Assembly (NCBI RefSeq): GCF_016745095.1
Contig: NZ_CP067087.1
Span: 186,001 to 250,000, forward strand
From: Croceicoccus sp. YJ47
GTDB taxonomy: Bacteria > Pseudomonadota > Alphaproteobacteria > Sphingomonadales > Sphingomonadaceae
Reading direction: 5' to 3'
DNA: 64,000 nucleotides
In this document: in pieces, positions 1 through 64,000 of the stretch
Layout of the letters: every line of letters starts with the position of its first letter
Numbering within the stretch: the first letter of the stretch is position 1
Notes under the pieces: model-generated
Told to the model about the DNA's origin: nothing
Database searches by the model: none
Seen by the model: only the letters and a program-made list of their open reading frames with translations
Translations under genes and position numbers: made by a program

Positions 1-450
1 GCGGTGCAGGTCGATCACGGGATGGCCCGGATCGCGCCGCCCAGGTCGACCGACAGTTTCGGCAATCCGACGGTGCGGCGCTATTTCATAACCCGCATCG
101 GCGATCGCGTGCTGCCCGATCCCACGCGCCTCTGGATCGAATACGACGGCAGCACGAATTTGGCCAATCCGAATGGTTATGGCGGTGTGACCGCGTTCCA
201 TGATGGCTGCACGCCTGTCGGTGCGATAAGCGAAGGCGGCAGGACCATGGCTTTCGCAAACGCGATCGCTTGCCCCGGCGACTTGCCCGACGGGAATCCG
301 ATCACGGAGCCTGTGGTCGCGCAAGTCGCGCAGTGGATCGATGCCAACTCCTTCCCCGACGTCATTTGTGTGAGCACTTGCCCCGAAAACCCGGAGTATA
401 CCGTACCGCTGCCGGAGGGCGATGTGATCCTCAAAGCGATGCCGCGATGA
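1..450 (+). CDS. Hypothetical protein, 5' end outside window
   Basis: The reading frame is open to the first base of the window, so the true start probably lies upstream; an internal GTG at 4 is possible. About 149 codons are visible. I do not recognise a family. The visible part has Gly/Pro-rich turns and several cysteines in the C-terminal half (near HDGC, IACPGD, VSTCPEN), which fits a secreted or periplasmic protein. The stop codon overlaps the next start as ATGA at 447-450, and the next pair overlaps the same way, so this is the first visible gene of a small operon with two lipoproteins. Confidence 0.55.
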   Translation, partial: AVQVDHGMARIAPPRSTDSFGNPTVRRYFITRIGDRVLPDPTRLWIEYDGSTNLANPNGYGGVTAFHDGCTPVGAISEGGRTMAFANAIACPGDLPDGNPITEPVVAQVAQWIDANSFPDVICVSTCPENPEYTVPLPEGDVILKAMPR

Positions 451-1283
451 GAATGCCGGCCTGTCTGCTGCCAATCGGGCTTGCCGCCTGCAGCCCGCAG
501 GCTGACGAGCAGGCGCGCAATGCCTCTGCCGACGCTGCCATTCAGGAAACGCCTGCGCTGGAGGATATAGCTGGCAGGTGGCGCATCGTCAGCATCGACG
601 GCGAAGCGCTGCCGACTGCGGAGAGCGAACCCTACCTTGCTTTCTCAGCAGATGCAGCCGGCGGATCGGTGGGTTGCAATCGCTTTGGCGGCACCACGCT
701 CTATGCCGAAGGGCGCATCGCGGTGCATAGCTGGGGCGGAGATGCGATGGCCTGCATCGCGCCGCTGGCCACTTGGGAAAATGCGATTGCCGAACTGTTC
801 CGGGCCTATCCGCAGGTCCGGTTAGCCGGGGACAGATTGCGCCTGAGGTCTGGAGAGCATGCGATCGAACTAACCCGCGATGACGGTGCGCAGCCACTGG
901 ATCGCTCACCCGATCCGATGCGCATCCCAATTCGCGATCCGGTTTCCAAGGGGCTTGCCAACACAGAATGGACCGTCCGCGCACTGGACGGCGAGACGAC
1001 AAGTTCGAGCCCGTTGGACCGGCATCTGAGATTTTATGCGGACACGTGGCGGGGACTTGCATCCTGCGCGACCCTGTTTGGCACGTACCAAAGCGAGGGC
1101 AACCGATTGATCGTCGAAGGCGACATTGCCAGTACGGAGCAGAATTGCTCACCCCAATACGCGGCCCGAGACGACGCCTTCGCCGCACTCATGCGCGCCG
1201 ATCCGCACTTTTTGATCGGCCCCAACGGCGAATTGATCGTCGCAGGCGGAGACCATGTCCTGACGGGAGACAGGGCGCGATGA
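447..1283 (+). CDS. Lipoprotein with two META/HslJ-like domains
   Basis: A 278-aa protein starting at the ATG that overlaps the previous stop. Residues 1-15 form a short hydrophobic signal ending in a lipobox-like LAAC, so it is probably acylated and anchored to the envelope. Two repeats follow: residues about 38-145 start with AGRWRIVSIDGE and contain GSVGCNRFGG, and residues about 175-275 start with ANTEWTVRALDGE. Each has the W-x-hydrophobic start, central cysteine/asparagine loop and C-terminal strand typical of META (HslJ) domains. META domains are linked to envelope stress but have no established enzymatic role. The tandem duplication is visible; the function is not. The downstream lipoprotein gene starts within the stop codon. 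Confidence 0.7.
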   Translation: MRMPACLLPIGLAACSPQADEQARNASADAAIQETPALEDIAGRWRIVSIDGEALPTAESEPYLAFSADAAGGSVGCNRFGGTTLYAEGRIAVHSWGGDAMACIAPLATWENAIAELFRAYPQVRLAGDRLRLRSGEHAIELTRDDGAQPLDRSPDPMRIPIRDPVSKGLANTEWTVRALDGETTSSSPLDRHLRFYADTWRGLASCATLFGTYQSEGNRLIVEGDIASTEQNCSPQYAARDDAFAALMRADPHFLIGPNGELIVAGGDHVLTGDRAR

Positions 1284-2113
1284 TACGGTTCGCCCTTTTA
1301 TTGCCTCTCGCCGCACTGACCGCTGCCTGTTCGCGCACCGACGACGCGGCGCTGCTGTGCAGCTTTGACGAGAACGGCAAGATCATCACGGAATCCGGAA
1401 GGAACACAGAGGCGTGCCTCGAGCCTATGGCAATGCCGCGTGGCGCCACGCAAGAGCCGACCGGCCGCCTCACGATCCTCGAGGCGCCACTTCCGCGGCC
1501 GTTTTCGGATCTCGACGGGAAATGGCCGCCCCATCCGGTCAACGATAAACCCGTACTTGCCCGACCGGCTGTTCCGCCCGCGCTTTCTTATTATATCCGC
1601 GCCTTCCCTCAGCCAGCAGAGCCCGCAGGTGATGTGCTCAGCATGGGTAGCGCGCACCCGATCGTGCTGCGCGACGGATGCTTCTTCCTCGACCGTGAAG
1701 GGGATGATGATCCACTGATCCTGTTTCCGTACTCCACCGCGCTTGTCGTGGATGAGGAAGGCTACCTTGCGTTCGGATCACGCTACGAACCCAACACGAT
1801 GGGCAACGTGCGCGTGGGGCTGACTGCAGCAACAGGTTGGTATGACGAACCTTCCGATCCCGATCCGGCGCTGGCCGAAGCCTGCGGGAACCACAAAGTC
1901 GTGAGTGTCACCTCCGTCAGTAATCCCTTTGCTGTTCCGGAAAGGTTCAATCCTGCCCTGCGTCGTTACGGCGAACGTAGCGGTGCGACCGAAAAACAGA
2001 TCGTGGAGCGCGCCAGCAAATGCGCAGTCGAGCAGGCGCGGCGTGAGGCGGATCGCCGGCTACGCGATCCGGCGCTTGACCCGTTGGATTGCAATCGCTT
2101 CTGGGCATACTGA
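1280..2113 (+). CDS. Hypothetical lipoprotein
   Basis: A 277-aa protein whose ATG overlaps the preceding TGA (ATGA). The N-terminus is a hydrophobic signal ending in ALTAACS, a clear lipobox, so export and lipid modification are likely. The rest is soluble, proline-rich in the first third and charged at the C-terminus. I recognise no domain. Three cysteines lie beyond the lipobox. It forms a translationally coupled unit with the META lipoprotein, which suggests a shared envelope role. A GC-rich hairpin lies about 60 bp downstream. Confidence 0.65.
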   Translation: MIRFALLLPLAALTAACSRTDDAALLCSFDENGKIITESGRNTEACLEPMAMPRGATQEPTGRLTILEAPLPRPFSDLDGKWPPHPVNDKPVLARPAVPPALSYYIRAFPQPAEPAGDVLSMGSAHPIVLRDGCFFLDREGDDDPLILFPYSTALVVDEEGYLAFGSRYEPNTMGNVRVGLTAATGWYDEPSDPDPALAEACGNHKVVSVTSVSNPFAVPERFNPALRRYGERSGATEKQIVERASKCAVEQARREADRRLRDPALDPLDCNRFWAY

Positions 2114-2170
2114 AATGAGCGCGCAGACAGTCGCCAAACAAGCTGTGAACAGCGCCGCATCGTATTGAGG

Positions 2171-2199
2171 CGCCGGGCCGCAATATTGCGACCCGGGCG
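2171..2199 (+). terminator. Hairpin downstream of lipoprotein operon
   Basis: A perfect 10-bp palindrome GCAATATTGC (2180-2189) is flanked by CCGGG and CCCGG arms with a small internal mismatch. It lies about 60 bp after the stop at 2113. There is no clear T-run, so a factor-independent terminator is only suggested. Confidence 0.35.
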
Positions 2200-2350
2200 A
2201 ACCGTGCGATGCAAGAACGAACGGCAGCTTTCGGTGGCGGACTTATCAAAAGTGGACTTTCCGGCAACGACCCTGATCGCGGACATTGATCGGACTTGCA
2301 GCGCTGCCGGTAAGCGGTCACGAAGCCAACAGATAATCGAGGTTCGGTTG

Positions 2351-2833
2351 ATGTTCGAAGTTCAAGAGGATGATCTCTCCTCAAATGAAACGCGGGAATT
2401 ACTCGCCTTGCACCTTGCCGGGATGTATTCGCATTCTCCTGCTGGCAACGTTTTCGCTCTCGATCTTACCGGGCTTCAATCGCCCGAGGTGACAGTCTGG
2501 ACGGCCCGGGCTGGAAATCGGATCGCCGCGGTCGGCGCGTTGAAGATGCTGAGTGATCGAATGGCCGAGGTTAAATCCATGCGGACCCATCCGGACTTTC
2601 TGAGACGTGGTGCTGCCGCCGCAATACTGGAAACGATTATCGATACCGCAGCGGATCGCGGTGTCGAACGGCTAAGCCTCGAAACAGGAAGCGGCGATGC
2701 CTTCGAGCCAGCGCTCACGCTCTATCGTCGGCGCGGCTTCGTGAAGGGTGACGCATTCGGCGATTACGAGGAAAGCGAGTTCAATCAGTTCCTCCATCTC
2801 AAACTCCAAGAGGCCGATTCACGCATTCGCTAG
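2351..2833 (+). CDS. GNAT-family N-acetyltransferase
   Basis: A 160-aa protein; the frame is open further upstream, but the ATG at 2351 gives normal GNAT length. The acetyl-CoA binding region is visible near residues 75-95 (MRTHPDFLRRGAAAAILE), a Q/RxxGxG/A-like pyrophosphate loop, and the usual LYRRRGF strand-turn near residue 135. GNATs move an acetyl group from acetyl-CoA to an amine; the substrate cannot be inferred. It stands alone, with loosely organised sequence on both sides, and no operon partner is evident. Confidence 0.8.
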   Translation: MFEVQEDDLSSNETRELLALHLAGMYSHSPAGNVFALDLTGLQSPEVTVWTARAGNRIAAVGALKMLSDRMAEVKSMRTHPDFLRRGAAAAILETIIDTAADRGVERLSLETGSGDAFEPALTLYRRRGFVKGDAFGDYEESEFNQFLHLKLQEADSRIR

Positions 2834-3025
2834 ACAACGCCAACAGTCGTAAAACCACCCCAAGGTGAGACATTCGGAAGCTTTGTTGCGACGCCTTGGA
2901 GCGGACGGGCGGCTATTGCGCTTGATGCGCCAAAAGCAGCCTAGCGGCTAACGACCCTGACTACAGACATTTCCATGCCAATCACAAAGCGCTACGACAG
3001 GAGGCAATTTTCAGGGGTATTCGTT

Positions 3026-3640
3026 ATGCAAATCGCTGTGCTCACTTTCGACGGCTTCAACGAGTTGGACTCGTTCATCGCCGCTGGCATCCTCAATCGG
3101 ATGAAGTCGAAAGGCTGGGCCGCATATATCACTTCGCCCACAGAGCAGGTGACCTCGATGAACGGCGTTACGATCACACGCCAACGGCCCTTGTCGTTCG
3201 CAGTTGAAGCAGATGCGGTGCTCATCGGAAGCGGTATCAGAACGCGGGAAATTGCTGCCGATCCTGTTCTGCTCCAACAGCTTGAACTTGATCCAAAGCG
3301 GCAACTTATTGGCGCACAGTGCTCTGGAACATTGCTGTTGGCGAAGCTGGGGTTAGTGGGCAATCTTCCCGCCTGCACGGACCTTACCACGAAACCCTGG
3401 GTCATAGAGGCTGGCGTGACGGTAATCGACGCGCCGTTCGTAGCCCAGGGCAATGTCGCTACGGCTGGCGGCTGCCTGTCCTCCCAATATCTGGCCGCCT
3501 GGATGATTGCTCGCGGAGCATCTTGGCAGGACGCGTCAGAGGCAATTCACTACGTTGCTCCGGTTGGGGAAAAGGAAGCATGGATTGAGCACGCCAGCGC
3601 GGTGGTCAAAGAGTTTCTTCCTCTGGCTGCCGCAGCGTAA
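3026..3640 (+). CDS. DJ-1/PfpI family protein
   Basis: A 204-aa protein of the DJ-1/PfpI (class I glutamine amidotransferase-like) fold. The nucleophile elbow is GAQCSG with Cys at about residue 99, and the conserved acidic residue near the N-terminus is Glu13 in FDGFNELD. The ATG at 3026 is preferred over an in-frame upstream start at 2975 because an AGGGG lies about 10 bases before it and the protein then begins directly with the first beta strand. Family members include glyoxalases, chaperones and regulators. There is no fused AraC domain, so it is not a GlxA-type regulator. Confidence 0.8.
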   Translation: MQIAVLTFDGFNELDSFIAAGILNRMKSKGWAAYITSPTEQVTSMNGVTITRQRPLSFAVEADAVLIGSGIRTREIAADPVLLQQLELDPKRQLIGAQCSGTLLLAKLGLVGNLPACTDLTTKPWVIEAGVTVIDAPFVAQGNVATAGGCLSSQYLAAWMIARGASWQDASEAIHYVAPVGEKEAWIEHASAVVKEFLPLAAAA

Positions 3641-3792
3641 AGGCCGGTTTCCACCCCAATTTCAGTCGTTCGCAACTCGCGCCGTCATCCCCGATAGCGG
3701 ACAGGGCAGCTAAACGCATTTTACGCCCAAAATCCGCCATTCCACTTGCGACCCTTATTGCGGTCATCCTACTGCCATGCCACCATTGGATT
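3641..3792. other. Intergenic stretch with a short dispersed repeat
   Basis: Contains TTTCCACCCCAA at 3648-3659, which recurs at 4426-4437 after the next gene. The surrounding bases are only loosely similar. This may be a decayed intergenic repeat. Confidence 0.25.
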
Positions 3793-4398
3793 ATGTGTCG
3801 CCTCGCTCTGGTTTCGCTATCGGTTGTTGCGGTTGCCGCATGCACCACTCATAATATTCCGCCTGCAAGTGGTTATTCCGCTCCGCCTTCGACTAATAAT
3901 TGCAAGGCTGGTGATGTTGTTCAATTAGAACAAATCTCTCTCGACAGCCCCCGAGTTCCAAATTTACCAGATGGAATCTCGATTAATAGTGCCTACATAG
4001 TTTCCTCTAATTCTTGCGAATTTTCTGTGCGGGGCTTCGTCCCTCAGAACATCCCTCATGTTATTTTCGCCAATCAGGTTGGCGCTATGATCAACCTTAA
4101 CGTCCCCTACGCCAAGGACCTCCATTCACCTTTGGTGGTAGAAACACTGGGCGCACCAGAGACGCATCAGATCCCGATCCGGTGTGGGCCACTTGAGCTC
4201 GCGAGATGGTGGACAACCACGACAATTGCGGATTGTAGAGTAAATGTAGAAGCTTTTGATCGAGGCATCACCTACGGAATGCCGCTACATGGCCGCATAG
4301 CAAGTATTGGTGCATTTCAATCGGAAGGTCCAAGATCAGCCATTCTGATCTTTGGGGTTGCGAACTTGTCTGACCTACGTTCACTTGACTTCAAATAA
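3793..4398 (+). CDS. Hypothetical lipoprotein, AT-richer than neighbours
   Basis: A 201-aa protein with a signal sequence ending in VAVAAC, a lipobox with Cys at residue 17, followed by a Pro/Ser/Asn-rich linker. The mature part looks like a small beta-rich domain with four cysteines. No family is recognised. Base composition is clearly less GC-rich than the flanking genes, with many AAT/ATT codons, which suggests recent acquisition or relaxed selection. Confidence 0.55.
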   Translation: MCRLALVSLSVVAVAACTTHNIPPASGYSAPPSTNNCKAGDVVQLEQISLDSPRVPNLPDGISINSAYIVSSNSCEFSVRGFVPQNIPHVIFANQVGAMINLNVPYAKDLHSPLVVETLGAPETHQIPIRCGPLELARWWTTTTIADCRVNVEAFDRGITYGMPLHGRIASIGAFQSEGPRSAILIFGVANLSDLRSLDFK

Positions 4399-4550
4399 GG
4401 AATTGCGCTGGATTCAGATGCCAGCTTTCCACCCCAACTTTGGTAATTACGGCAGTTCGTCGAGCGCTCTATAACCGGACGGCAAGGTCAATCTGATTGC
4501 AGACACGAAGGGATGAAGGGCATTGCCCTCACCCCTTCCCCTCATCGCGA

Positions 4551-4997
4551 TCAAAACGAATAGGCAAGAACGCCGACGAATTGATCTCGACTTATCGAAA
4601 TGCCACCCTCGACGAGATCCTAGCCGTAAATACCGAATGCAGGGTCCATCTGATATCAGAACCTTGCGCCAGCATAAAGATCACGACCGCTGCTCAATCG
4701 AAGCTTATCGCCGTCAACGAACATGTCGGAGACCTCATCATCCGTATTCGCATCTGAAAATTCTAGCTCGGCGCCAGCGAAGAACCCGCCGCTGCTGACC
4801 AAGTCTACGCCAGCCGTAACTCCGTATATCGCGCCCTTCCTGCTATCCTCTACATCGAACGGATCGTTCTCGATCTGAACATTGTCGATACCCAGCACCA
4901 AGCCGACGTTGTAGCGCAGACCGCCAGCAGTTTAAGCGTATGCCGGCGCGCTGACGGCAGTCGCGGCGACGAGCACGCCGACCAAAACCAATTTCAT
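4551..4997 (-). pseudogene. Outer-membrane beta-barrel protein, three in-frame stops
   Basis: One uninterrupted frame of about 149 codons can be followed from ATG at 4997 to TGA at 4553-4551. It encodes a signal peptide of 21 residues (MKLVLVG...APAYA) and then opacity/porin-like strands (LRYNVGLVLG, GAIYGVTAGVDL, FFAGAELEFSD, DLYAGARF, YQMDPAFGIYG), and ends with AYSF, whose terminal Phe is the classic barrel signature. Stops interrupt it at codon 22 (TAA, just after the signal peptide), codon 114 (TGA) and codon 126 (TAG). It is shorter than usual for the family, so an internal deletion is also likely. The frame is intact but the gene is dead. Confidence 0.7.
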
Positions 4998-5003
4998 TAA
5001 CAT

Positions 5004-5191
5004 ATCCCGCTTAGACTTCACTCGATCGTCGATCGAATGGTGGCGCCAACAAGGTTCCTACGAATGCCAGCCGCGGTTTATTTTCGATGATCAAGGTTGT
5101 TGGAGCGGCAAGATCCGTGCGGCAGAGGGCTGTTAGCTCTCGATGGTTTACAAAGACAAAACGCGCACATCCGAGATCGAACCTGTTTCAG
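5004..5191. other. Intergenic, no gene seen
   Basis: About 190 bases between the OMP pseudogene and the first IS6-type copy. Only short non-homologous frames were seen. Confidence 0.4.
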
Positions 5192-6033
5192 GAAAGCTAT
5201 CAGCTCGGATGCAAACCGCTCTCCGTTTTGCAAAGTGCTCTTCCCCACCTTGTCTTAAGCCATGAGGACTTGCCACTCAGCCAATGTGGCTGGGCAGCTG
5301 ATCTTGTGAGTTCGACGATCAATGAGGTGTCGTTCGGAATTGAAGTGGTTATGGAAGGATGCTTGAACTGAAGCGAATTTTTGCAGCGACTTTATTTGCC
5401 TGAAGCGCAGCATCGCTCGTTCCCTTGGTTGGAATGGCAGGTGCGAGTTTTCACCGCGGTTGTTCACGTAGCGGCCGGTCTCCTGCTTCTGCTCGCAGCC
5501 AAGGTCGGACATCGCGGCTTTGTAGGAGCGCAGTCCGTCCGTCGTCATGACATGTGGAGAGCCATGGCGTTTCACTGTTTTCTTCATGAAGCGCAGGGCG
5601 GCTGCCTTGTCCCTTCTATTGGTGACGTAGCTTTCCAATACTTCGCCCTCGTGATCGACGGCGCACCACAGGTGCCTCATCTCGCCGTTGATGCGGACGT
5701 ACATCTCATCCAGACGCTAGTTCCAATGGCGAAAGCCGCGCATTCGGCTGACCCGCTCGCTGCGAATGTCGGCCTCGAACATCGGACCAAACCTGTTCCA
5801 CTAGAGCCGCACCGTCTCGTGGCAGATGTCCATGCCGCACTCAGACAGAAGATCTTCGACATTCCGCAGGCTAAGCGGAAAACGGACATACAACATCACC
5901 GTGAGACGAATCACCTACCGCGAGGAATGGAAATACCGAAACGGGTTTGCTGGTTTCTTGGCTCGGGGAATTCCACTCCCCTGCCCCGCACCGCATACTT
6001 TGCCACAGATGCCATCCTTCTCACAGTAGTGCC
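5192..6033 (-). mobile_element. IS6-family element, copy 1, decayed
   Basis: Similar over its length to the three other copies at 17578, 49360 and 50879. The left end (near AGCTATCAGCTCGGATGC) and right end (near CATCCTTCTCACAGTAGTGCC) match the other ends imperfectly, so the boundaries are accurate only to a few bases. It is the most diverged of the four copies and therefore probably the oldest insertion. No clear 8-bp target duplication was found. Confidence 0.75.
5255..5974 (-). pseudogene. IS6-family transposase, inactivated
   Basis: Aligns with the intact 238-aa transposase at 17641-18357. The C-terminal half is open (5255-5704) and keeps the catalytic TTDG and ENSHL segments. The WNWHLDE stretch is broken by TAG near 5716 (reading WN-stop-RLDE), and the start codon found in the other copies (ATG in GGCATCC) is changed. 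The first catalytic Asp segment follows the stop. It is not expected to produce a functional DDE transposase. Confidence 0.75.
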
Positions 6034-6062
6034 CTGCTGCCGAATGGAACGGACCCGAAGCA

Positions 6063-6377
6063 TCAGGAACTTGCCCCATCAAAATCCCTTTCGGCGACGG
6101 TAATCAGTTCCTGGAGCGCCTTCACATGCTGGCGGAACGCCTGCCGGCCCTCTGGCGTCAGCACGGCCCAGGTTCGCTGACGCCCGTCCCGTGGCGCTTT
6201 CCTGATCGACGCGTAGCCCGCTTCGGCAAGTGTCGACAAATGTTTCGAAAGAGCCGAATCGCTGACATCCATCACGTCGCGAATGACTGAGAATTCGGCC
6301 TCGTCGGCACGCAGAAGGATCGCGGCGATCTGCAGGCGCGCGGTCGCATTGAATATCTCGTCAAGTCCCGGGCTCAT
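6063..6377 (-). CDS. Winged-helix transcriptional regulator (HTH_34-like)
   Basis: A 104-aa protein matching the small ArsR/MarR-like winged-helix type: an N-terminal INATARLQIAAIL helix, a DVSDSALSKHLSTLAEAGY recognition region at about residues 38-56, and a wing ending in RTWAVLTPEGRQAF. It has no effector domain. Its ATG overlaps the stop of the upstream membrane protein (ATGA), and that gene overlaps the CPBP protease in the same way, so the three genes form one coupled operon. Such regulators often control their own operon; two similar palindromes at 7658-7676 and 7711-7729 upstream of the operon are candidate operators. Confidence 0.8.
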   Translation of the reverse strand: MSPGLDEIFNATARLQIAAILLRADEAEFSVIRDVMDVSDSALSKHLSTLAEAGYASIRKAPRDGRQRTWAVLTPEGRQAFRQHVKALQELITVAERDFDGASS

Positions 6378-6820
6378 AACCTACCTTCGCGCACATCCTT
6401 GCGATAAACCCGTTCCCAGATCGAACTCAGTCCTGACGTCCCGAGAAAAACGATCGACAATGTCACCCAGAACCATGGATTGGCGACCGGCTCGTCGAAC
6501 CGCATAACGACGATCAGAGCGGATACTATCAAAGCGACGATCGCGCCGACAATCCATACGGTTCTGCCTCTTTGATACCCGCTCACAAACATACCGTGAC
6601 GCTTCTTGTCGTCCTGGACCAGTAGTATTGTCATGACCATCGCCACCACGAAGGCCACGATTGAAATAGCGCGTGGAAGAGCCACGGATCCGACTATCAA
6701 CGTCAGGAGCAAACCTCCGGCAAGATGTCGCCAGAGGGGCCAATGCATGCGTTTTGCCAAACGATCGTTCGTGGAATTGAGTACCGCCAGTGCGTCCCGC
6801 GGGTCCTTCACATCGCTCAT
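6374..6820 (-). CDS. Four-helix membrane protein, unknown
   Basis: A 148-aa protein starting at the ATG at 6820, which overlaps the TGA of the CPBP gene. Four hydrophobic segments are visible, at about residues 30-45, 49-66, 86-105 and 115-132, joined by short charged loops. There is no catalytic motif. It resembles membrane proteins encoded next to winged-helix regulators, but I cannot assign a function. Position between a membrane protease and a repressor suggests a common membrane-linked job. Confidence 0.65.
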   Translation of the reverse strand: MSDVKDPRDALAVLNSTNDRLAKRMHWPLWRHLAGGLLLTLIVGSVALPRAISIVAFVVAMVMTILLVQDDKKRHGMFVSGYQRGRTVWIVGAIVALIVSALIVVMRFDEPVANPWFWVTLSIVFLGTSGLSSIWERVYRKDVREGRL

Positions 6821-7644
6821 GAATTTGCCTTTGCTTCGATAGCCGTAGCGACTGCTGCCGGCTTCGGTGATATTGCCCGCTCGCCTGGCTCGGACGCTGA
6901 ACGCCGCCTGGCCAGAGATTGGGAAACCAGAGGCCAGACTACCAGGCCGATGATATCGATGAGCACGTGCATCGCAATCGGCTTGATGATGGATCCGCTC
7001 GAGAGATAGAGCCAGAAGAACAGCGCCCCCATCGCGCTGGTTGCGAGGACACCTTTCCAACCCTGATACCAGTGCGCCAATCCGAACGCCGCGATCGAAA
7101 TCAACAGCGACGCCCCCACCGATCCGGTAGCTTCGAGCACGAGCAGCGGAAGCGCGACGCGATAGAAAATCTCTTCGCTGATGCCAGCATTCAACGCCAG
7201 CGGAACGCAGGAAAGCACCTCCTTGCCGTTACGCGGCAAGAGCGCTTCGATGTCGCCGACCACCGGCTGCGACATCCTCTTCGACCGGCGACGCCAAACC
7301 ACTGCCGTGATGGTCAGCCCCAGCAGCAAGCCAATGGCCATTCCGACCAGCGTTTCCAAGCTGGAACTTTCGGGTTCCGAAACCGCCTCCAACGGGGCGA
7401 TCAGGAGCGCAAATTCGACAGGCAGGGATCCTAGTGCGTCCAGTCTTCCGAGTGACAGAATTACGGCCAGCCCACCGACACCGAACACCGCCAATGGAAC
7501 AAGCGTCCATCGGCGGTGGAAGCGCACCCGGTCCGCGCTGCACTCAAACTGCTTGAAAGCCGTGTAGTCGCGCGAATCTCGCCAGGACATCCAGGTGAGG
7601 CCACCTATGACCCCCAAAAGCGCCAAACCTGAGATCACATCCAT
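6817..7644 (-). CDS. CPBP-family intramembrane metalloprotease
   Basis: A 275-aa protein starting at the ATG at 7644 rather than the longer open frame, because this start gives an N-terminal membrane segment (MDVISGLALLGVIGGL). The CPBP/Abi motifs are present in order: EExxxR as EEIFYR at about residue 160, FxxxH as FGLAH about 32 residues later, and a third His in AMHVLIDI. These residues form the glutamate/histidine site of type II CAAX-processing-like proteases. Roles in bacteria include peptide maturation and bacteriocin self-immunity; the substrate is unknown. It is the first gene of the coupled three-gene operon. Confidence 0.8.
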   Translation of the reverse strand: MDVISGLALLGVIGGLTWMSWRDSRDYTAFKQFECSADRVRFHRRWTLVPLAVFGVGGLAVILSLGRLDALGSLPVEFALLIAPLEAVSEPESSSLETLVGMAIGLLLGLTITAVVWRRRSKRMSQPVVGDIEALLPRNGKEVLSCVPLALNAGISEEIFYRVALPLLVLEATGSVGASLLISIAAFGLAHWYQGWKGVLATSAMGALFFWLYLSSGSIIKPIAMHVLIDIIGLVVWPLVSQSLARRRSASEPGERAISPKPAAVATAIEAKANS

Positions 7645-7657
7645 CGGCCGAATCCTT

Positions 7658-7729
7658 ACTTTCCTTGGCGGAAAGTATCTATGACACGCTTTCCCATGGG
7701 GCAAGTCATAACTTTCCTTTATCGAAAGT
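7658..7729. promoter_or_regulatory. Two matching palindromes upstream of CPBP operon
   Basis: ACTTTCC-TTGGC-GGAAAGT at 7658-7676 and ACTTTC-CTTTATC-GAAAGT at 7711-7729 are both 19 bp. Their centres are 53 bp apart, about five helical turns, and the first lies 14 bp from the CPBP start codon. They are plausible operators for the winged-helix regulator encoded in the same operon. Confidence 0.5.
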
Positions 7730-8038
7730 GATCTTCGAGCGTCAACGCGTAGGCAATCTCGCGAGGCAAAATAGGAGGTATTCAGGGCTAGCGCCGAAGT
7801 CCCAAATTCCGGCGCTCGGCGATGTTCATTCCCGACGTACACTTTCGAGAGCATCGACAGACCCGTCGAATGACTGCAAATGGGGCGGTTTGTGGGCCGT
7901 AAAAAACTGGGCCGCAAGCTGACAGTGTGCATCGCGTGCAATTACCAGCCTTAGCTGACTTTCGTCAGATGAGCGGGTAGCGGAAAACCGTGAGGCTTAC
8001 CTCAAACTTTCGTTTGACCGACACTATCAAGGACGAGG
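7730..8038. other. Convergent-side spacer with small hairpins
   Basis: About 310 bases between the CPBP promoter region and the fructokinase stop. No gene was seen. Two small inverted repeats lie close together: TGAGG-CTTA-CCTCA at 7991-8004 and TCAAAC-TTTC-GTTTGA at 8002-8017, 20-40 bp after the fructokinase stop. They may help end the sugar operon transcript but lack a T-run. Confidence 0.35.
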
Positions 8039-8908
8039 TCAAGCGCAATCTGCCAGCAACAAGGCGCCGATTACCCCCGCATCGTCACCTAAGCCGGGCG
8101 CTGTGATCCTATGCCTTGATCCACCCGGAAGGTATCCCCCATCTAGCTGTGCAGCGGCTTGTCTTACGCGGTCCAGTAATCCGGGGGCTTTCAGCACACC
8201 GCCGCCCATCGCGATCAGTTCGATTGCACTCACGGCAAACAGGGTGTGGCAAAGCTGCGCGAGATAATCTGCTATGACCCCATGCGCTTCGTGGTCTTCA
8301 GGCAATTCTGACAAGGATGCGCCCCATCGTGCCTTGATGGCAGGGCCGCACGCCAGTCCCTCCAGGCAATCGCCATGCACCGGGCAGATGCCTCCGAAAT
8401 CTGTATTGAGCGCACGGCGACGCGGAAAGATATGCCCCATTTCAGGGTGAGCCGCCCCGTGCACGGCCTTGCCATCGATCACCAGCCCGCCACCGATCCC
8501 GGTGCCAACCGTAATGTAGGCTAGCGATGACGCTGCCGCGCCTGACCCGAACGTGTATTCCGCCAGCGCCGCGGCATTCACATCGGTATCGAAACCGACA
8601 GGAACGCCAAGACGGGCACCGAAATAGCCAGCGATATCGCAATTCGACCAGCCGGGTTTTGGCGTAGTGGCAATCTTTCCCCAGCCGCTCGACGACGAAT
8701 CGAGCTCGAGGGGGCCAAAGCTGCCGATGCCCAAGGCGTCGATCCGGCCGTGTGCCTCGAACCACTCGGCGGCCTCGGCCAGCGTGAATTCCGGCGAGCG
8801 GGTGGGAATCGTATGGCGCGCGACAATCCGGGTGGGCGATGTGCCGACTGCGAGCACGAATTTAGTACCGCCTGCCTCGATCCCCGCCAGCAACCGTTCG
8901 CCCGCCAT
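8039..8908 (-). CDS. ROK-family fructokinase
   Basis: A 289-aa sugar kinase predicted to phosphorylate fructose with ATP. The N-terminal ATP loop AGIEAGGTKF, the GIGSFGPL segment, the VGTGIGGG motif near residue 135 and the ROK zinc site with EMGH followed by CPVHGDCLEG near residues 160-185 are all present. Length and the CPVHGDCLEG spacing fit ROK fructokinases. The ATG at 8908 lies 2 bp after the GH68 stop, so the two are co-transcribed: GH68 releases fructose from sucrose or fructan and this enzyme traps it as fructose 6-phosphate. Confidence 0.85.
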   Translation of the reverse strand: MAGERLLAGIEAGGTKFVLAVGTSPTRIVARHTIPTRSPEFTLAEAAEWFEAHGRIDALGIGSFGPLELDSSSSGWGKIATTPKPGWSNCDIAGYFGARLGVPVGFDTDVNAAALAEYTFGSGAAASSLAYITVGTGIGGGLVIDGKAVHGAAHPEMGHIFPRRRALNTDFGGICPVHGDCLEGLACGPAIKARWGASLSELPEDHEAHGVIADYLAQLCHTLFAVSAIELIAMGGGVLKAPGLLDRVRQAAAQLDGGYLPGGSRHRITAPGLGDDAGVIGALLLADCA

Positions 8909-8910
8909 AA

Positions 8911-10059
8911 CTATCGGACCAGCCACGAATGATTGCCTTCCACGGCGATCTGGACAAATGGCGCGAACGTGCCGCCGAACCTCGCCCGGCGCGTTTCGGT
9001 TTCGGGTCGGCTTTCGTCTGCCGGACCCCAATAATCGACGAAGCTGGCCACGGAAAAATCGGGCAAGACCCACCAGCTGTAGCACTGTGTTGGCGCATCA
9101 GCCGGGTTGCTCAGCACCAGACCAGTGCCGTTCAGAAGTTGCCACGGCCCGGAAATGCTGCTCGCCACAGCGCCGTAGAGCCCTGTAGGCGCCACGATAC
9201 CCGGCGCGAAAACTCCGCGCTGCGTTGACCAGAACAGGTACAGAAGCCCCCCGTGCTCCACGATGTGCGGCCGCTCCAGCTCGTTGTTCACTCCTACAGC
9301 GGTGATGACGGGAGGCAGGGTTCGATACTTGCCCTGCTCGTCCTCGACAGCCAGCCCGATGACCCCGTCGTGCGAACCCGGTTGTGCTGCTGAAGACCCG
9401 GTAAACAGCAGGTAGTTGGTTCCATCGGCATCACGGAAATGTGCGGGGTCGCGCAGCGCCTTGATCTTGCCCGGCTCGCCCACAAGCTGGTCGGCAGGCC
9501 GGTAATGCAGGCCGTCGGCTGAGACACATTCGACCGCGGGCGACCAGATGCCGAAGTCCCCGTCCGGATCGAGGCTGGCAGAGGTGGAGAAGATGCGCTG
9601 CATGAAGGTCGTCGCCCGGTCGCCTGCCCGGCCAGCCACCGTCAGGAAAAGCGTTACCTGCCCGTTTTCAAAGCGGGCCGAGCCAGACCATTCGCGCGTG
9701 CCTGGCGTGTGCCCTTCGGTCAGCGTCTGCCCGAGATGGACGAAGCGGTCCGCGACCCTGTGGAAATGATGGATGCGCGCCTTGTGATGCCGCTCCTCCG
9801 GATCGTCTTCGCGCGGTACGGCGAGAGCAAACCAGAGTTCGCCATCCCGCCAGCGCACCGGCTTTCCAGCCGGATCGGCAAGCGGCCAGGAATCCCAGAC
9901 ATCGAGATCGGGAGACATGGGCCGCGCCATGTCGCTTTCGATCACCGGTGCCTGGTTGGTATCATCGAGTTTCAACTTATCGATATCGACAGACGTCCAG
10001 CGAAGAGTCGGATGAGGTGGATGAGCTTCCTGCTTCAGGGAGCTTGGAGACATTGCCAT
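8911..10059 (-). CDS. GH68 sucrase (levansucrase/invertase type)
   Basis: A 382-aa glycoside hydrolase family 68 enzyme acting on sucrose by hydrolysis or fructosyl transfer. The three GH68 catalytic signatures are visible: VWDSWP with nucleophile Asp56, LRDP with transition-state Asp204, and ELERP with acid/base Glu262; the EWSGSARF block near 123-130 also fits. There is no signal peptide. Zymomonas GH68 enzymes also lack one, so location (cytoplasm or unconventional export) is open. With a transporter and fructokinase next door, intracellular sucrose cleavage is the simplest role. It starts 4 bp after the GH97 stop; two ATGs (10059 and 10053) are possible. Confidence 0.85.
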   Translation of the reverse strand: MAMSPSSLKQEAHPPHPTLRWTSVDIDKLKLDDTNQAPVIESDMARPMSPDLDVWDSWPLADPAGKPVRWRDGELWFALAVPREDDPEERHHKARIHHFHRVADRFVHLGQTLTEGHTPGTREWSGSARFENGQVTLFLTVAGRAGDRATTFMQRIFSTSASLDPDGDFGIWSPAVECVSADGLHYRPADQLVGEPGKIKALRDPAHFRDADGTNYLLFTGSSAAQPGSHDGVIGLAVEDEQGKYRTLPPVITAVGVNNELERPHIVEHGGLLYLFWSTQRGVFAPGIVAPTGLYGAVASSISGPWQLLNGTGLVLSNPADAPTQCYSWWVLPDFSVASFVDYWGPADESRPETETRRARFGGTFAPFVQIAVEGNHSWLVR

Positions 10060-10062
10060 GCC

Positions 10063-12078
10063 TCACCCCTCCAACCGACGGAAGCGAATGGCCTGACCGC
10101 CACCACTGACGAGGCGCATCGACAGCATATCTTCAGATGTCACGACCTGGCGTGAAACCTCGAATGCTTCCGGGTTGGTCCGCCAATCGGCGTCGACTCC
10201 GTCAGCATAGATCGTAGCTTCGTATCGCCCCGAAGGCAGAAACTCCAACGACACCTCAAGGCTACGCGCATCATCATTGGTGATCGCACCGAGGTACCAA
10301 TCCTGTGAATTGCGATCCTGGCGAGCCACCACGACATATTCGCCGATTTCGCCAGCCAGCGTCCGGCTTGTTTCCCAGTCAACAGGCACATCCTGGATAA
10401 ACTGGAAAGCATCTGGATAGCGGTCGTAATTGCTCGGAAGGTCCACTGCCATCTGAACAGGGCTGTAGAGCACGACGAATAGCGCCAGTTGATTGGTCAA
10501 TGTCGAGGGAACGCGGTTGTTGGGTCGGTTCTCGCGATAATCAAAGCCGAATACGCCTGGCGTGTAGTCAAGCGGGCCGGAAAGAATGCGCGTGAACGGA
10601 AGGATGGTCGTGTGATCCACCGCGTTGCCACCGTCAGGGCTGCCGCCATTGTATTCCTGGCCTCGAGCACCCTCGCGGCTCATGATATTTGGCAGTGTCC
10701 GCCGCACACCTGTCGGCTTGATCGGTTCGTGCGGGAAGACCGCGATCTGGTGAGCCGCCGCCGCGCGCGCAGCGATATGGAAGGTCTCGACCGCATACTG
10801 TCCGTCCGGCCATTCGGTTTCGTCCAGACGTGTCCCCACATAGCCCTGCTTGATCGCATGGATGCCGTATTGCTCGTAATAATCCAGCGCGTCGGGCAGC
10901 TGGCTCAGGTAATCCTGAACTTGTGCTCCTGTCTCGTGGTGACCGATAATGTTGATGCCGCGCTCTGCCGCGTGGGCTGAAACCGCCGCCATATCGAAGG
11001 CGGGCTGCGCCTCGTCGAAAATGAAGCGGCTGTTGCCGTTCACCCACCATCGCGGGACATCCCAGCCCACATTCCAGCCCTCGATCAAGACGCCGTCAAT
11101 GCCGTGCTCGGCTGCCCAATCAATGTACTCGATGGCGCGCTCGGTCGTCGCGCCAAGCATGGGGCCGGGTTCCCATGTCAGGCGACCGGTGTGCATGGCC
11201 CAGAAAATTCCGACGTACTTCTGTGGCTGCGCCCAGGAAACATCGCCGAGCTGGTTCGGTTCGTTGAGATTGAGAATAATCGTGGAGTCGGCAAGTTCGG
11301 CAGGGGTTTCCGCCAGCAGAACGGTTCTCCAAGGCGTGCTAACAGGTCCATTGGCGCGGACGAGATCACCATTGGACCAGGGCGAAAGGTCCGCCTTGAG
11401 CGTGCGGGTGTTGTCCTCCACCATGCGCAAATTCATGGACGCGTAGTCCATCAGGGCCGCTTCGTGGACTGCCATCGCGAAGCCGTTGCCCTCCAGTGTC
11501 AGCGGAGTTTGCGCGGTTGAAATCGCCGAAAGTGCAGAGCGTGAATATTCATACTCGCTGAATTTTTCGCGGTATGCCGGGATGGACCAGGCCTGAAAGT
11601 TTTCAGCAAACCGGAACTGCGTCCGTTCGTCCGAGATGATATAGGCCCGGCCCTCCTCGCCCGGAATGTGATAACGAAATCCGAATCCGTCGTCATAGAC
11701 CCGGAATTCGATGGAGAGACCCTCCCCGGTCGCAGTTGCAAGGTCAAAGCTGGCGCCGTTGAACTCATCGCGAACAAGGCGACGCTCTCCCCAGGGTTGC
11801 TCCCACTCGGCCTTGCGCGAGACACGCTCGACATTGGTCAAGGTGAAATCCTGGACGAGAGCCGAGCGTTCACGAAACTCCACTCCCAGTTCCGACCAGT
11901 CCAAGACTGGCTTCCCTTGAAAGTGGGCAGCGTAGACCGGTTTGCCGTCCTGAAGCTCGAAACTGACGACAACATCTCCATCGGGAGAGGCAATGTCTTC
12001 CGCCTTGAGCGAGCCAGACCAGAGAAGGGTTGTGAGGCTGGCCAGAGCCAGCGTCACTTTGGGGGAATGTGTGAACAT
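10063..12078 (-). CDS. GH97 alpha-glucosidase, secreted
   Basis: A 671-aa glycoside hydrolase family 97 protein. The ATG at 12078 is preferred over an upstream TTG because it yields a signal peptide (MFTHSPKVTLALASLTTLLW...KAED), implying periplasmic action. The GH97 layout is complete: N-terminal beta-sandwich, catalytic barrel with GVLIEGWN, HHETGA, FPHEPIKPTG and SREGARGQEYN, and a C-terminal beta domain. Glutamates in HHET, HEP and the RGQE region are where the inverting, SusB-like enzymes carry catalytic acids and bases, so alpha-glucosidase rather than retaining alpha-galactosidase is inferred. It lies between the TonB receptor and GH68. Confidence 0.85.
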   Translation of the reverse strand: MFTHSPKVTLALASLTTLLWSGSLKAEDIASPDGDVVVSFELQDGKPVYAAHFQGKPVLDWSELGVEFRERSALVQDFTLTNVERVSRKAEWEQPWGERRLVRDEFNGASFDLATATGEGLSIEFRVYDDGFGFRYHIPGEEGRAYIISDERTQFRFAENFQAWSIPAYREKFSEYEYSRSALSAISTAQTPLTLEGNGFAMAVHEAALMDYASMNLRMVEDNTRTLKADLSPWSNGDLVRANGPVSTPWRTVLLAETPAELADSTIILNLNEPNQLGDVSWAQPQKYVGIFWAMHTGRLTWEPGPMLGATTERAIEYIDWAAEHGIDGVLIEGWNVGWDVPRWWVNGNSRFIFDEAQPAFDMAAVSAHAAERGINIIGHHETGAQVQDYLSQLPDALDYYEQYGIHAIKQGYVGTRLDETEWPDGQYAVETFHIAARAAAAHQIAVFPHEPIKPTGVRRTLPNIMSREGARGQEYNGGSPDGGNAVDHTTILPFTRILSGPLDYTPGVFGFDYRENRPNNRVPSTLTNQLALFVVLYSPVQMAVDLPSNYDRYPDAFQFIQDVPVDWETSRTLAGEIGEYVVVARQDRNSQDWYLGAITNDDARSLEVSLEFLPSGRYEATIYADGVDADWRTNPEAFEVSRQVVTSEDMLSMRLVSGGGQAIRFRRLEG

Positions 12079-12092
12079 GAAACTGACTCTTA

Positions 12093-14531
12093 TCAAAAGG
12101 AGACCGTAGCACCGACCCTGATCTGGCGGCCGAAGATCGGGCGCCCCTGGAAGATCGGCCCACCGGTGTTGCTGATGGCACCAGCGCGAGGGTTCCCTTC
12201 GGTAATGCCGACCTCGTCGAACAAGTTGGTCACCATCGCCTGGAGAGAAATGCGGTCGGTCACCGCAAGGTCTGCACCAAGATCAATCACCGTGTATGCG
12301 GGCAGTTCGACCGTGTTGGCGACATCCTCGTACCGGCGCCCGATAAACTGGGCATTGGCAAAGATGTCGAGCTTCTCGTCTAGCAGGTGGAGAGTGGGCC
12401 GGATTGAAGCCGTGTATTCAGGCTGGCGACGGATCTGGTTGCCCGAGAAATCGAACGGACCATTGGCATCCGTTCCGGAGAAACCGGTGTAGCTGATGTC
12501 CTGCAGGCTGCCCGACACCGCGATGTCGAAGATATCCGCAGGCTGCCAGTTCAATTCAACTTCCACGCCGTAAGACCGGGCGGCCGCTGTCGCACTTTCA
12601 ACCTGTCCATTCGCCCCGATGTTGGAGAAGGCAATGTTCGGGAAGTTGTTGTAGAACAGGGTCACGAATGCCCCGATGCCAGGACGGGAGTACTTCAGCC
12701 CCCCTTCGAGCAACTCGATATCGTCCTCCACGTTGCCGCAGCAATTGAACCATTGCTGGAATTCCGGGGTGACACGAAAGCTGCGGCTGTAGCGGGCGAA
12801 TGCCGCGAAATCGGGATTGAACTCGTAGTTCGCACCAAGAGAGAACGCGAGCTGATCGGTGTCGAAGTTGTAGGGCGTTACGCCGCCACTGAAGACCGCC
12901 ACGTTGTCGTCGACAATGGTATCCGGGTTCCCAAGATCAATGGAGTTGGTCCGGGCGATCGTGCCAGCTTTCGTGACCATGTGATAGCGGAGGCCCGCAT
13001 CGACACGCAGCGCGTCAGTGACATCAAAGCTGCCGGTCGCATAGAGCGCATTGATCTCGACGTGATCGGTGAACAACTGCAGGTTGCCGTGCAAGTTGCT
13101 CAGGCCGTTCAGGGTCAGCGCGACCGTATCGTTGCCGGAGGCGTCCTGCCCCACGACGTCCAGCAGCCGGGGACGGTTGAGCGCTTCGACCAGCACGTCA
13201 TTCCAGTTCCACAGCTGCCGCTGATCGAAGTTGCTGTAGTAATAGCCCACGGTGATGCTGCCGCGATCGAACTCCCCGTTGAAGGAGATGTCGCCGATCA
13301 GGTTTTCGACATCGACGAAAGTGGCGAAGATGCTTTCGGTCAGGACGAGCCCGTTGCCAATATCGCTGGCAGCGATGTCATTGCCGGTGTTGGCATTGCG
13401 GAAAACGACGCCGGTGGTCAGCGGGTCTGCGCCCTGAAGGCTGCCGAGGGCGCGAGCCTGGAAATCGGACACCGTCTCGACGTTGTTCGAGAAGAGGCCG
13501 ATGTAATCCACTCGGCCTGAAGTGTAGCGGCCTTTTACATTGATCGACAGCCAGTCATTGAGGAAAGACTCGCCAAGTACGGTGAGGGTATCCGTGTTCG
13601 TATAGACGCCGTCGCCCAGATCGACATCGGTCTCGAAATCGCCGTTGCCGTTGGGCACGATGAAATTGCGCCAGTCACTGTTGTAAAGGGTGCCATCCTG
13701 CGCACTCAATCCCGGCAGGCCCTCGTCGGTGCTGGCGAGCGGCATCGGGGTGTAGAAGATCGCGTGGTCGGCCAGTTTGCGATATCCGACGTAGAGCGAG
13801 TTTTCGCCGTCATCATAGGTCAGGCCAGCGCGGAACTGCCCGCCGCGGTTGCCATTGAAGCCCGGATCGCGACCGCCATTGTCACTGCGATAGAATCCGC
13901 CAACGTGAAACGAGACGTCGTCGGAAATCGGACCGACCAGGTTGAAGTCGCCTCGGAAGTGATCGTAATCACCCCACTCGACCTTGGCGATGCCTTCCAG
14001 CGTCGGGGCCGTTCGCTTGGTGACAATGTTCAGCACACCGCCCGGCGCGTTCGACGCGGTGATGGAAGCCGAGCCACCGCGAACGATCTGTGCGCTTTCG
14101 ATGGTCTGATCGACGCGATAGAAAATGTCGGCGTTGGTGAAGGCACCTGCGCCTTCTTCCCAAACCGGCAAGCCGTCTTCGAGGACCGGGATGTATCGAT
14201 AGTTGTCGTTAGGGAGGCCGCGCGAATAGACGTTGTTGCCAATGACGCCTCCCGAACTTTCGACATAGAGGCCGGGCGCGGTGCCGATGATATCGGAGAT
14301 CGCGCTGGGAGCGCGCCGATTCAGTTCATCCTGGTCCAGGACCGTGATCGCGTAGGTGGTTTCGAAGCGCGAGCGCTCCCCAGTAGTGGCGCCGGTCACG
14401 ACGATAACATTCATGGGATCGAATTCGCCATCTTCGGCGGACTGATCCGCAACGGCTTCATCCTGCGCGAATACGGGGTTCGAAAGGGCACTGAGGGCGA
14501 CGCCAAAGGCCAAAGCGTGACGGAACTTCAT
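12093..14531 (-). CDS. TonB-dependent receptor, sugar locus
   Basis: An 812-aa outer-membrane receptor. The ATG at 14531 has a GAGGAGAGG ribosome site 7 bases upstream; an alternative ATG lies at 14537. A signal peptide ends near VFAQDE; the plug domain covers about residues 45-160 (AISDIIGTAPGLYV, GGVLNIVT), followed by a 22-strand-type barrel ending in the terminal Phe of GATVSF. It heads an operon with GH97, GH68 and fructokinase, so it most likely imports sucrose or a sucrose-containing or alpha-glucoside oligosaccharide. Two LacI-type operator candidates sit in the upstream region shared with the divergent transporter. Confidence 0.85.
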   Translation of the reverse strand: MKFRHALAFGVALSALSNPVFAQDEAVADQSAEDGEFDPMNVIVVTGATTGERSRFETTYAITVLDQDELNRRAPSAISDIIGTAPGLYVESSGGVIGNNVYSRGLPNDNYRYIPVLEDGLPVWEEGAGAFTNADIFYRVDQTIESAQIVRGGSASITASNAPGGVLNIVTKRTAPTLEGIAKVEWGDYDHFRGDFNLVGPISDDVSFHVGGFYRSDNGGRDPGFNGNRGGQFRAGLTYDDGENSLYVGYRKLADHAIFYTPMPLASTDEGLPGLSAQDGTLYNSDWRNFIVPNGNGDFETDVDLGDGVYTNTDTLTVLGESFLNDWLSINVKGRYTSGRVDYIGLFSNNVETVSDFQARALGSLQGADPLTTGVVFRNANTGNDIAASDIGNGLVLTESIFATFVDVENLIGDISFNGEFDRGSITVGYYYSNFDQRQLWNWNDVLVEALNRPRLLDVVGQDASGNDTVALTLNGLSNLHGNLQLFTDHVEINALYATGSFDVTDALRVDAGLRYHMVTKAGTIARTNSIDLGNPDTIVDDNVAVFSGGVTPYNFDTDQLAFSLGANYEFNPDFAAFARYSRSFRVTPEFQQWFNCCGNVEDDIELLEGGLKYSRPGIGAFVTLFYNNFPNIAFSNIGANGQVESATAAARSYGVEVELNWQPADIFDIAVSGSLQDISYTGFSGTDANGPFDFSGNQIRRQPEYTASIRPTLHLLDEKLDIFANAQFIGRRYEDVANTVELPAYTVIDLGADLAVTDRISLQAMVTNLFDEVGITEGNPRAGAISNTGGPIFQGRPIFGRQIRVGATVSF

Positions 14532-14594
14532 TCTCATACCTCTCCTCGATACGTCGCGCCATTTTGCGCGATTCGCCATAATGTATATGTCGAA

Positions 14595-14631
14595 TTCAAA
14601 CGATTGCAATTGGAAATTTCAAACGATTGCA
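14595..14631. promoter_or_regulatory. Paired LacI-type operator candidates
   Basis: TTCAAACGATTGCA occurs twice, at 14595-14608 and 14618-14631. Each is a near-palindrome around a central CG, the classic LacI/GalR operator form, and the two are 23 bp apart. They lie between the divergent TonB receptor and sugar transporter genes, so the LacI protein encoded at 16049 is the likely ligand. Confidence 0.55.
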
Positions 14632-14702
14632 TTGCATCGCAATCTATGTCACCAAACGCCTATAACGCCGACATGAAGAGTGGCGACCGAGAGGAAATGG
14701 AT

Positions 14703-16037
14703 ATGCAAACCGCCACGAAACCGCGGCTTTCGCTACTCAGAATCATCGAGATGAACATCGGCTTCTTCGGCCTGCAGTTCAGTTTCGGCCTGCAGCAGGC
14801 GAACATGGGGCCGATCTACGGTTTTCTCGGTGCGGACGAGGCGACGATGCCGCTGCTCTGGCTGGCCGGGCCGATGACGGGGCTGATCATCCAGCCGATC
14901 ATCGGCGCGATGAGCGACCGCACGAGTTCGCGGCTCGGTCGGCGCACGCCCTACTTCCTGATCGGCGCCATCATCTGCTCGATCAGCCTGTTCCTGATGC
15001 CCTATTCCAGCGCGCTATGGATGGCGGCCTCGTTGCTGTGGATTCTCGATGCAGGCAACAACATCACGATGGAGCCCTATCGTGCCTATGTCGCAGACCG
15101 GCTTACACCGGACCAGCGATCCATCGGCTTCCTGACACAGAGCGCTTTCACAGGGCTCGCACAGACGCTGTCGTACATGGCCCCTACCCTGCTTACCGCT
15201 TTCGTGGCCAAGGATGTGCTTGATGCCAACGGCATCCCGGCCATTGTCAGGATCGCCTTCATCATCGGCGCAATCCTGTCGATCAGCACCATTGTGTGGT
15301 CGGTGTGGCGGGTGCCGGAATTGCCGCTGGATGCAGAGGAAAAGGCCGCACTCGAAGCCAAGCCCCTGACCGTGCGGGCGACGGTGCAGGAGATCATCGA
15401 CGCCATCCGCGACATGCCGCGGCCTATGCAGCAACTCGCCTTGGCCATGCTGTGCCAGTGGTATGCGATGTTCGCTTACTGGCAGTACATTACCTTTGCC
15501 GTGGGGCGCGCCATCTATGACACCGCCGATCCATCAAGCGCGGCATTTCGCGACGCCACCCTGACGACCCAGCAGGCAGGGGCAGTTTACAATTTCATTG
15601 CCTTCCTTTGTGCGCTGATACTCATCCCGATCGTTGCCAGGCTCGGGGCACGGCTTGTCCATGCCGGATGCCTGACCGCATCGGGTATCGCCATGCTGTT
15701 CATCCCGGGCGTGGATTCGCCTTCCGCCCTGTTCGTGCTGATGCTGGGCATCGGCATCGGCTGGGCTGGCATGATGGGCAACACCTATGTCATGCTGGCC
15801 GATGCTATCCCGCCGGAACGCAACGGCATCTACATGGGCGTGTTCAACATGTTCATCGTCATCCCCATGCTTATCCAGACACTCACGATGCCTCTCATCT
15901 ATGAACCCCTTCTCGGCAGCGATCCCCGCAACGTCCTCCTGCTGGGCGGGGCGCTGATGATTGCTGGTGCAATCGCGACTTTGTTCGTAGATGCCGGACA
16001 CAGGGTACCTCGCATTTCCATGGAGGATGCGGAGTAA
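14703..16037 (+). CDS. MFS sugar transporter (SLC45/GPH-like)
   Basis: A 444-aa inner-membrane transporter with about 12 helices. The ATG at 14703 is chosen because AGAGGA lies 7 bases upstream; the frame is open far upstream only as a shadow of the TonB gene. The loop between helices 2 and 3 reads [19 protein letters not shown], the motif seen in sucrose/proton symporters of the SLC45/GPH type. It is divergent from the TonB/GH97/GH68 operon and followed by a lacI gene 11 bp later. It probably moves sucrose or a related glucoside across the inner membrane. Confidence 0.85.
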
Positions 16038-16048
16038 GGCTGGGGGCA

Positions 16049-17098
16049 ATGGGCAAGACGCGAAAAAATCCTGACAAGGCGAAGGACGGCGGCGAGCGCC
16101 AGACCGTCCGCACGCTTGCAGATCTGGGCAAGATCGCGGGCGTCACCGCCGGCACGGTGTCGCGTGCGCTGGCGGGCAACAGCCTCGTAAACCGTGCAAC
16201 CCGCGAGCGCATCGAGGCGCTGGCCCGCGAATACGACTTCCGGCCCAACCAGATCGCCAGCAAACTGCGGCGGCAGAAGACCGGCGTAGTCGGGGTGATC
16301 ATCCCGCTGGGTCATGATCGCAACCAGCAGATTTCCGACACCTTCTTCATGACATTGCTCGGCCACCTGGCCGACGAGCTGACCGAATACGGCTACGACC
16401 TCATGCTGCGCCGGGTCATTCCCGACCAAGACGAGGACTGGCTGGACCGTTTCATCCGCTCCGGAATGATCGATGGGGTAGTGGTTATCGGCCAGTCGGA
16501 TCAGTTCGACCGGATCGAGGACGTGGCCAATGGCTACCTGCCGATGGTTGTCTGGGGCAACCATCAGGAAGGCCAGAGGCATTGCGTCGTGGGAACGGAT
16601 AACCGGCTGGGGGGCAAGCTGGCGGCAGAGAATCTGGTCTCTGCAGGGGCCACGAGCCTGGCCTTCCTGGGCGATACCCAGCCCATCGAATTTGCCGCGC
16701 GCTTCGGCGGGGCGAAGGATGTTGCGGCAAGGATGGGCGTCACGATCCGGGCGCTTCCCACGCACCTGTCGGCTGATCGTATGGGCGGAGAGATTGCCCG
16801 GCACCTGCGCAAGATCCAAGGCGAAGTGGACGGCATATTCGCAGCCACAGATGCCATCGCGGTCGCATGCCTCAAGGAACTGCGCGAGCACGACATTGAC
16901 GTGCCGGGCGAGATGAAGATCGTCGGCTTCGACGATCTGCCGATCGCACGCCAGACCGTGCCCCCGCTCACCACCGTCCGGCAGGACATCGCCGCGGGCG
17001 CGAAGGGTCTCGTCGACCTGCTGATGCGGCGGCTGGGCGGAGAAGACACGGAAAGCCTGATCCTGCCCCCCCATCTGATCATTCGCGAAACCGTCTAG
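16049..17098 (+). CDS. LacI-family transcriptional regulator
   Basis: A 349-aa repressor. The helix-turn-helix is at about residues 24-45 (DLGKIAGVTAGTVSRALAG), followed by the hinge NQIASKLRRQKTGVVGVIIP and a periplasmic-binding-protein-like effector domain ending in RQTVPPLTTVRQD. The Leu of the hinge helix and the usual PPLTTVRQ segment are present. It follows the transporter in the same operon and probably responds to sucrose, fructose or a phosphorylated derivative. It is a likely controller of the paired operators at 14595-14631. A second lacI gene starts 3 bp after its stop but is broken. Confidence 0.88.
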   Translation: MGKTRKNPDKAKDGGERQTVRTLADLGKIAGVTAGTVSRALAGNSLVNRATRERIEALAREYDFRPNQIASKLRRQKTGVVGVIIPLGHDRNQQISDTFFMTLLGHLADELTEYGYDLMLRRVIPDQDEDWLDRFIRSGMIDGVVVIGQSDQFDRIEDVANGYLPMVVWGNHQEGQRHCVVGTDNRLGGKLAAENLVSAGATSLAFLGDTQPIEFAARFGGAKDVAARMGVTIRALPTHLSADRMGGEIARHLRKIQGEVDGIFAATDAIAVACLKELREHDIDVPGEMKIVGFDDLPIARQTVPPLTTVRQDIAAGAKGLVDLLMRRLGGEDTESLILPPHLIIRETV

Positions 17099-17101
17099 GT
17101 G

Positions 17102-17577
17102 ATGCGCGTAACCTCATTCGATGTCGCACAGCTAGCCGGTGTAAGTCAGCCTACGGTCTGGCGCGCTGAACGGCGATCCATCGCTTAAGCAAGCCACTCG
17201 CTTGCGCGTTGAACGTGCAGCAAACGAGCTCGGCTACCGCGTGGATCTGCGCACGGCTGGCCTGCGAAGCGGCAAGACAAACACCTTGGCCGTCGTAGTC
17301 ATCGTACGTGCGGGACAGTCTGCCACCCATATCAATCCGTTTCACTACTCCCTGTTGGGCAACGTCTGCACAGCAGCCGCGGCACGCGGTTATCATGCGC
17401 CTGTTTCGGTCCAGTCGGACTCCGGAGACTTCTATTCCGACTATATGGAAATGAGGCAGGTCGATGATGTGATCCTGCTTGGCACAAGCCCCAACGATAT
17501 GGCGCGGGACTATCACCGTCCGCTGTTGGAAAGGGATAATGTCGCTTGCTGGGGTTCGCCGTTCGATGCTCCCGGTC
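17102..17577 (+). pseudogene. Second lacI-type regulator, frameshifted and IS-truncated
   Basis: Starts with a good LacI helix-turn-helix (TSFDVAQLAGVSQPTVWRA) and runs into TAA after about 29 codons. One frame over, the homology resumes at once (LNGDPSLKQATRLRVERAANELGYRVD) and continues to about 17577, where the IS6-type copy begins. The shift fits loss of one GC unit in a GCGC run near 17162. The C-terminal half of the effector domain is missing. Tandem placement after the first lacI suggests a former paralogue or co-regulator of the sugar locus. Confidence 0.8.
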
Positions 17578-18416
17578 GGAGCTGTCAGTCGGATGCAAAC
17601 CGCTCTCCGTTTTGCGGAGTGCGCCCTTCCCCGACATTCTTCAGGCCATGAGGTTCTGCCACTCAGCCAATGCAGCTGTGCGTCGGATCTTATAAGTCTG
17701 ACGATCAACGAGGTGGCGTTCGGAATTCAAATGGTTGTGGAAGGACGCGTGAACCGAGGCGAACTTCTGTAACGACTTCATTTGCCGGAAGCGCAGCATC
17801 GCTCGTTCCTTTCGTCGGAATGGCAGGTGTGAGTTTTCTGCCCGATTGTTAGCCCAGCGGTAGATCTCCTGCTTCTGACCGCAGTCAAGTTCGGTCAGTG
17901 CTGCCGTGTAGGAGCGAAGTCCGTCGGTCGTTAAGACCTCCGGCGAACCGTGACGCTTCAGCGCTTTCTTCATGAAACGCAGGGCGGCAGCCTTGTCCCT
18001 GGTTCTGGTGACGTAGCTTTCAAGCACCTCACCTTCGTGATCGACGGCACGCCAAAGGTACAGCATCTCGCCATTGATGCGGACGTACATCTCATCGAGG
18101 TGCCAGTTCCAATGGCGAAAGCCGCGCATTCTGCTGACGCGTTGCCGCCTTATGTCCGCCGCCAACATCGAACCAAACCTGTTCCACCAGAGCCGCACCG
18201 TCTCATGGCAAATGTCGATGCATCGTTCCGACAGAAGATCTTCCACGTTTCGCAGCGAAAGCGGGAAACGAACGTACATCATTACCACGAGGCGAATTAC
18301 CTCCGGCGAAGAATGGAAATACCGGAACGGGTTGGCTGGTTTCTTGGCTCGGGGCATCCGCTTCTCCTACCCTGCGCTCCACAATTTGCCAGAGGTACAA
18401 TCCTTCTGACAGTGCC
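17578..18416 (-). mobile_element. IS6-family element, copy 2, intact
   Basis: An 839-bp element with terminal inverted repeats GGAGCTGTCAGTCGGATGC (left) and the complement of ATCCTTCTGACAGTGCC (right), encoding one intact transposase. It truncates the second lacI gene. Flanking octamers (TCCCGGTC left, CTCGGGAC right) do not match, so this copy is not the product of a simple recent insertion at this site. It sits at the left edge of the catabolic cluster, with the same orientation as the copy at the right edge. Confidence 0.88.
17641..18357 (-). CDS. IS6-family transposase
   Basis: A 238-aa DDE transposase. It has the N-terminal basic region MPRAKKPANPFRYF, a helix-turn-helix around LRNVEDLLSERCIDICHETV, and the catalytic triad in HLDEMYV (Asp), TTDGLRSY (Asp) and RAENSHL (Glu). 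IS6 elements move by cointegrate formation and often bracket DNA as same-orientation copies. This is one of two intact transposases in the window; the other (50943-51659) is very similar. Confidence 0.9.
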   Translation of the reverse strand: MPRAKKPANPFRYFHSSPEVIRLVVMMYVRFPLSLRNVEDLLSERCIDICHETVRLWWNRFGSMLAADIRRQRVSRMRGFRHWNWHLDEMYVRINGEMLYLWRAVDHEGEVLESYVTRTRDKAAALRFMKKALKRHGSPEVLTTDGLRSYTAALTELDCGQKQEIYRWANNRAENSHLPFRRKERAMLRFRQMKSLQKFASVHASFHNHLNSERHLVDRQTYKIRRTAALAEWQNLMA

Positions 18417-18490
18417 CTCGGGACATCCGCTTCCCCTACCCTGCCCTGCCCACCATAATCTGCCAGACGTACCATCCTTCTGACGTTGCC
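18417..18490 (-). mobile_element. Right-end remnant of another IS6-type copy
   Basis: Directly abuts copy 2. It repeats the last part of the element, from the transposase start region (CTCGGGACATCCGCTTCCCC) to the terminal repeat (CCATCCTTCTGACGTTGCC). It is closer to copies 3 and 4 at its start than to copy 2, so it is a separate end, not a simple tandem duplication. Confidence 0.75.
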
Positions 18491-18531
18491 CGTCCCGGAA
18501 GATGATCTCACCAAAGCCCTATGCCGGCACC

Positions 18532-20970
18532 TCAATTTCCGAAGCGATATGTCGCGCGTAGCCAGACTTGGCGACCACGACTGGTAACCGCCACTGTGTC
18601 CGCAAGCACGGTTCCCGTACCACCGGGCGCGCTGCCCGAGAAGGGGTTCCCAGCTGAACGCGTGAAATACCGTTCGTCGGTAAGGTTGCGGCCGAGCAGG
18701 GACAGTTCCCACGTTTCACCAGCATCCTTCAGCGTCACGCCGGCATCGAACAGCTGATAAGCTGGCTGGCGTCCGCCCGGCGAGCTGATGACATCCGTGA
18801 AGAAACTGTCGGTGAAGAAGAAATTGCCAAGCAATTCAAAGCGCATGCCGGAAAATTCGGGCGTTTCGTAGTTAAAGCCGAAAGTGCCGGTCCAATCCGG
18901 GGCGCGGACGAGCTCGGTGCCTGACAGGTCCGTCAACAAGGCAGCTTCGCCGGTGAAACGGTTTACCTGAACCTGGCACTCCGGCGCGGGCAGGCCGGAA
19001 TAACAGATGCTCTGATAATCGGTGTACTCGCCGTCGAGATAGGACAACGCACCATTGAGCGACAATCCATCGAGCGGCGTGCGATAGGTGAAATCGAATT
19101 CCGCGCCGCGCGTCCGCACTTCGCCCGCATTGCGAAGTTCCTGCGTCACGCCGACCAGGACAGCGACCTGCAGACCCGTCGTTTCGTAATCGAAAACCGC
19201 GAAATTGGCGAGCAGATCGCCATCCAGCAGTGACGCCTTCACACCGCCTTCGAAACCGGCGATCTCCTGCTGCCCGTAGCGCGGATCGATCAGGCTTTCC
19301 AGATTGCCGCGCGCGTTGATCGATGAGGTCGTATTCGGGTTGGTCGCGTTGAAGCCACCCGACAGAAAGCCCTCCTTGTATGACCCATAGATGGTCAGAT
19401 CCCGCGAAGGTCGGTAGCTGAGCGTAACCTCGGGAGAGACATTGTCGAAATCGACCTCGCGCGGCGCCTCGATATTCAGGAGGTTGTCGAAATCGCTCGA
19501 CAATGCGGACTCGAACACTGGCAGCGATTTCTCTTCCCTGGAATATCTCGCACCTGCCGATAGCTCGAAGGAATCCAGGAATTCATAGGAAACCTGGCCG
19601 AAAATCGAATAGGCGGTGCCGTTTTGAACGTAACGATAGTTCGACCGCGGAAACGGATTATAAGCGTTGAAAGATACCAGCGCCTGCGCTTCGCCTCGTG
19701 AATCCTGAATGAGTCCGCCGACGAGGAAATTGAAAGGCCCGTCAAGATCCGAGGTCAACCGGATCTCCTCGGTCACTTCGCGAATTTCGAGGTCTGCGTA
19801 TGCCGGCAGAAACGTAAGCGGAATGCCATTTTCGAGGAAATTCGCCGTGAAGCTTCCGACGTAACTGTTACCCGCATCGTAGAAGCCGGTGATCGACGAC
19901 AGGGTAAAGGCGTCGCTTAGCTGGTAATTCATTTCGAGACTGGCGAGAGTTTGCTGGCTCTTCAGATACGTTTCCTCGCCAAAACGGCTGTCCAAATTCT
20001 GAAAGTTGGGTCCGATGTTGTCGGTGGCCGTGACCCGGCCATCGGCCAAGCAATCTTCCGGCGTATCGTAGCCAGCTGGCGTTCCCTGCGGTATTCCGAG
20101 CGGACAGTCGACGAATTGCAGGACATCCGTCGAACCCGATGTGTTCGAACGGTTATGCGCCACCTTGAACCGCGCATCGAAACGGTCGCCGGGTTCGAAC
20201 AGCGCCGTGGCGCGGGCAGCGTATTCATCGCCATTGGGCACGCGGCGATCGAAGGGCACGAATACGTTGGCGCCGCCGTCGGGCGCGACGTTGCGTATGT
20301 CACCTTCGGAATGGCTATAGAAACCTGCGAGCCGCACACCGAGCGTATCGGTGACGGGGCCGGAGACGTAGCCTTCTGTACGAATTTCGTCGGCTTCGAA
20401 TTCATAACCGGCGATGATGCCGACTTCGAAATAGCCTTTGGGATCGTTCGTGCGGGTCGTGATGATGCCCGCGGGGCTGTTCTTTCCGAAGAACAGCGAC
20501 TGCGGCCCCTTCAGCACTTCGATCTGGGCCACGTCGAACTGGCCAAGACGACGCACCGAGGACCGCGCAACGGGCACGCCATCGATATTGAACGAGACGG
20601 CCTGATCGGCAAACGGATTGGCATCGACGCCGGACAGGCCGCGTATCGCAACAATGCCGCCTTGCGGCGAGGACGTGGCTTCGCTGGTAATGAGGGTCGG
20701 AACCGCCTGCGCCAGCGAATCGACCGAATTGATCCCACGCGCCTGCAACTGGTCGCCGCTGATGGCCTGGATCTGCACGGGCGCGTTGATGCTGGTTTCC
20801 TCGCGTCGGCGGGCCGTGACGATGATGGCGTTTGACGAACCATTCGACCGACCGACTTCCGCTTCTGGATCAACCGCTTCGGATTCGGAGACCTGCGCTG
20901 CCGCGGGGAGTGCCGTTAGCGCGAAGCAACCAGCGGATGACAGCAGCAAAGTTCTGGTGAATGCTCTCAT
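18532..20970 (-). CDS. TonB-dependent receptor, catabolic cluster
   Basis: An 812-aa receptor starting at an ATG with AAGGAGAGAG upstream. A signal peptide ends at ALPAAAQ; the TonB box-like stretch IIVTARRREET is at about residue 49, the plug runs to about 175 (VEVLKGPQSLFFGKNSPAGIITTRT), and the barrel ends in RATYRFGN. This is the large sphingomonad family often placed with aromatic, steroid or terpenoid degradation genes. Its promoter carries one of four shared palindromic modules, so it is inferred to import the hydrophobic substrate of the cluster, not sugar. Confidence 0.87.
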   Translation of the reverse strand: MRAFTRTLLLSSAGCFALTALPAAAQVSESEAVDPEAEVGRSNGSSNAIIVTARRREETSINAPVQIQAISGDQLQARGINSVDSLAQAVPTLITSEATSSPQGGIVAIRGLSGVDANPFADQAVSFNIDGVPVARSSVRRLGQFDVAQIEVLKGPQSLFFGKNSPAGIITTRTNDPKGYFEVGIIAGYEFEADEIRTEGYVSGPVTDTLGVRLAGFYSHSEGDIRNVAPDGGANVFVPFDRRVPNGDEYAARATALFEPGDRFDARFKVAHNRSNTSGSTDVLQFVDCPLGIPQGTPAGYDTPEDCLADGRVTATDNIGPNFQNLDSRFGEETYLKSQQTLASLEMNYQLSDAFTLSSITGFYDAGNSYVGSFTANFLENGIPLTFLPAYADLEIREVTEEIRLTSDLDGPFNFLVGGLIQDSRGEAQALVSFNAYNPFPRSNYRYVQNGTAYSIFGQVSYEFLDSFELSAGARYSREEKSLPVFESALSSDFDNLLNIEAPREVDFDNVSPEVTLSYRPSRDLTIYGSYKEGFLSGGFNATNPNTTSSINARGNLESLIDPRYGQQEIAGFEGGVKASLLDGDLLANFAVFDYETTGLQVAVLVGVTQELRNAGEVRTRGAEFDFTYRTPLDGLSLNGALSYLDGEYTDYQSICYSGLPAPECQVQVNRFTGEAALLTDLSGTELVRAPDWTGTFGFNYETPEFSGMRFELLGNFFFTDSFFTDVISSPGGRQPAYQLFDAGVTLKDAGETWELSLLGRNLTDERYFTRSAGNPFSGSAPGGTGTVLADTVAVTSRGRQVWLRATYRFGN

Positions 20971-21049
20971 GTTTTCTCTCTCCTTCTGACACCGCAGCCT
21001 TCACGGACCGCCGTTTTGTGATGCCACGATTGCCTGCCCCGACCCGCCT

Positions 21050-21084
21050 GTCAACATTTGAGAATATCGTTCTTTATAGAGAAT
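21050..21084 (-). promoter_or_regulatory. Shared operator-promoter module, TonB receptor
   Basis: Read on the plus strand: GTCAA, 4 bases, TGAGAAT, 3 bases, GTTCTT, then TATAGAGAA. It is the most degenerate of the four modules in the right arm. On the minus strand the first block reads TTGAC and can act as -35 box for the TonB gene about 80 bp away. The same spacing occurs at 28964, 33757 and 47772. Confidence 0.65.
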
Positions 21085-21160
21085 TCAGGTGAGCGCCGCC
21101 CGTGGAGGAGGATGCCATCTCCAAGGTTTACACGGGGTTGAACTTCTGTATGATGAACAC

Positions 21161-21177
21161 CATTCTCTATTCCGAAT
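21161..21177 (+). promoter_or_regulatory. Half-site of the shared operator
   Basis: CATTCTCTATTCCGAAT here is identical over 16 bases to the right part of the module upstream of the P450 gene (read on its minus strand). The left arm is not recognisable. It lies about 95 bp before the MFS permease start and may place that operon in the same regulon. Confidence 0.45.
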
Positions 21178-21207
21178 GGAAAGAGCGGCATCACCGGGGA
21201 GAGGCAG

Positions 21208-21273
21208 ATGATAAGGAATAGCGCCCGACGGCGGCTGAATCGTCAGATCATCCTGTGGTGGATGGCCGCATGA
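21208..21273 (+). CDS. Possible 21-aa leader ORF coupled to MFS gene
   Basis: ATG at 21208 follows GGGGAGAGG at ideal distance, a much better ribosome site than that of the MFS gene. The frame encodes [21 protein letters not shown] and stops in TGA at 21271-21273, overlapping the MFS ATG at 21270 (ATGA). This is the layout of a translationally coupled leader peptide. It may instead be a chance frame. No homologue is recognised. Confidence 0.4.
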   Translation: MIRNSARRRLNRQIILWWMAA

Positions 21274-22823
21274 AGTTCGGTAAAATCTCGCGCGAGCATC
21301 CTTCGACCGCCTATCGCAACTATGTGCTGGGTGTGTTTTCGCTGATCTACGCGCTCAACTTCATCGATCGGCAGATCATCAGCGTTCTCGCTCTCGACCT
21401 GAAACGCGACCTTGGCCTTTCCGATGCCGATCTCGGTTTCTTGTACGGAACAGCGTTCGGCGTGTTCTACGCCCTGTTCGGCATCCCCATGGGTCGCCTT
21501 GCCGATAGCTGGAACAGGATTCGCCTGGTTACGATCGGATTTGCGTTCTGGTCGTTGATGACGACATTGTCGGGCTTCGCCCGTACCGGAGTGCAATTGA
21601 CGCTCGCCCGCATCGGCGTGGGTGTCGGGGAAGCAACCGCGTCGCCGTGCGCATATTCGTTGATCTCCGACTACTTTCCGAAGAATCGGCGCGCGACCGC
21701 GATCGCGCTTTATACCGCCGGAATGTATATCGGATCGGGCGCGTCGCTGTTCATCGGCGCGAAGATTGTCGAGGTATGGAACGACGCATTTCCCGAAGGT
21801 TGGCAAGGGATCGTCGGGTGGCAGGCTGCCTTCATGGCAGTCGGACTGCCCGGTCTTGCGCTCGCATGCTTGGTCGCCACGTTGAGGGAGCCGGTTCGCG
21901 GCCTGTCGGATGGGATCGAACAGCCTCCCGTGGAGCGTCCCTTTCGCGGTTTCCTCGATGAATTGCTGACCATGGTCCCACCGTTCTGCCTGTTCACGGC
22001 GGCGCGCCGCGGGCGCGGACCGCTGTTGGTCAACATTGCCGCGGCCACGCTCATTTCGTTGATAGCACTGGGTCTGATCGCCTGGACCGGCGACAAGCTG
22101 CAATGGGTCGCCGTTGGTATCGGCGTATATGCTATCTTTAGCTGGGTTGCCGCCCTCAAGAGCCGTGACCGTCCTGCATGGACGCTCATATGGAAGACGC
22201 CGTCTTTTCTTTATCTCACCATCGGCCACGGACTGACATCATTCGTGAACTATGCGGTGATCTTCTGGTCATTGCCTTACGTCGAAAGTGAATTGGGTGC
22301 GGACCGCGCCGAGGCCGCCTTTTTTATCGGCGGTGCTGGCGCGGTGGCGGGCTTCGTTGGCCTGATTTTCGGGGGACGCTTCGCCGATTTCCTGAGGGAA
22401 CGCCATCCCTCGGGCCGCGTGATGGTGATGATCGCGGGCGCGATCCTTCCGTTCGTCCCGTTGACCGTGATTTTCACCACCGGAAGTCTTGGCGTGTTCT
22501 ACGTCCTCTATTTTCCGATGATCCTCTTCGGTAGCATCACCTTGCCGTCGGCAGGGGCCACCTCGCAGGATCTGGTGCTTCCACGCATGCGCGGATTGGC
22601 ATCTGCGACGTTCCTTCTATCACTCACCATGATCGGTCTGGCCCTTGGTCCCTATTCGGTTGGAGCCATCTCTTCGGCCACCGGTAGCATGTCCACGGCC
22701 ATTCTCTCGCTCATGGCGGTGCTACCCGTATCGATCCTGATGTTCGTCCTCTTGTACTTACGCTTGCCAAAAGCTGAGGAAACCCTCGTCGAGAGAGCCC
22801 GGCAAGCCGGAGAACAATTATGA
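21270..22823 (+). CDS. MFS transporter (spinster-like)
   Basis: A 517-aa inner-membrane permease with about 12 helices. The start region reads [24 protein letters not shown], followed by the MFS signature [13 protein letters not shown] between helices 2 and 3 and [13 protein letters not shown] in helix 4, typical of the spinster-like/aromatic-acid type MFS group found in sphingomonads. An alternative GTG start lies at 21255. Its stop overlaps the CoA-transferase subunit A start (ATGA), so it heads a run of coupled catabolic genes to about 28183. Likely role: uptake of the substrate or an intermediate acid. Confidence 0.82.
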
Positions 22824-23530
22824 GAAACAAGGTAATGGACAGCGCCGATAATGCGCTGAGCGATCTGTTGAAAGATGGCATCACGCTGATGTCGGGCGGG
22901 TTCGGGCTATGCGGCAATCCCGAAACCCTGATCGAGGCTGTGCGCGCTTCGCAGGTGAAATCCCTGACCGTCATCTCCAACAATGCAGGTGCCGATAACT
23001 TCGGCCTGTGGGCGCTGCTCGAAAACAAGCAGGTGAAGAAAATGATTTCTTCCTATGTCGGAGAGAACAAGCTGTTCGAGCAGCTTTACCTTTCCGGCGC
23101 GCTCGAGCTTGAACTCAATCCACAAGGCACCTTGGCGGAACGCATTCGCGCAGGGGGTGCCGGCATTCCGGCATTCTATACCCGGACCGGTGTCGGCACA
23201 GTGGTGGCCGAGGGAAAGCCGACCGAGGTTTTTGACGGGATCGAGTATGTCCGCGAACGTTGGCTCAGAGCGGATGTTGCATTGGTCAAAGCCTGGCGCG
23301 CAGACCCGGAAGGAAACCTGGTTTTCCGCAAGACCGCTCGCAATTTCAACCCGATGATGGCCACCGCCGGCAAGGTCACGGTGGTCGAGGTGGAGGAACT
23401 GGTCGAGGCCGGCTCGCTCGACCCCGATTGCATCCACGTGCCCGGCATTCATGTCGACCGCATCGTGATGGCGACAATAAACGAAAAGCGCATCGAGCGT
23501 CTTACCGAGCGAACTCGGGAAAGCGCCTAA
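22820..23530 (+). CDS. 3-oxoacid CoA-transferase, subunit A
   Basis: A 236-aa subunit of a family I CoA-transferase. The glycine-rich [12 protein letters not shown] at about residues 23-34 and the VISNNAG segment are typical of the alpha subunit of SCOT/PcaI/AtoD-like enzymes, which move CoA from succinyl- or acetyl-CoA to a 3-oxoacid or similar acid. The matching beta subunit is not adjacent; the only one in the window is at 47868, 25 kb away in the same cluster. The ATG overlaps the permease stop. Confidence 0.88.
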
Positions 23531-23556
23531 CCCAAAGATTACAGGATACCCAGACC

Positions 23557-24993
23557 ATGAACGATTATTCCAGCAAGCTCGGCCTCTACATCGGCGGCGA
23601 ATGGCTCGGCCCCGAGGGACGCGACACGACGCAACCCCGCAATCCGGCCACCGGCGAGGTGATCGGTGAACTGCCGAGCGCCAGCCTCGATGATCTGGAC
23701 CGCGCCCTGCAGGCCGCCGAAGAAGGGTTTGCGCAGTGGCGCGACACCTCCGGAACGGAGCGGGCCAATGTCCTGCGGAAAGCCGCCGCGCTCTTGCGTG
23801 AAAGGGCAGACGACATCGCCCGCATCGCGACCATGGAACAGGGCAAGCCGGTGGCCGAGGCAAAGGGCGAGCTGGGCCTGACCGCATCGCTGATCGAATT
23901 CCATGCTGGCGAAGCGGAGCGCATCTACGGCCGCGTCCTGCCTCGTCCGACGGGCTCCCGTTCGCTCGTACTGCACCAGCCGATCGGCGTGGTGGCAGCA
24001 TTCTGTGCCTGGAACTTTCCCATACTCAACCCGGCGCGCAAGCTTGCCCCGGCTCTGGCGGCGGGCTGCGCGATCATCCTCAAGCCAAGCGAGGAGACCG
24101 CCGGGAGCGCAATCGCGATCATGCGTTGCTTTGAGGATGCCGGCCTTCCCGGCAAGGTCGCGCAGATGGTGTTCGGCGTGCCTGACACGATTTCGCGCCA
24201 CCTGCTTGCCTCCCCCGTCACCCGCAAATTGAGTTTCACCGGATCGGTGCCCGTCGGCAAGCATCTGATGAAGCTCGCGGCGGACACGGTCATGCGCTCC
24301 ACCATGGAACTGGGTGGGCACGGGCCGGTACTGGTGTTTGACGACTGCGATCTGGACAAGACTCTGGACATGTTGGTTCCGCACAAATTCCGCAATGCCG
24401 GACAGGTGTGCATCTCGCCGACCCGTTTCCACGTACAGGAAGGTATTTACGAAAAATTCGCGCGCGGCTTTGCCGAGCGCACGAGCGCGCTGAGGGTCGG
24501 ATCCGGTTTCGAGAGCGAAACGCAAATGGGGCCGATGGCCAATGCGCGCCGGCCCGAAGCAATCGACGCCATGGTCGAGAATGCCCGTTCCGAAGGTGCG
24601 ACAGTGCTCACCGGCGGAACGCGCGGCGCGAACGGGCGCGGTTTTTTCTACCAGCCGACCGTGCTGACCGACGTGCCCATGACTGCCAGGCTCATGAACG
24701 ACGAGCCATTCGGTCCGGTCGCCATGATAAGTCGCTTCGCGAGCGACGATGACGCAATAGCCGAAGCCAACCGCCTGCCCTACGCCCTGGCCGCCTATTG
24801 CTTCACGGAAAATGGCCGCCGCCAGAACCGTCTGGGCGACGAGATCGAGGCGGGGATGATTGCTGTGAACCAGCTGGCCCTGAGCTGGCCCGACAGCCCG
24901 TTTGGCGGGATGAAGGACAGCGGCTTCGGATCGGAAGATGGACCCGAAGGGGTAATGGCTCACCTGGTTACCAAGACATTTCACATGAAATGA
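23557..24993 (+). CDS. NAD(P)-dependent aldehyde dehydrogenase 1 (succinate-semialdehyde type)
   Basis: A 478-aa aldehyde dehydrogenase. The conserved CAWNFP, SFTGSVPVGKHLM, MELGGHGP (general base Glu) and FRNAGQVC (nucleophile Cys, about residue 287) are all present, and the C-terminus has SPFGGMKDSG. The layout is closest to GabD/succinate-semialdehyde dehydrogenases. It oxidises an aldehyde intermediate to the acid for CoA activation. It follows subunit A of the CoA-transferase by 26 bp in the same operon. The ATG at 23557 has a weak ribosome site (ACAGGA). Confidence 0.87.
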   Translation: MNDYSSKLGLYIGGEWLGPEGRDTTQPRNPATGEVIGELPSASLDDLDRALQAAEEGFAQWRDTSGTERANVLRKAAALLRERADDIARIATMEQGKPVAEAKGELGLTASLIEFHAGEAERIYGRVLPRPTGSRSLVLHQPIGVVAAFCAWNFPILNPARKLAPALAAGCAIILKPSEETAGSAIAIMRCFEDAGLPGKVAQMVFGVPDTISRHLLASPVTRKLSFTGSVPVGKHLMKLAADTVMRSTMELGGHGPVLVFDDCDLDKTLDMLVPHKFRNAGQVCISPTRFHVQEGIYEKFARGFAERTSALRVGSGFESETQMGPMANARRPEAIDAMVENARSEGATVLTGGTRGANGRGFFYQPTVLTDVPMTARLMNDEPFGPVAMISRFASDDDAIAEANRLPYALAAYCFTENGRRQNRLGDEIEAGMIAVNQLALSWPDSPFGGMKDSGFGSEDGPEGVMAHLVTKTFHMK

Positions 24994-25036
24994 CCCGCTC
25001 GGCACGAGACGACCAGCGCAGGACAGGAGAGAGATC

Positions 25037-25474
25037 ATGACCGACCAACCACGCATCGCCGGAGGCATCGGCGCCGATGATCCCTTCTGGGATGCACTCG
25101 AAGAAGGCCGTTTCGTCGCACCGAAATGTTCCTCGTGTCATCAGTGGATGTGGCCCGCGCATTACCGGTGCGGCAAATGTGGATCCTGGGATCTCGATTG
25201 GGAAGAGATCGAGATGACGGGCACGCTTTTCACCTGGACGCGCAACCATGCTGTATCCGAAGTGGTGAAGGAACGCCGTGAGGACACGCCTTTCGTAACG
25301 CTTCTCGTCGAGCTTCCGCAGGCGGGCTCGATCCGCATTCCCGGCGTGCTGGAAGGCGATGAAGACGGTCTGGCGATCGGCGCCCGGCTTACGGGTCGTA
25401 TCAGGCCGGGTGACGAAAAGTCGAAAGGCTACGCCACCGTGGTCTGGCATCTTGCGGAAGGAAACCGTGCATGA
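25037..25474 (+). CDS. DUF35/OB-fold zinc-ribbon protein
   Basis: A 145-aa protein with a rubredoxin-like zinc ribbon (CSSC at about residue 31, CGKC at about 45) and a C-terminal OB-fold (TPFVTLLVELPQAGSIRIPGVL). DUF35 proteins are partners of thiolase-fold enzymes; in steroid side-chain degradation a DUF35 domain (ChsH2) is required with Ltp2 for retro-aldol cleavage. Its TGA overlaps the ATG of the thiolase-fold gene (ATGA), so the two are made together and probably form a complex. It does not itself carry a catalytic motif. Confidence 0.87.
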   Translation: MTDQPRIAGGIGADDPFWDALEEGRFVAPKCSSCHQWMWPAHYRCGKCGSWDLDWEEIEMTGTLFTWTRNHAVSEVVKERREDTPFVTLLVELPQAGSIRIPGVLEGDEDGLAIGARLTGRIRPGDEKSKGYATVVWHLAEGNRA

Positions 25475-26649
25475 ACACCGCAAACGCATTTCGAGGAGCC
25501 GCCGCTGTCGTCGGTATCGGTCAGACACCGTATTACAAGCGCGGAACGTCACCCGATGGCGAAACGAAGCTGGCGCTCCGGGCCATCATAGCCGCAGCCG
25601 AGGATGCCGGGATGGATCCGGCGGACATCGACGGTTTCGTATCCTACGGGTCGGAGCGCAATACCGGCCAGAAACTCATGCCCGCGCTCGGCACAAAGGA
25701 TATGCGCTTCGCGGCACTCGCATGGACGCATGGTGGCGGCATTCCCGCCGCCTTGTTGCTGGCCGCGCAGGCCATTCATTCAGGCCAGGCCGAAGCCGTC
25801 GTCGTTTATCGCGCGATGGCGGAGCAGAGTAACCAGCGCTTGCAGGTCGCCGTGACGCAGGGGGATACGCCGGCACAGTTTCTGGCCAACGGGATCGATA
25901 TGGTCCTGCAGCGTTCCGCCATGCGCAGCCAGCGGCTCATCGAGCACCACGGCGTCCCCGCCTCTACGCTGGAGGCGATCGCGCGCGCCGGATACCATCA
26001 CGCGCGGAACAATCCGGGCGCCGCCGGTCACGGGCAGCCCTTGAGTCACGAGAAATACCAGGCATCGCGTTTCATTTCCGAACCGTTGCACCTGTTCGAT
26101 TGCTCCCGCGAGAACGACGGCGCGGCCGCCGTCATACTGGTTTCCGCAGAACGGGCGAGGAGCATGAAGCAGAAACCCGCCTTCCTCCTGTCCTGCCCGA
26201 TGGGTGCAGAAGCGCAGTCGTCATCGGGATCGCTGGAGGACAATCACGAGCCCTATGTCAGTGTCGGCATGATCCATCTTGCCAAGCGCCTGTGGGAGGA
26301 ATCAGGATACGGCCCCGAAGACGTGGACGTTGCCCAGATCTACGAGAACTTCACCGGCATGGCCGTGGCCTCGATCATCGATCACGGCTTTTGCACGTAC
26401 GAAAACGCAGGGGCGTTCATCACACTGGACAATCTGACTGCACCGTCCGGCGCCTTGCCGATCAACACGTCGGGCGGAAACATCGCAGACGGTTTCATTC
26501 ACGGAATGGGGCTGGTGCTCGAAGCGGTCCGTCAGATCCGCGGGACATCGACAAATCAGGTGCCCAACGCGAAACTGTCACTGATGGCAGGCGGGCCTGG
26601 AGACTCCGTGACCAGCACGGCGCTGTTCGGAAGCGAGGAGACGCTGTGA
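25471..26649 (+). CDS. Thiolase-fold lipid-transfer/SCP-x-like protein, no nucleophilic Cys
   Basis: A 392-aa thiolase-fold protein of the SCP-x/Ltp2 type. The position of the thiolase nucleophile (normally within CSTG or CASG) reads WTHGGG, so classical thiolysis is unlikely. The family features FDCSRENDGAAAVI, YENFTGM and NTSGGNIADGFIHGMG remain. With an adjoining DUF35 gene, this matches the Ltp2/ChsH2-like arrangement in which the pair performs a retro-aldol cleavage of a 3-hydroxyacyl-CoA. That activity is inferred from family and context. An alternative is a structural or acyl-transfer role. Confidence 0.82.
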   Translation: MNTANAFRGAAAVVGIGQTPYYKRGTSPDGETKLALRAIIAAAEDAGMDPADIDGFVSYGSERNTGQKLMPALGTKDMRFAALAWTHGGGIPAALLLAAQAIHSGQAEAVVVYRAMAEQSNQRLQVAVTQGDTPAQFLANGIDMVLQRSAMRSQRLIEHHGVPASTLEAIARAGYHHARNNPGAAGHGQPLSHEKYQASRFISEPLHLFDCSRENDGAAAVILVSAERARSMKQKPAFLLSCPMGAEAQSSSGSLEDNHEPYVSVGMIHLAKRLWEESGYGPEDVDVAQIYENFTGMAVASIIDHGFCTYENAGAFITLDNLTAPSGALPINTSGGNIADGFIHGMGLVLEAVRQIRGTSTNQVPNAKLSLMAGGPGDSVTSTALFGSEETL

Positions 26650-26650
26650 C

Positions 26651-28183
26651 ATGAGCCAGATGGGATTGATACATGACGGGCTGGACTACTGGGCGAGGCG
26701 CACCCCTGAAAAAATGGCCTTCTCGTTCGACGGGGAGGATGCCCTCACCTACGGCGAGCTCGCCAAATGGAGCGACGGTCTGGCGGAGCATTTGCAGAGC
26801 CAGGACGTCCGGCCGGGAGACCGCGTAGCAATTGCAGCAGCCAACTCGCTGGAATGGATCGCCAGCGCCTTTGCCATTGCCAAGTCCGGCGGCATCATCG
26901 TGCCATTCAATGACCGGCTTGTGGGACTGGAACTCCACTACCTCGCCTCGGACAGTGATCCGCGCCTGATAATCGCGGATTCCGAGCGCGCCGAGCGAAT
27001 GGTGAAAGCGGGCGTGACCGCAACCATCATGCCCATCGACCATGTCTCGCAATTTCGCGGCGGCGCCACCGACGGATGGCAGCAGGTCCGCCGGGAGAGC
27101 GAGGATGTGGCGATGATCATTTTCACCAGCGGCTCCACCTCCCGGCCTAAGGGAGCCATGATGACGCACGGGAGTTATCTCCTGAAGTTCACCGAGATGC
27201 TGCTGCTCGACAATCGCATCGGCGCCGAAACCCGATCACTGATGCCCTTCGGTCTTCATTCGTCGCCCGGACTGCCCTGGGGCCAGATGTTCACGACCAT
27301 AGTCGGCGGAACGCTGTATTTCACGCAGAAATACTCTACCGAGAAAATCTTGCGACTGCTCGCTCAGGAGCGGATCACATTCTTCATTGGCGTGCCCATG
27401 ATCTATGATCAATTGGCCGATCTGCCTCAATTCGCCGATGCGGATCTATCGCATTTGACTTTCGCCCGCATCGGCGGCGCCACACCCACCAGGGAAACGC
27501 TCGCGCGCTGGATGGAAAAAGGCATCGCCCTGCGCCAGCTCTACGGCATGTCCGAGGTTGGCGGAGGTGCCATCATCGCCAGCGAAGCGGAAGCACGTGC
27601 CCGGCCCGACAGTTGCGGCCGCGGCCTCGCTCTGTCGCGCTTCCGCATTCAGCGTGACGACGGGAGCCCATGCGATCCTGGCGAAGCGGGGCATATCCTG
27701 CTCACCGGACCGGGTTTGATGAAAGCATACTGGAACAAGCCCGAAGAGACATCCGCTGCATTGCAGGACGGATGGATGCATACAGGCGATATCGGCATGG
27801 TCGATGAGGAAGGATATTTCCATTTCATCGACAGGTCGAAAGAGATGATCAAGTCTGGCGGCTTCAACGTTTCTCCCGCCGAGATCGAAGGCATCATCTC
27901 GCAGCATCCCGCCATTGCCGAGGTCGCCGTTTTCGGCGTGCAGGATGCCGATTACGCAGAAGCAATTTTCGCCTGCGCGCGTTGCAATGCCGCGCTGGAA
28001 GAACAGGAATTGTTCGATTGGTGCGCGGAAAGGATGGCAGGATACAAGCTGCCGCGATATGTGGAATTAACGGATAAACCGCTCCCGCGGCTTGCAAATG
28101 AAAAAGTCGATCGACAACAACTCAAGCGAACCTATGCCGCCGTTTCCAACAGACGCGACAGACTAAGGTCCGGCATCGGATAA
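26651..28183 (+). CDS. AMP-forming acyl-CoA synthetase
   Basis: A 510-aa member of the ANL superfamily that activates a carboxylic acid with ATP and CoA. The P-loop IFTSGSTSRPKGAM at about residues 155-168, LYGMSEVGGGA, the GWMHTGDIG/FIDRSKEMIKSGG region and the C-terminal NEKVDR with the catalytic lysine are present. It starts 1 bp after the thiolase-fold stop. It is the last enzyme of the operon starting at the MFS gene and precedes an iclR gene by 20 bp. Substrate class cannot be told from sequence. Confidence 0.88.
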   Translation: MSQMGLIHDGLDYWARRTPEKMAFSFDGEDALTYGELAKWSDGLAEHLQSQDVRPGDRVAIAAANSLEWIASAFAIAKSGGIIVPFNDRLVGLELHYLASDSDPRLIIADSERAERMVKAGVTATIMPIDHVSQFRGGATDGWQQVRRESEDVAMIIFTSGSTSRPKGAMMTHGSYLLKFTEMLLLDNRIGAETRSLMPFGLHSSPGLPWGQMFTTIVGGTLYFTQKYSTEKILRLLAQERITFFIGVPMIYDQLADLPQFADADLSHLTFARIGGATPTRETLARWMEKGIALRQLYGMSEVGGGAIIASEAEARARPDSCGRGLALSRFRIQRDDGSPCDPGEAGHILLTGPGLMKAYWNKPEETSAALQDGWMHTGDIGMVDEEGYFHFIDRSKEMIKSGGFNVSPAEIEGIISQHPAIAEVAVFGVQDADYAEAIFACARCNAALEEQELFDWCAERMAGYKLPRYVELTDKPLPRLANEKVDRQQLKRTYAAVSNRRDRLRSGIG

Positions 28184-28203
28184 AAGCTGACGAAAGGGTC
28201 GGG

Positions 28204-28980
28204 ATGGACGGCGCAAAGACAGGGAAGTTGGCCAAAAGGGTGGGTGCCGTGACGCAGGCGTTCGCCCTTTTGCGAATACTTGCCCGAGCGGACCCACCAC
28301 GCGGCGTGACGGCTCTGGCCAGGGCCGCCGATGTCAATCCGTCGACTGCGTTCAATATTCTGCGAACGCTTGTTTTTGAAAACGCGGTAACATTCGACGA
28401 GCGTACCAAAACCTACGCCCTGTCACGCGGCTTGCTCGAAATATGCGGCGGTATGGCGGCGCGATCCCTGGAGCAGGAAATGGTCGGCGATCTGCAGCGC
28501 ATCGCCGACAGGACGACTTGCCTTGTGGGCCTTTGGCAATCGACCAATGGCAGGATGCAACTGGTCGAGCGGGCCGTGGCAAAAAGCCCGGTGCGGCTCG
28601 ACATGCAGATCCATCAGAAACTGCCTGCGTTTGCCGGGGCGGTGGGGCGCGCCTGGGCCGCGGCCCAGGGTCTATCCGACGAAAAGCTTCGAGATGGCTT
28701 CGATGAAATCCGCTGGGACGGACCGCTCGATGGCGAGCGCTACATCGCCGAGGTGCAGATGGCACGCGAGGCCGGATACGCGATTGACGAGGGTGCCTTG
28801 CATCCGGGCATCGTTACGGTGGCTGCCGTGATCGTGGACAGCGACGGGACGGTTACCCACGGCCTGACCGCCAGCGACATCGCGCACAGGCTGGATCGGG
28901 AGCGACTGAAGGAACTGGGCAAGGACTTGCGAGAGCTTGCCATTCGCTTCTCGGGATTTCCTTCCGATAATTCGGAATAG
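28204..28980 (+). CDS. IclR-family regulator 1
   Basis: A 258-aa regulator with an N-terminal winged helix (VTQAFALLRILARAD; VNPSTAFNILRTL at about residues 40-52) and a C-terminal IclR ligand-binding domain (LPAFAGAVGRAWAA; EGALHPGIVTVAAVI). It is clearly paralogous to the IclR gene at 32951-33709. Position between the acyl-CoA synthetase operon and the P450 promoter fits local control. The shared palindrome at 28980-28994 begins on the last base of its stop codon. One of the two IclR proteins, or both, is the best candidate to bind the four shared modules. Confidence 0.88.
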   Translation: MDGAKTGKLAKRVGAVTQAFALLRILARADPPRGVTALARAADVNPSTAFNILRTLVFENAVTFDERTKTYALSRGLLEICGGMAARSLEQEMVGDLQRIADRTTCLVGLWQSTNGRMQLVERAVAKSPVRLDMQIHQKLPAFAGAVGRAWAAAQGLSDEKLRDGFDEIRWDGPLDGERYIAEVQMAREAGYAIDEGALHPGIVTVAAVIVDSDGTVTHGLTASDIAHRLDRERLKELGKDLRELAIRFSGFPSDNSE

Positions 28981-29004
28981 AGAATATTATTCTCAAATAT
29001 TGAC
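28964..29004 (+). promoter_or_regulatory. Shared operator-promoter module, P450 operon
   Basis: The core GAGAATATTATTCTC at 28980-28994 is a perfect 6-3-6 palindrome. ATTCGGAATA precedes it and TTGAC follows at 29000-29004, 97 bp before the P450 start. Read on the minus strand it gives GTCAA, 4 bases, TGAGAAT, 3 bases, ATTCTC, TATTCCGAA, matching the module at 47772 closely. Confidence 0.75.
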
Positions 29005-29100
29005 GGATCGCTTCCACACTGTGATTCTGACCATCAAGACATAGGCTACGGGCCGCCGATTTTCACGCGGCACCAAGAGCAAGCGATTGGAGAGAAAGCA

Positions 29101-30330
29101 GTGTCAGGTGGTGGAGCAAGCGGGCAGAAGGTCGAAATCCCGGCGCATGTGCGTGCAGATCAGGTTTACGAGTTCGACATCTATCAGGACGAACGTCTGC
29201 TGAAAAATCCTCATCTCGGATATTTCGAGATGGCGCAGGAGGCTCCCGAAATTTTCTATACCCCGCACAATGGCGGGCACTGGCTGGTGACGAATTACGA
29301 GTTGGTGACTCAGGTCATCAGCGAGCACGAGAGTTTCTCGAACAACGAGATCGAAGTACCCAAGACCGAGAGCCCGATCCGGGCCATCCCCATCAACCTG
29401 GATCCGCCAGCGCACACCCCCTACCGCAAGATGCTGATGAAGCACTTTACCCCGAAGGTGATCGCCGGCCTCGAGGACAAGATGCATCATTGGTCGAAGG
29501 AATTGATTGGCAAGGTGCAGGATCGAGGCGCGTGCGATTTCGCCACCGAACTGGGCGCGCTTTACCCCGTAACGATCTTCATGGAGATGGCGGGCCTGCC
29601 GCTGGACCGCTATGTCGAGTTCCGCAATCTGGTGACCGAATTCTTCGGCCAGATAACCAGGGAGCGCCGCATTGAATTGCAGCGCAAGATGCTCTCGGAA
29701 TTGAAGGCTGTTTTCGACGATCGCCGCGAAAACCCGCAGGATGACCTCTTCACGAAGCTCGTGAACGAGGAAATTGACGGACGACCGCTGACGGAGGACG
29801 AGCTTCTCTCGATCGGCTTCCTTCTGTTCGTGGCCGGTCTCGATACGGTGGCGAATGCCCTGACCTTCGGTTTCAACCATCTGGCGCACAATCCCGCTCT
29901 CCAAGACCGGCTCCGGGAGAATCCTGATGATATCAAGGATTTCTTCGACGAGAGCATGCGTCGCTTCCCTGTCACCAATGGGGTCCGCCTGATCCGCAAG
30001 GACATGGAACTCGCCGGCGCTCATTTGAAAGCCGGTGAAATGATCGTCGCACCCATGACGCTCGCCGGGCTCGATCCGGAGGTGAATGACAATCCCACCG
30101 AGTTCGACATTGATCGCAAGGGGCGCAAGCATGTCGGCTTCTCGACCGGGCCGCATCTGTGTCTGGGGCATTGGATGGCGCGTGCGGAGGTGCGAATTTT
30201 CATCGAAGAATTCCTGACGCGCATTCCTCGCTTTCGCGTGAAATCCGGTTTCGAGGAAGATTGGCGCGCGGGCGTGGTGATGTCGCTGGAAAGCCTGCCG
30301 CTGGAATGGGAAGTTCCGGGAAAAGCGTGA
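29101..30330 (+). CDS. Cytochrome P450, CYP101 (P450cam)-like
   Basis: A 409-aa soluble P450 with a GTG start preceded by GGAGAG. The heme-ligand segment is FSTGPHLCLG (Cys at about 354), the I-helix oxygen-activation motif is FVAGLDTV, and the K-helix region reads DESMRRFP. The INLDPPAHTPYRKML and VAGLDTVANALTF stretches resemble P450cam (CYP101) and its sphingomonad relatives, which hydroxylate camphor-like and other terpenoid or alicyclic compounds using a ferredoxin and reductase. No ferredoxin or reductase gene lies in the window. It likely starts degradation by hydroxylating an unactivated carbon. Confidence 0.88.
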   Translation: MSGGGASGQKVEIPAHVRADQVYEFDIYQDERLLKNPHLGYFEMAQEAPEIFYTPHNGGHWLVTNYELVTQVISEHESFSNNEIEVPKTESPIRAIPINLDPPAHTPYRKMLMKHFTPKVIAGLEDKMHHWSKELIGKVQDRGACDFATELGALYPVTIFMEMAGLPLDRYVEFRNLVTEFFGQITRERRIELQRKMLSELKAVFDDRRENPQDDLFTKLVNEEIDGRPLTEDELLSIGFLLFVAGLDTVANALTFGFNHLAHNPALQDRLRENPDDIKDFFDESMRRFPVTNGVRLIRKDMELAGAHLKAGEMIVAPMTLAGLDPEVNDNPTEFDIDRKGRKHVGFSTGPHLCLGHWMARAEVRIFIEEFLTRIPRFRVKSGFEEDWRAGVVMSLESLPLEWEVPGKA

Positions 30331-30341
30331 GTAAGTCGATC

Positions 30342-31418
30342 ATGTCGACCCGCCTGGATCATTACCGCCTGCTCGGGCATTCCGGACTTCGCGTATCGCC
30401 GCTCTGCCTTGGCACCATGACTTTCGGTGCTGCTGCAGACTGGCGAGCCGAGGAGAGCGAGACCGAGACCATGCTCTCCGCCTATGCCGAGGCGGGCGGA
30501 AATTTCATCGATACCGCAAATACCTACGGCGACGGGGAGAGTGAGCGTCTCGTAGGGCGCTGGCTCAAGGATCGGCGCGACACCATGGTCGTCGGTACGA
30601 AATACGCGGTGGCGCGGAAGAAAGGCGACCCGAATTCGGGCGGCAATCACCGCCTTTCCATGATCCGATCTGTCGAAGCCAGTTTACGCTCTCTTGGGAC
30701 CGATCGCATCGATCTGCTCTATCTGCACATGTGGGATTTCCGCACTCCGGCGGATGAAATCCTGCGCGCATTCGACGATCTTATCCGCGCCGGAAAGGTG
30801 CAATACATCGCCCTTTCGGACACTCCAGCCTGGGAGGCGAGCCGGATGCAGGCCATTGCGGAACTGCGCGGCTGGACGAGGTTCGCAGGATACCAGGCCG
30901 GATACAATCTTCTCGAAAGAACGGCGGAGCGGGATGTGATCCCCATGTGTCGCAAACTCGGCATCGGGGTGCTCCCGTGGTCGCCGCTCGCGGGCGGGGT
31001 CCTGACGGGAAAATACTCGCGCAGGCAATTGGACAAGGATGCGGATGCGCTAACAGGGCGCGGCCAGATTAACCGCAGTAGCAAGCGGCTTACCGAACGC
31101 TCCTTTGCCATCGCGGAAGTGGTAAGCGAAATTTCCGAAGAGCTGGGTCACACGCCTGCGCAGATCGCTCTGGCTTGGACGATGCGTGATGAAGCCATAA
31201 CGGCGCCGGTGATTGGCGCGCGGACCGTAGATCAGATGCGTGAGAACCTCGGCGCTCTTGAGGTAGAACTCACAGCCGACGCGCTCACCCGTCTGGACGA
31301 GGTGAGCGCCATCGATCTTGGCTTTCCGCACGGCCTTCTGGGTGCACGCGTGCAGGAGCGACTGTTCGGTGACGCCGTGGTGGAGGCGCGCGATCGTCGC
31401 GCTGGCCGTGATGAGTGA
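30342..31418 (+). CDS. Aldo/keto reductase
   Basis: A 358-aa NADPH-dependent aldo/keto reductase of the YajO/Tas-like group. Catalytic residues are visible in DTANTYGDG (Asp, Tyr), VVGTKYAV (Lys) and LLYLHMWD (His), and the cofactor end reads VIGARTVDQMRENL. The start is uncertain: GTG at 30327 overlaps the P450 stop as GTGA and is in frame, while ATG at 30342 begins nearer the conserved LLGHSGLRVSPLCLGTM. It is co-transcribed with the P450 and aldehyde dehydrogenase 2. It may interconvert a ketone or aldehyde intermediate with the alcohol. Confidence 0.85.
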   Translation: MSTRLDHYRLLGHSGLRVSPLCLGTMTFGAAADWRAEESETETMLSAYAEAGGNFIDTANTYGDGESERLVGRWLKDRRDTMVVGTKYAVARKKGDPNSGGNHRLSMIRSVEASLRSLGTDRIDLLYLHMWDFRTPADEILRAFDDLIRAGKVQYIALSDTPAWEASRMQAIAELRGWTRFAGYQAGYNLLERTAERDVIPMCRKLGIGVLPWSPLAGGVLTGKYSRRQLDKDADALTGRGQINRSSKRLTERSFAIAEVVSEISEELGHTPAQIALAWTMRDEAITAPVIGARTVDQMRENLGALEVELTADALTRLDEVSAIDLGFPHGLLGARVQERLFGDAVVEARDRRAGRDE

Positions 31419-31478
31419 GCGCGCGATCCCCGGCTCGCTCAACACAGGCTTGGTCAATACCATGGCAAGGACATGACA

Positions 31479-32966
31479 ATGCATTTCGATCGTCACCCTC
31501 TCGCGCGGCCCGACATGCTCTACATCAACGGCGAATGGATCGCGCCGCGGCAAGGAGGGCGCATCACCGTGATCTCTCCCGCGACGGAAATGCCTTATTG
31601 CGAGGTGGCGGAGGCCGGCGTCGACGATATCGATCACGCTATCGGCGCGGCGCGCTCAGCGTTTGACGATGGGCCCTGGCCTCGCCTCTCTCCCGAAGAT
31701 CGCGCCGATTACCTGATGTTGATCGCACGCGAAATCGACGCACGCGCAGCCGACGTCGCTGCGATCTGGCCAAACGAGATGGGCATCACGCATCAACTAG
31801 CGGAGGCTTTTGCCGGATCGATCGGAGACATTTACCGCGCTTACGCCGAATTGGCGCACAGCTTCGCGTTTCTGGAACCGAAAAGCAGCGCCATGACCGA
31901 TGCAGCCTTCATCGCGCACGAGCCGGTTGGCGTCGTCGGCGCGATCATACCTTGGAATGGCCCGATTTCCCTTATCGCGCACAAGGTTGCGCCTGCGCTG
32001 CTCGCAGGTTGTACCGTCATCATCAAAGCTTCTCCCGAGGCGCCTGGCCATGCGCTGCTGATGGCCGAAATCGCGGATAAAATCGGTTTGCCAGTAAGCG
32101 TGATCAACGTGCTTACCGCCAATCGAGAAGCGTCGGAAAAACTGGTGTGCGATCCTCGGGTGGACAAGATTGCCTTCACAGGCTCGACCGCGGCTGGACG
32201 AAAGATCGGGTCGATCATGGGCGGACGAATTGGGCGCCAGACCCTGGAGCTCGGCGGGAAATCAGCCGCCATCATCTGCGAGGATTATGATTTCGCAAAA
32301 GCAGCCGAAACGCTTGGCATGCGCGCCTGCGCTCTTACGGGACAGGTGTGCGCATCGCTAACACGGCTCATCGTTCCTCGCGGTCGCCACGATGATTTCG
32401 TGGACGCTCTTGCCAGTCAGATGGCGAGCGTGAAGGTGGGCGATCCTTTTGATCGCTCTACCGGCATGGGGCCCCTTGCAACCCGGCGGCAGCGCGAACA
32501 GGTGGAAGGCCATATCGCACGAGCCATCAAGGATGGGTATGCTCCCGCCACAGGGGGTGGTAGACCGGGCCACGTCGACCGCGGATGGTATGTGGAACCG
32601 ACCGTTTTCGGCAATGTGGACAATTCGGCGGCTATCGCGCGCGAAGAGATTTTCGGCCCTGTTCTCACGGTCATTCCGGCTGACGATGAGGATCACGCTT
32701 TGCGTATCGCGAACGACAGCGACTTCGGCCTGGTAAGCGCCGTATTCACCAACGATGCGGAACGCGCCTATCGTATCATGCGACAGGTCCGAACAGGCAC
32801 GATGAGCCAGAACGGGCTGAAACTGGACTTTTCCATTGGCTTTGGCGGTTTCAAGCAATCAGGCATCGGACGCGAAGGCGGGGAGCAGGGACTGCGCAGT
32901 TTTCTCGAAACAAAAACGCTTCTGCTTGATGCGCCGCCGACCGCCGCGGTTCAGTCGGCGGAATAA
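31479..32966 (+). CDS. Aldehyde dehydrogenase 2
   Basis: A 495-aa aldehyde dehydrogenase. The start at 31479 is preferred because AAGG lies 8 bases upstream; ATG at 31473 is only 2 bases from it. Catalytic elements are IIPWNGP, AFTGSTAAGRKIG, LELGGKSAA (Glu) and LTGQVC (Cys), and the C-terminus has FGGFKQSGIGREGG. It probably oxidises the aldehyde derived from the P450 product. Its 3' end overlaps the convergent IclR gene by 16 bp. It is distinct in sequence from the other two aldehyde dehydrogenases in the cluster. Confidence 0.87.
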   Translation: MHFDRHPLARPDMLYINGEWIAPRQGGRITVISPATEMPYCEVAEAGVDDIDHAIGAARSAFDDGPWPRLSPEDRADYLMLIAREIDARAADVAAIWPNEMGITHQLAEAFAGSIGDIYRAYAELAHSFAFLEPKSSAMTDAAFIAHEPVGVVGAIIPWNGPISLIAHKVAPALLAGCTVIIKASPEAPGHALLMAEIADKIGLPVSVINVLTANREASEKLVCDPRVDKIAFTGSTAAGRKIGSIMGGRIGRQTLELGGKSAAIICEDYDFAKAAETLGMRACALTGQVCASLTRLIVPRGRHDDFVDALASQMASVKVGDPFDRSTGMGPLATRRQREQVEGHIARAIKDGYAPATGGGRPGHVDRGWYVEPTVFGNVDNSAAIAREEIFGPVLTVIPADDEDHALRIANDSDFGLVSAVFTNDAERAYRIMRQVRTGTMSQNGLKLDFSIGFGGFKQSGIGREGGEQGLRSFLETKTLLLDAPPTAAVQSAE

Positions 32967-33709
32967 TGCCGCGTGACGTCGGCGAGCATCTTGCCGGTCG
33001 CCGCTATATCGTCCTCGTTCAGCCGCTCGGCGAATTCGATCGCAGACAGGCCAAGCACGGGCTTGCCTTCTGTATCCGTCACGACCGAGGCAATTGCGAC
33101 AATACCTTCGTAAAGGGCCCCACGATCAACGCCGTAACCCTGCTGTCGGGCAAGTTCGACGCTTTCAACGTAATCCGCCGGGGAAATGTCGCCTGCCCAG
33201 CGAAGCTTGCCGAATTCCTTTTTCAACGCAGCCTTTCCAAGACCATCCGCCGCTGCGGCAGCACGGCCCACAGCACCAAGATAACGCGGCATGCGCTGCG
33301 TGAGATCAAGGTCGAGACGAACGGGACGATCGCTCTGCGCGCGATCGAGCAGGATAAGCCGCGTCCCCATGACTTCCCAGAGCGCGATCAGCTTACCGGT
33401 TTTCGCCGCGAGTTCGGGCAGCTCCGCACGTATCTTCTCGGCAAGGCTCGGTTGCCGCAAGGCGCCGCACAGATCAAGCAAGCCCGGCCCAAGCGAATAT
33501 GTTTTCGTCGGCTCGTCAAACACCGTCAAAGTTTCGGCTGTCAGAGTGCGCAAAACATTGAATGCCGTGGAGGTGTTGATCCCGGCCGCGCGCGCTGCGG
33601 CGCTCACGCCCAACGGGGCGTCTGATTCCGACAAGGCTCGCAGAAGCCTGATGGTCTGCACCACAGCTCCTACCGGCTTGCCTTTTGGTTTTTCTGATGG
33701 GGCGGACAT
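32951..33709 (-). CDS. IclR-family regulator 2
   Basis: A 252-aa regulator with winged helix VVQTIRLLRALSESDAPLGVSAAARAAGINTSTAFNVLRTL broken into the usual helices at residues about 18-55, and an IclR effector domain with LGAVGRAAAAADGL and RGALYEGIVAIASVV. It aligns along its whole length with IclR 1 at 28204. It is divergent from the Rieske gene, with a shared palindromic module in between. Likely a local activator or repressor responding to a pathway acid or CoA ester. Confidence 0.88.
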   Translation of the reverse strand: MSAPSEKPKGKPVGAVVQTIRLLRALSESDAPLGVSAAARAAGINTSTAFNVLRTLTAETLTVFDEPTKTYSLGPGLLDLCGALRQPSLAEKIRAELPELAAKTGKLIALWEVMGTRLILLDRAQSDRPVRLDLDLTQRMPRYLGAVGRAAAAADGLGKAALKKEFGKLRWAGDISPADYVESVELARQQGYGVDRGALYEGIVAIASVVTDTEGKPVLGLSAIEFAERLNEDDIAATGKMLADVTRHYSAD

Positions 33710-33756
33710 GATGCGCGAGAGCTATTGCGGTCCGCCACTCCGGTCAATGCGCAATA

Positions 33757-33792
33757 TATTTTCTATCGAGAATGTTATTCTCAATGATTGAC
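33757..33792 (+). promoter_or_regulatory. Shared operator-promoter module, Rieske operon
   Basis: GAGAATGTTATTCTC at 33768-33782 is a perfect 6-3-6 palindrome, followed 5 bases later by TTGAC at 33788-33792. The Rieske start is 73 bp further on and the divergent IclR start is 59 bp away on the other side, so both genes may be controlled from here. Confidence 0.75.
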
Positions 33793-33864
33793 ATTGGTGC
33801 GCAATCTTCGCCATTCCATAGCCCATAAATTCAAGAATAACCGCGGAATATGGAGGGGAACCCG

Positions 33865-35070
33865 ATGGGAACACCTAGGAAACCAACATTGAACGATCTG
33901 AGCCCAAGCCAGATCGAGGACATTCGCAAGATACCTGCCCATGATGCGGGGCATGAACCGGTGCCGATCGCGGACTGGCTGAAGCCGGTGATAAAGAAGA
34001 CACGTCCTGCCTCCATCTTTCTCGATCAGAAGCATTTCGATCTCGAGCAACGCTCCGTTTTCCGCCGGTTGCCGGTGCCGCTCATGCCTTCTTCGCGCCT
34101 TCCCGAGCCCGGATCCGCCGTCGCCTTCGATGGCTATGGCATGGCGCTACTGGTCGTTCGGGACAAGGAAGGCCAGATCGGACTGTACTACAACGCTTGC
34201 CAGCATAAGGGCTCCAAGCTGATCGAGGATTGCAAGGTCCACAAGCTCAGCCGGCTTGTGTGCCCCTATCACAGCTGGACCTACGCTCTGGACGGAAAGC
34301 TGCTGGGCGCCGCGCGAAGCGAGCTTTTCGAAGAGTTCGACAAATCGGAATACCACCTGCCGACGCTGCCGGTGCGCGAGCATGCGGGGATCATCTGGGG
34401 TGTTCTCGATCGCGCGATCGATCCCGACTGGAGCGGAATGGACGAAGGCTTTGCCATAGACATGCAGCATCTGGGCGTACCCGATGCCTATTTGTACGAT
34501 ACAAAGCGTTTCGATCTGAAGGCGAACTGGAAGCTCGTGCTCGAGCCTTTCATGGAAAGTTACCACGTGACGCGGCTGCACAGGGATCTGATCGGAGACC
34601 TGTTCAGGGACATGCCCGTCATCGTCAGCAAGCTGGGCCCTCATCAGCGCAAGGTCGCGGGCAAAGTCCAGTTCGAGCCGGAAATGATCGAGAACCGGGA
34701 AGAGAACATCCACAAGACCGTCACCCATGCCTATCAGATTTTTCCGAACGCGGTCCTGATCACCAGTCCATACTATATCTCGATGATGGTGCTGATGCCC
34801 AGAGCGCCAGATCGCACGCTGGTCGATTACTACATGCTGCTGCCCGAGGAGCCTGTGACCGACAAGGCCAAGGACATCGCGAAGCGCTCCTATGACCTGG
34901 TTCTGGATGTGTTCGGAAACGAAGATTTCCGCGCTTCGCAGACCGCGCATGAAGGGCTTGCGTCAGGCGGCCTCGGCAAGCTGACCTATGGCGGGATGGA
35001 GAACACCATTCCCACCTATTACGATCAACTCGAAAGCCACTTGCTGGCCGACACCAAGCCGGCTTCCTGA
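33865..35070 (+). CDS. Rieske non-heme iron oxygenase, alpha subunit
   Basis: A 401-aa oxygenase. The ATG at 33865 has GGAGGGGA 6 bases upstream; an in-frame ATG at 33850 overlaps that site. The Rieske centre ligands are CQH (Cys112, His114) and CPYH (Cys133, His136). The mononuclear iron region is EPFMESYHVTRLH with both histidines. It is a single-component alpha subunit of the ring-hydroxylating or oxidative-demethylating type; no beta subunit, ferredoxin or reductase lies nearby. It could act on a ring, an ether or a side chain. It is followed by aldehyde dehydrogenase 3 after 22 bp. Confidence 0.87.
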   Translation: MGTPRKPTLNDLSPSQIEDIRKIPAHDAGHEPVPIADWLKPVIKKTRPASIFLDQKHFDLEQRSVFRRLPVPLMPSSRLPEPGSAVAFDGYGMALLVVRDKEGQIGLYYNACQHKGSKLIEDCKVHKLSRLVCPYHSWTYALDGKLLGAARSELFEEFDKSEYHLPTLPVREHAGIIWGVLDRAIDPDWSGMDEGFAIDMQHLGVPDAYLYDTKRFDLKANWKLVLEPFMESYHVTRLHRDLIGDLFRDMPVIVSKLGPHQRKVAGKVQFEPEMIENREENIHKTVTHAYQIFPNAVLITSPYYISMMVLMPRAPDRTLVDYYMLLPEEPVTDKAKDIAKRSYDLVLDVFGNEDFRASQTAHEGLASGGLGKLTYGGMENTIPTYYDQLESHLLADTKPAS

Positions 35071-35092
35071 GCGGCACGAGAGGTTTCATTCC

Positions 35093-36559
35093 ATGTTCTT
35101 TGATCCCAGGTCTGTTCGCCCTTCGCCGGGGCTTTTCATCGGCGGCAGGCGCGTCGTCGGCGCCGAAACGCGGCAGGTTGCAAGCCCGTCGGATTTCTCG
35201 ATCAGACTGGATGCCGGATGGGCATCGCAAGGTCAGGTCGATGAAGCGGTGATGTCCGCTCGGCATGCGTGGAAAGACAGTGGCTGGGGCACGATGGCGC
35301 CCCGCGACCGGGCGAACATCCTGTATCGGTTTGCCGACCTTGTGGACGCGCATTCGGCCGAGATTGCCGCATTGGAAGCCATCGCCTCGGCGCGCATCTA
35401 TTCGGAGGCAATGGCTCGCGATGTAAAGGTCGTTTCCGGTACGTTGCGCTTTTTCGGAGAGTACGCGGACAAGGTTGAAGGCCAAGTGACCGCGACGTCT
35501 CGAAGCTCCCTGTCCATGGTCGTGCACGAACCATACGGCGTGGTCGCGGCGATTGCCCCCTGGAACTTCCCTCTGATTCTGGCGGCATGGAAATTCGCTC
35601 CCGCACTTGCCGCTGGGAATGCCGTGGTGCTCAAGCCTTCGGAGCTGACCCCCTTTGCCACGCTGCGTCTGGCGGAGCTGGCCGTGGAGGCGGGCGTTCC
35701 GCAAGGCATATTCAATGTCATCAACGGTGACGGGAACGCAGGATCCGCGCTCGTCAAGCATTCGGAGGTCGACTATGTCACCTTCACCGGCTCAAGCGCG
35801 ACCGGCTCTCGCATCATGGCCGATGCCGCCATGTCCGGGCTCAAGCCGGTGAGCCTGGAGCTTGGCGGCAAGGGACCACAGGTGGTTTTTGCCGACGCAC
35901 CCGATATCGAACGCCTCGCGCAGACGGTGGCCCGTGGCATCACCTATAATAGCGGGCAGGTGTGTTTTGCCGGGTCCCGGCTCGTCGTGGAGCGATCCGT
36001 CGCCGACAGGTTCATCGACCTGGTCGCCGATGCCATGACGGGACTGAAGCCCGGCGAGACCTGGTCGAAGGAAACGAGCATTCCGCCCATCATCAATGAA
36101 AAGCAGATCGAGCGCATCGACAGCATCGTGCGCGACAGTGTCTCGGACGGAGCGGAAATCCTGATCGGCGGCAGCCGGATCGATCACGACACGGCGCTAT
36201 TCTTTCAGCCCACTGTCCTTCGCGGCGTCACCACCGAAAATCGCGCTTATCGCGAGGAAATCTTTGGCCCTGTGCTGGCCGTGCAGGAATTCGAGGATTT
36301 TGACGAAGCCATCGCTCTTGCAAACCATCCGGATTATGGACTCACGGCATCGGTGCATACAGCGGACATTACGCGGGCGTTCAAGGCGGCCCAGCGCATC
36401 GAAAGCGGCACGGTCTGGCTCAACGATTGGGGCCGCCGAACCGATCTGACCGCGCCGTTTGGCGGCTACAAGAAGTCGGGCATCGGCAAGGACATGGGTC
36501 GCGCGGGATATGAAAAATACCTGAAGTCGAAAGCGATCTGGCTCGAACTCGGTGAGTAA
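35093..36559 (+). CDS. Aldehyde dehydrogenase 3
   Basis: A 488-aa aldehyde dehydrogenase of the betaine/phenylacetaldehyde-like class. Catalytic elements are IAPWNFPL, TFTGSSATGSRIM, LELGGKGPQ (Glu) and YNSGQVCFAG (Cys), with AYREEIFGPVLA and PFGGYKKSGIGKD at the C-terminal side. It follows the Rieske oxygenase, suggesting that the oxygenase step yields or leads to an aldehyde. Start ATG at 35093 comes after GAGAGG at suitable distance. Confidence 0.87.
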   Translation: MFFDPRSVRPSPGLFIGGRRVVGAETRQVASPSDFSIRLDAGWASQGQVDEAVMSARHAWKDSGWGTMAPRDRANILYRFADLVDAHSAEIAALEAIASARIYSEAMARDVKVVSGTLRFFGEYADKVEGQVTATSRSSLSMVVHEPYGVVAAIAPWNFPLILAAWKFAPALAAGNAVVLKPSELTPFATLRLAELAVEAGVPQGIFNVINGDGNAGSALVKHSEVDYVTFTGSSATGSRIMADAAMSGLKPVSLELGGKGPQVVFADAPDIERLAQTVARGITYNSGQVCFAGSRLVVERSVADRFIDLVADAMTGLKPGETWSKETSIPPIINEKQIERIDSIVRDSVSDGAEILIGGSRIDHDTALFFQPTVLRGVTTENRAYREEIFGPVLAVQEFEDFDEAIALANHPDYGLTASVHTADITRAFKAAQRIESGTVWLNDWGRRTDLTAPFGGYKKSGIGKDMGRAGYEKYLKSKAIWLELGE

Positions 36560-36665
36560 TTCACCCGATGCCGAATTACTTTCTCGGTAAAGAATTCTTG
36601 TTTTGCGGTATCTTCAAAGAAGATTTCCCACCCGGTCAGCGTGTTACAGGAAAGAGTTTGCGAAG

Positions 36666-38798
36666 ATGGCAAAATCGCTAGATGCATTGTTTGCACCGCG
36701 AAGCATCGCATTCATCGGTGCATCGAACGATCCCACCCGCATAGGCGGCCGCCCCCTGCACTATTGCCTTCGCGATGGCTTCGAAGGTGAGATTTACCCC
36801 GTAAATCCGTCCCGCGATAAAGTGCAGGGCCTGAAAGCCTTTCCCAGCATCGGCGCAATACCTGCCGACGAAGTTGATTTGCTGGTGATCGCCGTTCCGC
36901 CCAAGGCTATCCCGATGGTCCTCGCGGAAGCGGGTGCGAAAAATGTCCGTGCCGCGGTGGTCCTCACTTCCGGCTTCTCGGAAACAGGGGAAAAAGGCGC
37001 GGCATTGGAAGCCGAGATGCTGGCCACCGCCAGGAAGCTTGGCATCCGCTTGCTCGGCCCGAATTGCCTTGGCTTTTACAAAGCGGGTGATGGAATAGCC
37101 GCAACGTTTTCCAGCCTCCTGGAAGACGGCCCTCCCCCCCAAGGGGAGCTCGCCATTGTTTCGCAGTCGGGCGCTTATGGCGCACATATTGCCATGCTGG
37201 CGCGCCGCCGGGGAATAGGGCTCGCCAGCTTCGCGGCTACCGGGAATGAGTGCGATATTGGCGTTGCCGATCTGATCGAAGCCGCAGCGGCCGACATCAA
37301 CGTGAAAGTCATCGGCTGTTATGTCGAGGGTATCCGGCATGGCCGTGCCTTTCTTCGCGCTGTCGAGGTGGCACGCCTGGCAGGCAAACCCGTCATCCTG
37401 TTGAAAGTCGGCACGTCCAGTTCCGGCCAGAAAGCCGCCCAGTCCCACACCGCCAGTCTCGCCGGAGACGATCGCACTCTCGACCAGATCATAGGCCGCT
37501 CCGGCGCCATTCGGGTCGAAACCACGCAAGAGCTGGTGGACACTCTCTACGTGTTGACGCGCCGTGGGCTACTGGCGAGCAATCGCCTTGGGATCCTCAC
37601 CGTATCGGGAGGCGCCGGCATACTGATGGCGGACGCGGCAGAAGCAGCCGGATTCGATATTGCCAGCATGCCTGAACCGGCACGGGCGGACCTCGACGCG
37701 CGCATACCGCTCGGCTCATCCGCCAACCCTGTCGATACGACCGCGCAGGCGATGAGCGATGCTTCGATCGTACGCGATGCGGTATCGATCGTAACACGCC
37801 AGGGTAATTACGATGCGGTCGTCGCGTTCTTCATGAATTGGCCGGAAAGCCCGGTGCTCGGCCCACCTCTCCGCGAAGCGATTCAGCAGGGACTGGAAAG
37901 CGGCAGCGAGGTGCCCTTCGCCATCTGCATGAACGCAGGGCCGCGCACGGTAAGCGAGTACGAGGAGACAGGACTGCTGGTCTTCGAGGACCCCTCATTC
38001 GCCGTCACGGCGCTTGCCCATGCTGCAACCGCAGGGCGCGCAATATCGGGTGCTCCCGCATGCGTGCCGACGCTGCCCGATACGAGCACCAAATGTTTCG
38101 TTCGCCTTGACGAGGCTGAAGCCCTTGCCGCACTGGCGGACGCCGGCATTCCCACGATGCCCTTCGCAACGGCTCGCAATTCCGCGGAAGCTGGAAGGAT
38201 CAGTCGCCAGTTCGATGGCCCTCTCGCCATCAAGGTGATATCCCCGGATGTGCAGCACAAATCCGATGCCGGCGGCGTTCGCCTCGCCGTCGATCCTGGA
38301 AATCAGGCCGCAGATGCCGCCTCCAAGATACTCGCTGACGTAGGCCGTGCGCATCCCGCGGCAGAGATACGCGGCGTTCTGATTGCCCCGATGATCAGGG
38401 GTGTTGCCGAACTCATACTGGGCGCCCGGATTGATCCGGTTTTCGGTCCTGTCGTGTCGGTCGGCATGGGCGGCATTTTTACCGAGCTTCTCGATGATGT
38501 CGCGATCGGTCTTGCTCCGCTCGACGCGAATGAGGCGCTCGAACTCATCCGGTCCCTTTGCGGGTTCCCTCTGCTCGACGGCATGCGCGGGAAACCTCGC
38601 GTCGATATACGCGCTGCCGCAGAGACAATGGCGGCGATGAGCCGCTTCATTGCCCGACATCGCGGCACAATTCTCGAAGTGGAAATCAACCCCCTGCTCT
38701 TGCTCGAAGAGCACAAGGGTGCGGTGGCGCTCGACGCGCTCATCATCCCTGAGACCGCCGAAAACCCGGTGATACAGAATGGGCAAGCGGCTGCGTGA
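36666..38798 (+). CDS. ADP-forming acyl-CoA synthetase (Acs/Pat-like fusion)
   Basis: A 710-aa fusion of the alpha and beta parts of an NDP-forming acyl-CoA synthetase. Residues 1-130 form the CoA-binding Rossmann domain (SIAFIGASNDPTRIGG), about 150-450 the succinyl-CoA-ligase-like domains with the phosphohistidine segment QSHTASLAGDD, and about 490-700 the ATP-grasp domain (IKVISPDVQHKSDAGGV). These enzymes reversibly make acyl-CoA from acid, ATP and CoA. A related GNAT-fused form exists, but there is no GNAT domain here. Together with the AMP-forming synthetase and the CoA-transferase, the cluster has three ways to make or exchange acyl-CoA. Confidence 0.87.
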   Translation: MAKSLDALFAPRSIAFIGASNDPTRIGGRPLHYCLRDGFEGEIYPVNPSRDKVQGLKAFPSIGAIPADEVDLLVIAVPPKAIPMVLAEAGAKNVRAAVVLTSGFSETGEKGAALEAEMLATARKLGIRLLGPNCLGFYKAGDGIAATFSSLLEDGPPPQGELAIVSQSGAYGAHIAMLARRRGIGLASFAATGNECDIGVADLIEAAAADINVKVIGCYVEGIRHGRAFLRAVEVARLAGKPVILLKVGTSSSGQKAAQSHTASLAGDDRTLDQIIGRSGAIRVETTQELVDTLYVLTRRGLLASNRLGILTVSGGAGILMADAAEAAGFDIASMPEPARADLDARIPLGSSANPVDTTAQAMSDASIVRDAVSIVTRQGNYDAVVAFFMNWPESPVLGPPLREAIQQGLESGSEVPFAICMNAGPRTVSEYEETGLLVFEDPSFAVTALAHAATAGRAISGAPACVPTLPDTSTKCFVRLDEAEALAALADAGIPTMPFATARNSAEAGRISRQFDGPLAIKVISPDVQHKSDAGGVRLAVDPGNQAADAASKILADVGRAHPAAEIRGVLIAPMIRGVAELILGARIDPVFGPVVSVGMGGIFTELLDDVAIGLAPLDANEALELIRSLCGFPLLDGMRGKPRVDIRAAAETMAAMSRFIARHRGTILEVEINPLLLLEEHKGAVALDALIIPETAENPVIQNGQAAA

Positions 38799-38838
38799 CC
38801 CGTGAATAATGACTATGTTCGATGTGAGGCGCTGAACC

Positions 38839-39663
38839 GTGACAACTAACCAGACAGGGGAAACGCGACAGGACGGCGCCGCCGCGCCGACGCAATACTG
38901 CAAAGTTCTCCGTGAAGGGCCGCTCACGATCGTCACGATCAATCGCCCGGATTGTCTCAACGCGCTTCATACCGACGCGCATTTCGAACTTGCCCGCGTG
39001 TTTGACGAGTTTGCAGCAGATCCGGAGCAGTGGATTGCCATCATCACTGGCGAGGGGCGCGCCTTCAGCGCCGGAAACGATCTGAAGTTCCAGGCAAAAG
39101 GGGGCGGACTCGACCGACCCGACAGCGATTTCGGCGGCCTGACCGGACGGTTCGACTGCGAGAAGCCGATCATCGCGGCCGTGAACGGGCTGGCGCTTGG
39201 CGGCGGGTGCGAGATTGCCCTGTCATGCGACATCGTGATCGCATCGGATGATGCAATCTTCGCCCTGCCCGAACCACGGGTCGGGATGGCAGCGCTTGCA
39301 AGCGGGTTGCATCGCCTGCCTCGCACGATCGGTTGGCAGCAGGCGATGGGCATGATCCTGACCGGCCGCCGGGTATCGGCACACGAAGCCCGCGAGATGG
39401 GATTTGTGAACAGTGTCGTATCTCCCGAGGAACTGATCGCCGAGGCACGCCGCTGGGCGGAGATGATCCTGCAGGGCAGCCCGCTCGCCATTCGCGCTGC
39501 GAAAAGCATCGCCCGCAAGGGTCTCGAAAAAGCGTCACTGGAGCAGGCTTTTCTCAGCCAGCGCGATAACGAGGCGCTCGATGTCATGCTAGGCTCGGAA
39601 GAGTATCGGGAAGGACCCAAAGCATTCGCTGAAAAACGGCAGCCTATCTGGAAGGGCCGCTGA
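38839..39663 (+). CDS. Enoyl-CoA hydratase/isomerase (crotonase family)
   Basis: A 274-aa crotonase with a GTG start. The oxyanion-hole segments are GRAFSAGNDLKF (about residue 75) and ALGGGCEIALSCD (about 115), and both candidate acid/base glutamates are present, in GGCE and LPEPRVGM. The N-terminal 20 residues are a low-complexity extension. It likely hydrates an enoyl-CoA intermediate to the 3-hydroxyacyl-CoA. It lies 40 bp after the acyl-CoA synthetase and ends the Rieske transcript; decayed IS sequence follows. Confidence 0.87.
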   Translation: MTTNQTGETRQDGAAAPTQYCKVLREGPLTIVTINRPDCLNALHTDAHFELARVFDEFAADPEQWIAIITGEGRAFSAGNDLKFQAKGGGLDRPDSDFGGLTGRFDCEKPIIAAVNGLALGGGCEIALSCDIVIASDDAIFALPEPRVGMAALASGLHRLPRTIGWQQAMGMILTGRRVSAHEAREMGFVNSVVSPEELIAEARRWAEMILQGSPLAIRAAKSIARKGLEKASLEQAFLSQRDNEALDVMLGSEEYREGPKAFAEKRQPIWKGR

Positions 39664-39745
39664 GCGCATGATGCGTAACAAGGTTTCCAAAACGCGCGAT
39701 GATTGGAACCATCGGCAATCCTGAGTCGTCGTCGTCACGATTGAT
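39664..39745. other. Spacer before IS5-type remnant
   Basis: About 80 bases after the crotonase stop with no recognisable signal. Confidence 0.3.
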
Positions 39746-40363
39746 ATGATCGGGTTGCCTGAGGCGCCGATGCGCTGGATCGAGCCGCATTTCCCCGTGT
39801 AACATGGATTGCCGCGGATCGGTGGTCGGCGGATAGTCAGCGGGATTATCTGATCAATCCGCCAGGGTCTGCGCTGGCGTGACGCCTTCGCGGAGTGGGC
39901 CAAGCGAAAGGCCATTTCCAATCGGTTCCTTAGGTGGAGCGGTCTGGGTGTGTCCGCAGAGATCTCTGCTGCGCTCGCTGCGAAAGGTGGAGAGCCGAAT
40001 GAACCGATGATTGATGCACCGATTGAAAGCTCATCACTTAGCGGTCAGGTTTATTAAAAACGGCCTCTTTCTCAACATAGTGGGCGTGCCAAGGTCGGCC
40101 TGGAGCGCAAGCTTCACTTCAGGCTTCAGGCAAGAAGCAATTGTCAGGGACCACCTCTGGTCATGCTACTAAGCGGGGGGCAGATGAGCGGTTTGGAAAG
40201 CGCGGCATCGATAGTCAACGCTCTGCCCCTCAGCAGCGCACTGCTCGCCGACAAGGGCTATAGCCTCGCGGGAAACTCACCGCATGAAACCCGTCAAATC
40301 AAAAATAGCTTTATGCCCTCCATGCGCATCCCGGCAACTGTCATCTTCTCGCTGCTCCGATGA
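39746..40363 (+). pseudogene. IS5-family (IS427-like) transposase remnant
   Basis: Fragments of an IS5-type transposase can be followed across frames: MIGLPEAPMRWIEPHFPV then a stop, LPRIGGRRIVSGII then a stop, WAKRKAISNRFLRWSGLGV, ALAAKGGEPNEPMIDAP, VGLERKLHF, GPPLVMLLSGGQMSG and ALLADKGY. In order these match the N-terminal half of the family. The reading frame is interrupted by stops and shifts and the C-terminus is lost. It lies between two catabolic transcripts and marks an old insertion within the cluster. Confidence 0.75.
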
Positions 40364-40372
40364 GTCCCGATC

Positions 40373-41875
40373 CTAGATAAAGCACCAGTGTGGCAATTCA
40401 TCCGCGCCTATTCCAATCTCACCTTGGCGACCGACCAGATCGACTCCGCTCATGAGTTTCTCGAGCGTGCAAGCATCGTCGGTCTCCACTCGAGCGGCGA
40501 CGCGGCTGCCATCCGGCGCACGGGCAATAGCTATGCCCTGGCGTACGTCTTCATTGCGGTCGAACACTACGGTGTAGGTTTCCAGCCTCGCCAGTCCGCG
40601 ATGGGACTGGTCAAGGCGCGGAGCGGCGCGTTCGATGTCTTTTTCCAGATCCCGCAATCGGTAATGCTGCGGCAAGGCCCGTTCGGGTTTCTTCGTGCCG
40701 AGCATCACCGCGTGATGCTTCGTCACATATTCACCTTGGCCGTAAAGCAGGCCCCAGCCGCTTTGCCGTCGCAAATGGTGCACCATCGCGACCACGGCAT
40801 GTCCCATGAAGTTGTTAAGCGGCGCGCCGAAGAAGGTAAGCCCTCCTGTCACGCTCAACGCATCGTGGTCGGACAAGCCGAGTACGCGCCGCGCCATTTT
40901 CGGAACACAGGGAAAACAGCTGTACAGTTCGACAGCGAATTTGTCGCCTGCCAGCTTCGCGCTTTGTCCAAGCACGCCCTCCATGGCCCGCGAAAAGCTG
41001 TAGTCTTGCCGCGCAAGGATGTCGCGCGGCTCGTCAGCGGCCGTGCCGCCGTGAATGAAGATCATGCGATCTTCACAAATGCCGAGCTCGCGCGCCATCG
41101 CCAAGCTGGTCACGATAAACGCCGCGCCCTGGTTCACGATCGGATTGGCAACCATCAACTTACGGTAGGGCCAGGCGATCAGGCGATTGCCGCCATCGCC
41201 TGACAGTATCGTCTCGGGATCGACGGCGCTTTTGAGCCATGCAGCATCGCGTGCAGCGGCAATATGCGAATTGCGCGACCAGATGCGGGCGCTCTCTTGC
41301 TGCGCGGTATCAAAATTCTGTCGCCATGCCGCGCGGCTCGCATTTTCATAAAGCGGATAGACGTTAACAGGGCTCGTCAATCCCAGTGTCTTTGCAACCC
41401 TGCCCTGATAATCCCCGCCGCGCACCGGGCGGAAACCCTCATCCCGCTCGGGCCAATTCAGGGCGGCTTGGCTCTTGCGCGCCCGGCGTATACTATCCTC
41501 AGCCTCGCCTCCGCAAACGGCGATTATCCGCGCCCTACCGGCCTGAATATCGAGCGCTGCCTCGTGCAGCGCCGTGATCGGCGTCTGCCCGCCGACTGGC
41601 CAGTAGCGGGTCTGCAATTCAGACTGCCCCAATCGACGCCGCAGTTCAGCCTCCGGATCCGGATACGGCCACGAGATTTCGTTGATGATATCAAGTCGAT
41701 CGAGCCGGGCGAGAAGGTTTTCACAATCCGCATCGCGCTCCGCCAACCGAAGGGCAGCGACCATCAAACCTGCCGGATCAAGCGCGTCGGCCAGATTTTC
41801 GGGTCGATCGGCCAGTTCCCCTCCGCCGATGATAACCGGACATTGTCGGGGGTCGAATTCAGGCTGGTCAGTCAT
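40373..41875 (-). CDS. TLP1-like thiolase-fold protein with C-terminal extra domain
   Basis: A 500-aa thiolase-fold protein starting at the ATG at 41875. The N-terminal part carries CPVIIGGGELADRPEN and VGGQTPITALHEAALDI; the region where thiolases have the nucleophile lacks Cys. The C-terminal 100 residues (LETYTVVFDRNEDVRQGIAIAR... ARVETDDACTLEKLM) match the extra domain of thiolase-like protein type 1 (TLP1). Such proteins occur with lipid and steroid degradation genes, but their reaction is not settled. It is divergent from the GMC gene, with 53 bp between start codons and a possible operator half-site in the gap. Confidence 0.8.
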   Translation of the reverse strand: MTDQPEFDPRQCPVIIGGGELADRPENLADALDPAGLMVAALRLAERDADCENLLARLDRLDIINEISWPYPDPEAELRRRLGQSELQTRYWPVGGQTPITALHEAALDIQAGRARIIAVCGGEAEDSIRRARKSQAALNWPERDEGFRPVRGGDYQGRVAKTLGLTSPVNVYPLYENASRAAWRQNFDTAQQESARIWSRNSHIAAARDAAWLKSAVDPETILSGDGGNRLIAWPYRKLMVANPIVNQGAAFIVTSLAMARELGICEDRMIFIHGGTAADEPRDILARQDYSFSRAMEGVLGQSAKLAGDKFAVELYSCFPCVPKMARRVLGLSDHDALSVTGGLTFFGAPLNNFMGHAVVAMVHHLRRQSGWGLLYGQGEYVTKHHAVMLGTKKPERALPQHYRLRDLEKDIERAAPRLDQSHRGLARLETYTVVFDRNEDVRQGIAIARAPDGSRVAARVETDDACTLEKLMSGVDLVGRQGEIGIGADELPHWCFI

Positions 41876-41928
41876 CTCACTATTCTGTATGCGAAAGATC
41901 ATTCTCGCAAGAAAAAGGTTTGAGAGGC

Positions 41929-43512
41929 ATGGCAAACGGGCAAATCGCAGATGTGATCATTGTCGGGGGTGGTGCGGCTGGGTGTGTTCTCGCCAACCGT
42001 CTGAGCGCCAGTCCGAACCGACAGGTGCTCCTGCTGGAGGCCGGACCGCCCGACAGGAATCCGATGATCCATATGCCCAAGGGTGTGGGCAAGGTGTTGG
42101 CCAATTCTGCTTATGTCTGGCCTTTTCGCATTTCAGGCCGCGCCGGTAACAACGAGCCGGCCTACTTCTGGGTACGCGGGAAGACGCTTGGCGGCTCGTC
42201 CTCCACCAACGGCATGATGTATGTTCGCGGAAAGCCCGCAGACTACGATGCGCTTGCCAAAAAGGCAGGCGATGATTGGGCATGGGAGCATATCGCACAG
42301 GCTTTCGACGCTCTGGAAGGGGAGAACGGCCTTCGGACATCCGTCCCGCCTCCCCGTCCGGAAATGGACGCGGTGATAGAGGCCGGCGAGGCGCTGGGGC
42401 TGTCGCGGCGTGGCAATCCCAACGATCCGGACGCCGTGGAGGCGATAGGGTACTGTCCCCAGACCGTCTGGCATGGCAGACGCCAGAGCGCTGCGGCCGC
42501 CTTTCTCGATCCCGTCAAGAACCGCGGCAATCTGGCGATCGAAACCGGCGTGACGGTCGATAGGGTCCTGTTCGAGAATGGCCGCGCGACGGGTGTTGCA
42601 GGGCTGCGCAACGGCAAGGAAGAGGTCTTTCGGGCGCACGAAATCATTCTCGCTTCGGGCACTTTCGGCTCGCCGGCAATCCTGGAACGCTCGGGCATTG
42701 GCGATCCGGAATATCTCGATCAACTGGGCATTCCTCTGGTTGCCCAGAACAGAGGCGTAGGCGACAATCTTTTCGAACATTGCGGCATCACGCTCCAATG
42801 GCGCACGCGGCCGCATTATTCCTTGAACCGCGAATATTCAGGCCTCCGCCTGCTGAAAAATGCTGCGCAATATTACCTGAAGCACGAGGGTCCGCTCGCG
42901 AGTGGCACTTTCGATGTCATCGGCTGGTTTCGAAGTCATGCCGATGCCGATCGTCCCGATGCCCAATTGCTGTTCGCACCGCACAGCATTGATCGTTCCA
43001 GCGCGAAGATGGCGATGGAAAGCTTCCCCGGCATTCAGGCGGTGATCTACCCCCTCCGCCCTCGCGCGCGCGGCCATGTTCACATCGTCTCGCGCGATCC
43101 CGCTGTGCTGCCCGAGGGTGCCCTCGACTTTTTCTCGAACGAGCAGGAACGGCGGGAGCTGATCGGGACGGTCCGCTACGTACGTGCGCTGGCCCTTACG
43201 AAGCCTCTCTGCGACATTATCGTGGAGGAGACGCGGCCGGGCGCTGAGGCGGAAAGCGATGATGCCATCATCGAGGCCTACCGGATGCTGGGAACGCCTG
43301 CCTATCACGCCGCAGGCACCTGCCGCATGGGCGTGGACGAGGAATCGGTCGTCGATCCGCGATGCCGCGTGCGCGGAATCAAAGGCCTGCGCGTCGTCGA
43401 CCTCTCCATCGCACCAGTCATGCCTTCGGGGAACACGTTTGCGCCTGTCTGCGCGATGGCTTGGAGGGCATCCGACCTTATCGAACATGATCTTGAACAG
43501 GAGCGAGCATGA
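41929..43512 (+). CDS. GMC-family oxidoreductase (choline/alcohol dehydrogenase-like)
   Basis: A 527-aa flavoprotein. FAD is bound by DVIIVGGGAAGCVLANRL and GKTLGGSSSTNGMMYVRG; the C-terminal active site has YHAAGTCRMG (His) and PSGNTFAP (Asn). This is the choline-dehydrogenase/alcohol-oxidase group, including AlkJ-like alcohol dehydrogenases that feed electrons to the respiratory chain. It probably oxidises the alcohol formed by the P450 to the aldehyde. It ends in an ATGA overlap with the SDR gene. ATG at 41929 is preferred to the upstream TTG. Confidence 0.87.
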   Translation: MANGQIADVIIVGGGAAGCVLANRLSASPNRQVLLLEAGPPDRNPMIHMPKGVGKVLANSAYVWPFRISGRAGNNEPAYFWVRGKTLGGSSSTNGMMYVRGKPADYDALAKKAGDDWAWEHIAQAFDALEGENGLRTSVPPPRPEMDAVIEAGEALGLSRRGNPNDPDAVEAIGYCPQTVWHGRRQSAAAAFLDPVKNRGNLAIETGVTVDRVLFENGRATGVAGLRNGKEEVFRAHEIILASGTFGSPAILERSGIGDPEYLDQLGIPLVAQNRGVGDNLFEHCGITLQWRTRPHYSLNREYSGLRLLKNAAQYYLKHEGPLASGTFDVIGWFRSHADADRPDAQLLFAPHSIDRSSAKMAMESFPGIQAVIYPLRPRARGHVHIVSRDPAVLPEGALDFFSNEQERRELIGTVRYVRALALTKPLCDIIVEETRPGAEAESDDAIIEAYRMLGTPAYHAAGTCRMGVDEESVVDPRCRVRGIKGLRVVDLSIAPVMPSGNTFAPVCAMAWRASDLIEHDLEQERA

Positions 43513-44279
43513 CACGCAATCATTCTCTCGAGGGCCGCATCGCACTCGTCAGTGGGGCATCGTCCGGCATCGGCATGCATCTCGCAATTAAGCTGGCGCA
43601 GGCCGGTGCAAAGCTGGTGCTCGGTGCCCGGCGGACCGATCGCACGATGGCGCTCGCCGACAAGATCAACGAAGGCGGTGGTAAGGCGCTGGCGGTCCCG
43701 CTCGATGTGGTTGACGAAGCATCGGTGCACAACGCCTACGATCTAGCCGAAGATGAGTTCGGCACGGTCGATACCATCTTTGCAAATGCGGGCGTCTCGC
43801 GCGCGGGGCGCTCGACCGATGTATCGGCAGATGCGCTGAGGTCCGTGTTCGATACAAACCTGCTGGGCCTTTATCTGACCGTGCGTGAGGGTGCGGGGCG
43901 GATGATCGCATCGAACATGCGGGCGCTTGCACGGGGACGCATCGTCCTGATCGGCTCCGTCACAGCGGATATGACCAATCAGGGGGACGCCGCCTATGCC
44001 GCCAGCAAGGCAGGCGTCGCGCATCTTGGACGCCAGTTTGCCCGCGAATGGGTGCGGCAAGGCATCAATGTGAACACCATCCAGCCAGGTTATATTCGCA
44101 CCGAGATGGGAGACGAATGGTTCGAAAGCGACGCTGGCAAGGCACAGATCGCGAGCTGGCATCGCCGCCACCTCATGGATATCGATGCGCTGGACGATAT
44201 TGCCCTCTACCTCGCTTCGGATGCGTCGCGCTATGTAACGGGCTCGACTATCACGATCGACGATGGTCAGGCGTTGTAA
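43509..44279 (+). CDS. Short-chain dehydrogenase/reductase 1
   Basis: A 256-aa classical SDR. The cofactor motif is SGASSGIG (residues about 15-22), NAG is present near residue 92, the catalytic Ser lies in LIGSVTA, and YAASK (about residues 158-162) supplies Tyr and Lys. The C-terminus ends in GSTITIDDGQAL, typical of the family. An Arg-rich start of strand 2 (GARRTDR) suggests NADP or NAD ambiguity. Coupled to the GMC gene by ATGA overlap, it may oxidise or reduce a secondary alcohol or ketone in the same pathway. Confidence 0.87.
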   Translation: MTRNHSLEGRIALVSGASSGIGMHLAIKLAQAGAKLVLGARRTDRTMALADKINEGGGKALAVPLDVVDEASVHNAYDLAEDEFGTVDTIFANAGVSRAGRSTDVSADALRSVFDTNLLGLYLTVREGAGRMIASNMRALARGRIVLIGSVTADMTNQGDAAYAASKAGVAHLGRQFAREWVRQGINVNTIQPGYIRTEMGDEWFESDAGKAQIASWHRRHLMDIDALDDIALYLASDASRYVTGSTITIDDGQAL

Positions 44280-44287
44280 CGCCGTGA

Positions 44288-45448
44288 TCAGAGCGCCTCG
44301 AATATCGTGACGTTCGCGATGCCGCCTGCCTCGCACATCGTTTGCAGGCCGTAGCGTTTACCCCGCGATCTAAGGGCGTGGATCAACGTTGCCGTGAGTT
44401 TGGCGCCCGTCGCGCCCAGCGGATGGCCTAGCGCGATCGAACCGCCATTGACGTTCAGCCTGTCCGGGTCCGCATCCAGTTGTTGCAGCCAAGCCATCGG
44501 CACGGGTGCGAACGCCTCGTTGACTTCGTAAAGGTCGATCTGATCCAGGTTCATACCCGCCTGGTCCATCGCCCGGCGCGTTGCATTGATCGGCTCGTCC
44601 AGCATGATGACCGGATCGCCTGCCGTTACGGTCATGCCGGCGATACGCGCAATGGGCGTCAGGCCATGATCCCTTAGCGCGCGTTCTCCCACGATCAGCA
44701 AGCCCGACGCTCCGTCGCAGATCTGGCTGGCATTGCCTGCCGTGATGACCCCATCCTCCACAAGGGGCTTGAGATCGGCCAGCGCCTTTAACGAAGCATC
44801 AAAGCGAATGCCTTCGTCCCGGGTATGCGTTCCTTCGCTGTCCGTGAGCGGCACCATCTCCGCGTCGAAGGCTCCGGAACGTGAAGCCGCAGCCGCCTTG
44901 CGGTGGCTCATCAGCGCAAAGTTGTCGAGATCCTCGCGCGAAAAGCCATATTTCCCGGCCATCATTTCCGCGCCCGTGAACTGGCTGAACCCGTCGACAC
45001 CGTACCGTTCAAGCACACGCCGACTGTACGGCCCTTCGCCAAGGCCCGCCTCGTCATGCAGCTTGCGGTTCGAAAACATCGGCACCCGCGTCATGCTCTC
45101 CCCGCCGCCTGCAATCACCATGTCCTGCACGCCGCTCATCACCGACTGCGCTGCGAAATGTATCGATTGCTGCGAACTGCCGCACTGGCGGTCGATGGTA
45201 ACGCCCGGCACCGATTGCGGCAATCTGGACGAAAGCACCGCATTACGCGCAAAGGCGTTGCTCTGCTCGCCCGCCTGAGTGACGCAACCGAGGATCACGT
45301 CATCCACCGCCGCGGGGTCGATGCCTGTCTTGTCGAGCAAGGCATTGATGACTTCAGCGGCCATGTCCGCCGGATGCCAGTGCGAGGCCGCTCCCTTGCG
45401 GCGACCGCCGGGTGTACGCAGTGTTTCAACGATATAGGCTTCATTCAT
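44288..45448 (-). CDS. Acetyl-CoA acyltransferase (thiolase II type)
   Basis: A 386-aa thiolase that cleaves 3-oxoacyl-CoA with CoA. It is the only one of three thiolase-fold proteins here with the full active site: nucleophile Cys in DRQCGSSQQS (about residue 88), His in NVNGGSIALGHPLGATG, and the second Cys in TMCEAGG near the C-terminus. The start is ATG at 45448; the longer open frame upstream belongs to antisense sequence. It is the last gene of a minus-strand operon with the kinase and acyl-CoA dehydrogenase (26 bp spacing). Confidence 0.88.
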   Translation of the reverse strand: MNEAYIVETLRTPGGRRKGAASHWHPADMAAEVINALLDKTGIDPAAVDDVILGCVTQAGEQSNAFARNAVLSSRLPQSVPGVTIDRQCGSSQQSIHFAAQSVMSGVQDMVIAGGGESMTRVPMFSNRKLHDEAGLGEGPYSRRVLERYGVDGFSQFTGAEMMAGKYGFSREDLDNFALMSHRKAAAASRSGAFDAEMVPLTDSEGTHTRDEGIRFDASLKALADLKPLVEDGVITAGNASQICDGASGLLIVGERALRDHGLTPIARIAGMTVTAGDPVIMLDEPINATRRAMDQAGMNLDQIDLYEVNEAFAPVPMAWLQQLDADPDRLNVNGGSIALGHPLGATGAKLTATLIHALRSRGKRYGLQTMCEAGGIANVTIFEAL

Positions 45449-45473
45449 GAGAAGGGGTTTTCCTCTGTCTGTT

Positions 45474-46538
45474 TCAGGAGCAGGCGCGCATCGCATCGCC
45501 GGCAAGTCTCGCCAGCTGAGGGAAATCCGCTGCCCTCTCAGCCGCTTGGGCACTGGAGGCATTTCCGCGAATGACCCGTCCCTTGATCCCGTGGAAAATT
45601 GCCGCCAGGCGAAAAAAGTTGAACGCGATGTAGAAATCCCAATTGGCGATGCCATCGCGCCTCGTGCGGCGGCAGTAATCGTCGATATATTCGCGCTCGG
45701 TCGGGATATTCAGCGCATTCAAATCAGCGTCGCGCAATCCGGGCACGATATGGGGCGGCATGCGGTACATCATGGCATTATAGGAAAAGTCGGAGAGCGG
45801 ATGGCCAAGCGTGGAAAGCTCCCAGTCGAGCACGGCCAGCACGCGCGGCTCGGTGGGGTGAAAGATCATGTTGTCGCACCGGCAATCGCCATGAACGATC
45901 GTGGTCTCGTCGCCCGGCGGGATATTCCGCGGCAACCATTCGACCAGCGCATCCATCTCGGGATCGCGCCCGGCCTCCTCGTCGGCGAGATATTGCTTTG
46001 ACCAGCGTCCGATCTGACGCGCGAAATAGTTTCCCGGCCTCCCGTAATCGCCAAGGCCGACGGCCTCGAAATCTACCGAGTGGAGCCGCGCGAGCGTATC
46101 ATTCATTGCGCCGAAATAGGCAGGCCGTTGGTCACGCCCGACGTCGGGAAAGCTTGCGTCCCAGAATATCCGGCCCTCGACCATCTCCATCACGAAAAAT
46201 GGCGTTCCAAGGACGGTATCCTCGTTGCACAGGCCCAGAATTCGCGGCACGGGAAATTCGGTTTCGCCCAGCGCCGCCATGACGCGGGCCTCCCGCTCGA
46301 CCGCGTGAGCCCCTTTCAGGATTTCGCCGGGCGGTTTGCGGCGCAGGACGTAACGACCGGAGGGCGATGCGAGCCGATAGGTCGGATTGGATTGGCCGCC
46401 CTTGAATTGCGCGATCCTGAGCGGTCCCGAGTAATCGAGAATATTCTCGCCCATCCATGCATTGAGAGCGTCGCGATCGATTTCGTATCCCTCGCGCACT
46501 GCTGTCGTGCCGGTATTCTCCTGGCCCAAGGTGCTCAC
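45474..46538 (-). CDS. APH-type phosphotransferase, ACAD10/11 kinase-domain-like
   Basis: A 354-aa protein of the aminoglycoside phosphotransferase (APH/ChoK) fold. Kinase motifs are visible: KGGQSNPTYRL nucleotide loop, LRRKPPGEI with the ATP-binding Lys region, IVHGDCRCDNMIFH catalytic loop at about residue 205 and LDWELSTLG metal-binding Asp. GTG at 46538 overlaps the acyl-CoA dehydrogenase stop (GTGA), so the two are co-translated. In human ACAD10/ACAD11 these two domains are fused, and in the levulinate pathway of Pseudomonas putida LvaA and LvaC are the corresponding separate proteins; there the kinase phosphorylates a 4-hydroxyacyl-CoA. The same is inferred here. It is not an antibiotic-resistance gene. 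Confidence 0.83.
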   Translation of the reverse strand: MSTLGQENTGTTAVREGYEIDRDALNAWMGENILDYSGPLRIAQFKGGQSNPTYRLASPSGRYVLRRKPPGEILKGAHAVEREARVMAALGETEFPVPRILGLCNEDTVLGTPFFVMEMVEGRIFWDASFPDVGRDQRPAYFGAMNDTLARLHSVDFEAVGLGDYGRPGNYFARQIGRWSKQYLADEEAGRDPEMDALVEWLPRNIPPGDETTIVHGDCRCDNMIFHPTEPRVLAVLDWELSTLGHPLSDFSYNAMMYRMPPHIVPGLRDADLNALNIPTEREYIDDYCRRTRRDGIANWDFYIAFNFFRLAAIFHGIKGRVIRGNASSAQAAERAADFPQLARLAGDAMRACS

Positions 46539-47725
46539 GGCGCAGCTTTCCTCTGCTGCGCCTTCTTGATCTTTTTCGCGAGCGACCACTTGTGGACTTC
46601 CGTCGGGCCATCATAGATCCGGAACGCGCGCAATTCGCGAAACACCTGTTCGACCACCGTTTTGTCGGTCACCCCCGTCCCGCCCAGAACCTGCACGCAA
46701 TTGTCCGCAACACGCATCAGGGCTTCCGACACTGCGACTTTGGTCATGGAACTCTCGGTCGTGCCCAGATCGCCGGAGTCAAGTATCGATGCACACCAGA
46801 AGACCATCAATTCCGCCTGTTTCAGGTCGATCTGGTTCTGCGCCAACATGAAACCGACCCCTTCGTGATCGATCAGCAGTTTGCCGAACGCTTCGCGCCG
46901 GCAGACATAATCGATGGCGATTTCCTGGCAACGCATCGCCGCACCCAACCAGCGCATACAGTGCGAAAGGCGCGCAGGACTGAGCCTGACTTGCGCATAG
47001 CGAAAACCCTCGCCGGCCTCGCCAAGCATTTGGTCAGCCGGAACGCGAAGGTTCTCGATCGCCACGCTGGCGTGTCCACCCGGCATCGAATTGTCGATCG
47101 TGTTGGGAACGCGCTCGATACGAATTGCGGGATCCGGCAGGTCGACGATGAACATGCAAGCACCGCCCCCCTCCTCTACGCTCTCGGCCTTTGCCATCAC
47201 GATACCGACGCCGGCGCCATCGGCACCCGTGATGAACACCTTGCGCCCGTTCACGACCCAATGATTGCCATCCTTGCGGCAGGTGGTCTTCATCATCGAA
47301 GGATCCGACCCCGCCCCGCCCCATTCGGCGGGCTCTGTCATGAAGAAGGCGCTGCGCTCCTCGCCCGACACCAGCCGACCCAGAAACTTTTTCTTCAGAT
47401 GGTCGCTGCCGACATGGCCGAGCAAATACATATTGCCTTCGTCCGGCGCATTGGTGTTGAGCGCCAGCGGGCCAAGCGGGGAGAGCCCGGACCGGATGAG
47501 CACATGCGCGGTTTCGACCTGGGTCAGGTGGCTGCCGTCCTCCAGAATATGGGGCGTCATCAGCCCGGCATCATTCGCCAGATCGCGCATTTCGCGCACC
47601 AGTTCCTCGGTCGGCGCCCCGTGGTGGTCGCGGCGCCCGTCAGTTTCGAATGGAACGATGACATCGCGCACGAAGCGCTCCACCTCGCCGCCAATATCGC
47701 GCGCCCGCCGGGAAATCTCGATCAT
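46535..47725 (-). CDS. Acyl-CoA dehydrogenase, ACAD10/11-like
   Basis: A 396-aa FAD acyl-CoA dehydrogenase with AAGGAGAGAG before its ATG. Motifs: FFMTEPAEWGGAGSDPS and FITGADGAG in the middle domain, and RIYDGPTEVHK near residue 372, where common acyl-CoA dehydrogenases have YEGT with catalytic Glu. The DGPxEVH form is that of the ACAD10/ACAD11/LvaC subgroup, which processes 4-phosphorylated hydroxyacyl-CoA. The overlapping kinase gene supports this. Its promoter carries a strong copy of the shared palindromic module, 47 bp upstream. Confidence 0.87.
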   Translation of the reverse strand: MIEISRRARDIGGEVERFVRDVIVPFETDGRRDHHGAPTEELVREMRDLANDAGLMTPHILEDGSHLTQVETAHVLIRSGLSPLGPLALNTNAPDEGNMYLLGHVGSDHLKKKFLGRLVSGEERSAFFMTEPAEWGGAGSDPSMMKTTCRKDGNHWVVNGRKVFITGADGAGVGIVMAKAESVEEGGGACMFIVDLPDPAIRIERVPNTIDNSMPGGHASVAIENLRVPADQMLGEAGEGFRYAQVRLSPARLSHCMRWLGAAMRCQEIAIDYVCRREAFGKLLIDHEGVGFMLAQNQIDLKQAELMVFWCASILDSGDLGTTESSMTKVAVSEALMRVADNCVQVLGGTGVTDKTVVEQVFRELRAFRIYDGPTEVHKWSLAKKIKKAQQRKAAP

Positions 47726-47771
47726 ACTCTCTCCTTGCAGGAACCCGCACTAACCGGACCCGCGAGCAATC

Positions 47772-47806
47772 GTCAACTTTTGAGAATGGCATTCTCTATT
47801 GCGAAG
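47772..47806 (-). promoter_or_regulatory. Shared operator-promoter module, acyl-CoA dehydrogenase operon
   Basis: GAGAATGGCATTCTC at 47782-47796 is a perfect 6-3-6 palindrome. On the plus strand it is preceded by GTCAA (47772-47776) and 5 bases, and followed by TATTGCGAA. TTGAC on the minus strand can be the -35 box of the acyl-CoA dehydrogenase; the divergent CoA-transferase subunit B starts 72 bp away on the other side. Confidence 0.75.
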
Positions 47807-47867
47807 AAAGTGCTTGCTCGCATCCCCGTGAAGTGCCTATGTCTTTGGTGGATGAAAGGAGATGGGC

Positions 47868-48527
47868 ATGGCCTGGACAAGGGAACAGATGGCCCGGAGA
47901 GCTGCGCGCGAAATCGCCGATGGGGACTATGTGAACCTTGGCATCGGCATACCCACGCTCGTCGCGAACTACATTCCGGACGACATCACCGTGAGCCTGC
48001 ACTCCGAGAATGGAATGCTCGGCATCGGCCCTTTCCCTTTCGAGGGAGAGGCAGATCCCGACATCATCAATGCGGGCAAGCAGACCGTAACCGAGCTGCC
48101 GGGTACGAGCTATTGCTCCTCGGCTGACAGTTTCGCCCTGGTGCGCGGTGGTCATATCGATCTGACCATTCTCGGCTCAATGCAAGTGGCCATGAATGGC
48201 GATATTGCCAACTGGACCATTCCGGGCAAGGTGGTGAAGGGCATGGGCGGTGCGATGGACCTCGTTGCCGGCGTGCCGCGCGTGGTCGTGGTGATGGATC
48301 ACACCAGCAAGGACGGTAGCCCCAAGATCCTGAAGGAATGCACGCTTCCTCTTACAGGCGTGCGCGCCATCGACCGCATCATCACCAATCTCGGCGTCTT
48401 CGATTGCGATCGTGAGGGCGGCAGCGGCCTGACCCTGCTCGAACTGGCACCGGGCGTGACCATCGAGGAGATCGAGCAGCAAACCGAAGCGCCCTTTGCC
48501 GTGAGCGAAGCTCTCGCAGCGGCCTGA
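47868..48527 (+). CDS. 3-oxoacid CoA-transferase, subunit B
   Basis: A 219-aa beta subunit of a family I CoA-transferase. The catalytic Glu is in HSENGMLG (about residue 46), with DYVNLGIGIPTLV before it and GGHIDLTILGSMQV later. The ATG at 47868 is preferred to 47862 because AAGGAG lies 7 bases upstream. Its alpha partner is encoded at 22820, at the other end of the cluster; normally the two genes are adjacent or fused. Both likely fall under the same regulatory module. Confidence 0.88.
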   Translation: MAWTREQMARRAAREIADGDYVNLGIGIPTLVANYIPDDITVSLHSENGMLGIGPFPFEGEADPDIINAGKQTVTELPGTSYCSSADSFALVRGGHIDLTILGSMQVAMNGDIANWTIPGKVVKGMGGAMDLVAGVPRVVVVMDHTSKDGSPKILKECTLPLTGVRAIDRIITNLGVFDCDREGGSGLTLLELAPGVTIEEIEQQTEAPFAVSEALAAA

Positions 48528-48565
48528 CCTTCCGATAATCCGACAAACATGAATTGGGATTTTCC

Positions 48566-49348
48566 ATGATACTAAACTCTTCCATCGCAGCCGTCGTGAC
48601 CGGTGGCGCATCCGGCCTCGGTGCCGCCACGGCCCGCGCCCTTGGCAAGAAGGGTGTTCGCGTCGCCATTTTCGATCGGGATGGCGACGGTGGACAGCGC
48701 GTGGCGGACGAAATCGGGGGAGTTTTCTGCGATGTCGACGTTACCGACGAGGCCAGCGTAGACGAAGGTTTCAAAAGGGCGCGCGACGCGCACGGCCAGG
48801 AACGCGTACTCGTCAATTGTGCGGGCATCGGCAACGGCATAAAGACCGCAAGCCGCGACAGGGAAGACGGCAGCATCCGACATTTCCCTCTCGATGCATT
48901 CGAGAAGGTCGTGCAGGTCAATTTGATCGGCACCTTCCGCTGCATTGCGAAGAGTGCGGCCGGCATGCTCGACCTCAGCCCGCTGCCTGACGGAGATCGC
49001 GGTGCCATCGTCAACACAGCTTCCGTAGCGGCCGAGGACGGTCAGATCGGGCAGGCTGCCTATTCTGCCTCGAAAGGCGGTGTGGTGAGCCTGACGCTCC
49101 CCGTGGCGCGTGACCTCATGTCCGAGAACATTCGTGTGAACACTATCCTGCCCGGTCTTTTCGAGACTCCCCTGCTGATGGGTCTACCTGAAAAGACGCT
49201 TGCATCGCTTAGTGCATCCGTCCCCTATCCTAAACGGCTGGGTAAACCGCATGAATACGCAGCGCTTGCACTCGTGATGATAGAAAACAGCTATTTCAAC
49301 GGCGAGGACGTCCGCCTGGACGGTGCCATCCGAATGGCACCGCGCTGA
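48566..49348 (+). CDS. SDR 2, type II 3-hydroxyacyl-CoA dehydrogenase (HSD17B10-like)
   Basis: A 260-aa SDR starting at ATG 48566. Cofactor motif VTGGASGLG, acidic end of strand 2 (AIFDRDGD, favouring NAD), NCAGIG, NTASVAAEDGQIGQAAYSASKGG split by the catalytic Ser and the YSASK pair. The inserted loop before the active site and the IRVNTILPGLFETPLL segment are typical of HSD17B10/FadB2-like enzymes, which oxidise 3-hydroxyacyl-CoA to 3-oxoacyl-CoA. It follows the CoA-transferase subunit B. Its stop is 11 bp from the IS6-type copy that closes the cluster. Confidence 0.87.
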   Translation: MILNSSIAAVVTGGASGLGAATARALGKKGVRVAIFDRDGDGGQRVADEIGGVFCDVDVTDEASVDEGFKRARDAHGQERVLVNCAGIGNGIKTASRDREDGSIRHFPLDAFEKVVQVNLIGTFRCIAKSAAGMLDLSPLPDGDRGAIVNTASVAAEDGQIGQAAYSASKGGVVSLTLPVARDLMSENIRVNTILPGLFETPLLMGLPEKTLASLSASVPYPKRLGKPHEYAALALVMIENSYFNGEDVRLDGAIRMAPR

Positions 49349-49359
49349 TGACTGATCAG

Positions 49360-50198
49360 GGATCTGTCGGTCGAATGCAAACGGCTCCCCGCTTTGCAAA
49401 GTGCGCCCTTCCGCCGACACTCGTCAGGCTATGAGGTTCTGCCACTCAGCCAATGCAGCTGAGGCGGGCTTTGTAAGTTTGACGATCAACGAGGTGGCGT
49501 TCGGAATTGAAGTGGTTGTGGAAGGAAGCATGAACCGAGGCGAACTTCTGTAGCGACTTCATTTGCCGGAAGCGCAGCATCGCTCGTTCCTTTCGTCGGA
49601 ATGGCAGATGTGCGTTTTCAGCCCTGTTGTTCGCGTAGCGGCCTGTTTTTTGCTTATGCTCGCAGCCAAGGTCGGACATCGCAGCTTTGTACGATCGCAG
49701 TCCGTCGGTCGTTAAGACATCCGGCCGACCCGTGACGCTTCAGCGCTTTCTTCACGAAACGCAGGGCGGCGCCTTTGTCTCTCGTTTTTGTGACGTAACT
49801 TTCGAGCACCTCACCTTCGTGATCGACGGCACGCCATAGGTACACCATCTCGCCGTTTATGCGGACGTACATCTCATCGAGGTGCCATTGCCAACGGCTA
49901 AAGCCGCGCATCCGATTTACCCGCTGGCGGCGAATGTCGACCGCGAACATTAAGCCGAAACGATTCCACCAAAGTCGGACCGTCTCATGACAGATGTCGA
50001 TGCCGCGCTCCGACAGAAGATCTTTCACGTTCCGAAGCGAAAACGGGAAACGCACATACATCATCACGACCAGTCGGATTACCTCCGGCGAAGAATGGAA
50101 ATACCGGAACGGGTTGGCTGGTTTCTTGGCTCGGGGCATCCGCTTCCTCTACCCTGCACCAAGGTTTTTGCCAGAGGTACAATCCTTCTGACGGTGCC
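49360..50198 (-). mobile_element. IS6-family element, copy 3
   Basis: An 839-bp copy with left repeat GGATCTGTCGGTCGAATGC and right repeat complement of ATCCTTCTGACGGTGCC. It closes the catabolic cluster on the right and has the same orientation as copy 2. Flanking octamers (CTGATCAG and CGCGGCAA) do not match. Its transposase gene is frameshifted. Confidence 0.87.
49423..50139 (-). pseudogene. IS6-family transposase, two frameshifts
   Basis: The N-terminal 135 residues are open and normal (50139 to about 49735) and keep the first catalytic Asp. An extra base near 49725 (CCGGCCGACCCGTG against CCGGCGAACCGTG in copy 2) shifts the frame before TTDGLRSY. The homologous remainder is in another frame down to about 49470, where a second change (two bases missing relative to copy 4) alters the C-terminus. 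The element could move only with transposase supplied by an intact copy. Confidence 0.82.
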
Positions 50199-50235
50199 CG
50201 CGGCAACCGTCGAACCAGGCTACCGAAGCGCAAGC

Positions 50236-50790
50236 TCACTTTTGTCGAGTGGTATGGTGTTTCTCTGGACCGTAGCAGCAATCGACCTCTCTCAGGACTT
50301 CTTCGGTCGGTCCGGTCTCCCCCGATATGATCGAGATATCGCCGGTGCTTTCCAAAACCATCGAACGAACATGGGATAGGTCGCGAATACCCTGCAAGCG
50401 GATCTCATATAGTACATCGCTTTCGCTCACGCGCGTTTTAGCAAGCGCGCCTTCCAGTATCTTACCATCATGCATCAGCATGATTGGATCGTTCTCAATC
50501 ATAAGCTGGAAGGTCCGCGATCCGCGACGTAGCCGCGCCAATATCACCTGCGCTATCAGTAAGGCGAGGATGGCACTCAAAGCCTGGACCAGCGCTATCC
50601 AATCGGTAACGGTTGCCGCCGAAGCGAGCAGCGAACCGGTTGCCAGCGTGATAACGAAATCGAAGGCGGTCATTTTCGAAAATGTTCGCAAACCGATCAC
50701 ACGCACGAGAAGAATAACCCAAACCAGCGTAATGAGGCCAAGCGCCACGCCGCGAATGATTGCGTCGGGATAGTCGCTTAGTCCGAACAT
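50236..50790 (-). CDS. DUF421 (YetF-like) membrane protein
   Basis: A 184-aa protein with three N-terminal membrane helices (about residues 10-32, 43-60 and 65-85) and a C-terminal soluble domain with the DUF421 pattern MIENDPIMLMHDGKILEGAL and ALAKTRVSESDVLYEIRLQGI. Family function is poorly known; some members affect spore or stress phenotypes. It is the only gene between IS6-type copies 3 and 4, both in the same orientation, so the unit resembles a small pseudo-compound transposon. Confidence 0.82.
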   Translation of the reverse strand: MFGLSDYPDAIIRGVALGLITLVWVILLVRVIGLRTFSKMTAFDFVITLATGSLLASAATVTDWIALVQALSAILALLIAQVILARLRRGSRTFQLMIENDPIMLMHDGKILEGALAKTRVSESDVLYEIRLQGIRDLSHVRSMVLESTGDISIISGETGPTEEVLREVDCCYGPEKHHTTRQK

Positions 50791-50878
50791 CCTTTGATTT
50801 CCTCAAATTTGGTTGAAAGGGCAAATGGGTTCGGAACGTCAGTATCAGGCCAAGGTGCAGGCAGTGACCGCTCGCTTG

Positions 50879-51718
50879 GGAGCTGTCAGTCGGATGCAAA
50901 CCGTTCTCCGTTTTGCAGAGTGCGCCCTTCCCCGGCTATTCTTCAGGCCATCAGGTTTTGCCACTCAGCCAATGCAACTGAGCGGCGGGCTTTGTAAGTT
51001 TGACAATCAACGAGGTGGCGTTCGGAATTGAAGTAGTTGTGGAAGGAGGCATGAACCGAGGCGAACTTCTGCAGCGACTTCATTTGCCGGAAGCGCAGCA
51101 TCGCTCGTTCTCTTCGTCGGAATGGCAGATGTGAGTTTTCAGCCCTGTTGTTCGCGTAGCGGCCTGTCTCCTGATTAGCCGAATTACCAAGGTCGGTCAT
51201 GGCTGCTTTGTAGGAACGCAGTCCGTCGGTTGTTATGATCTCCGGCGAACCGTGGCGTTTCAGCGCCCTCTTCATGAAACGCAGGGCGGCGGCCTTGTCC
51301 CTCGCTTTTGTGACGTAGCTTTCCAGGACTTCGCCTTCGTGATCAACGGCACGCCATAGATACATCATCTCGCCATTTATGCGGACGTACATCTCATCGA
51401 GATGCCACTGCCATTTTCGAAAACCGCGCATCCGATTTACGCGTTGGCGGCGAATGTCCGCTGCGAACATTGGACCAAACCTGTTCCACCACAACCGCAC
51501 CGTTTCATGGCAAATGTCGATGCCACGTTCCGACAGAAGATCCTCGACGTTCCGGAGCAAAAGCGGAAAGCGGACATACATCATCACGACCAGTCGGATG
51601 ACTTCCGGCGAAGAATGGAAGTATCGGAACGGGTTGGCTGGTTTCTTGGCTCGGGACATCCGCTTCCCCTACCCTGCATCAAGGTTTTTGCCAGAGGTAC
51701 CATCCTTCTGACAGTGCC
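50879..51718 (-). mobile_element. IS6-family element, copy 4, intact
   Basis: An 840-bp copy with left repeat GGAGCTGTCAGTCGGATGC, identical to copy 2, and right repeat complement of ATCCTTCTGACAGTGCC. It contains an intact transposase. Flanking octamers (CTCGCTTG and GTTGCGGA) do not match. Confidence 0.88.
50943..51659 (-). CDS. IS6-family transposase
   Basis: A 238-aa DDE transposase, intact and very similar to the one at 17641-18357. The catalytic Asp-Asp-Glu lie in HLDEMYV, TTDGLRSY and RAENSHL. It differs from copy 2 mainly around residues 165-175 (LGNSANQETGRYANN against LDCGQKQEIYRWANN). Either intact copy could mobilise the defective ones. Confidence 0.9.
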   Translation of the reverse strand: MSRAKKPANPFRYFHSSPEVIRLVVMMYVRFPLLLRNVEDLLSERGIDICHETVRLWWNRFGPMFAADIRRQRVNRMRGFRKWQWHLDEMYVRINGEMMYLWRAVDHEGEVLESYVTKARDKAAALRFMKRALKRHGSPEIITTDGLRSYKAAMTDLGNSANQETGRYANNRAENSHLPFRRRERAMLRFRQMKSLQKFASVHASFHNYFNSERHLVDCQTYKARRSVALAEWQNLMA

Positions 51719-51749
51719 GTTGCGGATGTTAAACGTAACACCTGATGTA

Positions 51750-52253
51750 TTACAATGCAGCCCGCAGTTCATGACGCTGCGTTGCGGGCAATTTGTCAGC
51801 CACAGCGATTAGCAAATCAAGCAGCCTCCGATCTTCGTCTTTCGTAGAATTTGCGTCTCGAAATTCTGGTCGGATAACCATTATGCGGACCTTTTGCTTT
51901 TCGCCACCGCGAGGGCGCTTGCCAAATTGAGCCAACCACGCGCTCAGTTTTTCATACAGATCTTCGTATGTTGGAGAGCCTTCTGTGACTTCTTCAAACC
52001 ACTTTGACAAAACAATCTCTGTGTTTCGTCCATCGAGTTTTTTGTATTTTGCCAGATATTTCGCAGGTGTGAGATTTTCATAGCCGACGAATTTCGAGAA
52101 ACCAAAGATCGGCTTTTCGGGCTCCCGTTCGTACACATAAAATGCATGAGCTTGTGCGAGCCTATCGGCCAATAAGGCATTCTCAACAACAGCTTCGTTA
52201 AGGTGAATAATTGCGGCGACTACCGCGTCGAGGTGTTGAACAAGCTTTGCCAT
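51750..52253 (-). CDS. Hypothetical protein
   Basis: A 167-aa protein of no family that I recognise. It is soluble and rich in Lys/Glu, with an N-terminal helical region (residues 1-40), a middle segment FGFSKFVGYENLTPAKYLAKY and a predicted helical C-terminus. Its composition is AT-richer than the catabolic genes. The ATG at 52253 has no strong ribosome site. It lies 32 bp from IS copy 4, so it may be foreign or a truncated remnant, but its frame is intact. Confidence 0.5.
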   Translation of the reverse strand: MAKLVQHLDAVVAAIIHLNEAVVENALLADRLAQAHAFYVYEREPEKPIFGFSKFVGYENLTPAKYLAKYKKLDGRNTEIVLSKWFEEVTEGSPTYEDLYEKLSAWLAQFGKRPRGGEKQKVRIMVIRPEFRDANSTKDEDRRLLDLLIAVADKLPATQRHELRAAL

Positions 52254-52505
52254 TTTTCAGCCCTTACATCTAGATCTGACTTAGACGATGTAGGACCCAA
52301 CCAGATTGACGTCAAGCCTCACTCGCCTAGATCAGTTTTGGATACGCAAGATTGTTCATCTCAACCAATGTCGGCTCGAGGGCTGCAATCAGCACAATAA
52401 AGTTGGGTTCCATTGCTGTAGCGAAGGCTTTCCGCGGCTCAGGTAGACTTTGCGCCGAATTCTGCCAGTCAGCTTATAGAAGAAAATCACGGAAAGCTGC
52501 TGTGA

Positions 52506-54100
52506 GTTGTCAGGCTGCAAGCTACTGCCAATCAGAAGTTAGAGCTTGCGACACCCGACGGTACTCCACTTTTCTCCGATCTTTCCCTGTCCATTGAACA
52601 TGAAGCCGTCGGTCTCTTCGGTCGTAACGGATCGGGTAAGACCACCCTTTTGAAAGCTATTGCAGGCCATGCGCATCTTCCGTTGGGCGGAACGATCGTG
52701 ACGGATGGCAAGGTCGGCCTGCTGCGCCAGGACGGATCGACGCAAGTTCCACGGTTGGCCACATGCTTGGGGTCGCGGACCATCTGGCACGCATTGCGCG
52801 CATCGAGGCAGGTTCGCCTGTTGGCGACGACCTTGATCTTGCGGACTGGATTCTCGGTTCTAGGCTGGAGAACCTGTTGGCCCGGTTCGGACTGGCATCA
52901 ATGGAAACGTCACGCGCAATTTCCAGCCTGAGCGGTGGAGAGCGGATGCGCGTGAAGCTTGCGGCGCTACTCTTGCCCGCACCCGATATCTTGCTGCTCG
53001 ACGAGCCGACGAACAATCTCGACTCCTACGGACGCGAAGGCGTGGCCAATCTGATCGAGGGTTGGAACGGTCCGCTGCTTGTCGCCAGCCACGACCGCTG
53101 GCTGCTTGAACGAGTCGAAAGAATTGTCGAACTTTCGCCCGCAGGCGTTACCATCGTCGGCGGGAACCGGTCTTCATTCAAGGTCGAACGGGACGCAAAC
53201 CGCGCACGCTCGATCGAAGCGCTTGAACAGGCTCGCGAGGGCCTCGATGCGGCAAAGCGATCTAAGCAACGCGAAATGGAAAAGCAGGCGAGACGGGACA
53301 AGCGCGGGCGCGCCCTCGCGGCCAAGGGGGCCGATCCGAAACCATATCTTTTCCAACAACAGCAGCGGGCGGAAAAGACCGCCGCGCGATATGGCGTAGT
53401 TGGGCAGGAGATCGTCGATCAGGCCGATGCAATGCCACGCTCGGCCCAGGCGGAAGTCGAGCGGATCGTGCCGATACGCATCGTACTTCCCCGATCTGGC
53501 CTGTCGTCCCGCCAGACCTTGGTGGATGTGCATGACCTTGTCTGCGAACGGAATGGGTGTGTGCTTTTCGGTTCCATGGATCTCGTCGTTCGCGGACCAA
53601 AGCGCATCGCGATCACCGGGCCGAACGGCTCCGGCAAGACCAGCCTGGTCAGACTGCTGCTCGGGCTCGACACGCCGGCATCCGACAAGATAGCCTCCGA
53701 TCAAAAGAGCATGGCCGTACTCGACCAGCATCTGGCGATGCTCGATAAATCCGAAACTCTCCTCGACACGATGAAGCGATACAATCCCGCGCTTGATCAA
53801 CAGTCGGCCCACACATCGCTTGCCGCATATGGCTTTCGTGGACAGTGGGCAGACAGGACCGTGACCGGCATTTCTGGTGGCGAACAAGTGCGACTTGCAC
53901 TCGCCTGCCTTTTCTCGCGGCCAGAACCTCCACAAATGCTGATCTTAGACGAGCCGACAAATCACCTCGATATCGAGGCGATCGAACTTCTAGAGAATGC
54001 GCTCACCCACTATGATGGCACGATAATCTGCATCAGTCATGACGAAGCGTTTCGCAATGCACTCGGATTGACGCGTGCGATCACGATGGGTGACACATAA
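52506..54100 (+). pseudogene. ABC-F family ATPase, frameshifted
   Basis: The C-terminal 445 residues are open from 52763 and contain the first-domain LSGGERMRV and Walker B DILLLDEPTNNLD, the linker, and the complete second domain (GPNGSGKTSLV, ISGGEQVRLAL, MLILDEPTNHLD). The missing first Walker A lies upstream in another frame: from about 52524, TANQKLELATPDG then GLFGRNGSGKTTLL. The frames join at about 52748, where one T appears to be lost (CAAGTTCCACGG). No start codon is visible in the upstream frame before a stop at 52503. Unless a sequencing error, the gene is inactive. ABC-F proteins act on ribosomes. Confidence 0.72.
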
Positions 54101-54442
54101 ATGCCAATGCCGCGGACGGCGGCGAAAGCTTTATTCCGCTTTCAGTTTTATTCGTTCAGCAACTGGGCCGATCGATGACAATCCGCTTTCGTCGAGCGTA
54201 CTGAGAGAAGCAGCTATTCAGCTGACGACCTCAAAAAATTCGCCTGCATCGAGCCGCTGATGCAGAATGAATAGAGCAATACTAAAAAGTCCCGCGCCAC
54301 GAGGCTTGGCTCCAAGAAGTCGCGCGCGAAATACACGTGCAGAATTGAGCTGTATTCGAGCGACTGTCTAATTGCACTAACTATCTTGTTCGACCTTCTG
54401 CCTTCTAGTAGGCTCAACGCGAAAACTTATGGGGGGCTTTGT
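54101..54442. other. Intergenic, AT-richer, no gene seen
   Basis: About 340 bases with no homologous frame. The last 20 bases hold a G-rich ribosome site (GGGGGG) for the next gene. No clear promoter is recognised. Confidence 0.4.
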
Positions 54443-55372
54443 ATGATTCGAAGTGTTTTCTTCGCCGCAATCGTCACGTATGCCATTAGCACACCAGTTA
54501 TGGCACAGGAGGCTGGCGCCGATGCATATCGCCAGAATTGCGGTGCGATTCCCTATTCGGCTGGCGAGGCCTTATCTGAGGTTGAGCTGACCGGTCGTCT
54601 TGGCGGCAATGTGCTCGACAAACTGGTGGACCTACCCGATCTCACGGTCTTTGGCGGACAGCGCGTGACGCGTTCTGCGTTCGCTGGACTGCGGCAGCAG
54701 GCGATGGGCGCTGTGCTCGATGCTTATGCGTGCCGGATCTCAGCAGAAATCCGTGCACGGGGAGGCGAGAGCGAGCAAGAGCAATTACGTTTGTTGGGTG
54801 CGGCCGTAGCCAATCTGAACCTCGAGATTAGCACGCTGGCTGGTCTGCCCGACGAGGATTTCCGCACACGACTTGCGGCGAAGGATTACTATCAGGAACA
54901 GACGACACGCAAGCCGACAGATCCAACCATCGATCGAGCTATCGTGGATGCGGCGCTCAACGGACTGGATACAAACAAGCTGTTTATCAACATTACGGAG
55001 CGGCAGCGATGGCTTGGCCTCAACTTCGCGGGCGTCGCAGAGCTTCAGGGCTGTCAGACCATTATCAAAGCGGCACTGTCTGACGGATCGTCTTCGCTCC
55101 AACGCAGCCTTGCGGATCTGAGGTCGATCCTCACCAATTATCTCGACGCCAACATTGCGCCGGTTGTATCCTTGGCAGTGCTGGCCAATACGCTGTCGGG
55201 CAATCCGGCGGGCGCGACGGCGGTCTCTTCCAGCTCATTAAGCGCCTGCGCCGCGGCCGTTCAACAGTCCGAGATCAATCTCAGCTCAAAAATTCAGGCG
55301 ATTGGATCAGACATCCCTCCTGCAACGGACGCGCCTTCACCGAGTGTACCGGCGACCACTCAGACAGAGTAA
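54443..55372 (+). CDS. Secreted protein of unknown function
   Basis: A 309-aa protein with a cleavable signal peptide (MIRSVFFAAIVTYAISTPVMAQEA). The mature part is mainly helical, with several cysteines (NCGAIPY, AYACRIS, LQGCQT, SACAAA), and ends in a Pro/Ser/Thr-rich tail. No family is recognised. An unusual GGGGGG lies 6-11 bases before the ATG. The next gene, an OmpA-like lipoprotein, has a similar G-run before its start and follows after 44 bp, so the two are probably one operon and may act together at the cell envelope. Confidence 0.6.
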   Translation: MIRSVFFAAIVTYAISTPVMAQEAGADAYRQNCGAIPYSAGEALSEVELTGRLGGNVLDKLVDLPDLTVFGGQRVTRSAFAGLRQQAMGAVLDAYACRISAEIRARGGESEQEQLRLLGAAVANLNLEISTLAGLPDEDFRTRLAAKDYYQEQTTRKPTDPTIDRAIVDAALNGLDTNKLFINITERQRWLGLNFAGVAELQGCQTIIKAALSDGSSSLQRSLADLRSILTNYLDANIAPVVSLAVLANTLSGNPAGATAVSSSSLSACAAAVQQSEINLSSKIQAIGSDIPPATDAPSPSVPATTQTE

Positions 55373-55416
55373 TAAACAATTCCCGGCCGGGGGCGGCTGA
55401 CACGTTTGGGGGCTCT

Positions 55417-56427
55417 ATGTATTTTTCGCGCGGCGTCATTATGGCATCGTTTGCCATGCTCTTGCTGGCTGGGTGCTCAACTCCCAAGCCTCCCGAATCG
55501 CCTAAGGTCCGGGCCGATGTTGTTTCGCGCTGCGCTTCGGCTGAAGCTCTGCTGGCGAAGAACTATTCGCGCACTAGGAACGTCGATTTGCTGGTGGCGG
55601 GCGGCGGTGAGACAATTAGCCTGCGCGGAGCCATCTTATCGGCTGAGGCGGCAGATCGTGTCGCCAAGGCGGATACGATGTGCAAGGCATGGGCCAACGG
55701 TGCACTCACCGATGAGCAATACGCCTCATATCTCCTCAGCAGTTTGGCCGACTCCGCATCTGTCCCGCAGAGTATCCTTGATTCAGTTTCCGGTGATTCA
55801 AAGATATCGGGCACACCTTCTGACATTTCCGTCGATGAATTGCTGCGCCGCATTGAAGAGCTTGAAGCGACAGGCGGGTTTCCACCGGGCATCGACAAGA
55901 ATGAAATTCGCTCGACGCTCAACAACTTCAAAAACATGAGCGATGCAGACCGCGCCGAGCAGATCGACAGCGAATTCGAAAAGCGTTTGGGACAGGTCGA
56001 AACGCAAGGCGCTGAAACACAGCGGCTGCGAATTGAAACCTCGCAGGTAATCGCTAATCTAATTGAACGGTTAGACAACCTCGAACAAGCGCTCCAAGAC
56101 ATCCAGACAACACCAGCTATGAAAATGCCCTTCCGGGTTTATTTCACCACTGGCAGCGATGAACTGACTTTCGCCTCAATGCGGTATCTTGACGCCCTTA
56201 TCGAGGAATTGCGCGAAGATGCCCGTCCCCTTGCCGTCACGGGCTATACAGATCCGCGCGGTACCACCGCTGCTAACGCTGAATTGTCCGTCTCGCGCGC
56301 GAATACAGTTGCGCAATATCTGCGCGACAATTTGAATGTACCAGTAGTAGCGCGCGGCGGTAATGTCGCAGATCTCGATACGATTGATATCAGTAAAATG
56401 CGTTACGCCGATATTGCCTTTGATTAA
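55417..56427 (+). CDS. OmpA-like lipoprotein
   Basis: A 336-aa protein with signal and lipobox MLLLAGC (Cys at about residue 20). A helical middle part (residues about 140-235) includes a likely coiled coil around QGAETQRLRIETSQVIANLIERLDNLEQ split over two heptad runs. The C-terminal OmpA domain begins at FTTGSDELTFASM and keeps the peptidoglycan-contacting Asp/Arg in GYTDPRGTTAANAELSVSRANTV. It probably links the outer membrane to peptidoglycan. It is paired with the secreted protein at 54443. Confidence 0.8.
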   Translation: MYFSRGVIMASFAMLLLAGCSTPKPPESPKVRADVVSRCASAEALLAKNYSRTRNVDLLVAGGGETISLRGAILSAEAADRVAKADTMCKAWANGALTDEQYASYLLSSLADSASVPQSILDSVSGDSKISGTPSDISVDELLRRIEELEATGGFPPGIDKNEIRSTLNNFKNMSDADRAEQIDSEFEKRLGQVETQGAETQRLRIETSQVIANLIERLDNLEQALQDIQTTPAMKMPFRVYFTTGSDELTFASMRYLDALIEELREDARPLAVTGYTDPRGTTAANAELSVSRANTVAQYLRDNLNVPVVARGGNVADLDTIDISKMRYADIAFD

Positions 56428-56656
56428 TTTCAAGTGGGGCTTGGTGAGCTTGAAGCGGGCCTGTAAAACCCTCGAAGAATTTGACGAGTTCTCTCGCAGG
56501 ATCTTCGCGCACCATCCGCTTCTTACCCAATCTCCGCCCGGAATTCCCCCGGAGAAGGGTTTCTCTGTGATCTGATGGCTATGTCAGCTTTCGGGAGCCG
56601 TGGGTGGGAGGGCTAAGACCGATATTGGGGCGCAAAGCCGCCGCCGCACCCCGCTT

Positions 56657-57262
56657 TCATTTCACCTTCCGCCCGACACGTTTCCCCCTGCGCTTTTGCT
56701 CACGCTCAAGATTGCGAAAGGCGGTCTGTCTCTGACGATAGCCGGTGGCCATAAGCAGGCGGATGCCGGTATCGCGGCGCCTGCGAAAGCCGTGGCGGTA
56801 ATATTCAAGCGTTGCCAGCTTTCGAGGCTGGAGCTGTGCCGCCACATCGCAGGGCGCAAGCGACAGCAGATGATCGATGGTGCCATCGATCAGCGTGTCG
56901 ATCTCATTGATCAGCAGGAAGTTCAGCAAAACACGTTCCATCTGCGGATGGCGTCCAATGCCGACTTCGCCGGCCAGCATGGCCAGCTCCTGCTCGATCT
57001 CGGCAAGCCAGGGCGGAAGCGGCTCGGGCAAGGTGCGTTTCGATCGGAAGCCATGCTTGAACGCGTTCCTGGCCGCCTTCGCCTTGCCTTGTGGTGATGT
57101 GGGTCCTTTGCTTTTTGCGCCATTGCGGCGGCTGGCAGCCCGGGCCGCTTCGCTGCGCAAACTGGATACCGCCGGTTTAGTCGCCTCTGGCTCCTCCCCG
57201 GTGCGCGCGCTCGCTGCCGGCACAGTCATAGCCTTCGTCGTCGCTGTGCGAGCCGCAACCAT
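56657..57262 (-). CDS. Hypothetical protein with KHG-type basic motif
   Basis: A 201-aa basic protein starting at ATG 57262. A stretch SKGPTSPQGKAKAARNAFKHG at about residues 50-70 is a motif I have seen in short phage- or transposon-associated proteins of unknown role; the rest is helical and ends in a run of Arg/Lys. It overlaps the upstream gene by 86 bp in another frame, longer than a normal coupling overlap, so its true start may lie further downstream. No enzymatic motif. Confidence 0.5.
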   Translation of the reverse strand: MVAARTATTKAMTVPAASARTGEEPEATKPAVSSLRSEAARAASRRNGAKSKGPTSPQGKAKAARNAFKHGFRSKRTLPEPLPPWLAEIEQELAMLAGEVGIGRHPQMERVLLNFLLINEIDTLIDGTIDHLLSLAPCDVAAQLQPRKLATLEYYRHGFRRRRDTGIRLLMATGYRQRQTAFRNLEREQKRRGKRVGRKVK

Positions 57263-57818
57263 GCTCACGCAGATGTGCTTGCAGCATCCCTTCCAGATCG
57301 GCGACCCGGTCCAGCTGCGCGCAGCGCGCATCGAGCCCATTGATGACAGCGTTGCGCGCTTGCACGAGTTCGACGATCAGCCGGTCGAGTTCGATGAACA
57401 GCGCATGCCTCTGGGTATAGGCCATGCCGACAAGCCGCTCGAAGGCAGGACCAAACGCATTGAGATTGCACAGGCTGATATTCTCAAGGCTTGCGACAAT
57501 GTTGTGAACGACACCGCGTTCCTCGACATCGGTGCACCAGGAACTGCCTTCTATCGCAGCATCGTCCGAGGCGGTGCGTCCGTTCTTCGCATGGCAGCTC
57601 AGGGCATAGAGATGATAGCTGTGCAGGCCTGACTGAATGAGGCGCAATTGTTCGATCCGGCCCGTGAGCTTGGCAATATCGCGCAGGTACAGGCGCTGGA
57701 TCAGCCCTTTGGGCTCATAGTCCTCGACAAGCTCATCATACAGATCGGTCCACAGACCGGTGAAGCAATCGCGTTCGAAGGCTTCGCTCACAGGATCCAT
57801 GGGCAACATATTGGTCAT
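57177..57818 (-). CDS. Hypothetical protein
   Basis: A 213-aa helical protein (MTNMLPMDPVSEAFERDCF...). It has leucine-rich segments around residues 55-70, 105-120 and 130-165 that could form coiled coils, and a His/Asp/Glu-rich C-terminus. I recognise no family. It is upstream of and overlaps the basic KHG-type gene, and the pair probably forms a unit. Confidence 0.5.
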   Translation of the reverse strand: MTNMLPMDPVSEAFERDCFTGLWTDLYDELVEDYEPKGLIQRLYLRDIAKLTGRIEQLRLIQSGLHSYHLYALSCHAKNGRTASDDAAIEGSSWCTDVEERGVVHNIVASLENISLCNLNAFGPAFERLVGMAYTQRHALFIELDRLIVELVQARNAVINGLDARCAQLDRVADLEGMLQAHLREHGCGSHSDDEGYDCAGSERAHRGGARGD

Positions 57819-58157
57819 CGAAAAACCCTCGTAGATGTTTCTGGTCTTTCGAATCGTGCTGTCACGACATGGCGCATGGCAGCCCCTTATGGGCAGTCAT
57901 CGCGATAATCATTGGCCCGGCTATCGACGCGCCACGTCGTCTGGTCATCCGCTCGCAAGCGGTATTCGCGACGATGCGACCTGCACGACCGCAGGCTTTG
58001 CCGGACCGTGAGGCGTCCGCTCACACCTTGCGTCGAGCGATTGCGCCGCGCAGAATTGCAAAGAAAAAGCACGATCTGGACAAACGAACCCAGCGCGGTG
58101 CCCCTACGCTAACACCGCGAGGCGAGCGTCCCGCTCACACGAAGCCCGGTTGCCCCT
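57819..58157. other. Intergenic with short repeated GAGGCG...CGCTCACAC
   Basis: About 340 bases without a supported gene. GAGGCG-TC-CGCTCACAC near 58010 recurs as GAGGCG-AGCGTCC-CGCTCACAC near 58120. Their role is unknown. Confidence 0.3.
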
Positions 58158-59306
58158 TCACTCTGCCTGCATCCCAGCAGCAACAAGCGCCTCGGCCGCC
58201 CCGCTTATCCGTTCGTTCCAGGCAATCTTCTCGATCTGGTGCGGGCCAATGCCTGAAGCGCCGTAAAGCGCGCCGGCAAGCTGACCGGTGATGGCAGCGG
58301 TGGTATCGGCATCCTCGCCAAGCTCGGCGGCCGTCAATATCGCATCGAAGAAATTGGAGGTGCGCGCCACGCACCACAGCGCCGCCTCGAGCGAATGCGC
58401 GACATAGCCTGTCGAACAGATCGCATCGCGCGACTTGTCGCGCCAGGACCCGGCCATGATCTCGCCGATGCGGCCTTGATAAGCCGTGCCCGTGCGCCGC
58501 TGCAGGACCGTGCTGGCAGGCGCGCCGGTAATGGCATCGGCCAGCAGATCGGCAAAGGCGACGCAAGCATCGACCGCTTCGGGTGCAGCATGCGTGGTCC
58601 GGCTCTGGCGTGCAGCGACATCGTGCAGGCGCTGCCGGTTCTGCCAATGCCGCAAGGCCACCGGCGCAAGCCGCATCAGGCTGCCATTGCCCGCGCTTTG
58701 GGGATCGGTCGAGCCTGCCACGGGATCCCCGCTGCGCTTGAAGCGCGCCAGCGCCTGCCGCGTGGTGATGCCAATATCGAAGCAGGTGCCGGTACACGAA
58801 TAGGTGCCGTTCTCATGCCAGCTGACAAAGCGCTGCATCAGGTCCGTCTCGTCAAGGTCGGGATGGTGCAGCACGCTGTCCATCAAGGCGAGCGCCATGG
58901 CGGTATCATCGGTCCATTGACCGGGTTTAAGCTGGAAAGGCCCGCCCCCTTCGATGCCCCTCAAACGCGGACGGCTATCGCGCGGCGAGAACTCCAGCGT
59001 CGTGCCCAGCGCATCGCCCACCGCCAGCCCCAGCATGGCGCCCAGCGCCCGGTCCGCAATGGCCGCGCGCGAACGCGATGGCACAGGTTCGGCAATCGCC
59101 TTCAATTGCATCACGTAGTCAAGCTGTGCCGCCGTCTCGATGGCGCCGGGCCTGACGTTACGAACCGCGACGATGGCCTCCGATGGCTTCATGCCAAGCT
59201 CGATCAGCAGGCGGCAGGCGATTACTCCGGCCCGGCCCAGGCCGCCCTTGCAATGGACCAATACGTTCGAGCCTGCGCGAAGCCGCATGCGCAGCTCTTC
59301 GCCCAC
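58158..59306 (-). CDS. ADP-ribosylglycohydrolase with truncated phosphatase domain
   Basis: A 382-aa open frame with two domains. Residues about 1-60 are the end of a dual-specificity-type phosphatase, including the active-site loop VHCKGGLGRAG (HCxxGxxR). Residues about 85-375 are an ADP-ribosylglycohydrolase (DraG/ARH) with both metal-binding motifs, GQWTDDTAMALALMDS and GEDADTTAAITGQLAGA. The first 100 or so residues expected for the phosphatase are missing. Upstream, the sequence joins abruptly to a truncated Nudix gene, so the start (GTG 59306) is probably artificial. The hydrolase domain could still be functional if translated. Confidence 0.72.
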   Translation of the reverse strand: MGEELRMRLRAGSNVLVHCKGGLGRAGVIACRLLIELGMKPSEAIVAVRNVRPGAIETAAQLDYVMQLKAIAEPVPSRSRAAIADRALGAMLGLAVGDALGTTLEFSPRDSRPRLRGIEGGGPFQLKPGQWTDDTAMALALMDSVLHHPDLDETDLMQRFVSWHENGTYSCTGTCFDIGITTRQALARFKRSGDPVAGSTDPQSAGNGSLMRLAPVALRHWQNRQRLHDVAARQSRTTHAAPEAVDACVAFADLLADAITGAPASTVLQRRTGTAYQGRIGEIMAGSWRDKSRDAICSTGYVAHSLEAALWCVARTSNFFDAILTAAELGEDADTTAAITGQLAGALYGASGIGPHQIEKIAWNERISGAAEALVAAGMQAE

Positions 59307-59311
59307 GCTTT

Positions 59312-59505
59312 GCCAGCTCGAACGCGGCCGGCTCTTCGACCAACCGGCCTGGCAGCGCCCATCGTCCTTCGAAGGGCGGGCGCTCGCGTTCCTTCACCAC
59401 CACCTGCAAACCGCCATCGCTGACCGTCAGCAGCACGAGGTCGATAGCCGGGTGCGCCAGCGCGGATTGCTCGCGCGGGAACAGCAGGCGCGGGTTGGAA
59501 GTCAT
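59312..59505 (-). pseudogene. Nudix hydrolase/NrtR-like, 3' truncated
   Basis: From ATG 59505, the frame encodes MTSNPRLLFPREQ then HPAIDLVLLTV and PPFEGRWALPGRLVEE, the start of a Nudix domain as in NrtR-like proteins. It stops matching near FELA, before the Nudix box, and runs on in a frame antiparallel to the normal phosphatase reading. The point of change, about 59311-59325, is where the phosphatase homology (SWQSVGEELR) begins in another frame. A deletion joined the two genes. Confidence 0.65.
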
Positions 59506-60113
59506 CACGATCCTTTGCGAAGAAGCGACCATGAAAGATGGCCATTTTTAACTGCTGGACTGATACACCAAAGCGCCGCATGTGTCTGCCGGCAGGCATC
59601 TGGCTTGCTGCTTCGGCTTGCAATGCCGGCTGCCTTGCCTGCTGCAGCGGCGCTTCGCCGCGCTGACCTACGGCGCTCGCTTCGCCCCCTTCCATCGCAT
59701 CGATCACCGCTTCTTTTGCCCACGGTTCACCGCGCCCAAAAACGCGTCCAGGTTGCGCGCATGTTGACAACCTCTTTTTTTTAGCGGCGAGAACAGTAAT
59801 TGCGTCCGGGTTATAAGTTGTCAGCCTTATCGGATTATATCGGTAATACAACGGGTTAGCCGCATTTTTGCCTCGGGGCCCTGACAACATCCTTGTCAAC
59901 TAACGCTGGCAAGCGGTTGTCAGCTGTCAACATGCGCAACCTCTCCCATCGAGCCCGATTCAGCAGGCTCGCAAGGACGCGCTCCTGGGGGTGTAACCTA
60001 GCTATCATCCGCCGCGCGGCAGGACGCTGGAGGCGCTCTCGTTCTCCGCTTTTCCTGAGCACTACCCCGTGTGCCCATCTCCACTCTCCGCCGGTACGGG
60101 GCCGACGCGAATA
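59506..60113. promoter_or_regulatory. 600-bp non-coding region with TTGTCA/TGACAA cluster
   Basis: No supported gene. Between 59757 and 59942 there are six TTGTCA/TGTCAA-type words, including a perfect palindrome TGACAA-CATCC-TTGTCA at 59882-59898 and a long inverted repeat GGTTGCGC-GC-ATGTTGACA (59751-59769) versus TGTCAACATGCGCAACC (59925-59941). A T8 run lies at 59775. It is upstream of the truncated Nudix gene, so these may be operators of a former Nudix/hydrolase operon. Confidence 0.5.
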
Positions 60114-60132
60114 AGCCCGCAGTCTGCGGGCT
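60114..60132 (-). terminator. Terminator of tRNA-Ser
   Basis: Perfect 8-bp stem AGCCCGCA-3 bases-TGCGGGCT, followed on the minus strand by TTATTC, about 45 bp after the tRNA 3' end. Confidence 0.65.
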
Positions 60133-60175
60133 ATTTGGCGGTTTCTCTGCTGTGAGGGATAGGGCCTGGACTAAA

Positions 60176-60266
60176 TGGCGGAGCGGGTGGGATTCGAACC
60201 CACGATACGGGGTTACCGTATACACACTTTCCAGGCGTGCGCCTTCGACCACTCGGCCACCGCTCC
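60176..60266 (-). tRNA. tRNA-Ser (GGA)
   Basis: A 91-nt serine tRNA with encoded CCA. Acceptor GGAGCGG pairs with CCGCTCC, followed by G and CCA; the anticodon loop reads CTGGAAA (anticodon GGA, codons TCC/TCT). The long variable arm and GTTCGAATC T-loop are present. It separates the accessory region on the left from core genes on the right. Such tRNA 3' ends can be integration sites, but no second copy of the 3' end was seen in the window. Confidence 0.93.
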
Positions 60267-60349
60267 GCGCGCTCTTGCATGAGCGAGCCGTGCCCTAGCC
60301 GCTCCCATTCGGCGACGCAAGAGGCATGGCGATTATACCCGCGCCCCGA

Positions 60350-61336
60350 TCAGACGACCGCCGAACTGCCCCGCAAGGCCGCGAAATACCCGCTCATCGC
60401 AGCGACGGATTTGTCGCTCAGCGCGATAAAGGCGCGGCGGCGGTCGGCCCTGTCCTGCACGCGCTTGAGCAGCCCGGCCTCGGTCATCTGGCTGATCCAG
60501 CGCAGCGCGGTCGTCGGCGGCACGTTCGCGGCAATGCAAAGGCTGCTGACCGAAACTTGCGTGCGCTCCGCCTGCGCCGCGGTCAGGTCGAGCAGGATGT
60601 CCCAGGCAGGGTCCGCGAACAGCTCGGCATCGAAAAACTTCGCGCGCAATTGGCGCTGCCGGATTATTTCGCGGATCAACGCCGCTGGCGGCAAGCTGCC
60701 ATTGTCCCGCGCGGCGGTCGCCCGTTCGTGCCGGGGGGTCAGCGATATGAAGCCCGTGTCCGGCTCCTTCGCCAGGTTTTCGGACGCGAAACCCTCGTCT
60801 CCGCGCGCCTCGATCCGGCGGGCCAGCATGCTGACCTGTTCGGTGAGCCGCATCAGCGCGGCGCGATCCTCCGATGCGATGTCGCCCACGCTCTGCCCCG
60901 GCGCGCGCGCCGCCGCCACGGCGAGCGCCATGGCCCGCTCCGCAGCGGACGGATTGATCAGGATCTGCGCATCGCCCCATTCGGCCATGCCATAAACGGT
61001 GTCGATCGCATCCGCACTGGTCGAGAGTATGAGCGCCTCGCCCCCGCGTGCCGCCCGTTCGCCCAGTCGCCCCAGCACGGCGGCCAGCGTATCGTCGACG
61101 ATCGGCGCATCGATGATCAGGATGTCGCCAAGCGCCGGCAATGCCTCGTCCCGCAAGGGGGCGATGTCGGTGCAATGCCGCACGCGCATGCCGGCATCGT
61201 CCGCCAGGTCGGAAAGCAGACCCCGCACCTGCGACCGGTCCGCGAATATCGACGCGCTCGACCCCGGTGGCGATGCCGACGCAGTGTCGCGGTTTTCACC
61301 GAATGCATATTGGAAAGGCGCTGCGTTCTGCCCCAT
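60350..61336 (-). CDS. MarR-type winged-helix regulator with N-terminal receiver-like region
   Basis: A 328-aa protein. The C-terminal 100 residues form a MarR-like winged helix (VSVSSLCIAANVPPTTALRWISQMTEAGLLKR broken over helices, then DRRRAFIALSDKS). The N-terminal 150 residues look like a degenerate response-regulator or Rossmann-like fold (GDILIIDAPIVDD, GEALILSTSADAI) without a clear phosphate-accepting site. Similar proteins are conserved in sphingomonads. No operon partner is obvious. Confidence 0.72.
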   Translation of the reverse strand: MGQNAAPFQYAFGENRDTASASPPGSSASIFADRSQVRGLLSDLADDAGMRVRHCTDIAPLRDEALPALGDILIIDAPIVDDTLAAVLGRLGERAARGGEALILSTSADAIDTVYGMAEWGDAQILINPSAAERAMALAVAAARAPGQSVGDIASEDRAALMRLTEQVSMLARRIEARGDEGFASENLAKEPDTGFISLTPRHERATAARDNGSLPPAALIREIIRQRQLRAKFFDAELFADPAWDILLDLTAAQAERTQVSVSSLCIAANVPPTTALRWISQMTEAGLLKRVQDRADRRRAFIALSDKSVAAMSGYFAALRGSSAVV

Positions 61337-61421
61337 TGTCGCGACCCCTTGGCGCCGGGAGGATGCCCCGACAGGCGAAGATACTGAAAATACGAAGCTT
61401 CCCGGTCAAGCGATTTTCGCG

Positions 61422-62156
61422 TTAAACCTTGCGCCGCCCTTCGAGCATCCCCTTCGTGCCGCCGCGATGCAGGACGAATTCGATGTCCGGCCATCGCTTG
61501 CGCCACCGCCGCGCCACGACCCGCTCGCCCGGCCGCGCCGCATCGTCGAGCAACACCCGCCCGCCCTTGCCCAACCGGTCGAACAAGCGCTCCGCCGTGC
61601 CGCGCACGAACGGGTTCAGGGTCCAGGGCGGACCGTCGATGATGAGCAGGTCGATGGTGTCGGGCACATGGTCGAGATCGTACCAGCACGACGCCCATTC
61701 GCCGTCCTGCGACGTGAGCGGGGCATGCCGTATATCGGCGTTCAGCCCGTTTTCTGCCAGCCATCGCGCGGTCGCGGTGACGAATGCGGCGTTCTGGTCG
61801 AAGCTGGTCAGCGTGCCGCCGCCATGCAATTGCAACGCCCGCGCCGCGATGAGCGAGGACGCCCCCGCGCCCAGTTCCACCACGCAGGCAGGGCGATCCG
61901 CCGCGATCGCATCCGCAATCCGTGTAAGGAAGAACGTATCCGCCTTCCAGCTTCCCAGATTGGGCAGCGCATCATGCGGCAGGTCGAGCCGGTCGAGCAG
62001 CGCGGCCTTGTCACTGCGCCGCCCGCCCGAAAGGCTGCGCAACAGCCATGGCCATTGGACCACCGCCCACCCCGCGACGAGTGCCTTTTCCCGCCAGCTT
62101 CGGTGCAGCCCCGCCTCGCCCTGCGGCAGATATCCTGTCGTCTCGCGCGACGTCAT
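61422..62156 (-). CDS. Class I SAM-dependent methyltransferase
   Basis: A 244-aa protein with a Rossmann methyltransferase fold: motif I as VVELGAGASSLIAARAL at about residues 90-106, acidic residue TSFDQN at the end of the next strand, and DLLIIDGPP at about residue 165. The substrate is unknown. It lies 22 bp downstream of purA and probably shares its transcript. ATG at 62156. Confidence 0.78.
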   Translation of the reverse strand: MTSRETTGYLPQGEAGLHRSWREKALVAGWAVVQWPWLLRSLSGGRRSDKAALLDRLDLPHDALPNLGSWKADTFFLTRIADAIAADRPACVVELGAGASSLIAARALQLHGGGTLTSFDQNAAFVTATARWLAENGLNADIRHAPLTSQDGEWASCWYDLDHVPDTIDLLIIDGPPWTLNPFVRGTAERLFDRLGKGGRVLLDDAARPGERVVARRWRKRWPDIEFVLHRGGTKGMLEGRRKV

Positions 62157-62178
62157 CGTCCGGGCCGCCGTTGCGCGC

Positions 62179-63468
62179 TCAATCCACGAACGGGTCGCGC
62201 ACCAGGATCGTATCCTCGCGTTCCGGGCTGGTGGAGACGAGCGCCACCGGCGTCTCGATCAATTCCTGCACGCGCTGAATATATTTGATCGCCTGTGCCG
62301 GGAGGTCGGCCCAGCTGCGCGCGCCGGCGGTCGTCCCCTTCCAGCCTTCCATCTCTTCGTAGATCGGCTCCACGCGGGCCTGATCGGCGGCATGGGCGGG
62401 CAGGTAATCGAGGATCCGCCCATCGAGGCGATAGCCCGTGCAGATGCGGACGACATCGAACCCGTCGAGCACGTCGAGCTTGGTCAGCGCAATGCCGGTC
62501 ACGCCCGAAATGCTGCACGACTGGCGCACCAGAACCGCATCGAACCAGCCGCAGCGCCGCTGCCGCCCGGTCACCGTCCCGAATTCATGGCCGCGTTCGC
62601 CCAGACGCTGACCGATCTCGTCGGACAGTTCGGTCGGGAACGGGCCGGAACCGACGCGCGTGGTATAGGCCTTCACGATGCCCAGCACGAAGCCGGTGCT
62701 GTTGGGACCGAGCCCCGACCCCGCGGCCGCGGTACCGCTCACCGTGTTGGAGCTGGTGACGAACGGATAGGTGCCGTGATCGACGTCGAGCAGCACGCCC
62801 TGCGCCCCTTCGAACAGGATGCGGGCGCCGGCCTTGCGCACTTTTTTGAGCCGCTTCCACACCGGCTGCGCGAATTGGAGCACGTAATCGGCAATCTCGC
62901 GCAATTCGGCAAGCAGGCTTTCCCGGTCGACAGGATCCTGCCCGAAACCGTGGCGCAGCGCGTCGTGATGCGCACACAGCCGGTCGAGCTGCGGGCCGAG
63001 CGCGTCGAGATGCGCAAGGTCGCACACGCGGATCGCGCGGCGGCCTACCTTGTCCTCGTACGCCGGGCCGATGCCGCGCCCGGTCGTGCCGATCTTGCCG
63101 GTGCCCGCCGCGTTTTCGCGCAGGCCGTCGAGATCGCGGTGCAGCGGCAGGATCAGCGCGCAATTGTCGGCGATGGCGAAATTTTCCGCGTCGATCGTCA
63201 CGCCCTGCGCGGTGAGCTTCTCGATCTCGGCCTTGAGCGCCCAGGGGTCGAGCACCACGCCATTGCCGATGATCGACAGCGTGCCCGTCACGATGCCCGA
63301 CGGCAGCAGCGACAATTTATAGGTCACGTCCCCCACGACGAGCGTGTGGCCGGCATTGTGCCCGCCCTGGAACCGCACCACGGCGTCGGCCCGGCTGGCG
63401 AGCCAGTCCACGATCTTGCCCTTGCCCTCATCGCCCCACTGAGCGCCGATCACCGTTACGTTTGCCAA
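62179..63468 (-). CDS. purA: Adenylosuccinate synthase
   Basis: A 429-aa enzyme of normal length that joins IMP and aspartate using GTP to make adenylosuccinate in AMP synthesis. The GTP-binding [14 protein letters not shown] is at residues 7-20, with catalytic Asp13; [23 protein letters not shown] and [22 protein letters not shown] follow in order. This is a core housekeeping gene and marks the return to conserved chromosome. Confidence 0.95.
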
Positions 63469-63589
63469 GATTTTTCGCCCTTGCTTTCAGCTTTGGTAAA
63501 GCCCGCGCGGCATTAGGGTGCCTTCGCCACCGGGGCAAGGGCGCACAGCGGCCATTTGCCCGGTCGATACGCATTGAGACGGGATTTTT

Positions 63590-64000
63590 ATGGATTTGAG
63601 TGTATTTCGCCCCTTCGCCGCGCTGGCCTGCGCCGCCGCCCTGACGGCTGCGCCCATGCCTCCCGCGCTGGCACAGGACGCAGCGCAGGCGGGCGGACCG
63701 GCGGCGGAGGCGGACGCCCGTGCGGCCACGGCCATGCCGGCCCCTTCCGCGATCCGCTATGGCAGCGACGCGTTACAGACGCTCGATTTCTTTCCCGGCG
63801 CGGGGTCGGGCACGGCGCCGCGCCCGCTCATCGTGTTCGTGCATGGCGGGGCATGGGTGTCGGGAGACAAGGCCGATTCGACCGGCACGGCGAAGATCCG
63901 TCACTACACGCAGGCGGGCTATAATTTCGCGACGATCAACTATCGCCTGCTCCCCGACGTCGACATCCGGGATCAGGCGCAGGACGTCGCCGACGCAGTC
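63590..64000 (+). CDS. Alpha/beta hydrolase (esterase/kynurenine-formamidase-like), partial
   Basis: The frame runs off the window end; 137 codons are visible. It starts at ATG 63590 with a signal peptide ending at PPALAQDA, so the product is exported. The oxyanion-hole motif VFVHGGAWVSGDK and the following YNFATINYRLLPD are typical of carboxylesterase type/BD-FAE hydrolases. The Ser, Asp and His of the triad lie beyond the window. Divergent from purA. Confidence 0.82.
   Translation, partial: MDLSVFRPFAALACAAALTAAPMPPALAQDAAQAGGPAAEADARAATAMPAPSAIRYGSDALQTLDFFPGAGSGTAPRPLIVFVHGGAWVSGDKADSTGTAKIRHYTQAGYNFATINYRLLPDVDIRDQAQDVADAV

Follow-up and report, generated by a model that had tools for sequence, protein, structure and literature searches.

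The closest described systems belong to the IclR family. The accessible parts of the survey by Suvorova and Gelfand (2021; PMC8222616) describe IclR sites of three boxes in alternating orientation and tandem palindromes 18-22 nt apart. For PheR of Sphingobium sp. SHPJ-2, the accessible part of the report gives a footprint from +23 to -21 of the target promoter and a requirement for GCAACG; the reported effect of PheR on TonB genes is transcriptomic (PMC13273656). The locus considered here lies in a 64-kb stretch of Croceicoccus DNA (the window), and likely carries four operators, and a fifth at an MFS transporter operon, for one or both of two IclR proteins encoded among the target genes. These would probably act as repressors released by an inducer.

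An island with its own set of sites

The genes in question occupy a segment of about 31 kb between IS240-type insertion sequences (Table 1). Related insertion sequences, both with an IS240-type DDE domain, stand at the two ends, as expected of a composite transposon, and the catabolic island is probably mobile. Its genes, which also include a GMC oxidoreductase and a P450 whose best solved relative is CYP101J2, probably serve the catabolism of a hydrophobic, perhaps terpenoid, compound.

Table 1. Features of the island in window coordinates.
Feature	Position	Strand	Remarks
Left insertion sequence	17578..18421		IS240-type transposase domain
TonB-dependent receptor	18532..20970	-	
GTCAANNNNTGAGAATNNNRTTCTY match, TonB receptor site	21050-21074	+	
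Four-box operator, TonB receptor gene	21050..21084	-	upstream; 1/17 mismatches
Predicted sigma-70-like promoter, MFS operon	21127..21154	+	TTTACA-N16-TATGAT; only one in 20900-21300, 0.2 expected
Fifth, divergent-form site	21153..21177	+	ATGAAC-N3-ATTCTC-N4-CCGAAT; no TTGAC box; 3/16 mismatches to box0-core pattern
MFS transporter, CoA-transferase, aldehyde dehydrogenase, ChsH2-like OB-fold, thiolase-like, AMP-binding CoA ligase	21255..28183	+	iclR1 next
iclR1, IclR-family regulator	28204..28980	+	258 aa; HTH_IclR and IclR_C above Pfam cut-off
Four-box operator, P450 gene	28970..29004	+	upstream; 0/17 mismatches; overlaps iclR1 end
GTCAANNNNTGAGAATNNNRTTCTY match, P450 site	28980-29004	-	
CYP101-like P450, aldo/keto reductase, aldehyde dehydrogenase	29101..32966	+	
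iclR2, IclR-family regulator	32951..33709	-	252 aa; HTH_IclR and IclR_C above Pfam cut-off
Four-box operator, Rieske oxygenase gene	33758..33792	+	upstream, divergent from iclR2; 1/17 mismatches
GTCAANNNNTGAGAATNNNRTTCTY match, Rieske site	33768-33792	-	
Rieske oxygenase, aldehyde dehydrogenase, NDP-forming acyl-CoA ligase-like protein, enoyl-CoA hydratase	33850..39663	+	
Acyl-CoA dehydrogenase, APH-type phosphotransferase-fold protein, thiolase	44288..47725	-	
GTCAANNNNTGAGAATNNNRTTCTY match, acyl-CoA dehydrogenase site	47772-47796	+	
Four-box operator, acyl-CoA dehydrogenase gene	47772..47806	-	upstream, divergent from CoA-transferase gene; 1/17 mismatches
CoA-transferase and short-chain dehydrogenase	47862..49348	+	
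Right insertion sequence	49359..50203		85% identical to left; transposase frame shortened
Further insertion-sequence copy	50878-51718		

The pattern GTCAANNNNTGAGAATNNNRTTCTY matches the window exactly at four places and nowhere else with up to three mismatches; the chance expectation is a mean of 0.12, and none of 100 dinucleotide shuffles reached four. The four modules that an earlier note on this DNA had read as GTCAA-N4-TGAGAAT-N3-[A/G]TTCT[C/T] are thus all exact, and three have perfect GAGAAT/ATTCTC arms, as it had said, the TonB receptor site having GAGAAT/GTTCTT. Its positions 21050 and 47772 stand, while those given for the P450 and Rieske sites (28964 and 33757) fall 11-16 bases short of the matches in Table 1. 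Across the whole genome (3,353,209 bases on one contig) the same four sites were the only ones found with up to three mismatches to GTCAANNNNTGAGAATNNNRTTCTY, so that the spread over many unrelated loci that the note had named as evidence against its reading is absent. Among 298 sampled genomes of the family, a form with a perfect right arm matched with at most two mismatches in ten; nine of these have one match each, every one with two mismatches, and the window's genome alone has four (a reversed control pattern gave two matches).

A second Croceicoccus genome, G382, which lay outside that sample, has 32.4 kb that is 98.5% identical, and none of the four sites is altered there. Pieces of the DNA to the right of the island are 88-97% identical in G382, where the contig bearing the island terminates in insertion-sequence matches and part of the right flank lies on another contig. 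Nine more genomes of the genus were examined, and no IclR1 relative was found in them at E 1e-35. DNA matches to plasmid records were limited to two short ones (about 75%, covering 4% of the query), and the protein matches were all distant. In 26 related Rieske clusters (494,555 bases), no IclR1 or IclR2 appeared among the best tblastn match listed per stretch at 1e-10, and the core pattern matched only 12 times, always with two mismatches; these clusters therefore seem to be without this control. The proposal of a single regulon is supported, because the genome has no full-score site outside the island and the sites move with it.

A regulator encoded elsewhere in the genome might instead read the sites. 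The TGAGAAT/ATTCTCA arms are reminiscent of Fur boxes, and a TonB receptor is among the targets. In Fur boxes, however, the arms are one nucleotide apart, against three here, and a regulator of the host should also have sites beyond the island, where no full-score site exists; moreover, the same boxes adjoin IclR genes in other genomes (see below). A Fur regulon would have sites at many iron genes across the genome, and a scan with the island site pattern placed full-score sites in the island only. On this ground a Fur-type or other host regulator was set aside as very unlikely.

Four half-sites ending in a candidate -35 box

Read in the direction of the downstream gene, each module extends to ATTC-N8-GAAT-N3-ATTC-N7-TTGAC, a unit of about 34 bp with four half-sites in alternating direction, here numbered box 0 to box 3; Table 1 gives the mismatches to its 17 fixed letters. 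Box 0, which the earlier note did not contain, lies on the upstream side, where 14 of the 16 letters agree with ATTC; the mirror position of the three perfect sites agrees in only 3 of 12 (binomial p 3e-6). With box 0 joined to the core (ATTC-N6-GAGAAT-N3-ATTCTC), the four sites alone in the window score 14-16 of 16, and 40 shuffles never exceeded 13. Genome-wide, the four sites were recovered with 0-2 mismatches to this form, and a single further place (156438-156464) matched it with two; that place and a near-miss at 788448, with one mismatch to the palindrome, lie inside long open frames and were rejected. The centres of the tandem palindromes are 18.5 nt apart, within the 18-22 nt that characterises tandem IclR operators. 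Chance origin of the four sites was rejected on the shuffles, the genome-wide uniqueness and the box 0 scoring.

The presence of four near-identical blocks in 27 kb could also mean that TTGAC and the palindrome are duplicated promoter copies without present regulatory meaning. We find this barely credible, because the letters between the boxes and past TTGAC vary while the boxes are kept. That the four sites are identical in two genomes points the same way, though at 1.5% divergence it is weak evidence alone.

At all four sites TTGAC is on the downstream gene's strand and at an identical distance from the palindrome, as had been claimed; it precedes the start codon by 52-102 nt and is a candidate -35 box. 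The further claim that the regulator acts right at the -35 is supported in its geometry, in that the last box is TTGAC and its counterpart in relatives is TTGAA[C/T] followed by a -10-like hexamer, but a hexamer starting with TA stands 16-18 nt past TTGAC in only one of the four island promoters.

The half-site that the earlier note had placed at 21161, as a possible link to the MFS operon, is real (ATTCTC at 21162) and belongs to a longer site. The 16-mer ATTCTCTATTCCGAAT at 21162-21177 recurs exactly at 28970-28985 on the minus strand, within the P450 site. This fifth site starts inside the -10 of the predicted MFS promoter and spans the likely start region; the half-site is thus part of a fuller, though more diverged, candidate operator whose position would suit a repressor.

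The same boxes beside related IclR genes

A Pfam scan of 24 island genes showed no regulators besides IclR1 and IclR2, which are 44% identical to each other. In the genome as a whole there are seven HTH_IclR matches, of which three were judged IclR proteins, the third having a different helix, GLPKPTVTRLTNTL. Both island paralogues carry the FN type of recognition helix. With the helices aligned by hand on a shared Ser-Thr, they agree at five of the six contact positions (27-30, 32 and 33, from the accessible part of PMC8222616), namely N, S, T, F and N, and differ only at position 28 (P or T).

Relatives were sought in sampled genomes of the family and the order. When 12 short IclR neighbourhoods were first scanned with the island core, just two matches appeared, each with two mismatches, while palindromes sought without a preset sequence included boxes resembling ATTCAY-N4-RTGAAT just upstream of several relatives. 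It was only in the latter kind of search that the shared code emerged. Seven neighbourhoods were enlarged: five in which boxes had already been seen (L126-L130) and two with an FN helix in which none had been seen (L131, L132). The array ATTC-N8-GAAT-N4-ATTC-N6-TTGAA[C/T] occurs without mismatch in L126-L130, each time next to the locus's own iclR gene, and is not matched in L131 or L132 (5 and 6 mismatches); shuffles of the seven (12 each) reached 3-5 mismatches at best. Four of the five perfect relatives resemble one orthologous locus, with an IclR gene beside an SDR gene, and the five are therefore not independent. Among 24 further short loci (L102-L125) a perfect match occurs only in L105, which is the same locus as L128; L111 and L118 have two mismatches, L110 three, and the other 20 are shuffle-like at 5-7. 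The tandem palindrome centres in L126-L130 are 19 nt apart. From ATTC to TTGA the distance is 30 nt in relatives and island alike, only box 2 being shifted, by one base.

L131 encodes its IclR protein (35% identical) next to genes for Rieske, GMC, aldehyde dehydrogenase, ChsH2 and thiolase proteins. It has ATTCTG-N4-AAGAAT repeats near 8290-8400 and nothing of the array at its IclR gene.

The shorter pair of boxes 2 and 3 (ATTC-N6-TTGAAY, at most one mismatch) lies near the regulator's own gene in 20 of 31 IclR relatives, where 0.8 would be expected. Divided by helix type, it is present in 5 of 8 FN, 4 of 5 LN and 11 of 11 LY relatives; the FN-type L068, L100 and L117 have no boxes at their own gene. 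Thus 20 of 24 proteins with the helix [FL][NY].[LA][RK][TA]L have the boxes against none of seven with F[RKL].LK.L (Fisher p 1e-4, a soft value, the split between FN and F[RK] having been noticed on the first 11 relatives and LN and LY joined post hoc). With this array beside 5 of 8 FN-type relatives, and with no other regulator found among the scanned island genes, the earlier attribution to IclR gains support, and the four sites are very probably read by one or both island IclR proteins.

A hexamer starting with TA follows the last box by 16-18 nt in all five FN-type and all four LN-type relatives with boxes (chance 0.05 each), against only 1 of 11 of the LY type. As a rule for the whole clade, identity of the last box with the -35 was rejected on the LY count; that it serves as the -35 in the FN and LN relatives is well supported by these spacings. 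The coincidence fits the FN-type island regulators in geometry and in the TTGAC hexamer. Because the island sites have N3 and N7 with TTGAC, against N4 and N6 with TTGAA[C/T] in the relatives, box 3 of the island arrays may be a -35 only.

Repression, activation and known IclR operators

Under the reading we prefer, the four half-sites of an array would accommodate an IclR tetramer, with two dimers on tandem palindromes whose centres are about 18.5 bp apart. When no inducer is present, IclR1, IclR2 or both would sit on the array and keep sigma off the -35, which protein paired on boxes 2 and 3 would hide; at the MFS operon, IclR would cover the -10 and the start region. A pathway compound would then release IclR and so permit joint expression of the uptake and oxidation genes.

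Given IclR binding, repression seems the reasonably probable mode; we favour it because protein on boxes 2 and 3 would hide the -35, because of where the MFS site lies, and because of the PheR precedent. Activation from the same operators by the same proteins, which would occupy boxes 0-2 and recruit RNA polymerase when inducer is present, is a real but lesser possibility. TTGAC comes just after the core palindrome, the island -10 regions are poor, a weak -10 with a good -35 being what is expected of activated promoters, and the family includes activators and dual regulators according to the accessible part of PMC8222616. Several points speak against activation. Box 3 coincides with the candidate -35, and at the predicted MFS promoter the -10 and start lie under the fifth site. 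TTGAAC-N17-TACAAT, in one relative of the FN type, makes a decent core promoter, and PheR, the closest characterised case that we found, is described as a repressor in the accessible part of PMC13273656. We hold a further proposal rather unlikely: the paralogues might share one array and switch promoters by the choice of pair, boxes 2-3 hiding the -35 and boxes 0-1 or 1-2 freeing it. A half-site serving also as the -35 would then be central to a compact switch for uptake and catabolism, borne on a transposon, in a scheme recurring in the FN and LN branches of the clade.

For part of an IclR clade in sphingomonads, these comparisons give an operator code that can be read, ATTC-N8-GAAT-N3/4-ATTC-N6/7-TTGA. 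They suggest that in two helix types the -35 box is the final half-site of the operator. If true, this would allow regulons of uncharacterised IclR proteins to be predicted from sequence. They also describe a probably mobile catabolic island with its own closed regulon, in which outer-membrane uptake is joined to P450 and Rieske oxidation. A limited search of the open-licence literature with few terms found in print neither the half-site sequence with its gap, nor a -35 as last half-site, nor this closed regulon on an island bracketed by insertion sequences.

Like the island proteins, PheR is an IclR-family regulator from a sphingomonad and connects TonB-type uptake with degradation genes, but a multi-promoter array is not described in the accessible part of its report (PMC13273656). 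The three-box sites of PcaU, PobR and HmgR, as cited in PMC8222616, share with the island an extra half-site past the palindrome, and differ in half-site sequence and in serving aromatic acid pathways. With the multi-box operators in the accessible parts of that survey the island has in common alternating half-sites, centres 18-22 nt apart and sites near the regulator's own gene, and its array fits the known IclR multi-box plan. GAGAAT/ATTCTC with a 3-nt gap is contained in neither of the consensuses given there, GKTYCRYW3-4RYGRAMC and TGRAACAN1-2TGTTYCA; some relatives fit a core TYCRY-N4-RYGRA (as TTCAY-N4-RTGAA), whereas in the island sites only TTC...GAA is retained and the flanks are different. 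As far as those parts of PMC8222616 go, the island further differs from the operators described in that its last half-site is a candidate -35 and that one array type serves four or five units within 27 kb.

Putative operator variants beside IclR relatives

The motif ATTC-N6-TTGAAT adjoins the IclR gene in six loci from other genomes (L112, L114, L119, L121, L122 and L123), the products of which share the recognition helix PSTCLYVLRAL, and in several of these TTGTAAAT lies near the motif. Downstream of it, a -10-like hexamer is mostly absent from the six. ATTC-N6-TTGAAT at relatives with this helix is another sub-code.

Surroundings of the island

A sugar-use gene cluster and a further IS240-type copy lie left of the catabolic island, and two IS240-type copies stand at its right end. 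Of ten further Croceicoccus genomes, nine match the sugar-use cluster only piecewise, the long pieces at 65-77% identity. One of the two copies at the right end has a shortened transposase frame.

Features flanking the island (window coordinates)
Feature	Position	Location
Further IS240-type copy	5195-6027	left of island
Sugar-use cluster: GH68 levansucrase/invertase-like, GH97, TonB receptor, MFS, LacI regulator	8911-17098	left of island
Two IS240-type copies, close together	49359-51718	island right end

Rieske gene sets in other genomes

A sphingomonad gene set around the Rieske gene (44-53% identical) recurs in loci L016-L040, many of which pair it with GMC oxidoreductase, CoA ligase, P450, ChsH2, thiolase and TonB receptor genes; no IclR1 or IclR2 relatives are visible there among the matches listed (tblastn, 1e-10). 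The cluster at L131 includes Rieske and GMC genes together with an IclR gene, its product 35% identical to IclR1. Repeats of ATTCTG-N4-AAGAAT lie at about 8290-8400 of that locus, between the thiolase/ChsH2 unit and acyl-CoA dehydrogenase, and possibly represent another dialect of the four-box code.
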